Positions 1-64,000 of a DNA stretch of 64,000 nucleotides are shown piece by piece. The DNA lies in contig BCGQ01000005.1 of assembly GCA_001599355.1 (NCBI GenBank), positions 438,222-502,221 on the forward strand, read 5' to 3'. The stretch comes from Nakazawaea peltata (lineage: Eukaryota; Ascomycota; Pichiomycetes; Alaninales; Pachysolenaceae). The first letter of the stretch is position 1, and every line of letters starts with the position of its first letter. The position numbers were made by a program, and so were the translations under genes. The notes beneath the pieces were generated by a model, which saw nothing but the letters and a program-made list of their open reading frames with translations, was not told where the DNA came from and did no database searches.

Positions 1-772
1 CGGCAACATCCTGTCCCAATTTATAGTTACCGATGGCTTTACCCCATTGAACCTTTGATCTATTGATAGGCAATTGTCTTCTCAAGGTTTTGAAGTATTC
101 CTCGTTCAATTTAGAAACGTCTACTAACAACTTCTTTTCAAACTCATCCTCGAATTGGCTGATCTCGTTGACAAGCTTTGTAATAGTAACAGATGACTTT
201 TCTTGAGAGTGAGAAGTTGCCAATCTTACGTTTCCTTCCTCATAGTAGTGAACCTGCACCTTAACAGTACCCTCTAGCGTTTGAGAGCTCTTGTTGTAAA
301 TATATGTGGAAATCCACTTACCGTTATAGTAGTTCTTTGGGTTCAATTTCTCTCCAATGATTATAATGGCCAATTCTTCGTCAGATTTTGGGATTATTGT
401 GTAGTGATAGCTCGAAGGGAAGTGATCCTCAGCGTAGGCGGCAAGACTATCATTGATTTTATCGAACTCATTGTCGAGATCTTCATCGAAATCTTCGATA
501 TCGATGGCAATTGACTTCTCCAAATCAACATTGAACTTCTTTTTCAGCACATAATCCAGATACTTGGCACCTGATTTGTTATAAGCAGATGCAATAGTAT
601 ATGATGATCCCAACTTCAATAATTGGGGAGTCTCAGTAATCAATTCATCGTAAGCAGAGGACAAGTTCTTGGACAGATCATTGAGAATGGATTTGATATT
701 AGCTGATACTTGAGCCAATTCACCTGCTGGTGTGTCTTTGACGAATTCAGTGACGATGGAATCCAGAGACAT
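1..772 (-). CDS. CAP1: F-actin capping protein alpha subunit (partial, 3' end outside window)
   Basis: Alpha subunit of the heterodimeric capping protein that blocks barbed ends of actin filaments at cortical patches; its partner is Cap2. The ATG at 770-772 opens a frame of 257 codons that runs off the left edge. The yeast protein is about 268 residues, so only about ten are missing. Seen directly: the block KVQVHYYEEGNVRL near residues 170-183, and RRQLPINRSKVQW near 233-245, both typical of the CapZ-alpha family. The upstream region (915-1010) is C/T-rich on the sense strand. Identification is secure; the exact C-terminus cannot be seen. Confidence 0.9.
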   Translation of the reverse strand, partial: MSLDSIVTEFVKDTPAGELAQVSANIKSILNDLSKNLSSAYDELITETPQLLKLGSSYTIASAYNKSGAKYLDYVLKKKFNVDLEKSIAIDIEDFDEDLDNEFDKINDSLAAYAEDHFPSSYHYTIIPKSDEELAIIIIGEKLNPKNYYNGKWISTYIYNKSSQTLEGTVKVQVHYYEEGNVRLATSHSQEKSSVTITKLVNEISQFEDEFEKKLLVDVSKLNEEYFKTLRRQLPINRSKVQWGKAIGNYKLGQDVA

Positions 773-1514
773 TATTTAATTGATTGATAAGATGGTGGAT
801 GTCAATCGATTTATATTTACGTTGCTTTAATAAAAGGAGGATTTGAGTGTGTGATTATGATTTCTATTAAGGGAATATTGATAATTTCCTGATGAGGAAA
901 TATGAGATTGGTTAAGGGGCACAGGGAGGAAAAGGAAAAGGAAAATGAGAAAGGGAAGGAGGAGAAAAGGGAGATGGGGGAGCAGACAGTAGGGAGCAGA
1001 CAGCAGCAAGTAGACAGGAGCAAACAAGCTAAACTCTATCATTAAAACAACCTGTGAACTATAAATACCTCAACTTCGTATTGTCTTGGGGCTCAATATA
1101 ACCTTCACAAACACTTCCAACATCTAAAGTTTAATTAACTGCATCTCTTATATAATATATATTACATTATTGATTTGCAATGACAAGAAGGTCCAAAAAA
1201 TGACTCAATAAGGAAATAGATACAACACAACACAATAAAAGACTAAACTTTTGATGACCACTGCTCTCTTTATTGCTCCCTGAAGATCTCTCATCTCGTA
1301 AATGAATTATCTAACCATAACCTCGATCGGCTCCGTTGCACCCCCTGACGTAACCCCTCACCCTCCTGATCTTCCCCAGCACCAGATGCGCAACACTATT
1401 TTTATATAAGAAAAATAGCTTGGGAAAACCAGGCAACCAAGAGACTTGATCTGAATCCCATAGTTAAGCGCCAAGAGTATCGGGTACCGATTCTGTGCAT
1501 TGGAGTACTGCAAA
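773..1514. other. Divergent promoter region between CAP1 and the methyltransferase gene
   Basis: 742 bases with no supported gene. The plus strand at about 915-1010 is almost pure purine with G runs, so it is C/T-rich in the sense direction of CAP1. The short open frames read from this stretch are compositional by-products. The rest is AT-rich and unremarkable. Confidence 0.6.
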
Positions 1515-2588
1515 ATGTTGAGATTGCTGTCCAGAAACATTGATAGACGCATTGGGTCCTCAGTAGTGAGATTGATGTCTTCCGAGGCATCACGCCCGGA
1601 AGTTCATTCCACCTCTTTGAACGCCTTTAACGCTAACCATGCCTTATACGATAAGGTTAGACCTTCGTATGACCCGCGGTTTGCAAATCATTTCTTTAAA
1701 GATTTGGGATTGCTCAATGAGAATTTCGAGTATGGTGGCGATAAGAAAGTATTAGAAATGGCTGCTGGAACGGGATTGTTCACAGAACAAATAGTGAGGG
1801 CGGGGATGGCCGATGATTTGACAATTGTTGAGCCTTCTTCGGGAATGCTTGAGTCACTTACTACTAAATTACCTCAATTGAAAGATGTGAGAGAGGGGAG
1901 CTCGTACGCTATACCAAAAGAGGACAATTCATTTGATGCTGTTATTGTGGCTCAAGGGTTCCATTGGTTTGCCGATAAAGAAAGTTTACAAGAAATCGCA
2001 AGAGTTTTGAAACCTGGGGGAAAACTTGGTTTGATTTGGAATTTCGACATGGCCAGTAGACTGCATATGTTACAAGATGTAGAATTCAGAAATTTCAAAT
2101 TCTTGTTAGATGACGAAAAGTTCAAGTCTATTATTGAAAATTACCTTTTAAACGAGGTCATTGCTAAGGAAATCGAAAAGGGATCTTTGGCCCCAGAGAG
2201 AAGAATTCGTAGGTTGATAGAATTGCTTGCTGCTCAAACTCGTTGGGATATGGTTAGTAATTACGTCAATCAATATGCCGATGACGTACCTCAATATAAA
2301 CATGGAGTGTGGAGAATAATCTTCCACAACCAATCTTTGTTCAAGAACCCCTCTATTCAGGAAGCCTTCACCTTCAGATACCCTAAGATTCCGAGAGAGA
2401 TGGTCTACCCATACTGGGAGTCCAGAAGTTACATTACTGACAAATCTGAAGAGGATAGGATGGCTATTAAACTGAAGATTGAGGAGATGATTGACAGTTT
2501 CGAGGATTTCGCTTTTGCTGATGACTCCAAGAAAGATGTTATGATGTTCTTAGGTACTCATTACTTTATAGTGGATGTTAATAAATAA
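1515..2588 (+). CDS. Class I SAM-dependent methyltransferase, probably mitochondrial
   Basis: Predicted methyltransferase of 357 residues. The open frame continues upstream only to a TTG at 1500, so the ATG at 1515 is taken as the start. Its first 20 residues are basic and hydroxylated with no acidic residue before Asp10, like a mitochondrial presequence. SAM-binding motif I is VLEMAAGTGLFTE (about residues 79-91), followed by the acidic-end motif TIVEPSSGM, then FDAVIVAQGFHWF, and RVLKPGGKLGLIW in the motif III region: the Methyltransf_11 layout. The family resembles fungal Crg1/Tmt1-type small-molecule methyltransferases, but the substrate cannot be inferred. It converges on the aspartyl protease gene with 46 bases between the stops. 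Confidence 0.8.
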   Translation: MLRLLSRNIDRRIGSSVVRLMSSEASRPEVHSTSLNAFNANHALYDKVRPSYDPRFANHFFKDLGLLNENFEYGGDKKVLEMAAGTGLFTEQIVRAGMADDLTIVEPSSGMLESLTTKLPQLKDVREGSSYAIPKEDNSFDAVIVAQGFHWFADKESLQEIARVLKPGGKLGLIWNFDMASRLHMLQDVEFRNFKFLLDDEKFKSIIENYLLNEVIAKEIEKGSLAPERRIRRLIELLAAQTRWDMVSNYVNQYADDVPQYKHGVWRIIFHNQSLFKNPSIQEAFTFRYPKIPREMVYPYWESRSYITDKSEEDRMAIKLKIEEMIDSFEDFAFADDSKKDVMMFLGTHYFIVDVNK

Positions 2589-2634
2589 GTTATAGTATAA
2601 TACAAGATTTCAAAGAAGTAGTGAATTCATTAGC

Positions 2635-3792
2635 TTAAGAAGGGATAGAAGAAGTGATAACTTCAATGTCTTCAGTTCCTGGATCAGTGTTAGCCTGAGC
2701 CAAACCGATCTTTTTATCTTCCAAATCAAAGACAGTATACATAGATCTCAAGGCATTTCCACCAACGATTAATCTATCATCGTTGCTGAAAACTCCTAAC
2801 ATACAGCTGTCAGAAGAGGTTTGGAAGACAAGACTTTTCAAGGCGATCTTGATACGGACTCCACTGAAGTCATAATTTAATTTGATATCTTCATCGATTA
2901 ATGAACAGTCAATGTAGTAGTTTCCGCTGTCGTCCTTGGTAGCATCAAGGGCACTGATCAAAGCGTTGAAACCATCGGTTGTCAAAGAAGTAAGAGAGGT
3001 TCCGGTATCAATAAGAGCAGTTATAGAACTGGAGAATAAGGTCTGAGGCTGAACTCCATCATAAGAGGAATCCAAATTAACACCCCCAACATTTACAGTA
3101 GTAGTATCATCCAGCATGCTGACACTGTACATGGTTCCGGTGTACTTGGAATGGTCGACGGCACCGAACAAAAGAGTACCTTCGTTGTCTCCATAATTAC
3201 CAGCATAGAAGGAGTAACAAATCTTGTTGATAACACCATCAGTCTTCAATCTCTTTGGGAGATTTTCATAGGAAGGACTGCCCCCAGTTTCATCTGGGCT
3301 TACAGTCAATCCCAAAATTCCGAAATCGTGGAAATAATCGTAAACATCAGCAAATTGGTAAGAACTAACAGTGGTATCATCGATAACAAGAGTGTCCTTA
3401 CCCCATCTACCTTTGGCGGTTCCACTACCATAAGTAAGGGAGAAATCTTCATTAAGATCCTCAAAAGTGGATGAGGTTGAGTTATCAAATGTTCCATCTG
3501 GACAGTCAGAGTCCGAACAGTAATCCGAGTTAATAACCCAAGTGGCATCAGATCCAGTATCTACCAACAACTGGATCTCTTGAGAATCCGAACCGAAATA
3601 AAGAGTAGTTAAATAATAAGTCCATTCATCGTTCAAAGATGTCTCTGGAACTCCTCTCTTGTGCAAGTATGATGGGAACAAAGAGAAACCTTTCTTACGA
3701 GAAAGGTCAAACTTCAAATACTTTGGCTGAATAGCCAGTGCACTAACTAAGGATGAAAGGATGGCAGCTGCGGTAACTTGTGAAAATCTCAT
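2635..3792 (-). CDS. Secreted aspartyl protease (pepsin family A1)
   Basis: 385-residue pepsin-type protease. There is a hydrophobic signal peptide at residues 1-20, then a short propeptide ending in Lys45-Arg46, a Kex2-type site. The catalytic motifs are both present: LVDTGSD with Asp78 and LIDTGTS with Asp262. The flap tyrosine lies in LTYGSG near residue 121. One Cys pair follows the first motif (C-x4-C near residues 92-97). The C-terminus is not hydrophobic, so this looks like a soluble secreted enzyme (candidapepsin-like) and not a GPI-anchored yapsin. A TATA element lies about 75 bases upstream. The natural substrate is unknown. Confidence 0.9.
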   Translation of the reverse strand: MRFSQVTAAAILSSLVSALAIQPKYLKFDLSRKKGFSLFPSYLHKRGVPETSLNDEWTYYLTTLYFGSDSQEIQLLVDTGSDATWVINSDYCSDSDCPDGTFDNSTSSTFEDLNEDFSLTYGSGTAKGRWGKDTLVIDDTTVSSYQFADVYDYFHDFGILGLTVSPDETGGSPSYENLPKRLKTDGVINKICYSFYAGNYGDNEGTLLFGAVDHSKYTGTMYSVSMLDDTTTVNVGGVNLDSSYDGVQPQTLFSSSITALIDTGTSLTSLTTDGFNALISALDATKDDSGNYYIDCSLIDEDIKLNYDFSGVRIKIALKSLVFQTSSDSCMLGVFSNDDRLIVGGNALRSMYTVFDLEDKKIGLAQANTDPGTEDIEVITSSIPS

Positions 3793-4946
3793 GGTAGATC
3801 TTCAAAGGGGAAACTATTTTAATCTGAGGGGGGTCAGTGATCGACAGTCGAGGGGATATTGGTCCATTTATAATACCCATTCTCAGGTCCCACATGTAAT
3901 GGTACAGAATGTCATATGTGGGTGAGTCGGTGTTGACATTACAGTCGACTTGAGGTTTCTTTTGTTTCGAATGACAATGCCACCTCTATAATTAATTCAT
4001 AAAGACATTTGTATTTTTTTGCTATTTTCGCTTAGAATCTGGGAAGTCCATGCAAGTTCATGCAGTTACAAGAGCTGTATTAGCTGCATATAATAGAGAA
4101 AACTGGTGAAGTTTCAGCCAGAATCAAGAAGGAGAAGGAAGGAGATAACGCGAGGAGTACAATCGGAATCGACCAGACAAGTGTCACAGGATGCCCTACA
4201 TGAAAGAGATTTACAAGATGACTATTTGAGTTGAGCCGGTTCCCATATATTCTCGACACGATCCACAACGCTAATCAACCATACCTCAGAATCTAACTGC
4301 TCTCACACACTATTTGATAGTTCAACGTATTACATCAGGGGAAAACTTTAAATAAAATTTATTATACAACATAAACACCCCCAATTAAGCCAAAACACAC
4401 ACAAAAAGAAACGAGACCATACCGCATAAGTAGCCTATTAAAAACTTAAAAAACCTTAAGTGTATGCAAGCTCTGTGAGGCACTAAGGGGAAATAACAAG
4501 AGGGTAGACTCGGAGAATAAAGAAGATGGCTGCTATACTACATGAGTCAAAATAATAGTATTGTTAAGAGCAATATTCATGTTTGGTTTTATTGAGAAGG
4601 TTGCTGTCAGTGCCTCTTGTCCTATAATAAGGAGCACTCCAAATAGAACATTGTAAGGTATGCTAAGCGATATGGGTTGTTTTAAATCAACGTACCGACC
4701 GTTGGAAAGGTTGAGATAAGACGAGGCACTGCACCTCGCTACTTTCTTACTTTCACCAGATTTAATCCCAATAGAGGTGTTTTTCAGATTTGGGAGGTAC
4801 GTTTCTTTTTACTTGGAACCTCATTTCTTTTTTTCCGAGTTTTGGTGGGGAGAAAGCAATAAGCGAGCGAATAGGTGGGATTTTATGTTTTATGCATGAT
4901 GATACACAGGAAGTTCTGATCTGAAATGAGCATAAATCGGTGCGAT
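3793..4946. other. Intergenic region with GAGGCACT inverted repeats
   Basis: 1.15 kb upstream of the protease gene with no convincing reading frame. GAGGCACT occurs at 4477-4484 and 4723-4730, and its reverse complement AGTGCCTC at 4609-4616. The last copy also sits in a short hairpin (CGAGG at 4722-4726 pairing with CCTCG a few bases on). A structured RNA is possible but unproven. Confidence 0.35.
3866..3874 (-). promoter_or_regulatory. TATA element of the aspartyl protease gene
   Basis: On the minus strand the sequence reads TATTATAAA, about 75-82 bases before the ATG at 3792, the usual distance for a yeast TATA box. Confidence 0.5.
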
Positions 4947-5345
4947 TTAGTAATCTAACTCCTCTTGCTCCGAGGTATGGCCAAAATTTGAATTATTAGA
5001 TTGCAGTGACTGCTGCCGCAGCTGTGAGGAGAAACCGTTGGAGTTCGATTTCATATTCCGTTCTCTAGCCTGTTCTTCTTGAAACTTGCGCCTGTGCTCT
5101 TCTCTAAATTTCATATACTCCTTTTGTGCGTCTGTAAGGTCTGTGGGTTCGGTTGCTTTTAAATTGTAGTAGTCATTCACCAAGTCGGTTATTGGAAGCG
5201 CCAGTTGAGTTTGCTCACCCTCTTCAGATTCCGGTCTGGGCTCTTGTTCATGATCACTCTCCTCTTCATCAAACTCTATATTCGGCACATCGGGACCAAT
5301 ATACTTCCTGTGAAATTCCTCAAGATCCAGCTTTGATATCGACAT
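4947..5345 (-). CDS. Acidic, probably disordered protein of unknown function
   Basis: 132 residues from a proper ATG at 5343-5345. I do not recognise the family. The N-terminus (LEEFHRKYIGPDVPNIEF) looks like a short conserved peptide. It is followed by an acidic Glu/Asp stretch (about residues 25-45), a charged helical segment (AQKEYMKFREEHRRKFQEEQ, about 74-93) and a Ser/Asn/Gln-rich tail. It lies 101 bases upstream of, and on the same strand as, the GNAT-like gene. Length, start context and codon use argue for a real gene. Confidence 0.6.
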   Translation of the reverse strand: MSISKLDLEEFHRKYIGPDVPNIEFDEEESDHEQEPRPESEEGEQTQLALPITDLVNDYYNLKATEPTDLTDAQKEYMKFREEHRRKFQEEQARERNMKSNSNGFSSQLRQQSLQSNNSNFGHTSEQEELDY

Positions 5346-5446
5346 TACTCTTCTCTTGGGTCTAGTTCAGTCAACAAGAGGCAAATAAAACAAGATCAAA
5401 ATTTACAATCGATGAGCAATATGAGCAATATATTAAAAATGTATAC

Positions 5447-6124
5447 TTAGATAAGAGCCTTCTTCATTAAGGCTAAGCTGAAGCTTCTACTCAGTTCGAC
5501 TCCATCCTCAAACTCAGATCCAGCTACTCTTCCAGTTACTGGATCGATCTCTACAACTATATCTTCCACAGAAGTGTATCCGATTTTTTCGTAAAATGGC
5601 ACTAATTCATGGTCCAGAATTACGTGTGCATAGACAGATTCCCATCTGCCGGGGTAGTGCAGCTTAGTAAAGTTCTCTATCAAGCGTACCAAGGTGGAAC
5701 CAAGTTTTGGGTAGAAAGATGTCAATGCAGTGAGCTCCATAGATGTGGCATCGTGAGGCTTCAAAGCTACAGTACCGACGATCCTCAGAATCATATCATC
5801 GGTGAGATCAAAATTCTTATCGTCGACAAATTTGGTGACGATATCGTCCAGTGTGTAAATTTTAGACTTGTCCTTAGCCCAGTCAATGTTTGGATGAAGA
5901 CATATAGCAAACAAACTCTCCGGCTTACCGTCGATCTCCAAATCTGCCCCCATAGTGTACTTAATTCTCGAAGTCTTGATCACATTATACTTGTATCTTG
6001 GCTTATCGTAGCCTCTATTGATAAGAGGAGTCAATTTCAGCTGCATGCTTGCGCTATTCGGGGAGTTGAAAAGTGTGTCATACGAGAGCACTACAAACTC
6101 TAAAACATCTTTTTCGATAGTCAT
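5447..6124 (-). CDS. GNAT-like protein
   Basis: 225 residues from an ATG at 6122-6124. The C-terminal half has features of the GCN5-related N-acetyltransferase fold: a helix and strand leading to GSTLVRLIENF, then the hallmark LVPFYEKIGYTSVE (about residues 176-189), where an FYEKxGF/Y motif normally closes the acetyl-CoA domain. The N-terminal part is less typical, and the usual R/QxxGxG/A pyrophosphate loop is not clear. GNAT membership is an inference from the C-terminal motif; substrate and activity are unknown. Confidence 0.55.
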   Translation of the reverse strand: MTIEKDVLEFVVLSYDTLFNSPNSASMQLKLTPLINRGYDKPRYKYNVIKTSRIKYTMGADLEIDGKPESLFAICLHPNIDWAKDKSKIYTLDDIVTKFVDDKNFDLTDDMILRIVGTVALKPHDATSMELTALTSFYPKLGSTLVRLIENFTKLHYPGRWESVYAHVILDHELVPFYEKIGYTSVEDIVVEIDPVTGRVAGSEFEDGVELSRSFSLALMKKALI

Positions 6125-6261
6125 TTCGTCTAATTCTAATTTATCCTAAATATCTCGTAACTATTTAAACTCAACCGCCGTTATCAGTTTTGAAAAAAAA
6201 AAATCGGCCAAGGACACTAAGGCGGAAGCGGAGGGGCTTTGATTTTTAAGCAGAAGACTCA

Positions 6262-6750
6262 TCACCACATACCATTATCGACATCATCAGTGCGACTACC
6301 ATCTTCGATCTCGAGGGACTCACCTACCTTCTTGAGCAGAGTATTCATATCCTTGAGTTGATCCCCCACAAGTTTGGTCATCGCAAGATTCAGGAGTCTC
6401 ATCTTTAACTTCAACCTCTTCATTAGCGCATCGAATTTGAGTCCATTTTCCTCGGTGTTATCCACTTGGAGCAGGTCGATTTCCAGCATGAGCTCATTTA
6501 ATGTCAGATATGTAGATTTGAGTTTCGGTGTGAGTGTGGCATGTGCTTCTTCCTCCTCTAGTACATTCATCCATTTTTGAATCAACCCTTTGTAATATCC
6601 CACCACCAAGAACCGCTGGAAAGATATTTGATATCCATACTCTTTTCCTTCTATGTATTCTTTACAAGTATCTTCATTTAGTCCTTTTTCGTAGCCGTCT
6701 TGTTGGAAATTCTCTTCCAAATCTAGTACGTCATCTAGATCGAATGACAT
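6262..6750 (-). CDS. LTO1: Lto1-like protein (Yae1/Lto1 adaptor for cytosolic Fe-S insertion)
   Basis: 162 residues. Near the N-terminus it carries the deca-GX3 type motif of the Yae1/Lto1 family: DGYEKG (residues 18-23) and later EGKEYGYQ (about 34-41), with glycines every fourth position, followed by a helical segment. In yeast the Lto1-Yae1 complex hands the ABCE1 protein Rli1 to the cytosolic iron-sulfur targeting machinery. The family expects a Trp at the very end for recruitment to that machinery, and this protein ends in Gly-Met-Trp. That is strong support. Confidence 0.8.
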   Translation of the reverse strand: MSFDLDDVLDLEENFQQDGYEKGLNEDTCKEYIEGKEYGYQISFQRFLVVGYYKGLIQKWMNVLEEEEAHATLTPKLKSTYLTLNELMLEIDLLQVDNTEENGLKFDALMKRLKLKMRLLNLAMTKLVGDQLKDMNTLLKKVGESLEIEDGSRTDDVDNGMW

Positions 6751-6835
6751 GGTTGTGAGTAGTAGGTTCTCGGTTCTATGTGACTTTGTTTCTCATTAGT
6801 CAGAGCGATGGAGCTGAGCGGTAAATAAATTTTTA

Positions 6836-7016
6836 TAGGAGAGAAAAGGATGAGCAGAGGAGGTAGGGAAACCTGAAGGGAAAATCTGTAGAGAAAATGG
6901 GGAGAATTATAGGAGGAGGATTTACATAGTGAAATACACAGTAGAAAATACATAGTGAAATACATAGCGAAATACATAGTGGATACTACTTAGTAACATA
7001 GTGAAAAATACATAAG
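6836..7016. repeat. Purine-rich tract and imperfect AAATACATAGTG repeats
   Basis: The LTO1/LIN1 divergent promoter. 6836-6918 is purine-rich on the plus strand. 6922-7012 holds about six imperfect copies of a 12-16 base unit close to AAATACATAGTG. Confidence 0.6.
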
Positions 7017-7090
7017 AAATTCTTAGGAAATTCTTAGTGAAAAATACCCAAACTGTTAGTAAAGGCATCTCTCAAACAACCACTCTACCA

Positions 7091-8251
7091 ATGTTCAATT
7101 CGACAGATCCTCTCACTTTAAAGCTGAAAACAATAGAAAAGACAGCATTGAACGAGGAAGAGCAGATCTTGGAGCAGGATATCGAAGATAAGACTAGAAA
7201 GAAACGGAAGCATGAGCTCAAGTTGAACTATGATGAAGACTCATCCGATGATGATTATGTGAAGGAACAAGATGGTGAAGAGGAGAAGAAACAAGACGAC
7301 GAAGACGATGATATGTTCGCTTCAGATGATGAGAAGGAGCCAGGTGATAATGGAGTATCTAGTGAGAAATCCAAGAAACCTAAGGTGTCGTTTATGGATA
7401 TCAACCAGTTCAATAAAGAGATGGAAATAGAAGCTACAGATGAGAGAAGTGAAGTTGAACTGGAGGATGAGGATAATGAAGAACCAGTCGATTACTCTTA
7501 CTATGAGAACCCCGAGGATTTTGATGGGACCAGAAGAGTACCGAAGGTTGAACCCAAAATCGATGCTTTCAACTTAAAAGAAGAGTCAAGTACTGGGCAG
7601 TTTGATGAGGACGGTAACTATATTCGGAATGGAGAGGATTCTGACGAAGAGAACGGAGTCAAAGATGAATGGTATAACGATTATTCAAAGAGACTGGAGA
7701 TAGAGAAAACAAGGCAGGCTCATCTGCAAAGGGAATCTTTATTGAAAGAGAAGCAAAAAGAGAGATCAATTGTACATATAGAGGATCTTCTCTCGGAGTT
7801 GATTATGATATTAGAGCCAGCTGAGACTCCAATGGAAAGGCTTGTGATGTTAAATAAGAAGAAACCAAAGGGGAAACTGAGAAGAAAGGCAAAAGAGCCA
7901 GAGTCTGAGGAAGAAATTGCTCGTAAAAGAGAAGTAGAACAGATCACATCATTACTGACAAAGCTTGTAGCTCAAGGGAGACCCAACGTTTACGACGAGA
8001 GCAGAGAAGAGTTGATGAGACTGTATAAAACCGAAACTGGAGAGCAATTTGAGATCAAAAGAGGAACAAAAAGACCCATCGAAGATGAAGACGATGTGAC
8101 ATACGAGTTCAGATACGAAGGGGATACAGAAATCCATGGAGGATATTCTAAAGATCAAATCTTAGAATGGAAGGAGTCATATTTTGACGAGAATGTACAA
8201 GTACGGAGGACCGGAGAGACCGAGTTCTTAAATATAAATGACTTTAATTAA
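7091..8251 (+). CDS. LIN1: Lin1 / CD2BP2-like protein with C-terminal GYF domain
   Basis: 386 residues from the ATG at 7091. The frame is open upstream to a GTG at 7037, but no ATG precedes 7091. The protein is very acidic with Lys/Arg clusters (KKRKHELK near residue 38) and ends in a GYF domain: YEFRYEGDTEIHGGYSKDQI then WKESYFDENVQVRR, which keeps the aromatic and W/YF pattern that binds proline-rich peptides. Lin1 is the yeast homologue of human CD2BP2, linked to the U5 snRNP and to chromosome segregation factors. The order, a disordered acidic body plus terminal GYF, and the length fit well. It ends 8 bases before the NUR1 stop. Confidence 0.85.
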   Translation: MFNSTDPLTLKLKTIEKTALNEEEQILEQDIEDKTRKKRKHELKLNYDEDSSDDDYVKEQDGEEEKKQDDEDDDMFASDDEKEPGDNGVSSEKSKKPKVSFMDINQFNKEMEIEATDERSEVELEDEDNEEPVDYSYYENPEDFDGTRRVPKVEPKIDAFNLKEESSTGQFDEDGNYIRNGEDSDEENGVKDEWYNDYSKRLEIEKTRQAHLQRESLLKEKQKERSIVHIEDLLSELIMILEPAETPMERLVMLNKKKPKGKLRRKAKEPESEEEIARKREVEQITSLLTKLVAQGRPNVYDESREELMRLYKTETGEQFEIKRGTKRPIEDEDDVTYEFRYEGDTEIHGGYSKDQILEWKESYFDENVQVRRTGETEFLNINDFN

Positions 8252-8259
8252 TATTTTAG

Positions 8260-9156
8260 CTAACGAGTGATGAATTTTTTACTTCTTTGATCTGGGTAGA
8301 ACAGTCGTACGACACCATCGGCATTCCAACCGTCGATACTCTTGTCCATATGAGCACGATTCAAACGTGGGTTGACATATTTTTGGTTGTATTCAGCCAA
8401 GAGGTCTTGATTCAAGATGAATTGATCATGGATTTTTGTCTCAAATTTGAAAATCATCATATAGTATTGGAACAAAGTTAAGATGATCAAAAATACAATG
8501 TTGAGGAACCCAATTGGAGAGATTAAATAAATGAACAACACATTGAGAGGAGAAAATAACAGTGTGAGATGCAATTGAAGAGAAGAAGGATTCCATAAGA
8601 GTAATCTCCATGTCAATTTTGTCTTATTCAGATCAGAATCACTCTTACGAGGGAATGCTCTATTGTAGATTTTCAAGCAGATATATTTCACCAGTCTCCA
8701 AAGGAAATGGGTCTGTAAATCATCAGGATCTACTTCATCTGGCGTATCCAACTCGACTCTGAACAGAGATCCTGTGTTAGGTATACTGTTAATATCTCTA
8801 CCCATCAAGTCATAAACCTTAAAAGAAGTAGCACACAAGAAGAAATTGACTAAACTGACAACGTTCAAGAGGTGATACAAGCACTCCATAGCTATGAAAA
8901 AGGTACTGTAGGATGTCCGAACGCGTAAGGTTCGATAATTATGCGAATGATAACTGTTTATGTACAGCTTTGTCATCACAAGGAGTCCATTTAGCACTAC
9001 GGCAAAATGCCACGCGTACTCGTTGGTCATCTCATCCCAATCGACGAGTTGGAATGACTCATTCCATGAAAGTAGGAGATCATATGGGTAATTTTTGATC
9101 TTTGTAGTAAGAGGGATCTTACGGATCACTTTTGGTCGGCGACGTGGGGTCTCCAT
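8260..9156 (-). CDS. NUR1: Nuclear rim protein Nur1
   Basis: 298 residues. Several hydrophobic segments are visible: about residues 50-65, 88-108, and a strong pair near 197-232 around LLFSPLNVLFIYLISPIG. The pattern of LLLWNPSSLQLHLTLLFSPLN plus an N-terminal basic region matches fungal Nur1, which with Heh1 (Src1) tethers rDNA and silent chromatin to the inner nuclear membrane. It is shorter than the S. cerevisiae protein because it lacks the long C-terminal tail. Assigned from pattern memory, so moderately sure. Confidence 0.7.
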   Translation of the reverse strand: METPRRRPKVIRKIPLTTKIKNYPYDLLLSWNESFQLVDWDEMTNEYAWHFAVVLNGLLVMTKLYINSYHSHNYRTLRVRTSYSTFFIAMECLYHLLNVVSLVNFFLCATSFKVYDLMGRDINSIPNTGSLFRVELDTPDEVDPDDLQTHFLWRLVKYICLKIYNRAFPRKSDSDLNKTKLTWRLLLWNPSSLQLHLTLLFSPLNVLFIYLISPIGFLNIVFLIILTLFQYYMMIFKFETKIHDQFILNQDLLAEYNQKYVNPRLNRAHMDKSIDGWNADGVVRLFYPDQRSKKFITR

Positions 9157-9363
9157 TGGTATTGGAATATCCTCTTCAATGGGACTGTCTTGGTGTTATG
9201 ATGTTTAAGTATTAGTGTGAAAAGAAGGAAGAAGAGCAAAATATCAGTCTGTGGTTGGCTTGCGTTTTGCCTGCGCTTAGCCAGCCCAGTCCGCCCATTC
9301 TGTGAGTTGCGCCGCGCACGAGCAAAAAAGACCCTGTTGCAGATTTGAAGGGACAAATTGATC

Positions 9364-9374
9364 CTTATCTTATC
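9364..9374 (-). promoter_or_regulatory. Two overlapping GATAAG sites upstream of DCG1
   Basis: The minus strand reads GATAAGATAAG, two GATAAG boxes sharing one G, 26-36 bases before the DCG1 ATG. GATAAG is the binding site of Gln3/Gat1-type GATA factors. In S. cerevisiae DCG1 is sensitive to nitrogen catabolite repression, so the site fits the gene. Confidence 0.55.
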
Positions 9375-9399
9375 GAAGGCTTTTGAGGGGTAAATAAAG

Positions 9400-10125
9400 A
9401 TGACCGAAACAGAGAACAATAGACGCAAAAGGGTTCTTGTTGTGAACCCTAATTCATCCAAAGAGATGACAGATGCTTTAAAGCCATTGATTACCCCAAT
9501 TAATGGATATGAGTTGCATTATTATACTGGTCCTCCTAGCGCACCCCCTGAAATCGACGGGTACCTGACGTCGTGGCAATCGACCGAGGCATGTTATCCG
9601 GAACTTAAGGAACAAATCGATTCGTACGATGGATTCTTGATTGCTTGTTACTCGGATCATCCATTAATCTACAAATTAAGGCAACTCACTAAGAAACCTA
9701 TATTGGGAATCTTCCAATCAAGTGTCATGTTTGCTTTGACGCATACTCCAGAAGAGAAATTTGCTATATTGACGTCGAATCACGAATGGGAGGAAATATT
9801 GGATAAATCACTTTAAGAGTTTTTCAAAGGACGTGATTCTGAGCCAGCAGGAGGGTCATATGCAGAGAATTTACCAAGCTTTGCTCATCCAACATTGGCT
9901 AGTAACGTCAACGTCTTAGAATTGAAAGATCCTACTAAATTTGAGCAATTAAAATTGAAGATTGAGAAATTGGTGCACGAGGGGACTAGAGTAATTTTGT
10001 TGGGATGTGCTGGATTGAGTGGTTTAGATCAAAAATTTGGCCCCCTTTTCCCAGAGGTTATTTTTGTCGATTCGGTTAAGGTTGGCGTTCAGATGTTGGT
10101 AGCCATAGTAAATTTTGAGGCCTGA
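9400..10125 (+). pseudogene. DCG1: DCG1 (Asp/Glu/hydantoin racemase family) interrupted by one in-frame stop
   Basis: One reading frame from ATG 9400 to TGA 10125 (241 codons; S. cerevisiae Dcg1 is 244 residues) with a single TAA at 9814-9816 after residue 138. The sequence on both sides is good family sequence: VLVVNPNSS at the N-terminus, ACYSDHPL with the first catalytic cysteine, and ILLGCAGLSGL with the second catalytic cysteine after the stop. No frameshift is needed. The codon context (CTT TAA GAG) would be one C-to-T change away from CAA (Gln). Options are a recent pseudogene, stop readthrough or a base error. The shortened 138-residue product would lack the second active-site cysteine. 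Confidence 0.75.
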
Positions 10126-10482
10126 TCTCAGGTGGAGTGGGGGCAGATCGGGGCAGATCGGGGCTCGACTAGATCGAGACCCAAACATTAGCCTAAAAAT
10201 AAAATATTAAATAGTAATGCAGGCATATTATTTATGCAATCGTGGTTGTTGTAGTTACTGGGATGTTGTTATCCATTACTTTCAAGTATGCACCGTTACT
10301 ACCCACTTCATGTGGTGTGGTTCTATTTTTGGCCAATTTGGATCTGCCCCTCCCCTTCCCTCCTTTCGTGCCCTGCCCTCACCTCATTTCCGCGCAGAAG
10401 CGCCCCCATTTTTATGCTGCAAAAAGTCTTTTAACTAGTGGAGTCAAGTCATCAGGAGGCAGTTATAAAGAGATAAAGAGAT
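10126..10482. other. Promoter region of the 10483 gene
   Basis: 357 bases without a gene. It holds a short direct repeat of GGGGCAGATC at about 10138-10160 and a C/T-rich tract at about 10350-10412, sense-strand for the downstream gene. Confidence 0.5.
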
Positions 10483-11187
10483 ATGACAGTGGATCAATTG
10501 GGCATTCTGCCATCCTTTGATGGACTCTTGAAAGAATCCACCGAAAAGTTGGCCCGAATCCCAAGCTTCCCGTTGGATTTCAACATCTTTGTATTCAAGG
10601 GCATTCGTGATATTAGAGAGAACATTGCTGATGAATTGAAGGAGTTCAGACTTGATATTGCAGAACAGAAGGGTGAGGAACGTACAACTAATCTGGATTC
10701 TCTCACTTCAGCTTCTCAAATGCAAGACAGATTACTTCAATTGTTGTTAATTGAGAGACACAGAAGAGATATCGAGATGTTGAATCAGCTTATTGGCACT
10801 GAAAGGCATATAACTGCTATTAAGTTGAGTGATCCTTACAAATATGAGATTAAATCACCTTTCTATAGAAGATTGTCTGATGGTAAAGAACTGTACGAAG
10901 AGGCTTTCAGGAAATTTGCTATTTTGCAGAATATTGAGTTTGATTTTGAGAGAGAATTCCTTACTGACGATGAGTTAATTGAAGAGTTTGTGAATTCCGA
11001 TGAAATTTCAAGGTTTAATGAGACATTTTTACCTACTGAGGATGATCAACAGCTCCAAGAACTGGATTTCAAAAGAATTTTCCAAGAGGGTAAATTTATT
11101 AGAGTAGTGGTACCTTTAGCAGCCCAATCTATATTATTGGGGATTGATATAAACGACCAAATTAACGAGGAACAACAAGATTCATAA
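10483..11187 (+). CDS. Coiled-coil / helical protein of unknown function
   Basis: 234 residues from ATG 10483. Not recognised. It is charged and strongly helical: an N-terminal segment (GILPSFDGLLKEST), a helix-rich middle (about residues 35-110) with DRLLQLLLIERHRRDIEML, then an acidic C-terminal half and the hydrophobic stretch IRVVVPLAAQSILLGIDI (about 207-224). No catalytic motif is visible. Its stop codon overlaps the 3' end of APE1 on the other strand by six bases. The uninterrupted frame and normal codon use make it a real gene. Confidence 0.65.
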   Translation: MTVDQLGILPSFDGLLKESTEKLARIPSFPLDFNIFVFKGIRDIRENIADELKEFRLDIAEQKGEERTTNLDSLTSASQMQDRLLQLLLIERHRRDIEMLNQLIGTERHITAIKLSDPYKYEIKSPFYRRLSDGKELYEEAFRKFAILQNIEFDFEREFLTDDELIEEFVNSDEISRFNETFLPTEDDQQLQELDFKRIFQEGKFIRVVVPLAAQSILLGIDINDQINEEQQDS

Positions 11188-12630
11188 GTCACCGAACAGA
11201 TCGTAGACTTTTCTCCAATCAATGAAGAAGTGGTTGAAGAATTGGACACCTAAACCTAAATCTTTACTTCCTGTAGCGGCTCTAATCGAGTGCATAGCCA
11301 ATTGACAAATCCCAACATCGATTGTTCTAATACCTGTTTTACTAGACAACGTAGGACCGATAGTTCCACCAGATCTGGCATCATTTCTGATTTGGAAATA
11401 TTGGATGATATCGTTGTTTCTGTCTCCGATTTGCTCAACAAGGGCTGTACCGATGGTGTCGGTAGCGACGTTACCGTTAGGATCCAAACCTAAACCGATA
11501 CCGGTGTTTGGGACAGGAGAATGGTCCTTCAAGTAAGCAGAAACAAAGTTAGGGTCCAAAAGATGGGTCACATCCGCCGACAAGAGGATCGAATTAGCGT
11601 AAATCAACTTTCTGGTAACAGATGAATCCAATTCTGGGTATAAAGACAGCAGAGCTCTCTCGATGGTGGCTTCGAATAATCCACCATCAGCACCTTGTCT
11701 AGTCAAAGAACCGATTTCTTCGTTGTCGAATAAAGCTACAACAGAGAATTGGTCCGAAGGTAAATCATCTAAGGTCTCTATAAGAGAGCTGATAGCAGCG
11801 AATGAACAAATCTTATCGTCGATTCTGGGGCAGAACAAGAAATCGTCATTCAATCCACCAACAGTTCCCTTTTGGACATCAAATAAATCCAAATCAAGCT
11901 GAACTAAATCCAGAACATTCACACCACTCAATTGAGAAATATATCTTAATAATTTCAAAGGATGTTTCTTGATCAATGGAGATTTCAGTTCCTCTGGAGT
12001 CGGTTCTGGGGCAGGAGTTTCATCAAATCCGATGATTGGAACCATTTGAGTTTCCTTGTTGAATGGACCAAGCAGAGGTTCACCGAAATGTGGAGCCAAA
12101 CTGGCAATTTTAGCAATAGGATGAGGGGTTGAATTGATCAAAGTTGATTTCAAACCATCATCGGATTTGTAGAGGATTTTACCAGCAAGTCCGAGGTCTC
12201 TGTCGAACCATTTATCACTCAAAGCTCCAGAATATGGTGCGACACCCAATAATTCATAACCTTCCACCTTATTCTTCAAAGAAATTGGTTTCATTTTAGT
12301 GGCCAAAGAATCTATGTGGCATCCGATGGCGCCCACACCTTTGGAAGGTTCCCATTTGGTTCCAATGACAAAAGCAACCAAAGAAGTACCGGAACGAGTG
12401 GTGTAATAAGATCCTGGAGTTAAACCAGCCCATGACTGTTTCTCAGAAATGTACTGGAATCCATTTTCAGTCAAAAGTTTGCTCACAGTTTCAATAGCAT
12501 GGTACAGAGTGGGATTTTCATAGGTGAAATCGATAAACTTTTGACAGTAATCGAGATAGTAGTCGGTAGACGTTGGTTTCTTCTTGGACATTGGTTTTGA
12601 TTCTCTTCTGAACAACATTTTTTGACCCAT
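11182..12630 (-). CDS. APE1: Vacuolar aminopeptidase I (M18 family, Ape1/Lap4)
   Basis: 482 residues from ATG 12628-12630; the frame is open further upstream only to a TTG at 12666. The whole body aligns by eye with yeast Ape1: GCHIDSLATKMKP (metal-binding His), SLAPHFGEP, LDLDLFDVQKGTVGG, CPRIDDKICSFAA (bridging Asp), ALFDNEEIGSLTRQGA (Glu pair), SADVTHLLDPNF, SGGTIGP and the ending FFIDWRKVYDLFGDL. Zinc-dependent M18 peptidases form dodecamers. In S. cerevisiae the enzyme reaches the vacuole by the Cvt pathway through a 45-residue propeptide. Here only about 25 unrelated basic residues precede the mature region, so the amphipathic cargo helix appears to be absent. A CTG at 12073-12075 (residue 186) sits where Ape1 has Ala. 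Confidence 0.9.
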   Translation of the reverse strand: MGQKMLFRRESKPMSKKKPTSTDYYLDYCQKFIDFTYENPTLYHAIETVSKLLTENGFQYISEKQSWAGLTPGSYYTTRSGTSLVAFVIGTKWEPSKGVGAIGCHIDSLATKMKPISLKNKVEGYELLGVAPYSGALSDKWFDRDLGLAGKILYKSDDGLKSTLINSTPHPIAKIASLAPHFGEPLLGPFNKETQMVPIIGFDETPAPEPTPEELKSPLIKKHPLKLLRYISQLSGVNVLDLVQLDLDLFDVQKGTVGGLNDDFLFCPRIDDKICSFAAISSLIETLDDLPSDQFSVVALFDNEEIGSLTRQGADGGLFEATIERALLSLYPELDSSVTRKLIYANSILLSADVTHLLDPNFVSAYLKDHSPVPNTGIGLGLDPNGNVATDTIGTALVEQIGDRNNDIIQYFQIRNDARSGGTIGPTLSSKTGIRTIDVGICQLAMHSIRAATGSKDLGLGVQFFNHFFIDWRKVYDLFGDL

Positions 12631-13059
12631 ATTAAGCGAATGTGATGAGATGGAGATATCCCTCAATTATATCCTCTCCGAGGTCGCTTAGATAAAGATA
12701 GAAAGATTTCGGCGATTGCCTAAAATGGAATTGATATGGGAACGCGCAGTTAAGTATGGGAAAATGGGAATTTAAAACGGCTCGTAGATTCCGCTCAATA
12801 AGCTTTCGCTAGTTGTGCCGTGCATACTTTTTTGTATAGAAAAAAGTACAACTTAAACCGGGAGTTTTCATAATTTGCTCTGATTTATATTCAATGTTTT
12901 CATAATTTGCTTAGCCCCCTCTACTGAAACCTCTCCTACAATTTCCTTACTTTTTCTCTAATTTCCTCCCTTGCTCGAACAAAAAATAAACACACCTTAA
13001 ACCGTGACGGATCAAACTCCAACATTGAGACCGAGCATTGAGACCTCAATCGATTGATC
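12631..13059. other. Divergent promoter APE1 / YIF1
   Basis: 429 bases without a gene. A C/T-rich tract at about 12911-12980 lies on the YIF1 sense strand just before its start. Confidence 0.5.
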
Positions 13060-13983
13060 ATGTATAACCCATATGCTAATTCGGATCCCAACTTGAACAG
13101 TAGGGGAACCCATCAACCACAGGATCAACTGCCCTACATTCAACAACCAGTACCCCATGCTTATAGTGGGGCACAAGGGGCGGCTGGACAATTCAGTACC
13201 AGCACGCCAATGATGGGTCAGCCACAACATCCACAACTGCTGCTGGCAAATCATGGTGAAGCGTTACCAAACATATTCAATTCTGCTCAGGCTAGTCTCG
13301 GATTCCAGTTCACTCAAGGTGCCTTTAATATGGCCCAGCAAAACGTGTCCAACTATATTCCAAAGGAGAATTTGAAGACATATTTCAAGGTCAATAACAA
13401 GTATGTGTTCAATAAATTGAGATTATTGACCTTCCCATACAGAAATAATAAGTGGTCTCGTTCCATTTCACAGCATCAAAGCACCGCTTCAGATAAGCTC
13501 ATCTACGCGCCTCCAGTGGACGATTTAAACGCTCCTGACTTATATATCCCATTAATGGGTTTCATTACTATAATATTAATGACCTCGGTGGTGCTCGGTA
13601 TTCAAGGGGACTTCAATCCTCAAATCTTGTCACTTTTATTGTCCAAGGGGATTGCCATTTACATCTTGGATTTCTTTGTATTATGGCTGGGATTCTTCAT
13701 CTTTAATATCCAGGATTATAAGTATTACGATATTTTAAGTTACACAGGGTACAAATTTGTGCCAATTGGTCTTTTAATGTTGTTCAGAAACACTGTCTCT
13801 AGTGGATGGTTATATTATATTGCCTTTGCTTATTTCTTGGCATCATATGGTGTGTTTTTGATTAGATCAATGAGATCGGTCGTCTTTCCTAATGGAAACA
13901 CGGCGGGAAAGAGTAGAACTAAGGAGATTTCCATCTTTGTATATTCTTTTGCCATTCAAGGTGTATTCTTTATGATTATTTAA
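13060..13983 (+). CDS. YIF1: Yif1, ER-Golgi transport membrane protein
   Basis: 307 residues from ATG 13060 (an in-frame TTG at 13054 was not chosen). The N-terminal third is Pro/Gln/Asn/Gly-rich and cytosolic. Then come the Yif1 signatures ANHGEALPNIFNSAQASLGFQ-like and YIPKENLKTYFKVNNKYV with NKLRLLTFPY. The C-terminal half has about five membrane segments, starting at LYIPLMGFITIILMTSVVLGI. Yif1 works with Yip1 and Yos1 in COPII vesicle biogenesis and fusion. CTG codons in the run before NHGEALP would give Ala in this genome. Confidence 0.9.
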   Translation: MYNPYANSDPNLNSRGTHQPQDQLPYIQQPVPHAYSGAQGAAGQFSTSTPMMGQPQHPQLLLANHGEALPNIFNSAQASLGFQFTQGAFNMAQQNVSNYIPKENLKTYFKVNNKYVFNKLRLLTFPYRNNKWSRSISQHQSTASDKLIYAPPVDDLNAPDLYIPLMGFITIILMTSVVLGIQGDFNPQILSLLLSKGIAIYILDFFVLWLGFFIFNIQDYKYYDILSYTGYKFVPIGLLMLFRNTVSSGWLYYIAFAYFLASYGVFLIRSMRSVVFPNGNTAGKSRTKEISIFVYSFAIQGVFFMII

Positions 13984-14023
13984 GGTCAGACAATAGAAGG
14001 AAGTATATTAATATAAAGAAAGG

Positions 14024-14158
14024 GTAGATAGTAGATAGTAGATAGTAGTAGATAGTAGGTAGGTAGTACTGGATAGTAGGTAGTACTGGATAGTAGGTAG
14101 TACTGGATAGTAGATAGTATGTAGACAGTGGATATTAGGTAGTAGGTAGTATGTAGAT
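14024..14158. repeat. Minisatellite, unit about TACTGGATAGTAGGTAG
   Basis: Just after YIF1: GATAGTA-type repeats grade into three near-perfect copies of a 17-base unit (about 14066-14113), then into degenerate copies. Noncoding. Confidence 0.8.
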
Positions 14159-14890
14159 CAAGTATAAATCAGTAAGCTTCAATTATTATTATCCATCAGA
14201 CTATACCATCCCCAAATATTTAGTCTCATATTCCCATATTTATTCATATTTATCCCATTTCCTCTCTTCATCCCTAATCTTTTCCCTCCCCTTTCCACCT
14301 AAAATCCTCTCTATATAAGAAAAAAATTTTCCACCGGTTTTCCTTTCATATTTCCAACTCTTCACACGAAGATGGGAATAGAGAAGGACTAGCACGATGG
14401 GATCAGATGATGTCTCTTGTAAGTTCTAACCCATGAATTGTGTACATGATCCAAAATATCAACATCCCGTCGACAATCAAGTTTTATATGATGATACGAA
14501 TCTACGGATTCTATAATTTTATAAACCCAGCTCTTCGACTTATATCTGTTCATGAGACCAAACTTTCGCAAATGCTCTGAAAAATTTGGTTGTTATGGGG
14601 TGATGGAATTTTGGAATCTGAGTAGAGATGAGATCTAAGATGTGATAGTCAGATGAGCATAAGCACTGGCCCTGTAGTTACTGACTGTAGGCACTGTAAG
14701 CACTATGTAGAACTCGTAAGCCAGTAAAAATGGCTAATAAAATTGCCTAGTAAAGTGAGCCCACAAGTAGCTTAGATCTCAGCTTCATTATGATAACATT
14801 GTAGAGATTTCCTTGTAAGAAGGTAATTTTGAGGATATGAGCCAGACTAGTCAATCTAAGCAGTCTAAGTAGTCCAACTAACCCAACCAC

Positions 14891-14948
14891 TCACTTCACC
14901 TCACTTCACCTCACTTCACCTCACTTCACCTCACTTCACCTCACTTCC
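14891..14948. repeat. Tandem decamer TCACTTCACC
   Basis: Five exact copies plus a partial sixth, about 145 bases upstream of the PPR gene, inside its sense-strand C/T-rich promoter tract. Confidence 0.9.
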
Positions 14949-15092
14949 TTACCCGCTAACTTTTCATTCTCACCCTCCCCATACTTAACCCCCTACTTTG
15001 TAAGGAAAAATTTTTCAAAGAAAAATTCACGTCCAAAGAGACATCTTGTTCGAAACCCCCAATTGTCATCATTGGTCTGATTAAATTCCAAC

Positions 15093-17252
15093 ATGTATTC
15101 AGTCAGATTACCTTCTTCTGGTGTCAGGCTTTTGGCCGGTACCCGGAACAGACTTGTGTTCAAGTCCTTTACTCTGCGCCTCAACTCCACTATTGCAGAG
15201 ACTCTTTTGACCGATACTGAGAAGATCGAGGACACACCAAGCTCCAGTGAGACTGTCCAAAATACCCCAAAAAAACAGTTGGTTCCATTACAGCACTACC
15301 TTAGAAGTTTGAACCACAAATTCGCTGCTGATCTCGGCTCTTCTGAATTGTACAAAAGAGTTGAGGTTGCCTTGGATAGAGAGACTCTGTTAGGAAGATA
15401 CACCACTGATGAGATCGCCATTAAATCGAGAAAACAATTCCATGATGTCATGACCCATTTGGCTAAGAAGACTCAGAACACACAAGAGTCATCAGAGGCC
15501 CTGATAACTTACAAATTCTTGACCCTTTTGAAGGAGAATCATGTTGCCAGTGCTACTCATTTCGATAGAGTCATGCGTGCTTATTTGAAGGAGGGTAAAT
15601 ATGAGGATGCTTTCGGAGTTTTCATCGAACTGATGGAATATGAAAAGACTCTTCCTGAATCCTCGGAGGGTTATAAGACTCCTGAGACTTCCTTGGCCCT
15701 CGATACTACTCTTTACATCACTTACTTGTACTCTTGTTTTGTCAAGTCTCTGGCCCCAGAATTAGATACCTTCAAGAAACTCTCTGGCCAAGACAAGTTC
15801 ACAATTGACCCTACCAGCTTCAGACGTACAGTATTTGGTTCTGGCTTCGATAAGGAAACTACGAGTTTCATTCAGGACTGGTTCAAGAAACATAGTGCCG
15901 AAAGTGCCAACCCAAATGACTACAGTTACATTGAAAATGGGTTGAAGGCAGCTCAGAGCCACCAAAACTCATCCTTGGAAAAACTGTACAGAAACGTCAT
16001 CCTGGCATCTAAGAGCTCAGGTATTCTGATCTCCGAGGAAACTTACAAGAATTTAATGCACATCTTCTCCACTGGTTTGAAACCTCTGAGAGCCCAAGCC
16101 ATCTGGAACGATATGGTCGAGTCTATTGGTTTACCTAAATCGTTAAGTACTTGGAACGAGTTGTTATATTCGTTCTCCAAGGTGAGAAGTAACATGTCGG
16201 TCGAGGAAAAGGAAGCCAATCTCCTGAAATTGGAAGCCACTTTCGAATACATCGACACCCATTTCACCTGTGATGACACCACCTTGAGTCACGTGATCTA
16301 TGGTTACGTAAGCAATGATAGTCAAGATAAAGCTTTTAAGATGGTTCAAGAGTTGGCTGGTAAAGGTAGAAAGGGGATCAAATTGAATGACTCGATCATC
16401 TCTTCTTACTTGATGGGTCTTTTACAGGCTAACAAGTTTAGCGAAGCCAAGACTTTGATGTCTAAATTCTTGACTGCTAACAAATACAAGCCAGATATTA
16501 AGGTCTTGAACACCTTCTTGGCCAGGTTTAATAAGGCCAAGAATTATAACAGCTGTGATGAGATCACACAATTGATCCACAAGCACGATATCAAGCCAGA
16601 TATCGCTACTTATACCATTATGATTGATATCATTTTGAAAAATACCACTGGAGCCTCTCGTGGTAAATTGGAGGATATTTTAGGTAGTGTAATTGTAGAG
16701 ATGAAGGCCAATGATATGAATTTCGGTAATCCGGTTGTGTTGACTGCCATTATTAACGGTCTTGCCAAAGAAGGATCTATGGAATCTGCTAGGGAATTAG
16801 TAGATCTCATGAGAAGATCCAATATTCCAATGCCTTTGATGTTGTATACTGCTCTTATCGATGCTGAGTGTAAATTCGGATCTATTTCTGAAGCTAAAAG
16901 GTTCTTTAAAGAGTCAATTGATGAAGGAATCAAACCTAGCAGACCTTATTATAACAATATCATCAATGGATGTCTTAAAGCTCGTTCATTGAAGGATGCT
17001 TTGAAATTCTACGAGGATTTGAAGAATGACTCCGACTTGTCTCCAAACTTCTACACGTACTACTTCCTCTTCGACTTCCTCAACAACTCAAGATCATTGA
17101 ACGTCCCAGTTATCAATGGTCTTGTCTCAGATTTAGCTCAAAACATCGAGAAAGGTTCTACTGAGTTGGGATCCAATTTACCTAAATTATTGAATTCTTT
17201 GAAGAAGAAGGGAATTGAGATGCCACTGGCTGTTGCCAATTTGTTGAATTGA
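15093..17252 (+). CDS. Mitochondrial pentatricopeptide-repeat (PPR) protein
   Basis: 719 residues. The N-terminus (MYSVRLPSSGVRLLAGTRNR) is rich in Arg and Ser without acidic residues: a mitochondrial presequence. The body is helical-repeat. Clear PPR units are VVLTAIINGLAKEGSMESAR, MLYTALIDAECKFGSISEAK and YYNNIINGCLKARSLKDALK (about residues 548-650), with weaker units before them. Such proteins bind organellar RNA and act in processing or translation. S. cerevisiae candidates with this design include Ccm1, Rmd9 and Aep/Atp factors, but I cannot choose among them. Confidence 0.8.
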   Translation: MYSVRLPSSGVRLLAGTRNRLVFKSFTLRLNSTIAETLLTDTEKIEDTPSSSETVQNTPKKQLVPLQHYLRSLNHKFAADLGSSELYKRVEVALDRETLLGRYTTDEIAIKSRKQFHDVMTHLAKKTQNTQESSEALITYKFLTLLKENHVASATHFDRVMRAYLKEGKYEDAFGVFIELMEYEKTLPESSEGYKTPETSLALDTTLYITYLYSCFVKSLAPELDTFKKLSGQDKFTIDPTSFRRTVFGSGFDKETTSFIQDWFKKHSAESANPNDYSYIENGLKAAQSHQNSSLEKLYRNVILASKSSGILISEETYKNLMHIFSTGLKPLRAQAIWNDMVESIGLPKSLSTWNELLYSFSKVRSNMSVEEKEANLLKLEATFEYIDTHFTCDDTTLSHVIYGYVSNDSQDKAFKMVQELAGKGRKGIKLNDSIISSYLMGLLQANKFSEAKTLMSKFLTANKYKPDIKVLNTFLARFNKAKNYNSCDEITQLIHKHDIKPDIATYTIMIDIILKNTTGASRGKLEDILGSVIVEMKANDMNFGNPVVLTAIINGLAKEGSMESARELVDLMRRSNIPMPLMLYTALIDAECKFGSISEAKRFFKESIDEGIKPSRPYYNNIINGCLKARSLKDALKFYEDLKNDSDLSPNFYTYYFLFDFLNNSRSLNVPVINGLVSDLAQNIEKGSTELGSNLPKLLNSLKKKGIEMPLAVANLLN

Positions 17253-17327
17253 ACTGTCTATAGGTCAACTTGTACATAAAAATAAATTTCTACTACATTA
17301 AACAGAATAATCTCATTGATTCATTAG

Positions 17328-18416
17328 TTACTCACAATCGATAAAAGTCTTGATAGTGTTGTTCTTTGCTGCCTGAGCAAAGATTTCATAAGCATGCTCC
17401 ATTTCGTCCAATTTGAATCTGTGGGTGATCAACTTAGCACTGTCGATTTCACCACCAACGACTCTCTCCAACAATTCTTGAGTAGAGTAGGCACTGACCA
17501 AACCGGTGGTGATTCCAATGTTCTTGATCCACAAATCTTGCAATTGTAAGTCGACCTTCTTACCGTGGACACCAACGTTGGCGATAGTTCCACCTGGGGC
17601 GATGATATCTTGACAAGTTTGGAAAGTCAGAGGAACACCTACACATTCAATGGCGACATTGACACCTGGTTCCAAGATCTCACTGGTTTGTTGCAGGGTA
17701 GCTTCGCTGGTGATGGCAAAGACGGCTTCTGGGACACTAGAAACCTTGGATGGGTTGATAACGTCGGTAGCACCGAATCTCTTGGCAGCCTCCAAACGCA
17801 GATCATCCATATCAATCATAATGATTCTGGCTGGCTTCAATGACTTACAGGTAAGTAAGGCGGCCATACCGACAGGTCCGGAACCGACAATGGCGACGGT
17901 GTCGCCCTCCTTGACTTGACCACTGAGAACACCAACTTCGTAACCAGTTGGCAAGATGTCAGACAACATCAAAAGAGCCTCATCGGAGACACCAGTTGGG
18001 GCTTGGTATAAAGAGTGGTCAGCATGAGGAATTCTGACGTACTCGGCTTGAGTACCATCGATCTTGTGACCCAAGATCCATCCACCTTCGAGACAGTGAC
18101 TTTGCAAGTTTCTCTTACAGTAGTAACAGGTGTTACAACTGGTGATACAAGAGATGATAACCTTGTCACCTTTCTTGAAAGCAGTGACTTCTTCACCGAT
18201 CTCATCGACGATACCGATACCTTCATGACCTAAGATGGTACCTGGTTTACAGGCGGGAACATCACCTAAACTGATATGCAAATCAGTACCACAAATGGTG
18301 GTCTTGGTGACATTGACGATGGCATCAGTAGGCTTAAGAATTGTAGGCTTAGCGACTTGCTTCAAAACACGGGCAGCGGCTCCTGCACCGCCATAGACTA
18401 AAGCTTTCATAGACAT
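17328..18416 (-). CDS. Zinc-dependent medium-chain alcohol dehydrogenase, bacterial-like subfamily
   Basis: 362 residues; Met1 and Met3 are both possible starts. NAD(P)-dependent alcohol dehydrogenase. Catalytic zinc site: TTICGTDLH (Cys42) and GHEGIGIVDEIG. Structural zinc site: four cysteines in CITSCNTCYYCKRNLQSHC (about residues 91-109). Rossmann motif VAIVGSGPVGMAA (about 174-186), followed by IDMDD, whose acidic residue suggests NAD preference. The string GGWILGHKIDGTQAEYVRIPHAD is what I associate with bacterial Adh/2-propanol-dehydrogenase-type enzymes more than with the classical yeast ADH1 family. A TATA element lies about 75 bases upstream. The substrate is unproven. Confidence 0.85.
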   Translation of the reverse strand: MSMKALVYGGAGAAARVLKQVAKPTILKPTDAIVNVTKTTICGTDLHISLGDVPACKPGTILGHEGIGIVDEIGEEVTAFKKGDKVIISCITSCNTCYYCKRNLQSHCLEGGWILGHKIDGTQAEYVRIPHADHSLYQAPTGVSDEALLMLSDILPTGYEVGVLSGQVKEGDTVAIVGSGPVGMAALLTCKSLKPARIIMIDMDDLRLEAAKRFGATDVINPSKVSSVPEAVFAITSEATLQQTSEILEPGVNVAIECVGVPLTFQTCQDIIAPGGTIANVGVHGKKVDLQLQDLWIKNIGITTGLVSAYSTQELLERVVGGEIDSAKLITHRFKLDEMEHAYEIFAQAAKNNTIKTFIDCE

Positions 18417-19732
18417 AGTGTTAGTTTTTTGTTTGGATTGGTAATTGATGGCCCTGCATTATTGTAAGTCGGTGAAGAGAGCAGCCTTTTATATGACAAT
18501 TTCCCCGCACGTTTGAAGTGGCAGCTCTATCGCGGTAGGAGCCAATAAGAAATATGGTGCGACTTTTGGCTGGGGGATGCTCAGACCTGCATGGCCTGCC
18601 TGAAAATCACCTGGTGCTTTTCCCTCCAGATTCTTTTCTTTTTGCGCATCGGCAATAGTCAGAGCGAGGAGTCGGCTCATTTTAATGTAGATGGATGACA
18701 CCCCGTGGGGAAAAACTAAAATAGGCTAATGAGTTTATATAGGGGGAGGGGAGGGGGGTAGACGATGACATGAGGGTGGTGAGGAGATTGAGACGAGAAA
18801 TAGATAAAGTTTTAGGGGTGTCGATTCCATCAGTCCGAGTCATTCATGACAACAACCCGACTCGGGTGAATTATTTGTCCTTGGTTTTTGATCTTTATGC
18901 ATCGGTGCATACAAACAAAAAGCCGGTTTTTCGGACTCCTTTTAATAGGGGAAATTTCATTGGCAAGAATGTATGACGTTGGTGTGGGATAAAAGTCGAT
19001 TGTTAGCTGTTATTCCAGTATGTTTTAGCCGTTTCAGTTAGCTTTGATGAAGTCTGTTTCATTATGCATTAGATACAAATTGGGGATATTATAACCGAGA
19101 GTCTGATGTTACTACTATAATTAGGGAATTTGTTGGGGACACTAGTAACCTAAACGTTATATCAACGATATATTTCAATTGATAATTGATTTCACTATTA
19201 TCTATGGGAAGATAATATTAATGGCAGTGTTTGCTAGAGTTTGCATCCACCATCTATAATATCTGCACTCACATGAAGTCTGCGCTCAGTGTCTATTCAT
19301 TCTTATCTATGACAGCTTCTCCGACAGCGATTATCTTACAATTATTACTTATAAAAGTTATGAGAGCTACTATTTTGCTTATCTGTCAACTCTATTTACA
19401 ACTTCCCCTCGATAAATATCCCCTGAATATGTCTCCGCCCCAGTGACTCCACCCTCGGTTGTCCCCTCCCTCGGTTGTCCCCTCCCTCGGCAATCCCCTC
19501 TTCTCGCATAACTCTAATTTCCTTCTCCCCCTTCTCAATCACACCCTACCCCTCCCCCTCTCCCTGACCCCTCCACTCATCCATAATGTCGTGTATTTTA
19601 TCCCAATTCACCCTCCCTGTCGGACCCCTTCCTTATCGGAAAAAGAGTAGGGGAAACCCAGAGGGTTTTTTCGCTCACTTTGTACGGGATATTTTTAGCG
19701 CTGATATCCGAAAAAGAGAGGGAGGGGATTCG
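18417..19732. other. Divergent promoter region ADH / AFG1
   Basis: 1.3 kb with no recognised gene; short open frames here show no conserved motif. At 19443-19578 there is a strongly C/T-rich tract on the AFG1 sense strand. It includes about three copies of a 15-base unit around CCTCGGTTGTCCCCT (19452-19500). Confidence 0.5.
18487..18495 (-). promoter_or_regulatory. TATA element of the alcohol dehydrogenase gene
   Basis: The minus strand reads CATATAAAA, 71-79 bases before the ATG at 18416; a strong TATA-box match. Confidence 0.6.
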
Positions 19733-21217
19733 ATGGTGAGTATACCCAGGATGATAGTGCTGCGAAAGGTTATAGAAGGCGCTGGGTTGAGGTTCTTTGT
19801 GACCTCGAGAGCTTTCTCTAGTACCGCCCTCAGATTTGATACCTTGTCCCCTCTTGAAAAGTACGATGAGAACGTTAAAAAAGGCATCTTGAGAGATGAC
19901 CCTTACCAGAGAGGGATCATTTCTAATTTGAACCATTTACATTCAGATTTGTTGAATTACACACCTCCTAATGTCGAGATTCCAAGTGTCACGGTGTTGA
20001 AACCGAAATCCCTGTTTTCCAAGTTATTCAGCTCGTTTGGTGGTGGCTCCAAAAAGGCGGACACCGGCCATAAGAGACAGCCAAATGGAATATACCTTTA
20101 CGGGGATGTTGGATGCGGTAAGACTATGTTAATGGACTTATTTTACACTACTATCCCTGCTAACTTGACCAAGAAGAGAATCCACTTCCATCAGTTCATG
20201 CAAGGCTTGCACAAGAGAGCTCATCAGTTGAAAATTGAGCATGGGAATCCGAATATCGATGTGATTCCGATCATGGCAGCTGAGTTGGCTCAAGAAGCGA
20301 CTGTTTTGTGTTTCGATGAGTTTCAGGTCACCGATGTAGCTGATGCTATGTTGCTTAGAAGATTATTGATGATGGTATTACAACCTGATCATGGTTTAAT
20401 CTTATTTGCAACTTCTAATAGAGCTCCAAATGAGTTATATATCAATGGAATTCAAAGAGAGAGCTTCATTCCTTGTATTAAGACTATTGAGGAGAAGACA
20501 GAGGTGATCTTTTTGGATTCTCCAACTGATTATCGTAAATTGGAGAAGCCAGTTTCTTCGGTATATTATTCTCCATCGGCTGCTTCAACTTATCATTCTG
20601 CGGCCAGTATTGAGCTGCAAAAGGCTCATGTCAAAGAATGGTTTGAGTTCTTTGCTCAAGGGACGTCTGCTGAGCCTGATTTGAAGTTGAAGATCTGGGG
20701 AAGAGATCTTAATGTACCTATTTCGGCTCCTCCTTATGTAGCTCAATTCTCTTTCGAAGAATTATGTGGTCAAAATTTGGCCGCTGGAGATTATTTAACT
20801 TTAGCTACTTCTTACTCTTCGTTCATCGTCACAGATATCCCATATTTGTCTGTGAATTTAAGAGATAAGGTTAGAAGATTCATCACTTTCTTAGATGCCG
20901 TTTACGATGCTCATGGTCGTTTGGCTGTCACCCTGGCAGCTCCATTCAGTGAATTATTTGTAGAACCAGATGATTTGGCTGATCTCTACACTTTAAAAAA
21001 AGGTGTTAGTGTTGAAAAATTGGAACTGGTTGCCGATGATGATGACGAGATGGTATCAAAACATCATATGGACCCTAAAATGGCCAAAAAGGCATCCATG
21101 TTTGGTAAATTGGACGAAGAAAGATTTGCTTTCGCCAGAGCTTTAAGTAGATTATCTCATATGAGTACTCAAGAATGGGTAGAAACCTCCGGAGCTTTAA
21201 GACATCCTCCAAAATAG
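19733..21217 (+). CDS. AFG1: Afg1/Lace1 mitochondrial AAA-type ATPase
   Basis: 494 residues from the ATG at 19733; an upstream in-frame ATG at 19586 would add 49 residues of poor presequence character. From 19733 or 19751 the start reads MIVLRKVIEGxGLRFFVTSRAF-like, a good matrix-targeting signal. Walker A is YLYGDVGCGKTMLMD, Walker B VLCFDEFQVTDVADA, sensor 1 LFATSNRAPNELY: the Afg1/ZapE family. Afg1 helps degrade misassembled mitochondrially encoded cytochrome oxidase subunits. A CTG at 20933-20935 sits where relatives often show small residues (VT-x-AAP). It converges on BUD16 with 42 bases between the stops. Confidence 0.88.
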   Translation: MVSIPRMIVLRKVIEGAGLRFFVTSRAFSSTALRFDTLSPLEKYDENVKKGILRDDPYQRGIISNLNHLHSDLLNYTPPNVEIPSVTVLKPKSLFSKLFSSFGGGSKKADTGHKRQPNGIYLYGDVGCGKTMLMDLFYTTIPANLTKKRIHFHQFMQGLHKRAHQLKIEHGNPNIDVIPIMAAELAQEATVLCFDEFQVTDVADAMLLRRLLMMVLQPDHGLILFATSNRAPNELYINGIQRESFIPCIKTIEEKTEVIFLDSPTDYRKLEKPVSSVYYSPSAASTYHSAASIELQKAHVKEWFEFFAQGTSAEPDLKLKIWGRDLNVPISAPPYVAQFSFEELCGQNLAAGDYLTLATSYSSFIVTDIPYLSVNLRDKVRRFITFLDAVYDAHGRLAVTLAAPFSELFVEPDDLADLYTLKKGVSVEKLELVADDDDEMVSKHHMDPKMAKKASMFGKLDEERFAFARALSRLSHMSTQEWVETSGALRHPPK

Positions 21218-21259
21218 ACTTTAGATAGACTTACAAATGTACATATCAATAAATAATAT

Positions 21260-22207
21260 TCATAATCTAAAAGGTTGGAAGTCTTTCGACTCCAATTCGT
21301 AGTAATTCTTACATTCTACAATTTTCAATTCACAATCTTTCATGGTAAGTGGATCTCCCATCGATGCGTCAACCTCCTTACCTACTTTCTCTATTGTTAG
21401 GAGTCTAGTTGCGGCTAGTACCTTAGCCATTACTGTGAGTACTTCATCTACAGAATGAACCAATGTCTTACCCTTTGATATTCTATCCAATAAGAGCAGA
21501 GAGAACAAATCACCGACTCCTGTGAAGTAAGATTTCAATTTTGGAACCTTGAAAAATGTCACGTCAGTATCATCTATGGAAGATACAACTGTATAAATGG
21601 CTTCTTCACCGTCTAATTCTAAATGGTTAACAAATGCAGTCGATAATGATGTGATGACAACGTATTTCAAATTGAATTCGTCATGTAACATTCTCATCAG
21701 TTTCTTGAGGCTCGGTAAATCTGAAATTTCAAAATCTAATAACAATTCCAGTTCGAACTGATTCGGGGTAATGATATCAACCTTCCCGTGTTTTAATATT
21801 GTGCGATAAATCGGAATTACCGTCTCACTAACATAGAGTTCACCCTCATCTCCCATCACCGGATCTAAGAGCCACAAGCATCCGCTATTCATCTCCTTAA
21901 GTTTACACCCGATTTCTCCTACAGCCTCCAAAGAGAGACCATCCAGAGTATATCCGGTCAAAAAGGCATCATAAGTTACCCCTATATTGGTTATTCCCTC
22001 GAAGATCAGTTTGATATCATCGTGAGTTGAAGCTGGGCCATGTACTTTTCCATATCCTGTATGGTTGGAGAAGTTGACGGTGTTTAAGGCATCGACGTTC
22101 CAGTTGAGCATTTGTAATGGGAAAGTGGAGGCCTTGTTGCCCACGTATCCGTGGACAACATGTGACTGTACCGATAGCACATTCTTTGACTTTTCAGGGA
22201 GCATCAT
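21260..22207 (-). CDS. BUD16: Pyridoxal kinase-like protein (Bud16)
   Basis: 315 residues (yeast Bud16 is 312). Signatures of the pyridoxal kinase branch of the ribokinase fold: VLSVQSHVVHGYVGNKAS (substrate-binding N-terminus), VNFSNHTGYG, WLLDPVMGDEGELYVSE (metal/ATP site), DIITPNQFELELL, and YFTGVGDLFSLLLL with the catalytic Asp of GxGD. It phosphorylates vitamin B6 vitamers with ATP. Two adjacent ATGs (22205 and 22202) open the frame; the first is taken. Confidence 0.9.
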   Translation of the reverse strand: MMLPEKSKNVLSVQSHVVHGYVGNKASTFPLQMLNWNVDALNTVNFSNHTGYGKVHGPASTHDDIKLIFEGITNIGVTYDAFLTGYTLDGLSLEAVGEIGCKLKEMNSGCLWLLDPVMGDEGELYVSETVIPIYRTILKHGKVDIITPNQFELELLLDFEISDLPSLKKLMRMLHDEFNLKYVVITSLSTAFVNHLELDGEEAIYTVVSSIDDTDVTFFKVPKLKSYFTGVGDLFSLLLLDRISKGKTLVHSVDEVLTVMAKVLAATRLLTIEKVGKEVDASMGDPLTMKDCELKIVECKNYYELESKDFQPFRL

Positions 22208-23790
22208 TTTAGCGTGTAAATTCGGCGATGAGGTGAAAAATGGTCTGTGGATGGTAATTTGTGATCAAAATTCGAACGGTAGACACTCAAGTTGGTCACA
22301 CCTTTATGAACCTGTGAAATATGAATGGACTCTGGTTGACTAACACCCTAATTTCTACAAATGACTAATATCTAAAAACCCTGAAAAGTTTCATGCCTTA
22401 TCAGCCTTCGGGAAAAATCTGTAGGCGGGTAAAACAATCTTTCAAATCCGATAAAAGAGATTATCAAATCTGATGAACGGGTCTCGGGTAGAAGAGAGCG
22501 CAAAGCCCGATTTGTATTTTGAGTGCACACGACCAAATGGGTACTAAAAAGTGACATGATGCGAGATGGCGCCACCTAGATGAAATTCGTAAACAACGAG
22601 AGACAAGTGTGCAGTGAGATATGCCGACTCATCTTCACTCAATTGCACATCCACCTCTTATTCCGCAACTCCATCCGCCGCTCTCATATATAGTACCGGA
22701 GATCTGGGACTATTTGTTGCGTCGTGCGCAGCTACAAGAGAAATCGGAAATATTTGCCTGTTTTCGTGTCTTTGGTCTGCGCAGAAGAAAGGGGTTGGAT
22801 CAACTGATAATGTGCACTGTACGCGCATTGTGAATCGGAAGATCTGGGGCTTTGCGAAGCTTGAGACATGTTGGGAGATGAGGTCAATGGAAACAAGGTG
22901 GTGATCCGCATATGCTTTGATCATAGCAACCAAAGCCTTTATTATGCAAACAAAACCTCAATTTTGACACATTTTCTAACCCAAATTGGGGGTTTTTAGA
23001 TCTTCATTTAAGGAAAATCTTTTATACACTATAAAATAATTATATAATTCATAACTTAGAAATTTATTTGAGGAATTTTTATAGTGCTAAAGTTTAGGCA
23101 CAGAAAAGCCAAGTAGTACAGCCAAGTAGTACAGCCAAGTAGCAAACAGGAGACAAAACTTTGCCCCTTTAGAAAACTCCTCTTAAAAAAGGGGTAATAA
23201 ATAAATCTACCACTACAGTAATTAAAATTGAAATCTTGATTATAAATTGTCCAGCAGAAAGTAAATAGCTAAGAAGATGTATATATATGGATATATATAT
23301 ATTCCAGTAATCATCTGGATAAATAGAAGTAGAAAACAGCATAAAAGTCACTTGCTTTCTAACTTAGAAATGATCATCTTTAAATCATTTCAAATGAAAT
23401 GCAGTAATCGGTCTGAATTATTGTAAATACCCCCAAAGTAGCAAAAAAAAATATGAAAGAAGGAGTAATCGCTTGGTCTAAGAGCGATACCCTTTTTGCA
23501 CCCTCAAATTCATTTCAAACGAATCTTCAATGGTGCATAGAAAATGAAACTGAAAATTAGGAACCATCAACCTAACGTGATATGGATATCTTAATGAAAT
23601 ATCTTTGGTTTTTTGAAACCTGACGAGAGTCAATTAGCCCATAGTAAAAATAAAATGTCAATGAACTTACTGTAATTCATTGCAACCCTCTATAAAATTT
23701 ATTTTGAAAATAGTGCCTGATAACCAGACTGAAGTCGGTGCCAGCTGACTTATGAAGATATATTTTGTGTCTTAGTAAAGATCAAAATAT
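22208..23790. other. Gene-free stretch at the left of the sparse island
   Basis: 1.6 kb. Short open frames (22614-22933, both strands) show no family motif. A 13-base unit GCCAAGTAGTACA is repeated almost three times at 23107-23142. The remainder is AT-rich with no visible RNA gene. Confidence 0.5.
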
Positions 23791-24198
23791 TTATTGCTGA
23801 GGACTGTAGATCCAAGCTTGAGCTTCAGCTTCTGGTTCGGCCTCGGCTTCAGCTTCAGCTTCCAGTTCAGCTTCAGCTTCTCTCTTGTGGTGACCTGAAC
23901 TGCCTCCTTTACCTGGACTGCTTCCATGACCTGAACTGCCTCCATGACCTGGGACGGATGGGGTTGGCATTGGGAATGGCATAGAGAAGTTATGATGACC
24001 TGGGAAACCACCTGGGAAAGTTGGTGGACTTGGGGAGCTACCTGGGAAACCTGGTGGAGTTGGGAATCCAGCTGGTGGGGTAGGTGGGGTTGGGAATCCT
24101 GGGAATGGGTGTGGACCTTCTTGGCCTGGACCACCGAAGATTGGAACGGCAGAGGCGGCAGTAGCTAACAAAATGGAGGTAAGGACGGTGATCTGCAT
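23791..24198 (-). CDS. Secreted peptide precursor with Kex2 and Ste13-type processing sites (pheromone-like)
   Basis: 135 residues. Signal peptide MQITVLTSILLATAASA (1-17). Then a Pro/Gly/Phe-rich spacer with one N-glycosylation sequon (NFS) and a Gly/Ser/His stretch. Then a single Lys-Arg at about 108-109. After it come eleven dipeptides in which every second residue is Ala or Pro once CTG is read as Ala: mostly Glu-Ala, one Glu-Pro, one Gln-Ala. The C-terminal heptapeptide is WIYSPQQ. Lys-Arg followed by X-Ala dipeptides is the Kex2/Ste13 maturation layout of yeast alpha-factor precursors. The predicted mature peptide does not resemble known alpha-factors and is present once. Function is inferred only from this layout. 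AT-rich TATATA sequence lies about 25 bases upstream. Confidence 0.7.
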   Translation of the reverse strand: MQITVLTSILLATAASAVPIFGGPGQEGPHPFPGFPTPPTPPAGFPTPPGFPGSSPSPPTFPGGFPGHHNFSMPFPMPTPSVPGHGGSSGHGSSPGKGGSSGHHKREAEAELEAEAEAEAEPEAEAQAWIYSPQQ

Positions 24199-26787
24199 TT
24201 CGTTGGTGTTTATGTCTAAAGATTAATATATAATTTAAAAACCTATCTCAACTTAAATAACTACTTCAAGACAAGCGAGAAATTGCATTTTATTTATATC
24301 ATCGTCCTGAATTTGAATATGGTGAAAATTGTGATACAACCCTGTAAGGACGCCAATGAAAATCTATTCAGATAGAGACAGCTTGCTTGTTCGACTCATG
24401 TAGTCCAGAACTGCATGCCTTTTTTTCCGTTTCAACCATGTCGGATGTAGCTCTGCATATCTGAATTGCCATGCTTATCCTGCGATTAGCACCTCTCATA
24501 CCTTACACACTTCTAGAGATGACAAGGTAAGAAGGGATAATATTATGTCTTTTCGTGTATTATTGTAAAACCTTACGTATTTCTTTTCGCAGTAATTATG
24601 CATTATCTTCACATGTACGCAATAAGACACCGTAGATCATTTTCTCTTATTCCCTACGCGGTAGCAGATCTATCTTTTTTTAAGCCCCTCAGCATAAAAA
24701 GGGCAAGAAAAGAGATCTTCTAAATAAATAACACCAAATACTTGATTGACAAACGCTTTTCAATCCATCTCATCGTTAATTTTGTTCTGCCTTCAAAGGA
24801 TCAATAAGATATGATGTTTGCTTGCATATTCAAAAACTTTAAACTACAATACTTGACTGTTTTGTCAATAGATAATACTTTGGTCCAACCTCACTGTGTG
24901 CTTTCCGGAAATTAAGGGCAAGTTTTTTCTTACCGTAGGAAAATAATCTAAACAGGCCAAACCTACTGTAGCGTGTCCCTACACATAACGGCGTGCAGGA
25001 AGGGATTCCATCATATCGGTTTTAGTTAAAGTATTATTAATCCGGTTTCAGTAGGATGTGAACAAAGATTACTGCCCTCCCGTTTCTTTTTACTTCTAAG
25101 AGCCAAAACAAAAACTGATTCTAGCCAATGCAGAGACGACCATAGGGAAGACAAGTCGTCTAGGCTTTAAGAATCTTTTCACTGTAAGTTTGATTAGAAA
25201 TACTCTATACTATACGGTTGAAACGTGAGGTTAAAAATAATACTTCTAGTGTGGCAGCAAATAGTCTAGACCCGATTTGATGTCTACATTTCAAATTAAC
25301 TTTGACCCAACCTTATATTCTTGCTTTTTGCAGCCCGGCAAAACAAGGTTTATAGTTACGGTGTAAATTAACATTTATGTAGAGTGCAAATTCCGAATTC
25401 CTTAGCAAAAAACTGGTGGTGCCTGAAAATACAATAACCTTTGTGCGAGGCCACACATACGTAATTTGTCTTTTCTGCGTTTTTTTTTCTATTCCTATCA
25501 AAAAATGTTCGACCTTTACCGTTAGAATTGAGCATTTTTGCCCTTGGGCAAGCTGCAATATTATTTTTTGCATCGTATCTCAGCAACTTCAAACGAATAA
25601 CTCTCTGATCCTAGTAATTTAAGAGCAACCTCTGCACAGCGCTAATCTATTCCACAGGAGTACAACATGTGAATTCTCAATAACAAGACCCCCCTAATAA
25701 AGGGGTAATTTAACCCCTCTCACCTAAGGTCCAAAAGTCTATAGACCCTGCTAGACCCGAATATTTGTTGACAAAACGAGGTTCAAACTGGCTTCGATAA
25801 TCTGGAACAGGGGACCCTTGGCCACCCCTTTTTTCAAAGTAGAGTTTATTACATCATTTAATACTGATCCCAAAAGGGGAAGAAAATAATCCCTCTCAGC
25901 AGCGATAACCTGAAAAAAATTATTACATCTCTTTTTCTTTAATGAAAATTGATTCGATTCTCCTAAAAGTAGATCAAATGATCTATTCCTTTAACTTCTA
26001 TTCCATTTTTGGTTCGTATATTGCCATTAAAATCTAGATTTGGATAAGGATGGTCTCAGATGTTAGGATTATTCAAGCTGAGACCGACCAATGGGCACAT
26101 AAGCAAAAATCTAAAAGATAAAGAAAAAAAGAAAAGTAGGGGCAAACTGCAAGCGAAGTGAAGGGCAAGAACTGGCTTTTAACTTTGACTGTAGCGAGTC
26201 TCTTTAGACAGCTAAAGGAAGGTCGTATCTCTGAAAAGCACATGCAGATTGGATTCCACTTTCAATCGATTTTCAACCAAATTCAGATTATACAGCCGAC
26301 AGCAGCTTCCTAGTAGACGTAGTACCGAGCGAGAGGCAGAGAATACAGCAAGCGAAGATCCCATAAGCGAAGATCTGGAAGGCAACCATTAACTTAAAAG
26401 TGAAATTCAAAAGAGCAACCACAACCAGGAATATGAACTCTGAGTTTTAGATGGGATGGAAGACTTCACCTGCCTGGCTTGGTCGAAGATCTTTATTGGA
26501 ACGTTTGGCCTGTCTCTCAATTACATTTCTGAAATAGGAGCCAAGCCAGTTTCCAAAGTCTACTTTTGCATAAAACTTTTGATAATTTGCTAATGCATAT
26601 TGTATCCCTCTTTTTTTATGTCTCTCTTTATGTTTGAAAACTACAGTTGTTAAATAATAGAAATAAAGTAGATAAGAGATAAACAGAACTATACAATTAA
26701 GTCTAGGTTCTAAAGGGGAGTCAATCCCTTGAATTGAAAAGTTTTCCTCTTTTGGATATCATGGTTTCGAGCAAAAGCTAGCTGTAT
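24199..26787. other. Long gene-free stretch upstream of the peptide-precursor gene
   Basis: 2.6 kb, AT-rich, with no frame over about 90 codons and no recognised motif. It contains a single GTTTCA (24429-24434; TGAAAC on the minus strand, six of seven bases of a pheromone response element), which is weak evidence alone. No tRNA boxes or long repeats were seen. Confidence 0.45.
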
Positions 26788-27585
26788 CTAAGTACTGCTG
26801 CAGATGTTCATAGCGGCCTTGACGGCAGCGGCAGCAGCATCAATAACAACGTAATAGAGGGTGACGTCTCTAGACTTGTTGATGACCTCAATCAGACCAA
26901 CTGTGTCAGTGGTGTCAACAGAAGCAATAGTAGAAGTAAGAGTGACACCGGCCATGTCAGCGATAGCGCTAAGAACGCTGGAAGCCTTGGTCAGAGCATC
27001 ACTGCTGTCACCACTTTCAATAGAGGAGACAACATCCTCAAGGAAAGCAAGAGCTGAAGCCAGAGCGTCAGTAGCTTCTGGAAGAGTAATGTCAGCAGTG
27101 GCAGTGCAACCAAGAGCGACAGAGGCAACAGACTCAATGAACTCACTGGCCTTGGAGACACAGGCACTCAGGTCACTAATCTCATCCTCGATTAATTCGA
27201 CGAAAGAACCGAAAGCGGCAGTGGCCAAAGACAAACCAATGTCAACAGTAGGAGTGGCACCAGCAACTGGGATAGCTTCAGCAATCAAGCTGATAGCTCC
27301 CTCGGCCAAGCTCTCCAATGGACTCTCGTCACAGATAGCCTCGGCGATGTCCTCAACAATAGAGATAGCGTTGGTGGCAGCAGCCAACAGGATGTTGTCA
27401 GTAGCCAGGGCAGCGGCAGAGGACAGAACGTAGCAAAGAAGTGGCTCAACCAAGACGATGGCCTCGGCAACAGCCTCAACGGCATCCTCAATAGCCTCAA
27501 CAGATCTCTTTTGAGGTTGGGGAACTGGGGAGGCAATGGCCAAACCAGCCAAGACGGCGGTCAAAGAAGTAACGGAAAGTCTCAT
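26788..27585 (-). CDS. Secreted Ala-rich helical protein with Kex2 site, unknown family
   Basis: 265 residues. Signal peptide MRLSVTSLTAVLAGLAIASP, then a short propeptide ending in Lys26-Arg27. The mature part would be about 238 residues, very rich in Ala, Val, Ile, Ser and Glu, with a strong amphipathic-helix pattern (EAIEDAVEAVAEAI, EDIAEAI, SFVELIEDEISDL) and five cysteines. No membrane anchor or GPI signal is seen at the end (NICSST). I do not recognise the family; a cell-surface or secreted structural protein is possible. A TATA element lies about 95 bases upstream. It lies in the gene-poor island with another secreted-protein gene. Confidence 0.75.
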   Translation of the reverse strand: MRLSVTSLTAVLAGLAIASPVPQPQKRSVEAIEDAVEAVAEAIVLVEPLLCYVLSSAAALATDNILLAAATNAISIVEDIAEAICDESPLESLAEGAISLIAEAIPVAGATPTVDIGLSLATAAFGSFVELIEDEISDLSACVSKASEFIESVASVALGCTATADITLPEATDALASALAFLEDVVSSIESGDSSDALTKASSVLSAIADMAGVTLTSTIASVDTTDTVGLIEVINKSRDVTLYYVVIDAAAAAVKAAMNICSST

Positions 27586-29675
27586 TGTTGAAGTTAAAAG
27601 GTTATTGAAGTTGTAATTCGAAGCTTGTAAGCTGATGATTGTAAATCTCAGTCGATCACTACAGGGGATTTGAGTGGCTTTTTATATCGTAGCAGGTAGA
27701 CAATCGAGTCAATGCTTGTTGAAGATACGACGAAGCTGCTGAGGGAATTACAGAGACGAGTCCTTCTCCTTGAAGGTATTTCAACAACTCAATTGAGGTA
27801 TTGGAATGCCATTTCATTGGCTAATACCTCAATACATCCTACAAGGATCATCAGGAACAATAGAGTTGTATGTGAACAATCACCACGTTTGCATGTTTAT
27901 TTTGAAAAATTGACCTGAAAAATGTTTCTTTACATAAAAACGGTCATCATTTTAAGTTTATTAAGGTTAACCGAGGACAAGTCAAGGAATAAAGGGGAAT
28001 GTTTTAGGAAATTTGAAAACTTCATATTGAAGATCCTATTCATTACCCCTCCCGATTGGTTTAATTGATTGTTTGTTTATGATGGATTGTCTTTGCATGC
28101 CCCCAATTTGGGAAAACGTACTACCTTTTTAGAGAGGGGAAGAGAGACGAAGGGAGGTTACAATCCCACATTGCCGACAGCCATAGGCTACCGTGATTTG
28201 AATCCCCACAAAAGCTCTCCTCGACGAAAGTTATATGTCAAAGCCTCAAAATCGCGGGGATGTAAAGTTATAACGATCTGTACCTGAACTTTGACACCCC
28301 TTAGATTATTATTTAGTGTGCGAGAAATAACAAATGAGGTCAGAAGGCTTATTACAGAGAAAGGTTCACCGGACGAATCCTCAAAACAGTAACCGAGTTC
28401 AAAAAGAGGTAGGATCAGCAGAACAATCAAAAGTACAATAAAGTCATAATTATTCTCTAAGATTCCTTGTCAAAAATGACAATAGATCTTCACTTTTGTA
28501 GAGGAAATTTCATAATTGTGAGTGAAATTCTTTGACTCCGGGTATAAGTACATGGAGGATCATGAAACAGAACCCATAACCCAGCGATAGACGATACATA
28601 GAAGCAAGCATTGCCGGATCAGCGATGTTTTCTCAACCGTATTAGGAAGCCATGGGCAAAAAATCTCTTCTCTAGAGATTTTCAGTTGATTGCATCAAAA
28701 ATATCAATCAGAGGGGCAGAAAACCTAAATGAGGTTTTTTTGGTCGTGAGTGTACAAAAAATGCAGTGTGTCTTATTTTTCACTTGCATGGTTGCTGTAA
28801 CAAAGGCAGATCTACAATCAGAGATATGCAGAGGTGCATTAAACGATCCGCTCATAGGAAGAGCTTAAATAATAAATTCGGTTTCAGTTAGAGAGCGGAA
28901 AAAAAGGGCATCTGGCTTAAGGTGTTGGATCAAGACTAGGAGGCTTATGTTGATACGAGAGGTAACAACAAAATTGTGCGAGATAAATTAGATGCGTTCC
29001 AAGCTTCCTGGCTTAATTTTAAAAAACTTGCTTACACTAAAAATTGGGCCACATGTTTGAAGTCGTTTAAGTTGATTTCTTGGTTGCAGATTGAGTAGAT
29101 ACCAAGTGTATCGTATAGAAAATACGGATTAACTTGGTCGCTAGGCCACCTGCGATGGCTTGCCACTGATCGACCACATATGTTTCAACTCGAGGTGTTT
29201 TGAGGCCCCTTTGTGTACAAATATCTGTAGAGAAGTTTTCACGGTGCACCTTTTCCGGTACTATGCGTGAAGTCGATCTTTCTCTTTTTTTTAGTACTTG
29301 AAAACTAAACCGGTGCTTTTTAAGGTAGAAAAAATAAACTCACAGGAGATGAGAACAATAGATGAATTAGACAGTATGAAAATCTTGGGTGATGATGTTT
29401 TGGGATCAGCGTACTCAGTACCAAAATAAACTTATCGGGATGAGTCCAAGGGTAAACAAACTTCAAAGCCTCACTCCTGAGCTAATAATTGTTTTATAAT
29501 CCCGTGCTATACACGGCCCCACCTTACAATCTCTCCCACGCTATCGCCAACTTAATAAAACGCTCATCTTGATCGACATGAGACAAACGCCATACCAAAC
29601 TACAATGTTTTGTTGATGCAGATAAATAATATAATATACACACATAAAGACGCCCATCTTCAAGGCATTAAGACT
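27586..29675. other. Gene-free stretch upstream of the secreted Ala-rich protein gene
   Basis: 2.1 kb between this gene's 5' end and the 3' end of SYF1. Only short frames without motif support; no RNA gene or large repeat recognised. Confidence 0.45.
27679..27687 (-). promoter_or_regulatory. TATA element of the secreted Ala-rich protein gene
   Basis: The minus strand reads ATATAAAAA at about 95-102 bases upstream of the ATG at 27585. Confidence 0.5.
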
Positions 29676-32051
29676 CTAATCTTCGTCACTGTCGTCATCG
29701 ATCTCAATATCAATCGCGTCCGGATTCTTGGGCTTTGTAATACTCAGGTTAATACTTGAAACTTTTGGACCATCTGATGATTTGACAAACCCTTCTAAAG
29801 CTTGATTAGCAAGCTTTCCAAACTTGTTTTCGCAAATCCTCTTGAAACGTAACATCTCCTTGAAAGTCTCCTCATCTCCATGTACTAATTCGAAGGATTT
29901 CCAGAACTCTTCAAGATCGCCTAGTAATTTCAGATTTCGGCTTTCAATAATTGCTTCGTAAACGTTCTTTAATAAGAACCGGGCTCTATTCAATTCCTTT
30001 GCTGTCAGTTCCAATTTCACAAACTCTTTGACAAACTGAACGTAGTCCTGAGATAATGGGAGATCTTCATCATTGATAATCCTTTCATATACCGGTCTTA
30101 ATTTTGACACATCTCCTCCATAATATTCCAGAGTCTTGGTGACGAGGAACTTGTAGAGGACCAATTTAGAGCTGAAGGATGTACATTTGGTGAGCCCTAT
30201 CTCGTATATCCTGAACATCTTAGTGATATTCTTTGCTTCCTCTTCAAATTTCGCATACAAAACAATGACATCGTGGAATTTATCCAAGGGGCAGCTGTCG
30301 ATGAACTGATCAAAAGTGTCTCTTATTCTTTCTTTTGAAATTTTGATCAACTTGGAAAACTTCAATAGTTTAGTGAGGTAGATGTTCCAAATTTCATAGA
30401 CAACCGGGTAATGAAATAGGTTGATCCCCTTCTCATACACGGACAAACTCTTCTCATACATTTCCTGATCTTCATAGAAGCCGGCGAAATTAATAATCGT
30501 GATAGGTTTGGCAATCTTTTGGTCTATGATTGTTTCGTATACTTGAGTTGTCTTAGCAATGTCTCCACTACTTTCCACTAAATCTAAGTAGAAGGACCAA
30601 AGTTTGAAAGATCTAGAAGCTCTCAGTTGAACAGGGGCTGAAGTATCATTATAATTTACTTTTACAGTCTCTCCCAACATCAACAGTTTCTCCAAGACGG
30701 CCATCAGACGGTCGAAATCGTCATGGTTCAATTCTATATTGGCCCATTCCAACCAAACCGTCACCAAATCGTCAACATTACCGAACGGAACATTCACACA
30801 TTTACTGAGAATGACTCGAGCCGTGTCTAAATCACCATTGGCTTCATATATTCCCAGATACAGTAACCAAAGTTTATTTAAATCCTTTGGCAGGACCTTT
30901 GGATCGATTGTCATGATTGCTTTGACATAAGTTTCTAAAATCTCCTTCAATTGAGTCTCTTTGTCATACAATTCTACTCTTTTAAGCCAATATGATACGT
31001 TGTTGGGTTCATTTTTCAAATAGATCTCATTGAGCATGAATTCTCGGTTCCCCATTAAGGTTTCGAAGTGAGTCATCTCGGATTCCAATGACGAGTCATT
31101 AGTTTCCATCAAGGATTCAATCAACTTCTCCTCAAATTCAAGATACTCATCGTAAATAGAGGTGAACTCTGGTACAGACTCACATTCGGCCAATCCTGTG
31201 TCAAATATTTGTTGGGAACGATCGAAATCTTTGACGGAAGTGTAATATGAGGCCCATTTGATGAGTAACTTGGATTTCTGGTCAGGAAAGTTCTTTATTG
31301 CCGACTTAATCTCGGTGTCTAGTCTATCACTCACTTTATAACTAGCCAAAACTGATATAAATTTCCATGTAGTTGCAAACTCGTTGTCTAAAGCTACTTT
31401 GATCGTGCTATCCGAAAGATATTGCTCGAAAATCTTGATTAAATCGGTTAACTGGGTCACTGTAGCAAAATCTATCACCTTATCTAGAATGGTTTCGTAA
31501 TCCCATGGGGTCTCAATCTCTTTAAATGCCACTTTAAACATGAAATATCTCCTGACAAGAGCGAAATCCCTTGTAAAATCGGCAAATTGCAAGGCTATAG
31601 GCCAAATTTGAAAATGATGATGAATGGGAAGTGTCACAAGTGATTGATTAATCTTGGTGTTAATGAGCTCAGCTATCGAATTGTCCTTCTGCAGTACAAG
31701 ATAACTCAAATATTTGACCCAAATCTCCGGGTATTTCTCTAAATCATTCAGGAGAGCAGTCTCAAACGTATCAATGATATTGTCCAGTGGTTGAACTGTA
31801 TCAAGTTTCAAGTCCAATATGAGATTCCACAACTTAAAGGAACGGTTCAAGTATCGTACAGCTCTTGATAATATGAATAACAAGTTTGTATAAGACGTTT
31901 GGACATTTTTAGCGCCCATAGGCTGGGAGGATCTCTTGTAATGGTAGTATTCTAACCATGTGTCGAGATCGTAAGGGTCACGGACCAACTTCTGTTCATA
32001 CGCAATGTCTTCTTCGGTCACCACAAATCTCCCAATTACCACACTACTCAT
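29676..32051 (-). CDS. SYF1: Syf1, HAT-repeat pre-mRNA splicing factor
   Basis: 791 residues from ATG 32049-32051; the frame is open upstream only from a GTG at 32063. The start ...VTEEDIAYEQKLVRDPYDLDTWLEYYHYK is the classic Syf1/XAB2 N-terminus. The protein continues as HAT (half-a-TPR) repeats with paired Trp/Tyr/Glu positions such as FKLWNLILDL, PEIWVKYLSYL and VYEIWNIYLTKLL, and has an acidic tail (IEIDDDSDED). Syf1 is a scaffold of the NineTeen complex in the active spliceosome. Length is slightly below S. cerevisiae Syf1 (859). Confidence 0.9.
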   Translation of the reverse strand: MSSVVIGRFVVTEEDIAYEQKLVRDPYDLDTWLEYYHYKRSSQPMGAKNVQTSYTNLLFILSRAVRYLNRSFKLWNLILDLKLDTVQPLDNIIDTFETALLNDLEKYPEIWVKYLSYLVLQKDNSIAELINTKINQSLVTLPIHHHFQIWPIALQFADFTRDFALVRRYFMFKVAFKEIETPWDYETILDKVIDFATVTQLTDLIKIFEQYLSDSTIKVALDNEFATTWKFISVLASYKVSDRLDTEIKSAIKNFPDQKSKLLIKWASYYTSVKDFDRSQQIFDTGLAECESVPEFTSIYDEYLEFEEKLIESLMETNDSSLESEMTHFETLMGNREFMLNEIYLKNEPNNVSYWLKRVELYDKETQLKEILETYVKAIMTIDPKVLPKDLNKLWLLYLGIYEANGDLDTARVILSKCVNVPFGNVDDLVTVWLEWANIELNHDDFDRLMAVLEKLLMLGETVKVNYNDTSAPVQLRASRSFKLWSFYLDLVESSGDIAKTTQVYETIIDQKIAKPITIINFAGFYEDQEMYEKSLSVYEKGINLFHYPVVYEIWNIYLTKLLKFSKLIKISKERIRDTFDQFIDSCPLDKFHDVIVLYAKFEEEAKNITKMFRIYEIGLTKCTSFSSKLVLYKFLVTKTLEYYGGDVSKLRPVYERIINDEDLPLSQDYVQFVKEFVKLELTAKELNRARFLLKNVYEAIIESRNLKLLGDLEEFWKSFELVHGDEETFKEMLRFKRICENKFGKLANQALEGFVKSSDGPKVSSINLSITKPKNPDAIDIEIDDDSDED

Positions 32052-32371
32052 CTTGGTGGTCACTATCTCCTGGTCACCGTCTCCTAGTCACCACCTCCAC
32101 AAGATTTGGTGATGGGCTTCTTTAATAAAAATTTGCCACAGCAAAATACGAATATCGGATTTGAAAACTTGAAAGTTATCAGAAAAGACGAGCAAAAGGA
32201 AGAGCAAAAGGAAGAAGAAAAAGAAGAGCAAACTACGAACAACTGTCTGCTGCTTTGAGGAAAAAACAGCCAAAAAAGTTGAAATGAAAGAAAAGTCGGC
32301 GGTAAATTGGCAGGACTTGTTACGATAGCGATTGGGATCCATCTAATTAGAGTGACAATTGTGTTGAGAAG
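32052..32371. other. Divergent promoter SYF1 / VMA8
   Basis: 320 bases with a purine-rich stretch (AAAAGGAAGAGC type repeats at about 32187-32230) and no gene. Confidence 0.5.
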
Positions 32372-33203
32372 ATGTCTGGAGCTGGTAATAGGTAGGTATT
32401 TGTTATGACAGATCGAGAATTGGGATGATACTAATGAGAGGTATAGAGAACTGGTGTTTCCTACCAGAATGACGCTTGGTGTCATGAAGACCAAATTAAA
32501 GGGGGCTCAACAAGGTCATTCTCTTTTGAAAAGAAAGTCTGAGGCTTTGACTAAGAGATTCAGAGATATTACGAGAAGAATTGATGATGCTAAGAGAAAG
32601 ATGGGTCGTGTTATGGAGACAGCTCTGTTCTCCTTGGCCGAGGTTTCTTATGCTACAGGATCTAATATCAGTTACCAAGTACAAGAGAGTGTTAAGAATC
32701 CAAGATTCAAGATTAAGGCCAGACAGGAGAACGTCAGTGGTGTTTACTTACCTCTGTTTGAGATGGATTTGGATGAATCCATTAACGATTTCAAGTTGAC
32801 CGGTTTGGGTAGAGGTGGACAGCAGGTACAGAAGTGTAAGAATGTATACACCAAGGCTGTAGAGACATTGGTAGAGTTGGCTTCTTTGCAAACTGCTTTC
32901 ATCATTTTGGACGAGGTCATTAAGGTCACCAATAGAAGAGTCAACGCTATCGAACATGTCATCATTCCAAGAACCGAAAACACCATTGCTTATATAAATT
33001 CCGAATTGGATGAATTGGATAGAGAAGAGTTCTACAGATTGAAGAAGGTTCAAGAGAAAAAGTTGCAGAAGGCTGCTCTGGAAGATGCCGAAATCAAGCT
33101 GAAGATGCTCGCTAATCTGTCTTCTTCTGCTCCTGTTAAGAGTGAAGCTGAAGAAGCTGGAGATCTTTTGAATGGCGAGGAGAACGACGATGTCATTTTC
33201 TGA
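32372..33203 (+). CDS. VMA8: V-type ATPase subunit D (Vma8), one intron
   Basis: Two exons: 32372-32391 and 32447-33203, giving 258 residues (yeast Vma8 is 256). The short first exon supplies MSGAGN plus two bases of an Arg codon, exactly the start of yeast Vma8, and joins in frame to the remaining [12 protein letters not shown]. Exon 2 holds the family core: [20 protein letters not shown], the long coiled coil, and [18 protein letters not shown] near the C-terminus. Subunit D is the central rotor stalk of the V1 sector that couples ATP hydrolysis to proton pumping into the vacuole. Without the exon the gene would seem to lack an ATG before residue 15. Confidence 0.93.
32392..32446 (+). other. 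VMA8 spliceosomal intron, 55 nt
   Basis: Donor GTAGGT, branch TACTAAT at 32429-32435 and acceptor TATAG. The branch adenosine is 12 bases from the acceptor G. The join restores the conserved N-terminus in frame. Confidence 0.88.
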
Positions 33204-33461
33204 TGTTATATATCTTTTATTTCATATACCTACTCTAGAGGGTTCATCAACAATGCTAATACGGTTTATTGATTGTAGATTGAGGGAATTTCCTGTTTGG
33301 GATATTCCAAATTAGGCATTTATAATTTCTGCTTCAATTCATGATTTTGATTTCCATTTATAGATATTGCCATATCAGGAAATTATGCATTATCACCCTC
33401 ATTTTATCCAATTTAAGAGTTTAACTATTAATTTGATAGTAGCAATTGACTGAAGTTTAAC

Positions 33462-35042
33462 ATGAGACTGGTTCTTTTTGTGATTCTGGCCTTTTTGGGA
33501 GTTGGGAATTGTTTATCAGTTCAATTGGAACTTTCAAATGACCAAAACAAGGTAGATACCATAGCGGACAAGAGCACTGAGACGGAAGCCTCGGGTCAAA
33601 TGGTCTTGGGGTTCGAAGATTACAATATTTCAGAGGAGGAATACCAAAATGCGCTCCAATTATACCATATGGAGGATCCAAATGAGAAGAGGATTGTTTT
33701 ATATGAGCAGAGAGGTCAAGTTAAGGTCGAAATTGTGTCTGAAATAGACAAGTTCAGTCTTAAAAGAAACGGAATTCGCTTCGAGGACATCACCGATTAT
33801 CTGCAGAACTATCTTGAGATCGGTTCTGATGAAATTTTCGATATTGAGAAGGTTGCGGATTATAATATTAAGGCTGAAGTGTCATTCAATCGTTATACTT
33901 ATCCAAATGCTTCTGAATTTCACTTAGATGAAGTCCATAAATTGGCTGAACAGATCGATACTAAAGGTATTCTTGGGAAGTTGACTGACTTCACTAGCTT
34001 TTACTCGAGATATTACAAAGCTGACTCAGGTGTAGAATCTCAGATCTGGCTTTATAATCAGATTTTAGGTATGGTACCTGAAACGGATGAATATGTAGAG
34101 GTGACTTTATTTGATCATCAAAAATGGAGTCAGAAATCGATTATTGTGACTTTATATGGAGAGAATGCGGTCAAAGATGAGAAAAAACCCGGGAAATTCA
34201 CCGATAAGGGACCTGTAGTAGTATTAGGAGCTCATCAGGATTCTGCCAATGCATTTTTCCCGAAATATTTAGCTGCTCCTGGGGCAGATGATGATGGAAG
34301 TGGGACTATCACTATTTTAGAAACTTTGAGGATCATATTGGAAAGTAAAATCAAATTCAAAAACACAATTGAGTTCCATTTCTACTCTGCTGAGGAGCTG
34401 GGATTATTGGGGTCATTGGATATCTTCAATTGGTACAAAAAGAAAGGCGTGCAGGTCATTTCCATGCTCCAACAAGATATGACTGGATTTATTCAAAGGA
34501 CAATTGATGCTGGAGTTCCCGAACATCTTGGAGTTATGACCGATTACACTTCTCCAGAGTTGTATGAGTTCATAATTGATGTGATCGAACTGTATAGTCT
34601 GCTCCCTCCATTGCTGACAAAGTGTGGTTATGCTTGTAGTGATCATTGTTCTCTGGCTCAAAATGGATACCCTGCTATTATGGTGGTTGAGTCAAAGATG
34701 GACTATGATAACCCTTTTATTCACAGCAGAGGTGACACTGTAGGCCAGTTATCGATAAGCCACATCGCTGAGAGTGTCAAGATGGATTTAGGTTACATCT
34801 ACGAGCTTGGAAGTGCTTCTGAATTTGAGGTCATCGGCTCCATCTCAGTCAATATTGCTACTTTTAGTAATAGGCTAAGAAGATGGTTTTATAGTCATTT
34901 TGACGAGATTTGTCTCTTTATGTTGGTCTGGTGTACTATGACGACGGTTCTGGTGGTTAAGTTAGTTCAAGAAGCTGGGATCAGGAAGAGAATCCGGAAC
35001 TTCATTTTAAGAAGAAAGTACCATTTCTTACAGAATCTGTAG
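33462..35042 (+). CDS. Secretory M28 family zinc aminopeptidase with C-terminal membrane segment
   Basis: 526 residues. Signal peptide MRLVLFVILAFLGVGNCLS. All five M28 metal ligands are visible: GAHQDS (His), PGADDDGSGT (bridging Asp), YSAEELGLLG (catalytic Glu and metal Glu), QQDMTGF (Asp) and FIHSRGDT (His). This is the M28E leucyl-aminopeptidase layout known from fungi. A hydrophobic stretch near residues 484-503 (EICLFMLVWCTMTTVLVVKLV) followed by basic residues suggests type I membrane anchoring with a short cytosolic tail, unusual for this normally soluble family. A palindromic GTGTCAC/GTGACAC hairpin directly follows the stop. Confidence 0.88.
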   Translation: MRLVLFVILAFLGVGNCLSVQLELSNDQNKVDTIADKSTETEASGQMVLGFEDYNISEEEYQNALQLYHMEDPNEKRIVLYEQRGQVKVEIVSEIDKFSLKRNGIRFEDITDYLQNYLEIGSDEIFDIEKVADYNIKAEVSFNRYTYPNASEFHLDEVHKLAEQIDTKGILGKLTDFTSFYSRYYKADSGVESQIWLYNQILGMVPETDEYVEVTLFDHQKWSQKSIIVTLYGENAVKDEKKPGKFTDKGPVVVLGAHQDSANAFFPKYLAAPGADDDGSGTITILETLRIILESKIKFKNTIEFHFYSAEELGLLGSLDIFNWYKKKGVQVISMLQQDMTGFIQRTIDAGVPEHLGVMTDYTSPELYEFIIDVIELYSLLPPLLTKCGYACSDHCSLAQNGYPAIMVVESKMDYDNPFIHSRGDTVGQLSISHIAESVKMDLGYIYELGSASEFEVIGSISVNIATFSNRLRRWFYSHFDEICLFMLVWCTMTTVLVVKLVQEAGIRKRIRNFILRRKYHFLQNL

Positions 35043-35057
35043 TGTCACGGTGACACT
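35041..35057. terminator. Inverted repeat at the 3' end of the M28 peptidase gene
   Basis: AGTGTCAC-G-GTGACACT, eight paired bases around one centre base, overlapping the stop region. A related GTGACACAGTGACA lies at 35111-35125. It could be a 3'-end hairpin or a pair of factor-binding half-sites. Confidence 0.35.
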
Positions 35058-35071
35058 GCGCGGGGAAATTT

Positions 35072-35077
35072 ACGCGT
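35072..35077. promoter_or_regulatory. MluI cell-cycle box (ACGCGT) upstream of the Est3-like gene
   Basis: ACGCGT lies 141-146 bases before the ATG at 35218. It is the consensus of MBF, which drives G1/S genes in yeasts. Confidence 0.4.
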
Positions 35078-35150
35078 ATAATTTTTTATGAGATGAGGAA
35101 ATAAATTTGTAGTGACACAGTGACATTGTAGATTGAAATATCCGAAATGG

Positions 35151-35186
35151 GCACAAGTAGCCACAAGTAGCCACAAGTAGCCACAG
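35151..35186. repeat. Decamer repeat CCACAAGTAG
   Basis: Three full near-identical copies (the first begins G) and a partial fourth, immediately upstream of the Est3-like gene. Confidence 0.85.
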
Positions 35187-35217
35187 TGAAAAACTAGCCA
35201 CAATTAACCCCCAATCA

Positions 35218-35757
35218 ATGCCACAACCAATAGCCAAACACCATGGCTCTACCGAACCTTCCAATATCCTCCTCGAATCATGGCTTCTACCCACACTACT
35301 CCAACATAAATCACCTCTTCTGCTTCATTTCAAATCCCAAAAATTATTGAAGATTATTAAGGTCGTTCAAATTTCACCAATTGATGGAGCAAGACTCCTT
35401 GTATCGGATGCCACTCATCTCATCCTCGCCCAAATTCCTCTGGAAGTGGTTCTGGAACACGAAAGAGAATCCAGATCCAGATTCACCCAAAATATCAAAA
35501 ACACAATCATCATAGTGCCATTCACCAAATTCACATTCCTCTCAAAACAAGAAGTGTTCAAACAGTTCGGGATCTTGGTGGACTCGTCTAAAGTGCTTCA
35601 GAAGTACGCAGTGGCTGAGCTTGCGGATTTCAATTTTTTCAACCGAGATCAGCCCGCGTCCTTCAATGTGATCCCATGGATTTATCACGACGACAACTAC
35701 AAATTGTTTGGAGACGAGATGCTTCAAGCCGAAATAGATCCCTTCCCAGTCATTTAA
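35218..35757 (+). CDS. EST3: Est3-like OB-fold protein (candidate telomerase subunit)
   Basis: 179 residues, close to the 181 of S. cerevisiae Est3. The pattern ILLESWLLPTLL near the N-terminus (Est3/TPP1 proteins start their OB fold with an L-x-PW/SW segment), then LLKIIKVVQI, LLVSDATHLILAQIP and NTIIIVPFTKFTF resemble the strands AKITKF, IRDSSHQILVEF and CLMIIGDADLVYV of yeast Est3. Est3 is a regulatory subunit of telomerase. S. cerevisiae EST3 needs a +1 ribosomal frameshift; here the frame is continuous. The match is by pattern only, and another small OB-fold protein is possible. Confidence 0.5.
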   Translation: MPQPIAKHHGSTEPSNILLESWLLPTLLQHKSPLLLHFKSQKLLKIIKVVQISPIDGARLLVSDATHLILAQIPLEVVLEHERESRSRFTQNIKNTIIIVPFTKFTFLSKQEVFKQFGILVDSSKVLQKYAVAELADFNFFNRDQPASFNVIPWIYHDDNYKLFGDEMLQAEIDPFPVI

Positions 35758-35826
35758 TGAATAAACATGTACATGTATTTTGGATTTTTTTATAGTAATA
35801 TATGTATTTACAAGCTAGTGAAGCGT

Positions 35827-36999
35827 TCACTTTCTTCTCTTCTCCTTACCTCTTGGTCTATCTTGGACCTTGTTCTTGTTTTGGTTCTTACCTCTTCTGG
35901 TCTTGTAACCTCCCTTGGCCAAGACACCCCATGGGGACATGGAATGTTTGTTGGACTTGGATTTACCTCTACCACCACCCATTGGATGGTCAACTTTGTT
36001 CATGGCAACACCTCTAACGGTTGGTCTGATACCTCTATGACGAGATCTACCAGCCTTACCTAAACTCTCCAAAAGATGAGCTACATTTGAGACAATACCG
36101 ATGGTAGCACAGGCATGGATGCTGACATAACGTTGTTCTCCGGAGGCTAAACTGATGATAGCCTTTTCACGCTCTGGGATCTTGGAAATGATACGAGCAT
36201 ATGTTCCGGCAGCTCTACAATATTTAGCACCTCCATACTTGGTCTCACCTACATTATGGACGATGGCACCGGTAGGAATCATGGAAATTGGCATACAGTT
36301 ACCCTTATGAGCAGTTTTGGCGTTTAAAATAGCAGGATCCATCTTGTTTCCCATCTCACTCCATAATTCCGGAGTAATTCCTGATCTGAAACTTTCAACA
36401 ATGTCACCAGCTCTCAAACCATCACAAGCTATAATATAAGATAACTCACCAGTTTGGTTATGCTTCAACAATGCAATATGAGAAGTTCTATTAGGGTCGT
36501 ATTCAATTCTGACAACGGTTTGAGGACCAGGTTGACGTCTAACAAAGTCGACCCATCTTAATCTACGTTGATGTCCACCACCTCTATGTCTAACAGTAAT
36601 TCTACCAGTATGATTTCTACCACTCTGACTGACTTTTCTCGTAGTCAAATCCTTGACTGGACCCCCCTTCCAAAGATAAGGGTAAATAGGTCTTCTCCAC
36701 CATCTTAAACCTGGGGAAGTTGGCTTTAATTTCTTCAACTTGACATTAATCGACAGCTCCTTCAGTTGTCTTCTAACCAATCTATCTTGTCTTTCCAAAT
36801 CAGTCAAATCAGTATTGTCAGGTACCAACTTCAACAGAGATCTTGAAATGGTCAAAGGCTCCGGCTGAGAAGAAGATGAAGTCTCATCCAGTTGAGTCGC
36901 AAGTCCTCTAAATCCCACAATCGTACGCGAAGACACAAGCGATGACATAGTCAACGCCGTTCCACGACGTAAACTGCTTATCAGAAACAAACCACTCAT
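35827..36999 (-). CDS. RML2: Mitochondrial ribosomal protein uL2m (Rml2)
   Basis: 390 residues from ATG 36997-36999 (the frame is open to a TTG at 37047); yeast Rml2 is 393. The N-terminus is an Arg/Ser-rich presequence. Core L2 motifs: [71 protein letters not shown] and [13 protein letters not shown]. The peptidyl-transferase-centre segment reads [10 protein letters not shown]: the first His (equivalent to bacterial His229) is kept, while the second, usually His, is Met. It is part of the mitochondrial large subunit, near the peptidyl transferase centre. The 3' end faces that of the Est3-like gene. Confidence 0.92.
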
Positions 37000-37331
37000 C
37001 GTTCTTGTTCTGCTATCGGCGCTTAACCACTGTCTTCTCCCCTTCAACTATCGATCAATTTTTTCACCATTTTTTTCGCTGACTGCCAAAATAATCACCG
37101 TGTCAATAAATCTCACAAGGTCGTGCACAACTCCCAAAATTCCCAACCCACCTCTTTTTTCTGGCCCCTCGTTCGCTCCTCCACATCCAATGAAAGTTGA
37201 GAATTTTCTCCTTTTCGTAGCGCAAAAAGAATTGGAAATTTTTTTCCCTCCTTTTCGTTGTTTTGATTGAATTGAAATTAATTGATTTATCAGGTAATCA
37301 ATCAATCAATTAAGGAGAAACAGATTTCAAT
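37000..37331. other. Divergent promoter RML2 / ATP5
   Basis: 332 bases shared by two mitochondrial genes. A CCAAT (about 37185) is a possible Hap-complex site; there is no other clear element. Confidence 0.4.
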
Positions 37332-37949
37332 ATGGCTTCCCGTATGTTCATCAGATCCATGGCCTCAGCTGCCCAAGCTGTGAAGGCTCCAAAACAATTG
37401 TACGGTTTGGACGGTACCTACGCTACCGCCTTGTACACCGCCGCTGCCAAATCTTCTTCCATTGAGAAGGCTGCCAGCTCCATGAAGTCGTTGAGCGACT
37501 TGATCAGCAAGGACCCAATTGTTCAACAGACACTTGAGAACCCAGCTTTGTCTCAAGATGACAGAACCATCGTTGTCCAAACTCTTTCCGAGAAGGTCAA
37601 GTTGGACTCTACTGTTTCTAACTTGTTGTCCGTATTGGCCGAGAACAACAGATTGGGTTTGTTCACTGACATCACCAAGCAATTCGCTATCTTGAACGAT
37701 GCTCACAACGGTATCGTTGAGGCTGTTGTCACTTCCACCAAGCCATTGGACTCCAAGATCTTGAAGAGATTATCCACTGCTTTGCAAGGTTCCGAATTTG
37801 TCGGTCAAGGTAAGACTTTGAAGATTAAGAACGATGTTAACCCTGATATCATGGGTGGTTTGATCGTTGAAGTTGCTGACCACACCGTTGACTTGTCTGT
37901 TGCTTCCAAGATCTCCAAGTTGAACAATGTTTTGAACGAATCTATCTAA
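37332..37949 (+). CDS. ATP5: ATP synthase OSCP subunit (Atp5)
   Basis: 205 residues (S. cerevisiae Atp5 is 212). Presequence [20 protein letters not shown], then the delta/OSCP family: [57 protein letters not shown] and the C-terminal signature [28 protein letters not shown]. The subunit links F1 to the peripheral stalk of mitochondrial ATP synthase. Codon use is strongly biased (TTG, GGT, AAG), as expected for a highly expressed gene. Confidence 0.95.
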
Positions 37950-38477
37950 GCGATAAATCTTACAATTAAAACAACAAAAATCCAGCTTTTTCAATGAAGA
38001 ATTGACCATAATGGTTTCAACTTTTCATAATATTCGAAATGACTCCAAAGAAATAATCAGATTCATGGTTTTATCGTTATCAAGTTTGACAGTTACAAAA
38101 GGAACATTTGAAATGTATCCAATTTCTAGAGTTTTACATTGGTACCAGATATTTTATCATGTTTCTGATACGAGATAGATGACTTAGTTCTTCTATTAAC
38201 CAATTCATATAAAAATAAAATCTTAAGAATGATGATTCAGATGTTTAATTACTGTAGAATGAAATATTGTATGGGGCTAGATTTGGTGTACGGTTAATCC
38301 GGGGAATAACCCCAATTGCTACCAAACCATGTCCGATTACGACGGGGATTCTCTTAAAACCGAAAAAAAATCTACTGATTTTTTTAGATTAAATTGAGAA
38401 ACTGACGAGTATTCAAGGGGGTTACAAAACAGCTTGGAAAGGGCTCAATTGACAGAATTTAAGCTCAAGTTTTCAGA
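37950..38477. other. Intergenic ATP5 to COQ7
   Basis: 528 AT-rich bases: the 3' region of ATP5 and the promoter of COQ7. A small GGGG/CCCC hairpin lies near 38302-38314. No gene seen. Confidence 0.4.
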
Positions 38478-39179
38478 ATGAGAGTCTCTTTAACGAATTT
38501 CACCAAAAACAGCACCCGTTTATTCTCATCTTCATCATGTACAGCTGCCTCGAAGTCATCCAAATCCACTAAAGGTGAAGCGCTGAAGACCACAAAGCAT
38601 GCTCCCTTATCGAAACTGCAACTTGCGTTTTTGGAGAGACTCATCCGTGTAGACCAAGCCGGTGAATTAGGTGCCGATTACATCTACAATGGACAATATA
38701 TTCTGCTTTCTCAACGTCGTCCAGATTTACAGCCAGTATTAAAACATATGTGGGAGCAAGAAATTCATCACCACAATGTATTCAATGATTTACAAAGGAA
38801 AAGAAGAGTAAGACCTTCATTATTGACTCCAGTTTGGAAAGTAGGTGCTATGGCTTTAGGTCTTGGAACCGGACTCATGGGAAAAGAACTGGCTATGCTG
38901 TGTACTGAGCTGGTAGAAACCGTCATTGGAGGCCATTATAATGAGCAGTTAAGAGTGCTTTTAAACCAATTCCACGTAATGAATGAGAAGGGTGAGATGG
39001 TTGTAAGTGATGAAATCAAACAATTACAACAGATGGTAAGTCAATTTAGAGATGAAGAATTGGAACATTTAGATACAGCCGTAGAACATGACGCTCATGG
39101 AGCCAGACCTTACTGGTTGTTAACTGAGGCCATCAAGTTGACCTGTAGAGGAGCTATTTGGACCGCCGAAAGAATATAG
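38478..39179 (+). CDS. COQ7: Demethoxyubiquinone hydroxylase Coq7/Cat5
   Basis: 233 residues, the size of yeast Coq7. Di-iron hydroxylase of coenzyme Q synthesis, on the matrix side of the inner mitochondrial membrane. Presequence MRVSLTNFTKNSTRLFSSS. Iron ligands are visible: IRVDQAGELGA (Glu), MWEQEIHHHNVF (Glu and His), the Glu of ELxVETVIGGHY-type helix 3, and DEELEHLDT (Glu and His). In helix 3 three CTG codons (38889, 38898, 38910; residues 138, 141, 145) fall where yeast has three Ala and human Coq7 has Gly, Ala, Ala: direct evidence for Ala decoding of CUG. Confidence 0.95.
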   Translation: MRVSLTNFTKNSTRLFSSSSCTAASKSSKSTKGEALKTTKHAPLSKLQLAFLERLIRVDQAGELGADYIYNGQYILLSQRRPDLQPVLKHMWEQEIHHHNVFNDLQRKRRVRPSLLTPVWKVGAMALGLGTGLMGKELAMLCTELVETVIGGHYNEQLRVLLNQFHVMNEKGEMVVSDEIKQLQQMVSQFRDEELEHLDTAVEHDAHGARPYWLLTEAIKLTCRGAIWTAERI

Positions 39180-39212
39180 GATATATATATTACGTATGTT
39201 ATGAATAATAAA

Positions 39213-39785
39213 CTAAACTAACCCACTGTACAAATTCAAAGCTTCAACAATAGAAGGGTCAACCTTTGATCCCTCTTTAAATTCTTCAAATGAAATATAG
39301 CTGTCCTGGTTCTTATCGAAAGATTTGAACAACTTGTCAACTCTTTGTTCAGGGGTCTTTTCGTCCTCATCTAATTCAACCATATTGCCAATCATCTTAT
39401 ACATCAGTCTGACAATACTTAACATCTCGTCATATGTGATCTTCCCATCTTCATCGAGGTCATACAACTGGAACAGCCAAATCAATTTCTCTTCTAAAGT
39501 ACCCCTGGAAGTGATAGATAGCAGGATGATGAACTCTTTGAAATCGATGGACCCGTTACCGTTGGTATCGAATACCTTAAACACATAGTTACCAAACTCT
39601 GTTGGGTCACCAAATGGGAAGAACTGCTTGTAAATCTTAACGAATTCCTCCTTGCTCAACTCCCCTGAAGGACAATCCCGCTTGAATCCTTTGTACCATT
39701 GTTGTAACTCTCTTCTATCGAAGTAGGTGCTTTTCTTCAATGTTGCAATGTCGTCCTTTGATAATTTCGATGCTGCTTTACCCAT
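39213..39785 (-). CDS. FRQ1: Frequenin / neuronal calcium sensor homologue Frq1
   Basis: 190 residues, identical in length to yeast Frq1. MGKAASKLS provides the N-myristoylation glycine. EF-hand loops: [24 protein letters not shown] and [12 protein letters not shown], with the first EF-hand degenerate as in all NCS proteins (the [11 protein letters not shown] region). The ending [18 protein letters not shown] is the Frq1 signature. It activates the phosphatidylinositol 4-kinase Pik1 at the Golgi. A CTG at 39474-39476 (residue 104) replaces the invariant Ala of the W-A-F-x-L-Y-D motif, so it must encode Ala or a tolerated change. Confidence 0.95.
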
Positions 39786-40219
39786 GGTGTTGTGTTTTGG
39801 TCGTTAGCGGTTCTGCAATTTGGGCAACCTTCTCTTTTTATCAATATAAAATGGCTAAGATTGAGATTGTCTTGGTATTTTTTCCTTGTGAGTTCTACGC
39901 CTCTTTTTGGTGGCTGCCGATTTGGGGGTGAGGAGGGGTTAGGTGAGGGTTGGACAGGGGTTATGGAAGAGGTGAAGGAGATGACGGATAACAGTAAGAT
40001 GATCAACACAGAAGCCGAGCCAACCTCCACTACAGTCCAGTCTTAAAAATAATTCTACATAAATTCAAATAAGCTTTTATTACTTGCATTTTATTAGCCG
40101 ATCCATCTAAGGCCCATAGTTAAGGGGAAGTGGCTATTGCGCGCGCCGCGCGCTATTTCAAGTGGCTGAGTTGGGCAGTGGCTAATATAGCACCCCCTTT
40201 TTTCATAGGTGAGAAATAT
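39786..40219. other. FRQ1 promoter region with CpG-rich near-palindrome
   Basis: 434 bases. GCGCGCGCCGCGCGC lies at 40139-40153 in an otherwise AT-rich setting, flanked by three AGTGGCT motifs (about 40129, 40161, 40177). CGCG cores are the kind bound by Rsc3/Rsc30. No gene. Confidence 0.5.
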
Positions 40220-40624
40220 CTAAAGAGCACCTAACAATACAGTGACACCAACTAATCCTAAACCGTAAATCAAACTGAATTTGGATTGTTTGTAAGAGAC
40301 AGAGGAGGATGCACCACCGGTAGCAGTAGTAGTGGCATTGGAACCTGACATCTCCATAGAAGAACTCATATCAGAGCTCATCATAGAAGAATCCATCATA
40401 GAAGAACTCATCATGTCGGAGCTCATCATATCAGAGCTCATCATGTCAGAACTCATCATATCCATATCAGAACTCATCATAGAAGAAGCCATGTCCATAT
40501 CAGAACTCATGTCCATATCCATATCTTCAGTAGTAGTATAAGTACTGTACATAGTCATAGTCATGAACATACCGTCCATACTCATGGCGGTAACATATGG
40601 GGAGGAAGTAGTAATAACAGACAT
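40220..40624 (-). CDS. Met/Ser/Asp-repeat protein with hydrophobic C-terminus
   Basis: 134 residues. The centre is built of repeats of SSDMM and MDMD type (about residues 33-92), with over 30 methionines in the protein. Then comes a Ser/Thr/Gly-rich spacer (NATTTATGGASSS) and a hydrophobic C-terminal segment (FSLIYGLGLVGVTVLLGAL) ending the protein. The C-terminus looks like a GPI-attachment or tail-anchor signal, but the N-terminus is not a convincing signal peptide. Met-rich MxM clusters recall the copper-binding ectodomains of Ctr proteins; that function is only a guess. A strong TATA box lies about 60 bases upstream. Family not recognised. Confidence 0.65.
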   Translation of the reverse strand: MSVITTSSPYVTAMSMDGMFMTMTMYSTYTTTEDMDMDMSSDMDMASSMMSSDMDMMSSDMMSSDMMSSDMMSSSMMDSSMMSSDMSSSMEMSGSNATTTATGGASSSVSYKQSKFSLIYGLGLVGVTVLLGAL

Positions 40625-40680
40625 TTTTCAATTGCGTGGATTTCCAATTCTTACCTTCTTCACTATCTCGACTGCATCCC

Positions 40681-40690
40681 CTTTATATAC
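40681..40690 (-). promoter_or_regulatory. TATA element of the Met-rich repeat gene
   Basis: The minus strand reads GTATATAAAG, 57-66 bases before the ATG at 40624; a consensus TATA box. Confidence 0.6.
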
Positions 40691-40882
40691 TTTAGTTTTC
40701 AGTTGTTCACGGTGCAGAAACGAGCAAATTAATTCNCCCCTTAGGAAGGAGTTTCCCTATTGGGACGAGCCGATAATTCTCCGACCCTTCTTTCCGTATT
40801 AGGAAGTCTAATTGAAATGTGGAGAGATAAAAGCTTATCTCTCGGTTAAAAGATCAGTTAAGTTAGCCTAGCTAGGGTCGAT

Positions 40883-42706
40883 ATGAATGCTCCTATTGGA
40901 TATTCAGGTGCCCCTTACATACCTAAGAAGCGGGTGAATAACAGTTCCGCGGGTTTGAGTGGGGTTGTGGTGCCTGAAATGACTAAATCATCCTCACTAT
41001 CACCAAAAATACCTCAAGAGGGTCCTAGTTTGGATCAATTGCCGTCGGAAATTTTGCTCGAAATCTCCAGACATCTCTCCCAATTTGAAATATGCAACTT
41101 AGTAATGCTGAATTCTCACTTGAACCGATTGTTGACCCCTCTTTTGTACAGACGGATCACTGTCGATCATGAATATTCTTATTTCACCAATCTTGAACAG
41201 CCTACGAAAGACTATCTGACACTTATCAAGTATTCATATAGTTTGAAACTTTTCTTGACCAATGTTGCCAAAAATAAGAACACGTTCCTGCCTTATATCA
41301 CCAGTCTTCATATCAAGAATCTCCCCAAAGAAGTCATCACCTTAACTATCTACAACTTATTGTTGTCGATTTTACCCTACTGTACAAATCTTGTGGAATT
41401 GGAATGCTATAATTCCACAATGATTGATGTGAAATTGTTGTCACTTGTAAATTCAGACCTTAGATACTTGCATATTAACGCTAAACTCTCTCATGATCAT
41501 TTACTAAAATTCCCAGAACTTATTGGCAAATTTCAGCAGCTTCGTAGCTTCGCTGTTGTGCCTTTCCAAAATAGTTCTAATTTATTACTGTGGAAGTCTG
41601 TAGTCTCGCTTGAAAATTTGACAGAATTGAAGATTTCTCGCCTTTTTAACCGTGAAAGCTCGATTAAAGTCCCTTCTGAGCATTTAGTCTCGAGTGAGAA
41701 TGTTCTTGACCTTGATCTACTTTCAATTCCTAATTTTTTAGATCGAAACACCCCCAAATTGAAATTGAAACATCTTAGTATTGATGGGATTTCGATTCAA
41801 CCACAAGATTTTCATCAATTGAATAGGAATATCGACTTTTCTTGTTTGTTAAGCTTGGAGATCACTAATCTATGCGAGATAGTAAAAATCCCAAATACTG
41901 TTATGAGTTCCTTGCCATTAGCAGATTTAGAGCAGTCTAATTTGAATCCGGAACTGAGACAGGCTATGATATCGGCAACAGAACCTCGATTTCTTACTTA
42001 TTTTATTGAAAATCATCATTGCTTCAAGAATTTGAGGAACTTAGCCATCGATATCCGTCAAGGTTGGATCGATTCCACCCCCAATTTCATATCTTCTCTT
42101 GTAAATTTGGAAAAACTCGACGTCACACTTCGTTGGAATTCCACTAAACTTGTACAATTCTCATCGTTCAAAGAATACTTAGGATCTCTGGTAGACTCCA
42201 TTTTGACTCATTCTGACACTTTAAAGTCTCTCTCGTTGGAGATCCGGGACGAAGATTTCTCAACCACAAATTACACTCTTGTGTGTCTTCCTGACGACCT
42301 TGTAGACCGTCTTCTACAAGATTACATGCCAAAATTAGAGGCATTGAGATTGTGTCTACACGGAGAACATTTAATACGTAATAACAGGTTGATTTCTAGA
42401 CAGAAGATGCCCCAATTGCAGTTCTTGAGCTTGTTTGGAAATAATGTGTATAATAAACATATGGGGTTACAAGTAGTGAATCCCGGAATCTTGGATGAAC
42501 ATTTCAAGATCCAGCATGTCGTAGTAAACCTTCTAGATGGAGTGGACTCGAATTTGAAATATGTGATGATAGACTCCGACAAGGTTTTCGAAATAGAGTA
42601 TGAGATTATTGACGATGGAACTAAATCTATAACTTCTTTAGAGCCTAGTGATGGTTTTGACTCATGGTTTCACCAGAATGTGAGAGTCGATTACTTCTCA
42701 AAATAA
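40883..42706 (+). CDS. F-box protein with leucine-rich-repeat-like body
   Basis: 607 residues. F-box at about residues 51-95: LDQLPSEILLEISRHLSQFEI, CNLVMLNSHLNRLLTPLLYRRI. The long C-terminal part has irregular leucine-rich repeats (YITSLHIKNLPKEV, NLVELECYNSTMID, NLTELKISRLF, LKHLSIDGISI, NLRNLAIDIRQGW, KSLSLEIRDEDF). This is the layout of an SCF ubiquitin-ligase substrate receptor: the F-box would bind Skp1 and the repeats the substrate. I cannot assign it to a named yeast F-box protein. It is convergent with the spliced gene at 42735, 28 bases away. Confidence 0.8.
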   Translation: MNAPIGYSGAPYIPKKRVNNSSAGLSGVVVPEMTKSSSLSPKIPQEGPSLDQLPSEILLEISRHLSQFEICNLVMLNSHLNRLLTPLLYRRITVDHEYSYFTNLEQPTKDYLTLIKYSYSLKLFLTNVAKNKNTFLPYITSLHIKNLPKEVITLTIYNLLLSILPYCTNLVELECYNSTMIDVKLLSLVNSDLRYLHINAKLSHDHLLKFPELIGKFQQLRSFAVVPFQNSSNLLLWKSVVSLENLTELKISRLFNRESSIKVPSEHLVSSENVLDLDLLSIPNFLDRNTPKLKLKHLSIDGISIQPQDFHQLNRNIDFSCLLSLEITNLCEIVKIPNTVMSSLPLADLEQSNLNPELRQAMISATEPRFLTYFIENHHCFKNLRNLAIDIRQGWIDSTPNFISSLVNLEKLDVTLRWNSTKLVQFSSFKEYLGSLVDSILTHSDTLKSLSLEIRDEDFSTTNYTLVCLPDDLVDRLLQDYMPKLEALRLCLHGEHLIRNNRLISRQKMPQLQFLSLFGNNVYNKHMGLQVVNPGILDEHFKIQHVVVNLLDGVDSNLKYVMIDSDKVFEIEYEIIDDGTKSITSLEPSDGFDSWFHQNVRVDYFSK

Positions 42707-42734
42707 ATGTATATAGTTATGAGATACCTGTAGA

Positions 42735-43809
42735 TCAGTAGTTATTAGCTAAATGTTTCATTGCCAACAGTTTCTGGTGGTAAGTTCCATTTCGTGGTCT
42801 AGAAGAAGGGGAATCTGGTAATGTGAGGTAGTTTTGGCCCTCTCTAGATCTTGTAATGCTTGGAGATGGAGTACAAGAATGGAGAGTTATAGAGGGCGGA
42901 GGTAAATGACTTAATATTTGTGTTGTTTCCTGATTGTAAGATAATTGACTTGTTGATTCCAGGAAATTGGGGTCAGTGACTACTAAATAAGCAGTTCTTG
43001 TTTGAGTTGCAGTTTGAGTTATCGTGGTTGTGAAATCGTAATCTTCTTCCGATCTCAATGACCGTACTGTGACAGCATTCAGTGTTGTATCTTTAACTGA
43101 GACCATAGTTAAAGTCGTATGAATTACATCAGTTCTCATTAAAGTCAATTCTTTAGTGGAAATTTTCTTTGGAACTTTATTCAGCTTCAATTCCGGTAGT
43201 GGATATTCTCCTGGAATCACTCTCTGTTTCTCACTTTCATGCTTCCTTCTAGCTTGTTCAAGTTGATACTGTTTCAATTGATCCAATCTAGGTAACCCCC
43301 TCTTGTCAAATATTTCAATTATTTTAGCCTGTTTTGAATCATCCTGTGTCTTCTCTCTCTCCATTTCCAACTCCTGTTCTTCTATATATTGTTGAATGGA
43401 ATCTTCAAGATGAATCAGTAATTGGTCAGATGCTTCACACCAATAATTAGTTTCTTCTTCCAAATACCATCTCTAAAAAATAATGTTAGTTATTATTAAC
43501 AGTGATAAGAAATTAATCACTTACATTCTCTCCATCGTAATGACAGTTTGACATCAGATTCTTCAAGAATCCACATCTACATGACGCAACACTACTGAAT
43601 GTTTCACAGCGATAGAAATCCACTATCCTATCGCTCCCTGTGTCTTTATTATGTTCAAATTTAGTTCCAATTTCAACCCCTCTCATACATCCGAGAAATT
43701 CATAGGGAAATACATCAATATATTGGTCTGAAAAGAGGTGGATATTATCTTGGGAGATGACCCCGCCACAAACCACCAGAGAATACCCTAGAAGATCCAC
43801 TAATCGCAT
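42735..43809 (-). CDS. Secreted or ER-luminal Cys-containing protein, one intron, unknown family
   Basis: Exon 1 is 43809-43525 and exon 2 is 43472-42735, giving 340 residues. The join (GGA GAG AAT then AGA TGG TAT) is in frame. Exon 2 alone has no ATG at its start, and exon 1 alone would end just after the donor. The N-terminus MRLVDLLGYSLVVCGGVIS looks like a signal peptide. The N-terminal domain holds regularly placed cysteines (LGCMRG, YRCETF, SCRCGF, NCHYDG, YWCEAS). Then come a Gln/Glu-rich coiled-coil stretch (QQYIEEQELEMEREK), a charged linker, and a Thr/Ser/Pro-rich tail. I do not recognise the family. Confidence 0.75.
43473..43524 (-). other. Spliceosomal intron, 52 nt, in the secreted Cys-protein gene
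   Basis: On the minus strand: donor GTAAGT, branch AACTAAC, acceptor TTTTTTAG, phase 0. All three signals are close to the yeast consensus. Confidence 0.88.
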
Positions 43810-43861
43810 TTTCTTATACAGGGGTGAATTGCATTGCCCGGTTCTAATTATTTTTTAAGTA

Positions 43862-44136
43862 AATTGGGGGTGATTACACAAAGGGGGTGTGGGCAGACGA
43901 AGTAAGGGCAGAAAAATAAAAACGAACGAAGGAAAAGGGTATAAAGGGGCAGATTGGAGAAGATAAGGGGGAAGTGGAGTAGATAAAGGGACAGATAGGG
44001 AAGGTACAAGACATGTGATTAGGGAGGTTAAAGGGGCAAGTAAATAGGAGAAGATAAAGGGGCCAAGAGCTTAAGGGGCCAAGAGTTTAAGGGGACAAGA
44101 GGTTAAGGGGAGAAGGTGCCAAGGGGCTAATGGACA
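43862..44136. repeat. G-rich purine tract with AAGGGGCCAAGAG repeats
   Basis: The 435-base gap between the secreted-protein gene (5' side) and CTK1 (3' side). The plus strand is purine-rich with many GGGG runs; at 44053-44136 a 15-base unit near TTAAGGGGCCAAGAG recurs four to five times. It is C/T-rich in the sense direction of the 43809 gene. Confidence 0.7.
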
Positions 44137-44244
44137 ATTCAAGACAAAATGTCAAAGACAATAAAACAATATAGGCGTTTACTCATCTACGTCTCTACCT
44201 TTACTCTACACTCGCTCATCATATTCATACAATTATGCCGATAT

Positions 44245-46062
44245 TTAATGACCCATTGGAGTAACGGACCCTCCAGCAGCTGCCTCCTGTTTAGCCTTTC
44301 TCCGTTTCTTCACTTCATACTCGTGCAACTCCTCGAATCCCTCCAAATTCAACCGTTGCGGTAACGGCTCCTCAGTGAACCAAGAAGATTCCAACAGATG
44401 TGCAGCAGAAAACCGGGCCGAAGGATTAGTAGCCAATAAACCTTGACAAAGTTTGATACAAGATTCACTACCTAATAATTTATCGAATTTTTCATTGAAT
44501 GTCTTTGGATATGCCAGTGGTCTCATCATATGATACCATGGCAAATCATCCATTTCAGGCCATTCTTCATAAGTTGGAGTTCCCATCACTTTGAATACTT
44601 TATCGAGTTGAGTCATTTCATTGACACCCTGGAAAACTGCCCTCTTAGTGAATAATTCCAATAATAAACAACCAAGTCCCCACATATCAACTTCTCTTCC
44701 GTAATTAGAAGAACCCAAAAGAATCTCAGGTGGTCTATACCATAAAGTAATCACACGGTTGGTATATTGAGGAGACTCGTCTTCTTTATGATGTTTCATC
44801 TTCCTGGCCAACCCAAAATCGGTGATCTTCAACAACCCATCCTTATCCACAAGTATATTGGATCCCTTAATATCTCTGTGCATGATCCTCTTTTCATGGA
44901 GGTAGTTGATCCCTTGTAAAAGTTGCTGGAAAATGTCTTTGCGATGGAAATCTTGCATCATTACATCAGGATGCGTGAGCAATGCCGTTAAGTCGTGCTC
45001 CAGATAACCAAAAATCATATAAATTGTGTTATTATGAGACATCATCTCGAGTAATCCGGAGACGTTCTCGTGTTGGAATGACTGTAAGAGATTGATCTCT
45101 CTCATAGCTGTGATTGGGAATCCTTCCTTCTCGGTCTCTAAACGTAACTTCTTCAACGCTACCAATTTACCGGTCAGGTTGTTTCTGGCCTTGTATACAC
45201 GTCCATAAGTTCCCTCTCCCACTTGGAGAATACGTTCATATGGTTCGGTCCCCAGGTCTCCCATTTTCAAGTACAGTTTTGGTCTTCTGGCACGAGGTGG
45301 ATTTTGAGGGTTAGGGTTGGTGTTCTGATTCTTTTGTGTAGGCTTTGGTATACGGTGCAGGAAAAGATCTTGTTCATCTTCAGACTGTTCATCATTGAAT
45401 CCTAAAGCACTTCTTGATTTGAGTACTTGTGTAGGTTTGTTGAATGGTCTTTTTGGCTGAGATTGGTTATCTTTTTGCAGCTGAGCATGTCTAACAGCTC
45501 TTGGACCACTTGGGAGATTCTTTAATGGAGAATCATTATTGATTTTACGACGTTGCAGGTAGTTTGATTGTGAGTCGTCATCTCTTGGTCTTTTTTGGGG
45601 ATGAGATCTGTTGTTGAATTGTTGTCTATTTGAGTCTCTAGAATCAGGTGTAGAGGATTGTCTAGAGTTTTGTCTGAAATCGGGTCTAGAGTTCTGTCTG
45701 GAGTCTTGTCTAAAATCAGGTCTAGAGTTCTGTCTGGAGTCTTGTCTAAAATCCTGCCTAGAGTCCTGCCTAGAGTCCTGTCTTGAGTCCTGCCTAGAGT
45801 CTTGTCTAGATGATGGCGGTGGAGGTGGAGCCTCTTGTCCTTGTCCCGATCCTCTCGGTCCAGTTGGAACCCCCCTAAATTCACGTTGAGGTAAATATCC
45901 TCCTCTAGTACTAGGCCTCAGATTTCTAGTCTGTGTAGGACGGCCATTGAACCGTCTATTCCCATCGTTTGGACGTCTTTCTTCTCGATCAAATTTATCT
46001 CTCTCATTCTCACGATCTCCCTGAGGCCTTCTGCCGGCCCCTCTATTATCACGACGATCCAT
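44245..46062 (-). CDS. CTK1: CTD kinase catalytic subunit Ctk1
   Basis: 605 residues. Long Arg/Asp/Ser/Gln-rich N-terminal region with a tandem SRQD/SRQN repeat (about residues 84-133), then a kinase domain (about 270-560): glycine loop VGEGTYGRVY, VALKKLRLE (Lys), EGFPITAMREI (PITAIRE-type cyclin-binding helix), catalytic loop HRDIKGSNIL, DFGLAR, and TNRVITLWYRPPEILLG with an activation-loop Thr. PITAIRE-like helix, TNRV and the ending EEPLPQRLNLEGFEELHEYE match Ctk1, not Bur1. It phosphorylates Ser2 of the RNA polymerase II CTD. The hinge reads MIFGY where most relatives have FEY (Gly at residue 352). Confidence 0.9.
   Translation of the reverse strand: MDRRDNRGAGRRPQGDRENERDKFDREERRPNDGNRRFNGRPTQTRNLRPSTRGGYLPQREFRGVPTGPRGSGQGQEAPPPPPSSRQDSRQDSRQDSRQDSRQDFRQDSRQNSRPDFRQDSRQNSRPDFRQNSRQSSTPDSRDSNRQQFNNRSHPQKRPRDDDSQSNYLQRRKINNDSPLKNLPSGPRAVRHAQLQKDNQSQPKRPFNKPTQVLKSRSALGFNDEQSEDEQDLFLHRIPKPTQKNQNTNPNPQNPPRARRPKLYLKMGDLGTEPYERILQVGEGTYGRVYKARNNLTGKLVALKKLRLETEKEGFPITAMREINLLQSFQHENVSGLLEMMSHNNTIYMIFGYLEHDLTALLTHPDVMMQDFHRKDIFQQLLQGINYLHEKRIMHRDIKGSNILVDKDGLLKITDFGLARKMKHHKEDESPQYTNRVITLWYRPPEILLGSSNYGREVDMWGLGCLLLELFTKRAVFQGVNEMTQLDKVFKVMGTPTYEEWPEMDDLPWYHMMRPLAYPKTFNEKFDKLLGSESCIKLCQGLLATNPSARFSAAHLLESSWFTEEPLPQRLNLEGFEELHEYEVKKRRKAKQEAAAGGSVTPMGH
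45660..45812 (-). repeat. In-frame tandem repeat encoding SRQDSRQN units in CTK1
   Basis: 12-base units (S-R-Q-D, S-R-Q-N, S-R-P-D, F-R-Q-D/N) repeated about a dozen times. They vary at synonymous sites, which suggests the repeat is old but still turning over. Confidence 0.85.
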
Positions 46063-47310
46063 CTCTGTCTGTCTTTATCCTCTAACAGCCCAAGTCTCAA
46101 CTTCTTTGGCGGTGATTTTTCTGCTTTGCTAAAAAAATCTTCAGGGTTACCCGGACCAAAAATGGATTTTAATACGAGGGGCGAGGAGGATTGGGCTGAA
46201 GCGATGGGGTGGGCAGATGAAGGGGCACGAAGTGATGGAGGGCAAGTGACATTAGCAAGGAAGTCAATGAGAGTTATTAGAACTCTGGTCATTGTATTAG
46301 TGGGGATGACTTTTGAGGGTAATCCTCATAATAAGATTCTACAAATTACATGATCCAGTAAAAGGACTGGTAAAGATGGATGGTATGGAATGGTATGGAG
46401 ATTTCAGATCTGATGATGAATCTACCGATATGAGATATATTGGGTGAATTTTCTTGTGGGGAGTTAACATCATAACACCAATAGTGAAGGCATCATATAT
46501 CAGATGATACCAGGATTTATCCGGTGATAGTAGGTGATAGCAGGCGTAGCAGTAATAGCATGGATAGCAGTAATAGGATGGATACCAGTGAATGCACACT
46601 GCCGGGTGTATTGCGATTAGCTGAAATTAGAATACCATGCGTATTCTTAAGAATTCCTGAGTGTAGCCCCGAAGAGTAAATAAGTGCACCCTTAAGTACA
46701 CTTCCATACTCTTGGGATACCTTAAGTAAAGACAGAAAGTCATTATGGATACAGGGAAGTTGAGGAGATCTCTCTCACCAAACAGACAACATCTCGCATT
46801 GGATATTACCCACCCTGATTTCTACGTATTCATTAACATCTGATCTTGAAGATACAAACCAACTAGCAATCTCCTTTGCTAATCATTCTAACTATGGGTG
46901 ACAATCTGGAGATCAAATCGGCATCACCATCATCTATTGATGGATGATATGAGCACTCTGAGTATAATGAGCAGATCAAGTTTTCATTCTGCGTGGTCTA
47001 CTACTTGTTCAACCTTGACCAATATCGTGTTAGATGGGTCGTCTCAGATAGGTCTTCTAGCGGTTAAGTGAAAGAAAGAATTAATTTTTGTCCTGTCCAG
47101 GATTTTTTCTGTATTTTTTGCCCTTTGCTGCTCGCTCGCTGGTTGACGGCTGGCTGGATAGCTCGCTATTCGTTTCCCGCTGCCTGCCCCTTATTGACAC
47201 TTATTACATAATAATGGCAGATGCTCGTATCTTTCGTATTCCAAATTCAAGAGGCAAATACAAGCTGATGAGGTTGGATAGATAACAAACCATACGATAT
47301 AAAGATAAAA
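46063..47310. other. Divergent intergenic region CTK1 / DUF1748 gene
   Basis: 1.25 kb. A purine-rich tract at about 46170-46260 lies upstream of CTK1; a pyrimidine- and CTGG/CTCG-rich stretch at about 47090-47190 precedes the spliced gene. A 23-codon open frame at 47214-47285 could be an upstream ORF. No other gene seen. Confidence 0.5.
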
Positions 47311-47907
47311 ATGGGATTGGTATGTGCAAATAGATGAGATGAGTAAGACCGTGGAAGATTCTGGACCCAATCACTAACAAATATGTGAGAATATGGATAG
47401 GATAGGGTAGGGCAGATGAGGGCAGAAGTATTTTATGGGGAAGATAAGCAGTAGATGGAGGCAGATGAGGTGAATTGAGTGATCCAGTAATTAAACATAG
47501 GTGCTAAGATATTATGACGAGTCATTGTGCGACTCAGTGTTCGTCTTATAGCTCTGAACCTCTGATAATCATGTGCTTCAGCACCGCGGTGCCTCGCCTC
47601 AGTACCTCCGTCCCCCAGTGCCCCAGTGCCCAGTGCCCAGCACCCCAGCACCCCAGCACCCCAATCCCAATCCCATTCTCCCCCTAATTAGATCAGCAAA
47701 TCTGTACACATTGGTGTAGACTTAGTATTAATATCAGGATTCCTTGCAGGTGTCAAAAGAACTACAGGCTTAACACCTAAATTGGATTTCTTAGACAGCC
47801 AACCTGATATCAAAAAGTTGGGTAAACGTTACCTTGATTTTGGTGAATGGATGATCGATGCCAGTGCTGCTACAATGAGCAGTTCTGAGTATTTTGAGAG
47901 AAAGTGA
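47311..47907 (+). CDS. DUF1748 family small protein, two exons
   Basis: Exon 1 is only nine bases (47311-47319, Met-Gly-Leu); exon 2 is 47692-47907; the product is 74 residues. Exon 2 encodes SVHIGVDLVLISGFLAGVKR, TTGLTPKL and the terminal SSSEYFERK, which is the complete fungal DUF1748 signature, in a family normally 73-80 residues long. The family also starts M-x-L. In S. cerevisiae I associate it with YIL156W-B; function is unknown, and a small membrane-associated or mitochondrial protein is likely from the hydrophobic N-terminal half. Exon 2 is secure. The exon 1 choice rests on the GTATGT donor and the fit to M-x-L. Confidence 0.75.
47320..47691 (+). other. Intron of the DUF1748 gene, about 372 nt, with CCCCAGCA repeats
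   Basis: Donor GTATGT and acceptor AATTAG. The best branch match, CACTAAC (47372-47378), lies far from the acceptor, so branch use is unclear. The last 90 bases hold C-rich repeats: CCCCAGTG and CAGCACCCC copies, then CCAATCCCAAT. Confidence 0.6.
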
Positions 47908-48049
47908 GACCTACTCAACACTCGCTCTAGACGAGCTGGAATACTTGACAAGTAATGTAAATATGAATGCAATATATCTATGAATAAGTATACAATGTAG
48001 TGACTCAAGATAGTGGAGTAGATGACGGTGTGGGTCATGATGGTGCAGA

Positions 48050-50209
48050 TCACGACGGATTGAATGGAATAAATCCAAATGTAGACGCTCCCAGATCTTC
48101 AGGAACATCATAACTTGATGATCCTGATACCATACTGGCATTCTCATGGTCTTCTCCATTCTTTGGATATTCGAATTTTTGATTATTATTTGGGGCTTGA
48201 ACATTAGCTGGAATCGTAGTAGGATAAAGTCTTGACGAGTTATAATAAAACCCATTTGATGTAGACAAATGATCTGCTTCTTCTTCTTCTTCATCTTCTT
48301 CCAAACTATGTCCATAAAACGGCCCATAACCAATAGAATATCCCAGAGTTGTGGTTGAGGATTGAGGATGTTGATGAGCCGGATGATAATTAGAATTGAA
48401 TCCTGGATTCGACCCTGATGAGGTCTGGATGTTAGGTGTTTGTTGTTCAAGTAATTGATGAGATTGTTGGACATCTTGCTGATATGATGATCCACTATCA
48501 GTACCATTAGTTCCTTGTGGACGATAATGTAATGGATGATGTTGCGATACCAGACGAGATTGAAGATTTTGAGCAGGCCCCGTGAAAGTCTTCATCGTCT
48601 CCCAAAAGTCCATTTCTTCTTCTGCGTCTTCTGAGATGAGATTGACTTTCTTTGGAGCTGTATGAGGTGTTGGGTGATTAAGTTGTTGAGACTGTTGTTG
48701 TTTCATAGACGTAGTAGGGAATAAAGGTTCTCTTGATGTACCATAAGTCTCAATATTGGATGTTCTATAAGTCGAATAAGAGTCAGAGGTAGTGCTTGTC
48801 AGAAGTCTTGACTTCTTTGGTGATCTTGCTGCAGCATTTGAAGAATTTGCTCTCTGGTCTGAGTTCAAAAGCTTGAGTAAATCACTTTCTTTCCCTGTAG
48901 CCGATGGAGAACTACTACCTTCTGGACTGGATTGTGAACTGTTCAATTTAGGTACCTCTGTTAAAGGTGGAAGGTATCTGAAATGTTGATATCTGTTGAG
49001 TTGATTCTCCGGTTCCGGTACTGACACCTGTTGCGGAGCATAATGATGAGTGATATGTTGATGAATAGTAACTGAGACTGAGTATCTTTTCAGAAGCTCG
49101 ATTAATTTTTGCAGAACTTCCTGAGAATCAATAGAACCAAATCCATTTGGGATCTCTTCTCCAATAGAATTAGTGAGTGAATATTTCCAATCAACTTTGG
49201 ATTGTAAAGGTCGTGGAGAAGAGGTATTAGCACGCGACGTAGGCTGTGGAATGTTAAATACATCCTGCTTGTCTTTAGATTTCAGCAGCAGCAGTAACAG
49301 CAGCAGTTTTTGTCTTCTCTCATAGATCTGTCTATCCAAAACCAGAGATAACTCTGTCAAGGGAGTATTCTCACGAGAATCAGGAGTCACACCCGTATGA
49401 GATGGTGTTCTTTGATCATCATCACTGTCATTTTCATCATTATCATTATCATTATTATCACTTTTTTCACGTAAACTTGAGTTTAACAACTCAGTCAAAT
49501 CAGCAGGAGCATCTCCGTTGACCAGTTGGACTTCTTTAGCAATATCTGGATCAGCTTTTCCTCTAGCAATACTGGTCAATAATTTCCTCCATTGATTACG
49601 ACATGTAAGAGAAGGACGACCATCCATTTGAGACAGAATTTTCTTCCAAGTAGTCCCATGCAATTTGATCATACGAATAAGTTTGATGTTTTCCAGTTTA
49701 TCCCATTCACGTAACCGGTCTTTAGAAGCGGGCAGTAACAGTTCCAAATATCTTTTAGCACATTGGTCTTGATTCCGCCCTTCTACCATTGTTTCTACTT
49801 GATACCAATGAGGCCCATAAGTCTGGAACAGTTTGATCAACTGGGCATCTTCCTCGGCGGTCCAACGTCCCTTACGCATATTAGGATCAAGCGAAGAGTA
49901 CCATCTTTTACGACATTGACGAGCATTCCAAGCAGTGATGCCCAGTCGAGATCTAATGCCATCCCAATCTTCATTGGTGAGATCTTTCCCAGAAGGGAAG
50001 TCTTTAAGGAACAGAAGAGTGCTTTCTTTCAAGGAGTCATCTTCCTCTTTGGTCCACGTCTTTCTATTGTCACGGCGGTAAGTTTGATAGCCCAAGGTTT
50101 TGGTGATTAAATGAGCGTCTATCCGCGGCTTTCGTTTCAGTTTAGTTACTTTGGCCTTCTGATAGTCTTTAGCAGCGAGCAGTGGAGCTGGCGACGTCAG
50201 GTCGGTCAT
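48050..50209 (-). CDS. BAS1: Myb-type transcription factor Bas1
   Basis: 719 residues. Three Myb repeats in the N-terminal third: TWTKEEDDSLKES...ARQCRKRWYSSLDPN (R1), KGRWTAEEDAQLIKLFQTYGPHW...DQCAKRYLELL (R2) and WDKLENIKLIRMIKLHGTTWKKI...TCRNQWRKLL (R3). The R2 and R3 wording is Bas1-specific. In yeast Bas1 with Pho2 activates adenine, histidine and one-carbon genes. The remaining two thirds are low-complexity Ser/Gln/Asn/His with acidic patches. A run of eight apparent leucines at 49283-49306 is seven CTG plus one TTA, so in this genome it reads AAALAAAA. Confidence 0.88.
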   Translation of the reverse strand: MTDLTSPAPLLAAKDYQKAKVTKLKRKPRIDAHLITKTLGYQTYRRDNRKTWTKEEDDSLKESTLLFLKDFPSGKDLTNEDWDGIRSRLGITAWNARQCRKRWYSSLDPNMRKGRWTAEEDAQLIKLFQTYGPHWYQVETMVEGRNQDQCAKRYLELLLPASKDRLREWDKLENIKLIRMIKLHGTTWKKILSQMDGRPSLTCRNQWRKLLTSIARGKADPDIAKEVQLVNGDAPADLTELLNSSLREKSDNNDNDNDENDSDDDQRTPSHTGVTPDSRENTPLTELSLVLDRQIYERRQKLLLLLLLLKSKDKQDVFNIPQPTSRANTSSPRPLQSKVDWKYSLTNSIGEEIPNGFGSIDSQEVLQKLIELLKRYSVSVTIHQHITHHYAPQQVSVPEPENQLNRYQHFRYLPPLTEVPKLNSSQSSPEGSSSPSATGKESDLLKLLNSDQRANSSNAAARSPKKSRLLTSTTSDSYSTYRTSNIETYGTSREPLFPTTSMKQQQSQQLNHPTPHTAPKKVNLISEDAEEEMDFWETMKTFTGPAQNLQSRLVSQHHPLHYRPQGTNGTDSGSSYQQDVQQSHQLLEQQTPNIQTSSGSNPGFNSNYHPAHQHPQSSTTTLGYSIGYGPFYGHSLEEDEEEEEADHLSTSNGFYYNSSRLYPTTIPANVQAPNNNQKFEYPKNGEDHENASMVSGSSSYDVPEDLGASTFGFIPFNPS

Positions 50210-51232
50210 TCTGGGTCCTTTGTGGGTGAGACGGTGCAGTAACTGACGGTCTAAAGGAGTGGTGGTACTTTGAGTTAGTTGTAAAGGGGTGTAAAGGGGG
50301 TATTTAAAGGGCGCTTAAAGAAAAGGAGAAAGGGAGGATGTTTAGATTTTTTGATGCCCTTTAAAATTTTTTGTGGGCAGAAGGGAGGGGCAGGAAAAGG
50401 AGGGGGGCAGATTTAGTATGGGGATTTGAGGTGAAAATTTGGGGTGAAAATTGGAGCAGATTTCGAGAGGTGGTACCTTCAAGAATGGGTAGTAGTTGTG
50501 AACTGAGGTGGTTGAGGAGATCGTAATACTCTTCCACTCATTCATTCATCTATCGATCTGAAGTAAGTTTCCACCTTTCCCTTCTAACCTAGTACTTCAT
50601 TACTAACAAATCTTCCTCATCTCAAATGAGCAAATTACTAATTTCGTCACCGTTAGGTGCCTCAATAGGTAAGGGCAAGATTTTGGCTCAAGATTGAATT
50701 TGTATAGGAGTTATTTCAGTCCCCAAAATCTCTCTTCATCTCTCGACTACACATCCAGCTCGTTGAAGACTCTGATCAACTTTTTTCTGGTTTCTACCCC
50801 CTTCGCTCCCACCTTCCCCTCTGACCACTTCTGTCCCTCCTCTCTTTTGATCCTCAATCTACCCCTGCCCTCTTTCTTTTCTGCCCTCTCTTTTTTTTCC
50901 TCTCCTTTCTCCCTTTGTTTCTCCCTTTATCTTTACTATCTGCTCAGCCCTTATTTCCTTTTACAGAAATTATCTCAATCCACACGACTAACTTCTCACC
51001 GTGTCATCTTCACTTTACCGAGATTCACTTCTTAATATCATTGATCCTAGACCTCATATCACCCAAACCACTATACAACTAGCATATTTACAACTCTCTG
51101 GCCCAATTAGATCCCTCAAATGTCAATTAACCTCAAATTGACTCCACATTACTAAGCAATTCTTCAAATTACTGCTCAAATTACGGCCCAAATCACTACT
51201 TGACTCAATTCACATACAATTTATAGTTGGTG
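50210..51232. other. Divergent promoter BAS1 / deubiquitinase, with strand-skew flip
   Basis: About 1 kb. The BAS1 half (50282-50420) is purine-rich on the plus strand and the deubiquitinase half (50795-50945) is pyrimidine-rich, so both are C/T-rich in the sense direction of the nearer gene. It also holds a candidate 5'-UTR intron (see the 50563 entry). Confidence 0.6.
50563..50656 (+). other. Candidate 5'-UTR intron upstream of the deubiquitinase gene
   Basis: Donor GTAAGT (50563-50568), perfect branch TACTAAC (50601-50607), a second TACTAAT (about 50636) and acceptor TTAG ending at 50656. There is no coding exon before the donor, so it would lie in the 5' UTR. A 23-codon ORF starting at ATG 50626 would lose its start on splicing. 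Confidence 0.45.
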
Positions 51233-53518
51233 ATGGACCCTTATCCGTCACATTCACCGCCCGATGTGCCCATACAGCACACTTCCAACAACAGTGGCAC
51301 CTTAAATGGGCACCAAACCCCCACTTATACCCACGAAACGGGTCCTGCTCCCAATTTGGACCCTGATCTGGCCATTCCGGATCAACTTTTATATGAGATA
51401 GCCAAACATAATGTGAGGAACATGCATCGGAAACTCTCGGACGCAGCATATGAACAACGAGAATTACAATCCAAGCACCAAAGACGTCGTTCCAGTGCCT
51501 CTTCATCACATGGAATCAGTATAATCTCGCTACTTGAGTCATCAGAGACTTTATTTGAAGAAGCATCTGAATATCTCTCGAAAAGTGACTATCAAAGAGC
51601 TGCTACTACGTATTTCAAAGGATATACTACATTTAAGTATGCCGAGAGGTTGAACGGAGACCCTTCTATTGCCGATTTGATCGAACAACTACGAAATGTT
51701 TACTCAAATCCGGCCTTTCTGAAATTAAAAGATATAAATGATGAAGCTTATATATCGGAGAGGGAACGTCGGCTGAGGAAGCATGAAACTCAAGGGAAGA
51801 GGACTTTGGATCCTTATGCTAGGGGTCATGCTGAGGAAAGTTCGACTCCATATCCTGAGGAAGAACCAATTGAGACGGTTCATGAGGTTCACCTGGCTCC
51901 TCCTTCGATTCCACCTCCTGGTCCACCTATTGCCTCTCCTCCTGGTCCACCTCCTTCAGGACCACCTCCGGTTCCGTATGCACCTCCTATCCAGCCTGGA
52001 AACTCCAATTTGCAGCATTCAATCCCCCCAATTCCGATCCCTTCACTACCTACAAATCATTCTATATCTACTCCACCATCTATACCTCCACCCCCAGTGC
52101 CCAATTATCCAACGGCTACAGAATATCCTCCACCCCAAGCAGCAAGCTCTAATCATTACGCCAACTCCTATTCTCGTCCACCACTCCCATCCCCACAACC
52201 TTCCCAACAAACCTCTATTTGTGGACTCCAAAATTTCGGCAATTCTTGCTACCTAAACTCCCTCATCCAATGTTTATTCAACATTGGCCCATTCTCCCAC
52301 TTCTTTAAAGACAATATCTACGTAGACTATGTACATCCAACACCCCCTAACCAGCACCCAGACATCTGCCTTTCTTATGGTTTCGGGTCACTATTTCGAG
52401 TCATGGAAAAACACTCAGGTTCAACAATTGCTCCTTCCAGAGTATTCAATTTCTTACTAAAGGTGAGTGGATTTGGTAAATATGAACAACAAGATGCTCA
52501 GGAGCTGTTAATGGTGATCTTTAGTCGTCTTCATGATGAGTTATGGAACTCGCAACTCCTGGAAAGACAATTCCCAAGACTGTTAACTACACAGTTTGTT
52601 CATGATAAAGAGTATATTAAATGGTTGGAACTCAAGGTTGAAAAGGAACACCTTTCTCCAATAAATGGGTTCTTCGAAGGTCAACAGGTTGGTGTAGTCG
52701 AATGTGAGGTGTGTGGATTTCAGTCTAAATCATATTCTTGCTTTAATATTTTATCATTAAACTTACCAGTTCATGCTATGCATAAAAGTCTGACTATTTC
52801 CATAGAAGAATTGATAGACCATTATACGGCACTGGAAGAACTTACGGGAGTGGATTCATGGAAATGTCCTGAATGTGAGAAATCCAGAGCTACTCAAGTT
52901 GGTTCAGAGAAGGAACAACTTGTACAGAAACATGAAGAAGAATGGAGAGAAGTTTTAAGTCGCAATGGATCAGCTGAGTTACTTGAAGAGAAGAGTAACT
53001 CCAAACGGTCATTTTTCCGTCGTAAGAAGACTCCTCAACCTTTAGAGACTCTGCTGACCAAAGCTGCTCATGAGCTTGAAATTTCTCAAGAAGAAGAACG
53101 AAGAATCTTCCAACAACGACTCGTTCAACTGCAAAGAACTGCTAAATCTCGTAGATTCACTCTATTTGTAGCTTTGCCGTCGTATTTGATCATCCATGTC
53201 CAACGGTCAGTACTGAGACAAGCTCGTCTGCTGACTAACGTAAAGTATCCATTAATATTAGAACTCCAAACAGTATCTCCTCATCAACAACGAGTCAGAT
53301 ACAAATTACAATCAACTATCAACCATTCTGGGACTTCTCTGACTAGTGGTCATTATACACTGTTATGTAATAAATCAGCTCATTTAAGTCGTCCTCGTTG
53401 GTGCCAATTCAATGATGATCAATTTGTCGTGGATCTTTCTCATGGAGATATTTTGAGAGGAATTAAAAGATTGACAAGTCATGATGTTTATTTGTTATTT
53501 TATGAGAGAATTGAATGA
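51233..53518 (+). CDS. Ubiquitin-specific protease (USP/UBP family, Doa4-like)
   Basis: 761 residues from ATG 51233 (TTG and GTG codons precede in frame). N-terminal helical segment of MIT type (about residues 100-160: SLLESSETLFEEASEYLSKS, YFKGYTTFKYAERL), a Pro-rich linker (about 220-325), then the peptidase domain. Cys box GLQNFGNSCYLNSLIQCLF with catalytic Cys339; QQDAQE box; zinc ribbon ECEVCG...CPECEK; His box TSGHYTLLCN with His707; and WCQFNDDQF. MIT-like plus USP recalls yeast Doa4/Ubp5 and human USP8, but no rhodanese domain is visible, so the exact orthologue is left open. Confidence 0.85.
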   Translation: MDPYPSHSPPDVPIQHTSNNSGTLNGHQTPTYTHETGPAPNLDPDLAIPDQLLYEIAKHNVRNMHRKLSDAAYEQRELQSKHQRRRSSASSSHGISIISLLESSETLFEEASEYLSKSDYQRAATTYFKGYTTFKYAERLNGDPSIADLIEQLRNVYSNPAFLKLKDINDEAYISERERRLRKHETQGKRTLDPYARGHAEESSTPYPEEEPIETVHEVHLAPPSIPPPGPPIASPPGPPPSGPPPVPYAPPIQPGNSNLQHSIPPIPIPSLPTNHSISTPPSIPPPPVPNYPTATEYPPPQAASSNHYANSYSRPPLPSPQPSQQTSICGLQNFGNSCYLNSLIQCLFNIGPFSHFFKDNIYVDYVHPTPPNQHPDICLSYGFGSLFRVMEKHSGSTIAPSRVFNFLLKVSGFGKYEQQDAQELLMVIFSRLHDELWNSQLLERQFPRLLTTQFVHDKEYIKWLELKVEKEHLSPINGFFEGQQVGVVECEVCGFQSKSYSCFNILSLNLPVHAMHKSLTISIEELIDHYTALEELTGVDSWKCPECEKSRATQVGSEKEQLVQKHEEEWREVLSRNGSAELLEEKSNSKRSFFRRKKTPQPLETLLTKAAHELEISQEEERRIFQQRLVQLQRTAKSRRFTLFVALPSYLIIHVQRSVLRQARLLTNVKYPLILELQTVSPHQQRVRYKLQSTINHSGTSLTSGHYTLLCNKSAHLSRPRWCQFNDDQFVVDLSHGDILRGIKRLTSHDVYLLFYERIE

Positions 53519-53927
53519 CAATAATTAGATTAATTAGTATGATAAATGATATAATTTGTAAAGTGGTAGTAGCTGGTCAATTAGGGGTCCTATCTTTCCA
53601 TTCAGCTTGTGGTCTTTGTGTTGCTAAAGATTGGCATCTCATGTAGCAATTAGAGTGATTTTGGGGGTGATTTTAGGGATACACAAAGTCGTGTAAGGAT
53701 AATATTCCTAATTAGGAATAGTCGTGCAAGGTCAATATCACGAATTAGGACATCTTATACCATACAGGTTATCTTTAGGGAGAGTGCTCTACGAAGAGTG
53801 CTATAGCAAGAGGCCGATAGCTGAAGCCTCTAGGACAGGACCATACCTGAAGTTTCTAAGGCAGTCTATTGCATCTACTTAGTCTATGGCTAAATGTTTA
53901 TTAGGTGATACACAAGTGAATAGCGAT
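53519..53927. other. Convergent 3'-3' region with an ideal Mcm1-type palindrome
   Basis: 409 bases between two stop codons. At 53703-53720 there is an 18-base perfect palindrome TATTCCTAATTAGGAATA, a textbook CC(A/T)6GG box. The surrounding ~34 bases are imperfectly repeated directly downstream (GTCGTGTAAGG and GTCGTGCAAGG units). Confidence 0.6.
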
Positions 53928-55358
53928 TTAATCAACTCTCAGTTGATTAATATGTAATGGACTAAGGTTATTAGAGAACTGTTTCTTCTTTCTAGCCATT
54001 CTCTTTAACTTCGATTTCACAACCATCACTGGTACACTACTTTTAGTGACAATATAATTCGATAATGATCCAAGCAACACACCCTTCAAAGAAGATCTTC
54101 CCTTTGATCCCACAACTACCAAGTTAGGTGTAAGATGATCGATGATTTCCAAGATTAAATGACGAGGAATTGGATGATGTACACTCTCAATAACCACATG
54201 GACTTGTAATTTAGTTAATTGTAATTTCTCAAGTACAGCTTTGGTCATATATTCGACACTTTCCTTACGGATACCTTCACGGTCAGTGGATTTAGGAGTG
54301 AATGACACCAGTGTTGAGGACAGAGCAGCAAGACTTTTAGCCCTTGACAGGTCTCCATTGATACTGGAAGAAGCATGTTCAGTGTCTTCTAAAACATTGA
54401 CAACGTATAACACAGATCCATCTACAAGGATAGTTCCAACGGCCCATTCTAAAGCATAAATGGATTCTGGAGAAAAGTCCATACATAAGAGGAAAGTCTT
54501 CGGTTGTTCTTTAGTCTGCAGTAAGAGATCAAAGAAATGACCTCTAGTGAGAGTACGAACGGCTCTTTGATGTACAGCGTCAGATTCAATGTCAGATGTT
54601 TGAATTTCAGCATTCAATTGCAGTGCCAATTCACTATCCAATTTGTTCTCAGCACTACTTGTATATTCATTACCCGAGTCTGGAGAAACAAGCTTCTTTT
54701 TATAAGTAGCATATGATTGTAATTTATTCTTACGCTCATCCAGTTCTTGATAAGTAGTAGCAGTAATAGATTTATCGTAGCCCAATTCTTCGGCGATTTC
54801 TTCGAACTGTTTCTTACTTTCTGGTGGGATCTCACTACGAGTTTCACGAGCATTAATAATCGCACGATGAGCAGCATCAAGTTCGTCGATTGAAATCAGT
54901 TTACGGGCCTCCTTGGAGATTTTCTCGGCCGGCGAGATTTGTTCTTTCTTCGACAGAAGTGCATAATTGGGGAGTTCTTGGATTCCCGGTTCAATAAGTT
55001 CTTTCAGTGTAGTTGCAGTTTCTTGTTCATCACCCGAGATAATCTCCTCTTCACTAGGTTCGTAAGAATCTTCATCATCATCTTCACTACTTTCACTCTC
55101 ACTATCACTACTACGATCATTATCACTATCTTCTCTTAAACGTGAAGGAGAACGTAATCTTTCTGATGGATCATGGGATGTGATGGACCATTTGTATTCT
55201 TCTGGTTTGGAACGGGAAACTGATCTGCTCATGGTAGTTTGATTGATGGTACGACCGCGGCTGCCACCAGCTCCGGGGGACAACGAACGGCCTCTGCCTT
55301 TGTCCATTGAGCTGAGTACTTTCAATGACTCTGCTTGGAGAGAAGCTTCAAGGGACAT
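53928..55358 (-). CDS. Universal stress protein (UspA) domain protein
   Basis: 476 residues. The N-terminal half is disordered: Ser/Arg-rich (SRSVSRSK), then a Ser/Asp/Glu acidic block near residues 75-110. The C-terminal UspA domain starts at TFLLCMDFSPESIYALEWAVG (about residue 288) and ends with VVVGSKGRSSLKGVLLGSLSNYIVTKSSVPVMVV (about 417-450), which contains the ATP-binding G-x2-G-x9-G-[S/T] motif. Such fungal USP fusions are known but poorly characterised; nucleotide binding and a stress role are inferences. The many Ser/Pro sites suggest phosphoregulation of the N-terminus. Confidence 0.85.
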   Translation of the reverse strand: MSLEASLQAESLKVLSSMDKGRGRSLSPGAGGSRGRTINQTTMSRSVSRSKPEEYKWSITSHDPSERLRSPSRLREDSDNDRSSDSESESSEDDDEDSYEPSEEEIISGDEQETATTLKELIEPGIQELPNYALLSKKEQISPAEKISKEARKLISIDELDAAHRAIINARETRSEIPPESKKQFEEIAEELGYDKSITATTYQELDERKNKLQSYATYKKKLVSPDSGNEYTSSAENKLDSELALQLNAEIQTSDIESDAVHQRAVRTLTRGHFFDLLLQTKEQPKTFLLCMDFSPESIYALEWAVGTILVDGSVLYVVNVLEDTEHASSSINGDLSRAKSLAALSSTLVSFTPKSTDREGIRKESVEYMTKAVLEKLQLTKLQVHVVIESVHHPIPRHLILEIIDHLTPNLVVVGSKGRSSLKGVLLGSLSNYIVTKSSVPVMVVKSKLKRMARKKKQFSNNLSPLHINQLRVD

Positions 55359-56359
55359 ATTAAAGTGAGTATCAAGTGATTGAGAGTGTGATTGGGCGTG
55401 ATTAGCAGTAAGGGTGTAAAGTAAAGGAGTTATGTAAACGAGTAAAGTAAAAGAGCGCTAAAGAGATATATTTAATAGAAGGAAAGCAGCAAATTGAAGG
55501 GGCAAAAAGACGTCTTGGCAGCTGCGCCTGGAAAGGGCAAGGGCAAATGAGGCGGCGATGGGTCATGGAGTGGGGGTGAGGGGAGTATGGGGAAGGTATT
55601 GAAGGGAGGGCATTTGGGGAGGGTATTTGAGGGAGGTACTTAGGGAGGGAATTTAGGGAGGGTTTCCCCAAGACTATCTTCATGGAGGTGTTATGATGAA
55701 AGTGCAGTCCGAAGTATTGAAGTGTTAGCAATTTATGAAAATCATCCCTCCGATTATTCAGCTCCTTCTGGTGTTATTAACTAACTAATAAATTGCTCAA
55801 TAGATCGTGATCGTTCTGCCCTTTCTTTCTGCCTTATCACTGATCGATTTGACCGGTATAAAAATTACGCCCCCTTTACAGGATCAATTAGATCAATTAG
55901 ATCAATAACGCTCTCAATACCTCTAAATCCATATCAAAATAATGGAAATCACCAGATCAAGCAATGATATCTATTAGATTAAGAATTAGCATTCAAGTAC
56001 ATTCCATACATGTATGACTCAGTTATCATCTGCTATTACTCTCCCAGTCTCTACACAATCTCAATTATCATCTAGTTTAATTCATTGAATTACACCGTAG
56101 TTGATTGTTCTTTTATCATCTTATTAATCAATCTCTTAGTTGTATTCACCCCTAATTAATTATTATCAATTAGAGAATTAATGCGCAGATATTTAAGGGC
56201 CCAGCCCAGCCCTCTATTTGTGTGTTAAAATTGATATCTAAAGGAGAGGAAAAACTTTCCTCACCCACTCACCTACTCTACTCACCTACTCTACTCACCT
56301 ACTCTCATTAATAGTAAACTATATTACCTATATAGATATCCTAACTTCTTAAAATCTCC
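55359..56359. other. Promoter of the USP gene and 3' flank of FAS2
   Basis: 1 kb without a gene. 55590-55665 carries about five copies of a 14-15 base unit near GGGAGGGNATTT, C/T-rich in the sense direction of the USP gene. 56268-56307 carries three copies of CTACTCACCTACT. The rest is AT-rich. Confidence 0.6.
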
Positions 56360-59300
56360 TTAGAACTCACTAATTGCAACTGCAACAGCTTGAACATCAT
56401 CATGAGAAATAGAAACCTTAACATTCTTAACTCCACTAGCCTTAGCAGCCTTAGAAGCCTCACCACTCAAAACAACTTGAGGAGCACCGTTACTATCTCT
56501 GGTGATCTCAATGTCCTTCAAAGCAGCACCGGCTCCTTGAGACTTAACACCCAAAGCCTTGAAAACAGCCTCCTTAGCACTCCAAGTACCGGTGAAGGAA
56601 GCTTGAGAAGAAGGAGCAGCCTTGCAATAGGCAATCTCGGCAGCGGTAAAGTTTCTCTCAACAAAAGTGTCATTCTCAATGTTGACAGCACTCAACAACT
56701 CGACATCAACACCTACACCTTTACCCCCAGTCAAACCTTTAGTAAGAGACTCGACAGTAGAAGAAACGGTGGAAGTAGCTTGAACGGACTTGTTAGTGTA
56801 AACCAACTTGGATTCATCCAGTTTAGAAGGCTCAACTCTAGCCAATGGGTTCAAGTAGACTGGTTGTTCCAAGTCATCAGAGTAAGGAGCCTTATCCTTA
56901 GCGACGAACATGGTGTTTCTGATCACAGCATTGTGCATGTAACGGTAAGCAGCCTTATGACGCTTAGCAACCTTGTCGGCATACTCATTGAAAGTAGCCT
57001 CATCTAAAGCGGCAAGCAAGTAGTCTGGGTGAATAACAACGGCTTGAGCACCCTTTTGACCGAAACCGAACGAAGTGACAGAACAAGCCTTAATACCATC
57101 GGTGTAGATAGACTTGGATGGGTACAAAATGTACTCAAAGTCCTCCATAATCTTGTCGACATTGTCGGCATTTCTGTTACCTGGGACGATACCCGATTGT
57201 AAGATTTGAATAGCACCGTTCAACATCCAAGCACCGGCAGCACCCTTTGGATGACCAGTCAAGTACTTTTGGAATACACCATAAAGTGGGTTACCCTCGG
57301 TTCTACCCAAATGCTTCATCATCAGGTTGATAGTAGCAGATTCGTTCTTATCGTTAGCCTTGGTAGAAGTACCGTGGAACGAGGCGACTCCAAGGTCATC
57401 GATGGTCAAATCGAAGGTAGCCAAGGCACCTCTCAATGGGGCGATCTTGGCGTCGTTACGCCAGAAGTCGTTACCCAACTCATGTTGAGCATGCTTCAAT
57501 TGTTGCTTAGCAGAGTTTTGAACTTGCTCGAGCAACTCTTGTAAGAGCTCGGCGTCATCACCTGCAGTCTCACGAGCAATTTCAACCTCTTCATCGACGA
57601 ACAGCTTGATCAGTCTCTTTCTTTGCTCGAGCAATCTCTTTCTGTACTTGATATCCAACTTAGGATTCTTGACAGACGATGGCAGCTCTCTAGCAACGGT
57701 AAGAATACCCTTACCTGGCAGAGGAACCGATCTACCAATCTTATCGGTAGCGGTGTTGGTTAAAGCACAAATGGCGTAGATTGGAACACCCATCTTGACG
57801 GCAAGATCAGCGGTCATGATGATTTGAGAACCGGCACCTTGAGCTTCCATGAATCCAGATCTGGTAGTAGTGGCAGGTCTAGACATTTCAGAAGGAGTTC
57901 TACCCATGGCGAATTCGTCGTCGGCATTAGAAGTAGCATTCATGTTACCGAACTCGTACGAACCTTCTTCTTGGAAGTCATCGTAACCACCTACAATACA
58001 GACCTTGGCCTTTCCACTCAAGATGGTCTCAACACCGACATCGACAGACTCAACGGCAGTAGCACAGGCACCGACTGGGGTCTTGATAGGACCAGAAGAA
58101 GACAACAACAACATATTAACCCAAGCGGACATAGTGTTGATGAAAGATTCTTGTAAGATATCGTTTTGGACTGGTTGGTCTTTGTAACGATCCTTGAACA
58201 TACCTCTAAGAGCAGTGACACCACCCATACCAGAACCGGAACAGTTACCAACCTCGGAAACGTGGACGTATTTGTAGAATTCATATGGGTCGGTAATACC
58301 AGAGGAGATCAAAGCTTCAACGGTAGAAACCAAGGCGTAAAGAGTAATTGGATCGACTTGGTCGATAATATCTTGACCAATACCATAGGTAGCTGGGTTC
58401 CAACCGGTTGGGATTTGACCGGCAACTAGACGGTCGAATCTTAACAGCTTTGGAACATAGATGACAGCACCCTTCAACAACTTGACGGTGTACTCATCTC
58501 CTCCATCCTCGGTTTGGAAAATTTGACATTTGTCTCCATGTTGAGATTTGAATTGACGGGCAGTCTCTTCAGAAGCGACAAACTCATCCAAATCTTGTTC
58601 AATAATGATCTCTTGAATGAATTCCTTCTTCTCAGGGTTGTAACCGTGGAACAATTCAGGCTCGATCAAACGGATACCACTGTGAGCCAAGATTTGTTCC
58701 TCGTACTTCTTCTTAATATCCTTGTCATCGACAGGAGCAGAAGTCTTAGCATCGACCCAACCGGAATAATGCTTACCCTTGATAGTACCATTGAAATACT
58801 TGATCAAGTTCATGATCCAAGCCATCTCAATACAACCTTCAAGAGAGAACTCACCGTACAGCTCATATTCCCATCTGGTTCTAGCAGAACCCCATGGACC
58901 AACCTCGGCGAAACCGGTGACTACAATAACTCTTTCCAAATCCAAAAGACCTTCCAAATGTGGAGCCAATTTCTTGATCTCTTGGTAAGGCTTCAACTCT
59001 GGGAAATCGTAACTGGCATTGGCTCTCTTGTTAAGTAAGACCTTAGCGAATGGACCATCAGCCTTGTCACCTTCAACGACGATCACGTCGGAGATATGCT
59101 CACGGTGAACAGATTGTCTGATCTCGGAAGTCTCAAGAATCTCAGAACGGGACTTGTGGGTGATCTCCTTCAAGTTCTCAAGGTATTGCAAACCACCGTT
59201 CAAATCGGCCAAAACCGGACCGTTTTGGGCCATCTCGGAGATTTCCGGAGTAAGCAATCCCAAAATGTTAAACGACATTTCCACCTGCGAAAAAGTCTTT

Positions 59301-61960
59301 ACATTGTAAGACTCGATTTTCTCGGCGATGATGTTGTTACCGGACATCAAACCGGTACCTCTAGTCCAACCGATGACGGCACCAGTGATGGTCAATTGGT
59401 CAGCCCAGTTCTCAGAGTACCATTTGTTGAACAATGTCTCTAAACCAATCTTAGACTCAGAGTACATACCGTCACCACCGAAGGTACCGTGGTTAGGAGA
59501 CAACGGCAAGATGACCTGCGCAGGTCTGGTCTCAATGTTACGCGCGGATTTTTGCTTTTTGATGTGACCGAGTAAACGAAGCACGTTAGTGAGCATAATT
59601 CTGTGCGCCAATTCGGATTTCGAGTCGATGTTTTCGAGTTCGATTCCGTTTTCTGGGATGGCGGCGAATGGGATGACGGCGTCCAAATCCCATCCGAGAC
59701 CGCCGGCCTTGACGTCATCGTAGATGTATTTGACGAGGGCTTCGACATCTTGCAGAGAACCACCGTTGAATGGAACAACTACCAAACAAGATCCCGAAGC
59801 GCCGTGTTTGGCGTAGATCGATTGGTAGAATTCGGTGACTTGCTTGGAGAATCTGGAGGTGGTGACGATAACCTTGGCTCCTCCCATGATCAAACCCTTT
59901 AAGACGTCGGCACCGATGGATCCGGCACCAGCACCGGTAAGTAAGACGGTTTTACCGGCGTAAGATTGACCGTTGACGGCGGCTTTTTCTAAGGTGTTAA
60001 GGTAGGTGGAGGTCAATTCACGAGAATATTCCCAAGATTCACCTTTGCGTTCCTTCAAATGTAAGAATGGAACGGTAAGAGGAGGAATTGAGGAGGCAAC
60101 AGGTTCTTTGATCTCGGAGAACGACAGCAATGAGGCGACTTCATCGTGTTCTTCATCATCAGAGGAATCTCCGTAATCCAAGACAGCCTTAGCTGGTTTG
60201 GAAGTTTGGATTTCGTCAGATTTGGCAACGTAATCGATCAATTGCTTGTATAACTTATCAACTTCAACCTTGGTCTCCTTAGAAGCTTGCTTAGAAAGCA
60301 GCTTATAGATACGAGCAAGGTCTTCTTTGATAGTTGGTTCACTTTGACGGGTCATTTCAGAACCTTGAGCCATCTTGTAGACGTAGTCAGCGAGTTTAGT
60401 AACTGTAGGGTCATGAACTTCCTCGTAGGTGATATTACCTTGGGCATCAACTGAGGTCTTTGGAGCTGTTGGGTAAGAAATGTCCTTGTAGACTGGGTTG
60501 GAGTCGACAACTTGTTCACAGTTCTTGATCAATTGCTCTCCCAAACGTTTGGCCAATTGGTAAGTTTGACCCTTCTCTTCAGGACAATGGTCGATGTGGT
60601 ATTTCATGAATTTCATCAAGGTTGGGTTAGCTCTGTTCATGATGTTGATACATTGAGAGATGGTCTCACGGTCTACAGAAGTTAATCTACCGTGAATGAT
60701 CTCAAAGAACATGGAAACAGCATCTTGTCTGGCCCAGTTCCAAGAAGAATCGTAAACTCTAGCCTTTAATGGAGAGAAAGATGGGGCAATACCGGAAGCG
60801 TAGATTTCTCCGTGTTCGACATTGAATAAATCCAACTCAGCTTGTAATACTTTGCTGGCTTCTTGTTCTTCCAAGACCTTCTTGGCGTCGGCAGCAAGAT
60901 CCATCTTGAGGTAACGAGCAAGAACTTCCAATTGTTGTCTGGCAAGAATTCTTTGATCTTTGGTCATTTCCTCGAATTGAGCAGAGTCGATGACGGCACC
61001 ACCGGCGGCAGCACCACCGGCACTGGCGCTAGCACTAGCAAGAGAGATACCAGCAGACAGAGCGTATTTCTGAGCAACAGAATCCAAGAATCCCTTGGCC
61101 TCAGCCTCGTTACCCAAACGTTGAGCTGGCTCCATGGTCAAAGCGGTCAATAAGACAGAGTCTTGTCTACCGGCACCCAAACCCCATCTGGATTCCAAAT
61201 GCTTTCTGGCAGTAGAGACTGAGAATCCACCAGGCATCTTAGAAGACATTAATCTGGCAACGAGAGAAGAACTTTGTTTACCTAACAGACCGTTGAAAGT
61301 GTCTTGGAATTGTTCGGCCAATTCTTGCAATGGAGTGTCTTCTGGTTTCTCTGGGGTGGAACCGAATTCCTTACCTAAGTCACCGAGAATTTCGTTTTGA
61401 ACAGTAGATTTACCTCCGACCAAATCCTTGATAGCCTTAGACATTGGGATACCGTCTAATGGTTTCTTCAATTTGTGAGCAACAAGGACGTGTAAGACGA
61501 GAGAAGCAGAGACTGGTTCATCTGGGACTTCAGCGACTGGACCTGATGGGGCGGCAGCGGCGACTGGAGCAGCAGCAGCTGGGGCCAGAGCCAGAGCAGC
61601 CAGTGGAGCAGCAGCTGGAGCGGCCTCAGATGTAGCAGCTGGAGATGCAGCAGCAGCAGCAGCAGCCTCTAATTCAGCAGCATCTGGAGTGTAATAAATT
61701 TCCTTCTGATCCTTGGAGTAACATAAAACTTGTCTCTGTAAAGATAAAGCAGCGTCGTAACTCTCGTATTTAGCCTTAATGGTTCTGGAAGCCATACCAG
61801 CCAAGGTTGGAGAAGGACCGATCTCAACGACTCTCTCGGTCTTGAAATCCTTCAAAAAGACATCTTGGGTCTCGATCCATCTAACTGGCGAGGCAAATTG
61901 GTAAGCTAACAATTCAGTTAACAAGACGTGGGACAATTCTTGTTCGATGTCAGCACGCAT
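56360..61960 (-). CDS. FAS2: Fatty acid synthase alpha subunit (Fas2)
   Basis: 1866 residues (yeast Fas2 1887), intronless. Domains in order: MPT C-terminal piece at the N-terminus ([20 protein letters not shown]), Ala/Pro linker (about 97-143), acyl carrier protein with [20 protein letters not shown] (phosphopantetheine Ser near 185), ketoreductase ([28 protein letters not shown]), ketosynthase ([10 protein letters not shown] with the catalytic Cys; [26 protein letters not shown]), and the C-terminal phosphopantetheinyl transferase ([28 protein letters not shown]). With Fas1 it forms the cytosolic alpha6beta6 synthase. CTG codons at residues 120, 123, 125 (linker), 225 (FNG-x-LGKQSSS) and 1414 (RSVP-x-PGKGIL) all sit at Ala positions. 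Confidence 0.97.
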
Positions 61961-63745
61961 TTTGATATTGTGGTGAATGATAAGTGATCAATCGATGTAT
62001 AACTTGACTTGAAGTGTCTTCTTTTTAGCTGAGGATCTTTAGGTGAAAAATACTGCAGGATAATTTTCCGCTCGTTGTGCACTTCCTTTTTTGTTGTTTT
62101 TTCGATTTTGTTGTGCTTTTTGGTGGGAATTTGAGAGGATTTTGTGAGAGGGAAAATTTAGTGAGGGAAAATTTGAGGGAAGAGACGCGATGAGGAGATT
62201 TGTTGGGAAGTGCGCGAAGAGTAGGGAAAACGCGTGGGATTAGAGGGATGTTGGGAAGGAGAGGAAATGCTGTAGGGAAATACTGTAGGAAAACAGTAAG
62301 GAAAACAGTAAAGACATACTGTAGGTACATCCTGTAGGGGAATAGTGTAGGCTGTGGTTGAACACAACACAAACAACAAAGCACAACCCACAACCCACAA
62401 CACATACAATACATATTTGTGCAATGTTGTATGTGCTGGTTGTGTAGATTTTTGTTGTTATTGCTTAGTTTTAGTTCTTGTTACAATCACTTCAGTACTC
62501 TCTTTGACTCTCTTTCACTTCCTTTCTGTCTATATCCCCCTATTTCTTATATTTCTCTATATTTCTGTGTGCTACCCCTCTTAATTGAACCTATTTCCTA
62601 ATCGGGATATTATTAAACTTTAGATTTGACTTCTTTCAGATCTTTGTCTGAGGGGGTAAGCGATGTCAGTAGACACGATATGAAGATATTTATTACGACA
62701 TCATTACACTGAGTGTTTTTTCTACGGCCATGAGAGTCTGTTTCCTCTTTTATGCTATTTCTTCTCTACATTATCCCTTCTCTACAATATTCTTTCGGCA
62801 TTATCCCTTCTCTAGATTTCCCCTTGTCTAGTTACATTATACCATAAGGTATTGTCAATCTACTACTATGTCTGTCACAGTTCACTATATTTCCATCCTA
62901 ATCCTCACCTAAATTCACTCCTCAATCAAGACAAAATCTCAATATATAAATGATCTCATTTAATTCCTTAATTATAAAACCTGAAGAAATTAAAATATTG
63001 ACACTTAGCCCCTCGCTTAATATCCTACGCCTAGCTTCCTATACCATTGCCTACTCTCCTACAGGATTGCCTTCCACTCCCTACCACTACACCGCCTATT
63101 TACATTGCTTACCTCCCTACCATTAATAGCCTCCGGATTAACTACTGTTGTCCCAACATAAAGTGGAGATTCTTCTGTTTACTCTCCTTCCCCTCAAGGT
63201 TTGTTTTACTTTTCTTCCCCTCTTCTTCACTATTAACGCACACAAAAAACTCGTATACAAAATAATCTACTCCACCTACCCCACCCCGCTTGCCACCGTT
63301 AATTGTCTCGATCTGGTTCTTTGTGATTATTTCGGCTTGTTACAGCCCTATAATTTGCTCTGCTGCTGCGGTTTTGCCATCTGATACGCTCCCCCTTCCC
63401 GCATTAAGTAACTCCTTATCGTTACTCCTCTTCATTTCTCCCCTTTTGTAAATATCTCTCCCCTCCATTTGTATACGAAGATAATTGTAGCTTAATTATT
63501 TAAACAACCTAATTTCTCCACTCGGCCGATTACCTATCAACTTTGAAGTCCTCCTTTAGTGCTGAGTGACACCATTAGATCCATCCTCCAGCCACCAATC
63601 GACCCTACCCAACTCATCCAATCCTTGACCAAGGTGTATTTCTATTGATATATTTTGCACTACTTTTTTATTTTCGGCAATTTGCAATTCTATTTCCCAA
63701 TCAGGCAACTTCCTCATCAGGCAATTTTCACACTCGAACTCTAAT
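61961..63745. other. FAS2 promoter and right-hand intergenic region
   Basis: 1.8 kb. 62118-62290 is purine-rich on the plus strand (C/T-rich for FAS2), with short TACTGTAGG repeats to about 62345 and one ACGCGT at 62232. 62520-63480 is pyrimidine-rich on the plus strand, with CATTATCCCTTCTCTA repeated twice (about 62770 and 62799), and fits a promoter for the gene at the right edge. No convincing gene between. Confidence 0.5.
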
Positions 63746-64000
63746 ATGAAGCTGATTAATCCAAAACCAATACATCTTTTAAGCAACAAACGTTCGATAT
63801 TCAGCATTCAAGCAGCTCTGCCCATTTCTCCACTCATTCCAACACCTGCAGAGGATTTGATATCACTGTCAATTCCACCCTCATTACTCAACTCCAAGCC
63901 AAACATCTCACTGCTTTCTCTTCGATCGATCATTGCCTCACATAAGATGGATTCACAGTATTTACAGAACATTTTGGATTATAAACCTCGGTTTTACAGC
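63746..64000 (+). CDS. Partial open reading frame leaving the right edge, unknown
   Basis: The ATG at 63746 opens 85 codons without a stop up to the window end. The N-terminus (INPKPIHLLSNKRSIFSIQ) is basic with hydrophobic residues, possibly a mitochondrial presequence. A second ATG at 63947 (MDSQYLQNILDYKPRFYS) is an alternative start. The C/T-rich sequence before it resembles the promoters of other genes here. No family recognised from this fragment. Confidence 0.5.
   Translation, partial: MKLINPKPIHLLSNKRSIFSIQAALPISPLIPTPAEDLISLSIPPSLLNSKPNISLLSLRSIIASHKMDSQYLQNILDYKPRFYS

Follow-up and report, generated by a model that had tools for sequence, protein, structure and literature searches.

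How the codon CUG is read in this yeast genome is the question raised by CTG codons that stand where other organisms have alanine. The first-pass annotation of the window, that is the whole stretch of 64,000 nucleotides analysed here, had named 11 such codons and proposed that CUG means alanine; all 11 are CTG, in frame, and lie in the ORFs to which they had been assigned. The comparison of CTG codons with orthologous residues was run on a sample of the genome comprising 960 CTG in 138 ORFs, 55 of which were aligned residue by residue (44 in the window and 11 outside). From sequence comparison, CUG is very probably decoded as alanine in this genome (probability about 0.94), leucine and serine fitting worse. 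Alanine is the best meaning both in the residue counts and in the Pfam scores, in the window as on other contigs, which supports the reading proposed by the first-pass annotation.

Residues found opposite CTG codons

Nine segments from eight genes of the window, containing 51 CTG, were used for alignment with each CTG presented to the aligner as X, and 44 of these codons could be aligned with a solved homologue. The residues found opposite them are Ala (14), Ser (7), Lys (5), Val, Gln and Glu (3 each), Thr and Asn (2 each), and Ile, Gly, Leu, His and Arg (1 each). The same alignments provide the controls: the other leucine codons face Leu in 255 of 357 cases and Ala in 5, the GCN codons face Ala in 181 of 305 cases and Leu in one, and the serine codons face Ser in 135 of 261 cases and Ala in 28. 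When the sites are taken as independent, at least 14 Ala among 44 would be expected with p of about 9e-16 at the rate of the leucine codons (5/357) and of about 1.3e-4 at that of the serine codons (28/261); likewise, no more than 7 Ser has a p of about 9e-7 at the serine-codon rate, and the single Leu, compared with 255/357 at other leucine codons, a p of about 1e-22. Among the 20 possible meanings of CTG, alanine has the highest log-likelihood (natural log), followed at a distance by Ser (-10.7), Lys (-26.8) and Leu (-78.1). Limiting the count to the 34 CTG sites with at least five identical neighbours out of ten leaves 14 Ala, 4 Ser and 1 Leu. Outside the window, in pyruvate carboxylase, Ala is found at 3 of 11 CTG and Leu at one (residue 351).

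Individual genes illustrate this distribution. In Coq7 (5-demethoxyubiquinone hydroxylase, 38478-39179, forward strand), examined by Pfam and by alignment with human COQ7, the three CTG at 38889, 38898 and 38910 lie opposite Gly, Ala and Ala of the human protein, as had been claimed for it; those at 38616 and 38703 face Ile and Val, and the one at 38583 falls outside the alignment. The Pfam COQ7 family scores 238.7 bits on this protein with CTG as Ala, 230.6 as Leu and 232.3 as Ser. The genes that follow, Vma8 excepted, are on the reverse strand. The alanine announced at residue 104 of Frq1 (NCS-1, ORF 39213-39785; CTG at 39474-39476) is present in all five homologues shown, which we take to include those of S. 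cerevisiae, S. pombe and human NCS-1; in these three, the other two CTG of the gene, at 39522-39524 and 39405-39407, correspond to Val/Ala/Ala and Ser/Ala/Ala respectively.

The fatty acid synthase gene Fas2 (ORF 56360-61960) was aligned with several solved homologues, among them 2uv8, presumably the S. cerevisiae protein, and 7bc4, which we take to be that of Komagataella (Pichiaceae). Residue 554 (60299-60301) is Ala in 7bc4, 6u5v and 2uv8, the CTG of residues 1034 (58859-58861) and 1172 (VPK-A-LRFDR, 58445-58447) are also opposite Ala, and residue 1414 (RSVP-A-PGKG, 57719-57721), already put forward as an alanine site, is Ala in the four homologues shown. The other Fas2 motif proposed earlier, at residue 225 (61286-61288), does have Ala in 2uv8, but its support is weaker than claimed since 7bc4 has Ser and 6u5v has Gln at this position. 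The three CTG at 61586, 61592 and 61601 (61586-61603) are indeed located in an Ala/Pro-rich linker; this region is poorly alignable, so that they speak by their context alone. Two residues of Fas2 go against alanine, residue 301 being Ser and residue 736 Lys in all of 7bc4, 6u5v and 2uv8.

Comparable alanine sites can be observed in the remaining genes. The Ape1 codon cited by the first-pass annotation (residue 186, GKP-A-EGPF, 12073-12075; ORF 11182-12630) is opposite Ala. In the pyridoxal kinase Bud16 (ORF 21260-22207), residues 153 (NQFE-A-ELL, 21749-21751) and 237 (GDLFA-A-MLL, 21497-21499) are Ala in the four homologues shown, which are closely related enzymes of the mammalian type. Residue 263 of a zinc alcohol dehydrogenase (17628-17630; ORF 17328-18416) is Ala in both homologues shown. 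In a Ctk1-like kinase (ORF 44245-46062), residue 354 (45001-45003) is Ala in Ctk1 and Met or Cys in CDK12, CDK13 and CDK9, while residue 556 (44395-44397) is Ala in Ctk1, CDK13 and CDK9 and Thr in CDK12. Residue 53 of the V-ATPase subunit D, Vma8 (32625-32627, forward strand; ORF 32469-33203), is Ala in 3j9t, Ser in 7uw9 and Ala in 7u8o; residue 211 of the same protein provides the only Leu among the 44 window sites. Finally, a secreted peptide precursor (ORF 23791-24198) bears, after Lys-Arg, the spacer (E-A)2(E-CTG)(E-A)4(E-P)(E-A)2(Q-A), in which the CTG at 23863-23865 is the sixth residue; as had been pointed out, its dipeptide would be alone in lacking an Ala or Pro end if CTG meant Leu or Ser.

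Pfam scores and sequence context

Pfam scores were compared under the three readings for 42 families, of which the window supplies 16 and other contigs supply 26, one being retained per region where several overlap. The outside families come from 20 of 105 ORFs, picked for looking conserved; two of the ORFs, L012:63-1415 and L105:1674-3017, show no family under table 26 and were omitted from the Leu and Ser scans. Alanine exceeds leucine by 39.6 bits in the window and 80.3 bits on the other contigs, and exceeds serine by 15.4 and 35.9 bits, which places Leu 119.9 bits and Ser 51.3 bits below Ala in total. The window families taken one by one are divided between Ser and Ala, Ser scoring higher in 6 of 16, Ala in 5, with 5 equal.

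Among the overlapping families excluded from these sums, the best score is obtained with Ala for EF-hand_1, EF-hand_5, EF-hand_6, PK_Tyr_Ser-Thr, adh_short_C2, KR and CMAS, with Ser for UCH_1, ABC1, Glu_dehyd_C, Beta-prop_THOC3 and WD40_WDHD1_1st, and with Leu for EF-hand_8, Biotin_lipoyl_2 and Methyltransf_23, EF-hand_9 being seen under Leu alone. Seryl_tRNA_N, WD40_Prp19 and Beta-prop_WDR3_1st are present under Ala and Ser and absent under Leu, and the others are equal to within 0.1 bit. As a separate observation, the genome yielded 112 matches to protein kinases and 100 to mitochondrial carriers.

A second approach dispenses with homologues. A context test, trained on the residues flanking non-CTG codons, was applied to the 960 CTG; their neighbours are Gln-rich and the outside ORFs were chosen mechanically. 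Taken together, these codons resemble Gln codons most, followed by Arg (-26.9), Lys (-28.6), Leu (-37.3), Val (-48.0), Ser (-73.9) and, in 14th position out of 20, Ala (-103.2). With the outside CTG alone, Gln is again first and Leu second (-35.2), ahead of Ser (-57.0) and Ala (-107.4), whereas for the CTG of the window Lys leads and Ala comes third (-8.9), above Leu (-15.3) and Ser (-30.0). When codons were held out as controls, the correct residue ranked highest for two of the four Ala codons, five of the six Ser codons and none of the five Leu codons, and the two-way sign between Ala and Leu was correct for 8 of 9 codons and wrong for TTG. The signal per CTG site is small, Ala lying 0.069 below Leu and 0.031 below Ser. 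This test is contrary to alanine, yet weak, and the alignments outweigh it.

The best surviving alternative is a serine code, of the type known in Candida/Debaryomyces (Ser1) or Ascoidea/Saccharomycopsis (Ser2), with the Ala matches explained by the easy exchange of Ala and Ser. Serine is the runner-up residue in the alignments, occupies Fas2 residue 301 in three yeasts, outscores Ala in 9 of the 42 Pfam families (e.g. M18 and Glyco_transf_15) and stands above it in the context test over all 960 CTG. This reading is nevertheless very improbable given the deficits of serine in log-likelihood and Pfam sum reported above. Moreover, in the homologues shown, the sites that are uniformly Ala (Frq1 104, Fas2 554, 1034, 1172 and 1414, alcohol dehydrogenase 263) outnumber the one that is uniformly Ser (Fas2 301), and no anticodon CAG was found among Ser-like D-arms within 3 mismatches of the search pattern.

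A CUG codon read mainly as alanine, with a fraction of another residue inserted through mischarging or a second tRNA, has an even slighter chance of being correct. Ambiguous decoding of this kind has been described in Ascoidea and Candida, which belong to other CUG clades, and it could account for the lower share of Ala at CTG (14/44) than at GCN codons (181/305), the CTG sites being less conserved. However, low conservation would also follow if CUG codons had come back at tolerant positions once the code had changed, a situation that PMC5951914 reports for code-changed clades, and Pachysolen inserts Ala unambiguously (over 99%) according to work cited in a passage of PMC8645108.

tRNA genes and decoding

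An Rfam tRNA search of the genome gave 608 candidates, 63 of which were scored and listed. This was complemented by a hunt with D-arm and T-arm patterns followed by ARAGORN on the fetched sequence, in which D-arms with more than 3 mismatches from either of two patterns escape detection. A search with tRNA-Ala DNA found six places, four with anticodon AGC and two with TGC, and the G3:U70 pair is present in both types of gene. In the same incomplete set, leucine tRNAs with anticodons CAA, TAA, TAG and AAG and serine tRNAs with AGA, TGA, CGA and GCT were recovered. A tRNA with anticodon CAG was recovered in none of these genome searches, from which the His and Phe tRNAs are missing as well, so its absence from the set is no evidence of absence from the genome. 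A script scan of all the sequence analysed for CAG anticodon arms returned a single match, in L082, that was judged not to be a tRNA.

The tRNA-Leu(TAG) might theoretically decode CUG through wobble pairing, a route documented in Saccharomyces, but the standard code, under which the Ala matches would be picked examples, is practically untenable in view of the single Leu at the window CTG, the likelihood and Pfam deficits of Leu and its rank below Ala in the window context test, despite one Leu in pyruvate carboxylase and its fourth rank, above Ala, over all 960 codons.

For the alanine reading, a plausible mechanism can be drawn from what PMC5951914 describes for the Ala clade. The ancestral tRNA-Leu(CAG) would have been lost and the anticodon of a tRNA-Ala gene changed to CAG; the resulting tRNA, charged by an alanyl-tRNA synthetase that would not read the anticodon, would then put Ala at CUG.

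CUG usage and comparison with known clades

CTG is not rare in the 138 ORFs sampled, where it represents 960 of 51,683 codons (about 2%). Read as alanine, it makes up 26% of 3,668 alanine codons, second to GCT (1,423). Lys, Gln, Glu, Asn, His or Arg is found opposite 15 of the 44 aligned CTG, the contexts over the whole sample are Gln-like, and a single base change leads from CTG to Gln, Arg, Val, Met, Pro or Leu codons, Ala not being among these. For these reasons the CTG sites seem to have been taken over from other residues rather more than from old Ala positions, and CUG could be a main alanine codon and no relic, a proposal that is tentative and on balance doubtful. In a stronger form, this yeast may even stand outside the known Ala clade and have changed its code independently.

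If CUG means alanine, correct protein sequences require translation with NCBI table 26; the standard code would mistranslate about 2% of the sampled codons, which touches annotation, structure prediction, phylogeny and expression in other hosts. Since PMC5951914 presents CUG in yeasts as the only known sense-codon reassignment in eukaryotic nuclear genomes, every genome of the Ala clade informs on the loss and regain of a codon.

CUG-Ala decoding is already published for Pachysolen, Nakazawaea and Peterozyma (Alaninales, table 26), and the simplest view is that this genome belongs to that group. The code found here is real, yet previously described, and confirms the published one. As in that clade, CTG lies opposite Ala in conserved genes. 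The solved Fas2 with the best bit score is 7bc4, and Pichiaceae have been placed, in published work, on the side sister to the Ala clade; judged from Fas2 bit scores, a placement in Alaninales is hinted at. A difference lies in usage, because CUG is relatively rare in code-changed clades according to PMC5951914, while the present sample of ORFs contains it in appreciable number. In the CUG-Ser1 (Candida, Debaryomyces; table 12) and CUG-Ser2 budding yeasts, CUG has likewise moved away from leucine; these clades differ from the present genome, in which serine fits worse than alanine.

Residues and domain scores at CTG codons

The window spans positions 438222-502221 on contig C5 of an assembly with 11 contigs and 11.63 Mb in total, and has the gene content of a budding yeast, with Fas2, Coq7, Frq1, Vma8, Ape1, a Ctk1-like kinase, Bud16 and a zinc alcohol dehydrogenase (ADH) among others. 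The 33 ORFs taken as genes contain 215 CTG codons, together with 35 CTA, 137 CTC, 214 CTT, 331 TTA, 510 TTG and 817 GCN. The window has a single undetermined base (N), at 40736.

The first-pass annotation had proposed that CUG is very probably read as alanine and named eleven CTG codons; the sequence, strand and reading frame given for them are correct in every case. Homologous residues were taken from phmmer alignments to solved structures; CTG was translated as leucine, so that the search was unable to favour alanine. Alanine of solved homologues lies opposite the codons of Frq1 residue 104 (39474-39476), Ape1 186 (12073-12075) and Fas2 1414 (57719-57721). In the Coq7 triplet (residues 138, 141 and 145; 38889, 38898 and 38910) the human protein has glycine at 138 and alanine opposite the other two. 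Support is mixed for Fas2 225 (61286-61288), opposite which one yeast has alanine but a second has serine and a third glutamine. The Fas2 linker codons (61586, 61592 and 61601) are in frame and lie in a poorly aligned region.

For a count, nine segments of eight window genes (Frq1, Coq7, Vma8, Fas2 as two parts, Ape1, the kinase, Bud16 and ADH) were each aligned to whichever solved homologue matched best, all CTG codons being masked as X. Among the 44 aligned sites out of 51, alanine is the commonest facing residue (14), with serine at 7 and leucine at 1; the others are Lys 5, Val, Gln and Glu 3 each, Thr and Asn 2 each, and Ile, Gly, His and Arg 1 each. As a control, the identical alignments place leucine opposite 54/89 CTT/CTC/CTA and 201/268 TTA/TTG codons, and serine opposite 135/261 serine codons. 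Under a likelihood model that gives each candidate residue the replacement frequencies of the codons normally encoding it, alanine is the best meaning of CTG, with natural-log deficits of 10.7 for serine, 26.8 for lysine and 78.1 for leucine. At the 34 sites with at least five identical residues among ten neighbours, the counts are Ala 14, Ser 4 and Leu 1. For pyruvate carboxylase, encoded outside the window, the human enzyme has alanine at three of the 11 CTG sites, histidine at another three, and Gln, Pro, Arg, Leu and Val at one each.

As an independent score, identical DNA was translated with CTG as alanine (table 26), leucine (table 1) or serine (table 12), and the products were searched for Pfam families, one being counted per region. 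Alanine exceeds leucine by 39.6 bits and serine by 15.4 bits over 16 families in ten window proteins, and by 80.3 and 35.9 bits over 26 families in 18 ORFs of other contigs; two further outside ORFs gave no Pfam family. Over the 42 families, alanine scores higher than leucine in 32, lower in 2 and equal in 8, and higher than serine in 23, lower in 9 and equal in 10. Among window families alone, serine is ahead of alanine in 6 and behind in 5, but the alanine margins are bigger (COQ7, EF-hand_7, Pkinase and Phos_pyr_kin).

Sequence context and tRNA genes

A test based on flanking residues, run without homologues on 960 CTG codons, ranks glutamine first and alanine 14th, under leucine and serine; with window CTG alone, alanine is third, ahead of both. 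In its controls, leucine was ranked first for none of five held-out leucine codons. The lean of CTG to leucine (0.069 per site) is nevertheless counted as a weak contrary result, because the sign of alanine versus leucine was correct for 8/9 codons.

Conservation is also lower at CTG than at ordinary alanine sites (alanine opposite 14/44 versus 181/305 GCN), and Lys, Gln, Glu, Asn, His or Arg lies opposite 15/44. One reading of both results is that new CUG codons arose, after the code change, at tolerant, exposed positions. The single-base neighbours of CTG are codons of Gln, Arg, Val, Met, Pro and Leu, and none of alanine. PMC5951914 describes CUG codons of code-changed clades as tending away from conserved sites, which fits gain at tolerant positions.

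A tRNA with anticodon CAG was found neither among the 63 of 608 Rfam candidates listed nor by DNA and pattern searches with ARAGORN. The latter recovered leucine anticodons CAA, TAA, TAG and AAG and serine anticodons AGA, TGA, CGA and GCT; this set is incomplete, since His and Phe tRNAs were also missed. Six tRNA-Ala genes with G3:U70 were found (four AGC, two TGC), all on contig C9 (84113-298703). The only TAG leucine tRNA found (L070:1318-1525, minus strand, near contig C4:804701) has an ARAGORN-predicted intron of 120 bases, long among nuclear tRNA introns. Three tandem D-arm matches of tRNA-Lys type, spaced by 98 bases at C2:142801-143014, suggest three tRNA-Lys genes in a row; the sequence of one of them was read.

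Other features of the window

The Dcg1/hydantoin-racemase-like gene at 9400-10125 (plus strand) has an in-frame TAA at 9814-9816, after which the frame continues and ends 102 codons on; it is thus a pseudogene or carries a sequence error. At 23791-24198 (minus strand) lies what looks like a single-copy pheromone-type precursor, with a probable signal peptide, a Pro/Gly-rich region, Lys-Arg, an X-Ala/X-Pro dipeptide spacer and the short C-terminus WIYSPQQ; its named CTG is at 23863-23865. In a Myb-domain protein (49283-49306, minus strand), three and four CTG flank one TTA, giving Ala3-Leu-Ala4 by table 26 and part of a leucine run by the standard code.

Comparison with known CUG-Ala yeasts

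We conclude, with a probability of about 0.94, that CUG is alanine in this genome. In 138 ORFs, 105 of them chosen mechanically outside the window, CTG accounts for 960 of 51,683 codons. Read as alanine, it supplies 26% of alanine codons, fewer than GCT (1,423) but more than GCC (793); its place as second commonest alanine codon may be a less known point. Nakazawaea is placed in the order named Alaninales, which also includes Pachysolen and Peterozyma, and table 26 is the Pachysolen code. That these three genera read CUG as alanine was already known, as the first-pass annotation had stated; PMC5951914 reports it on the basis of mass spectrometry and phylogeny. There the CUG-reading tRNA of the Ala clade derives from tRNA-Ala through anticodon mutation, alanine and serine being argued to be likely targets since their synthetases ignore the anticodon. 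More than 99% alanine at CUG in Pachysolen is cited in PMC8645108. With a Pfam-based method similar in idea to the scoring used here, PMC8629427 found that CUG meaning agreed with the known distribution in 453/462 yeast species. Membership of the known CUG-Ala group is the simplest account of this genome.
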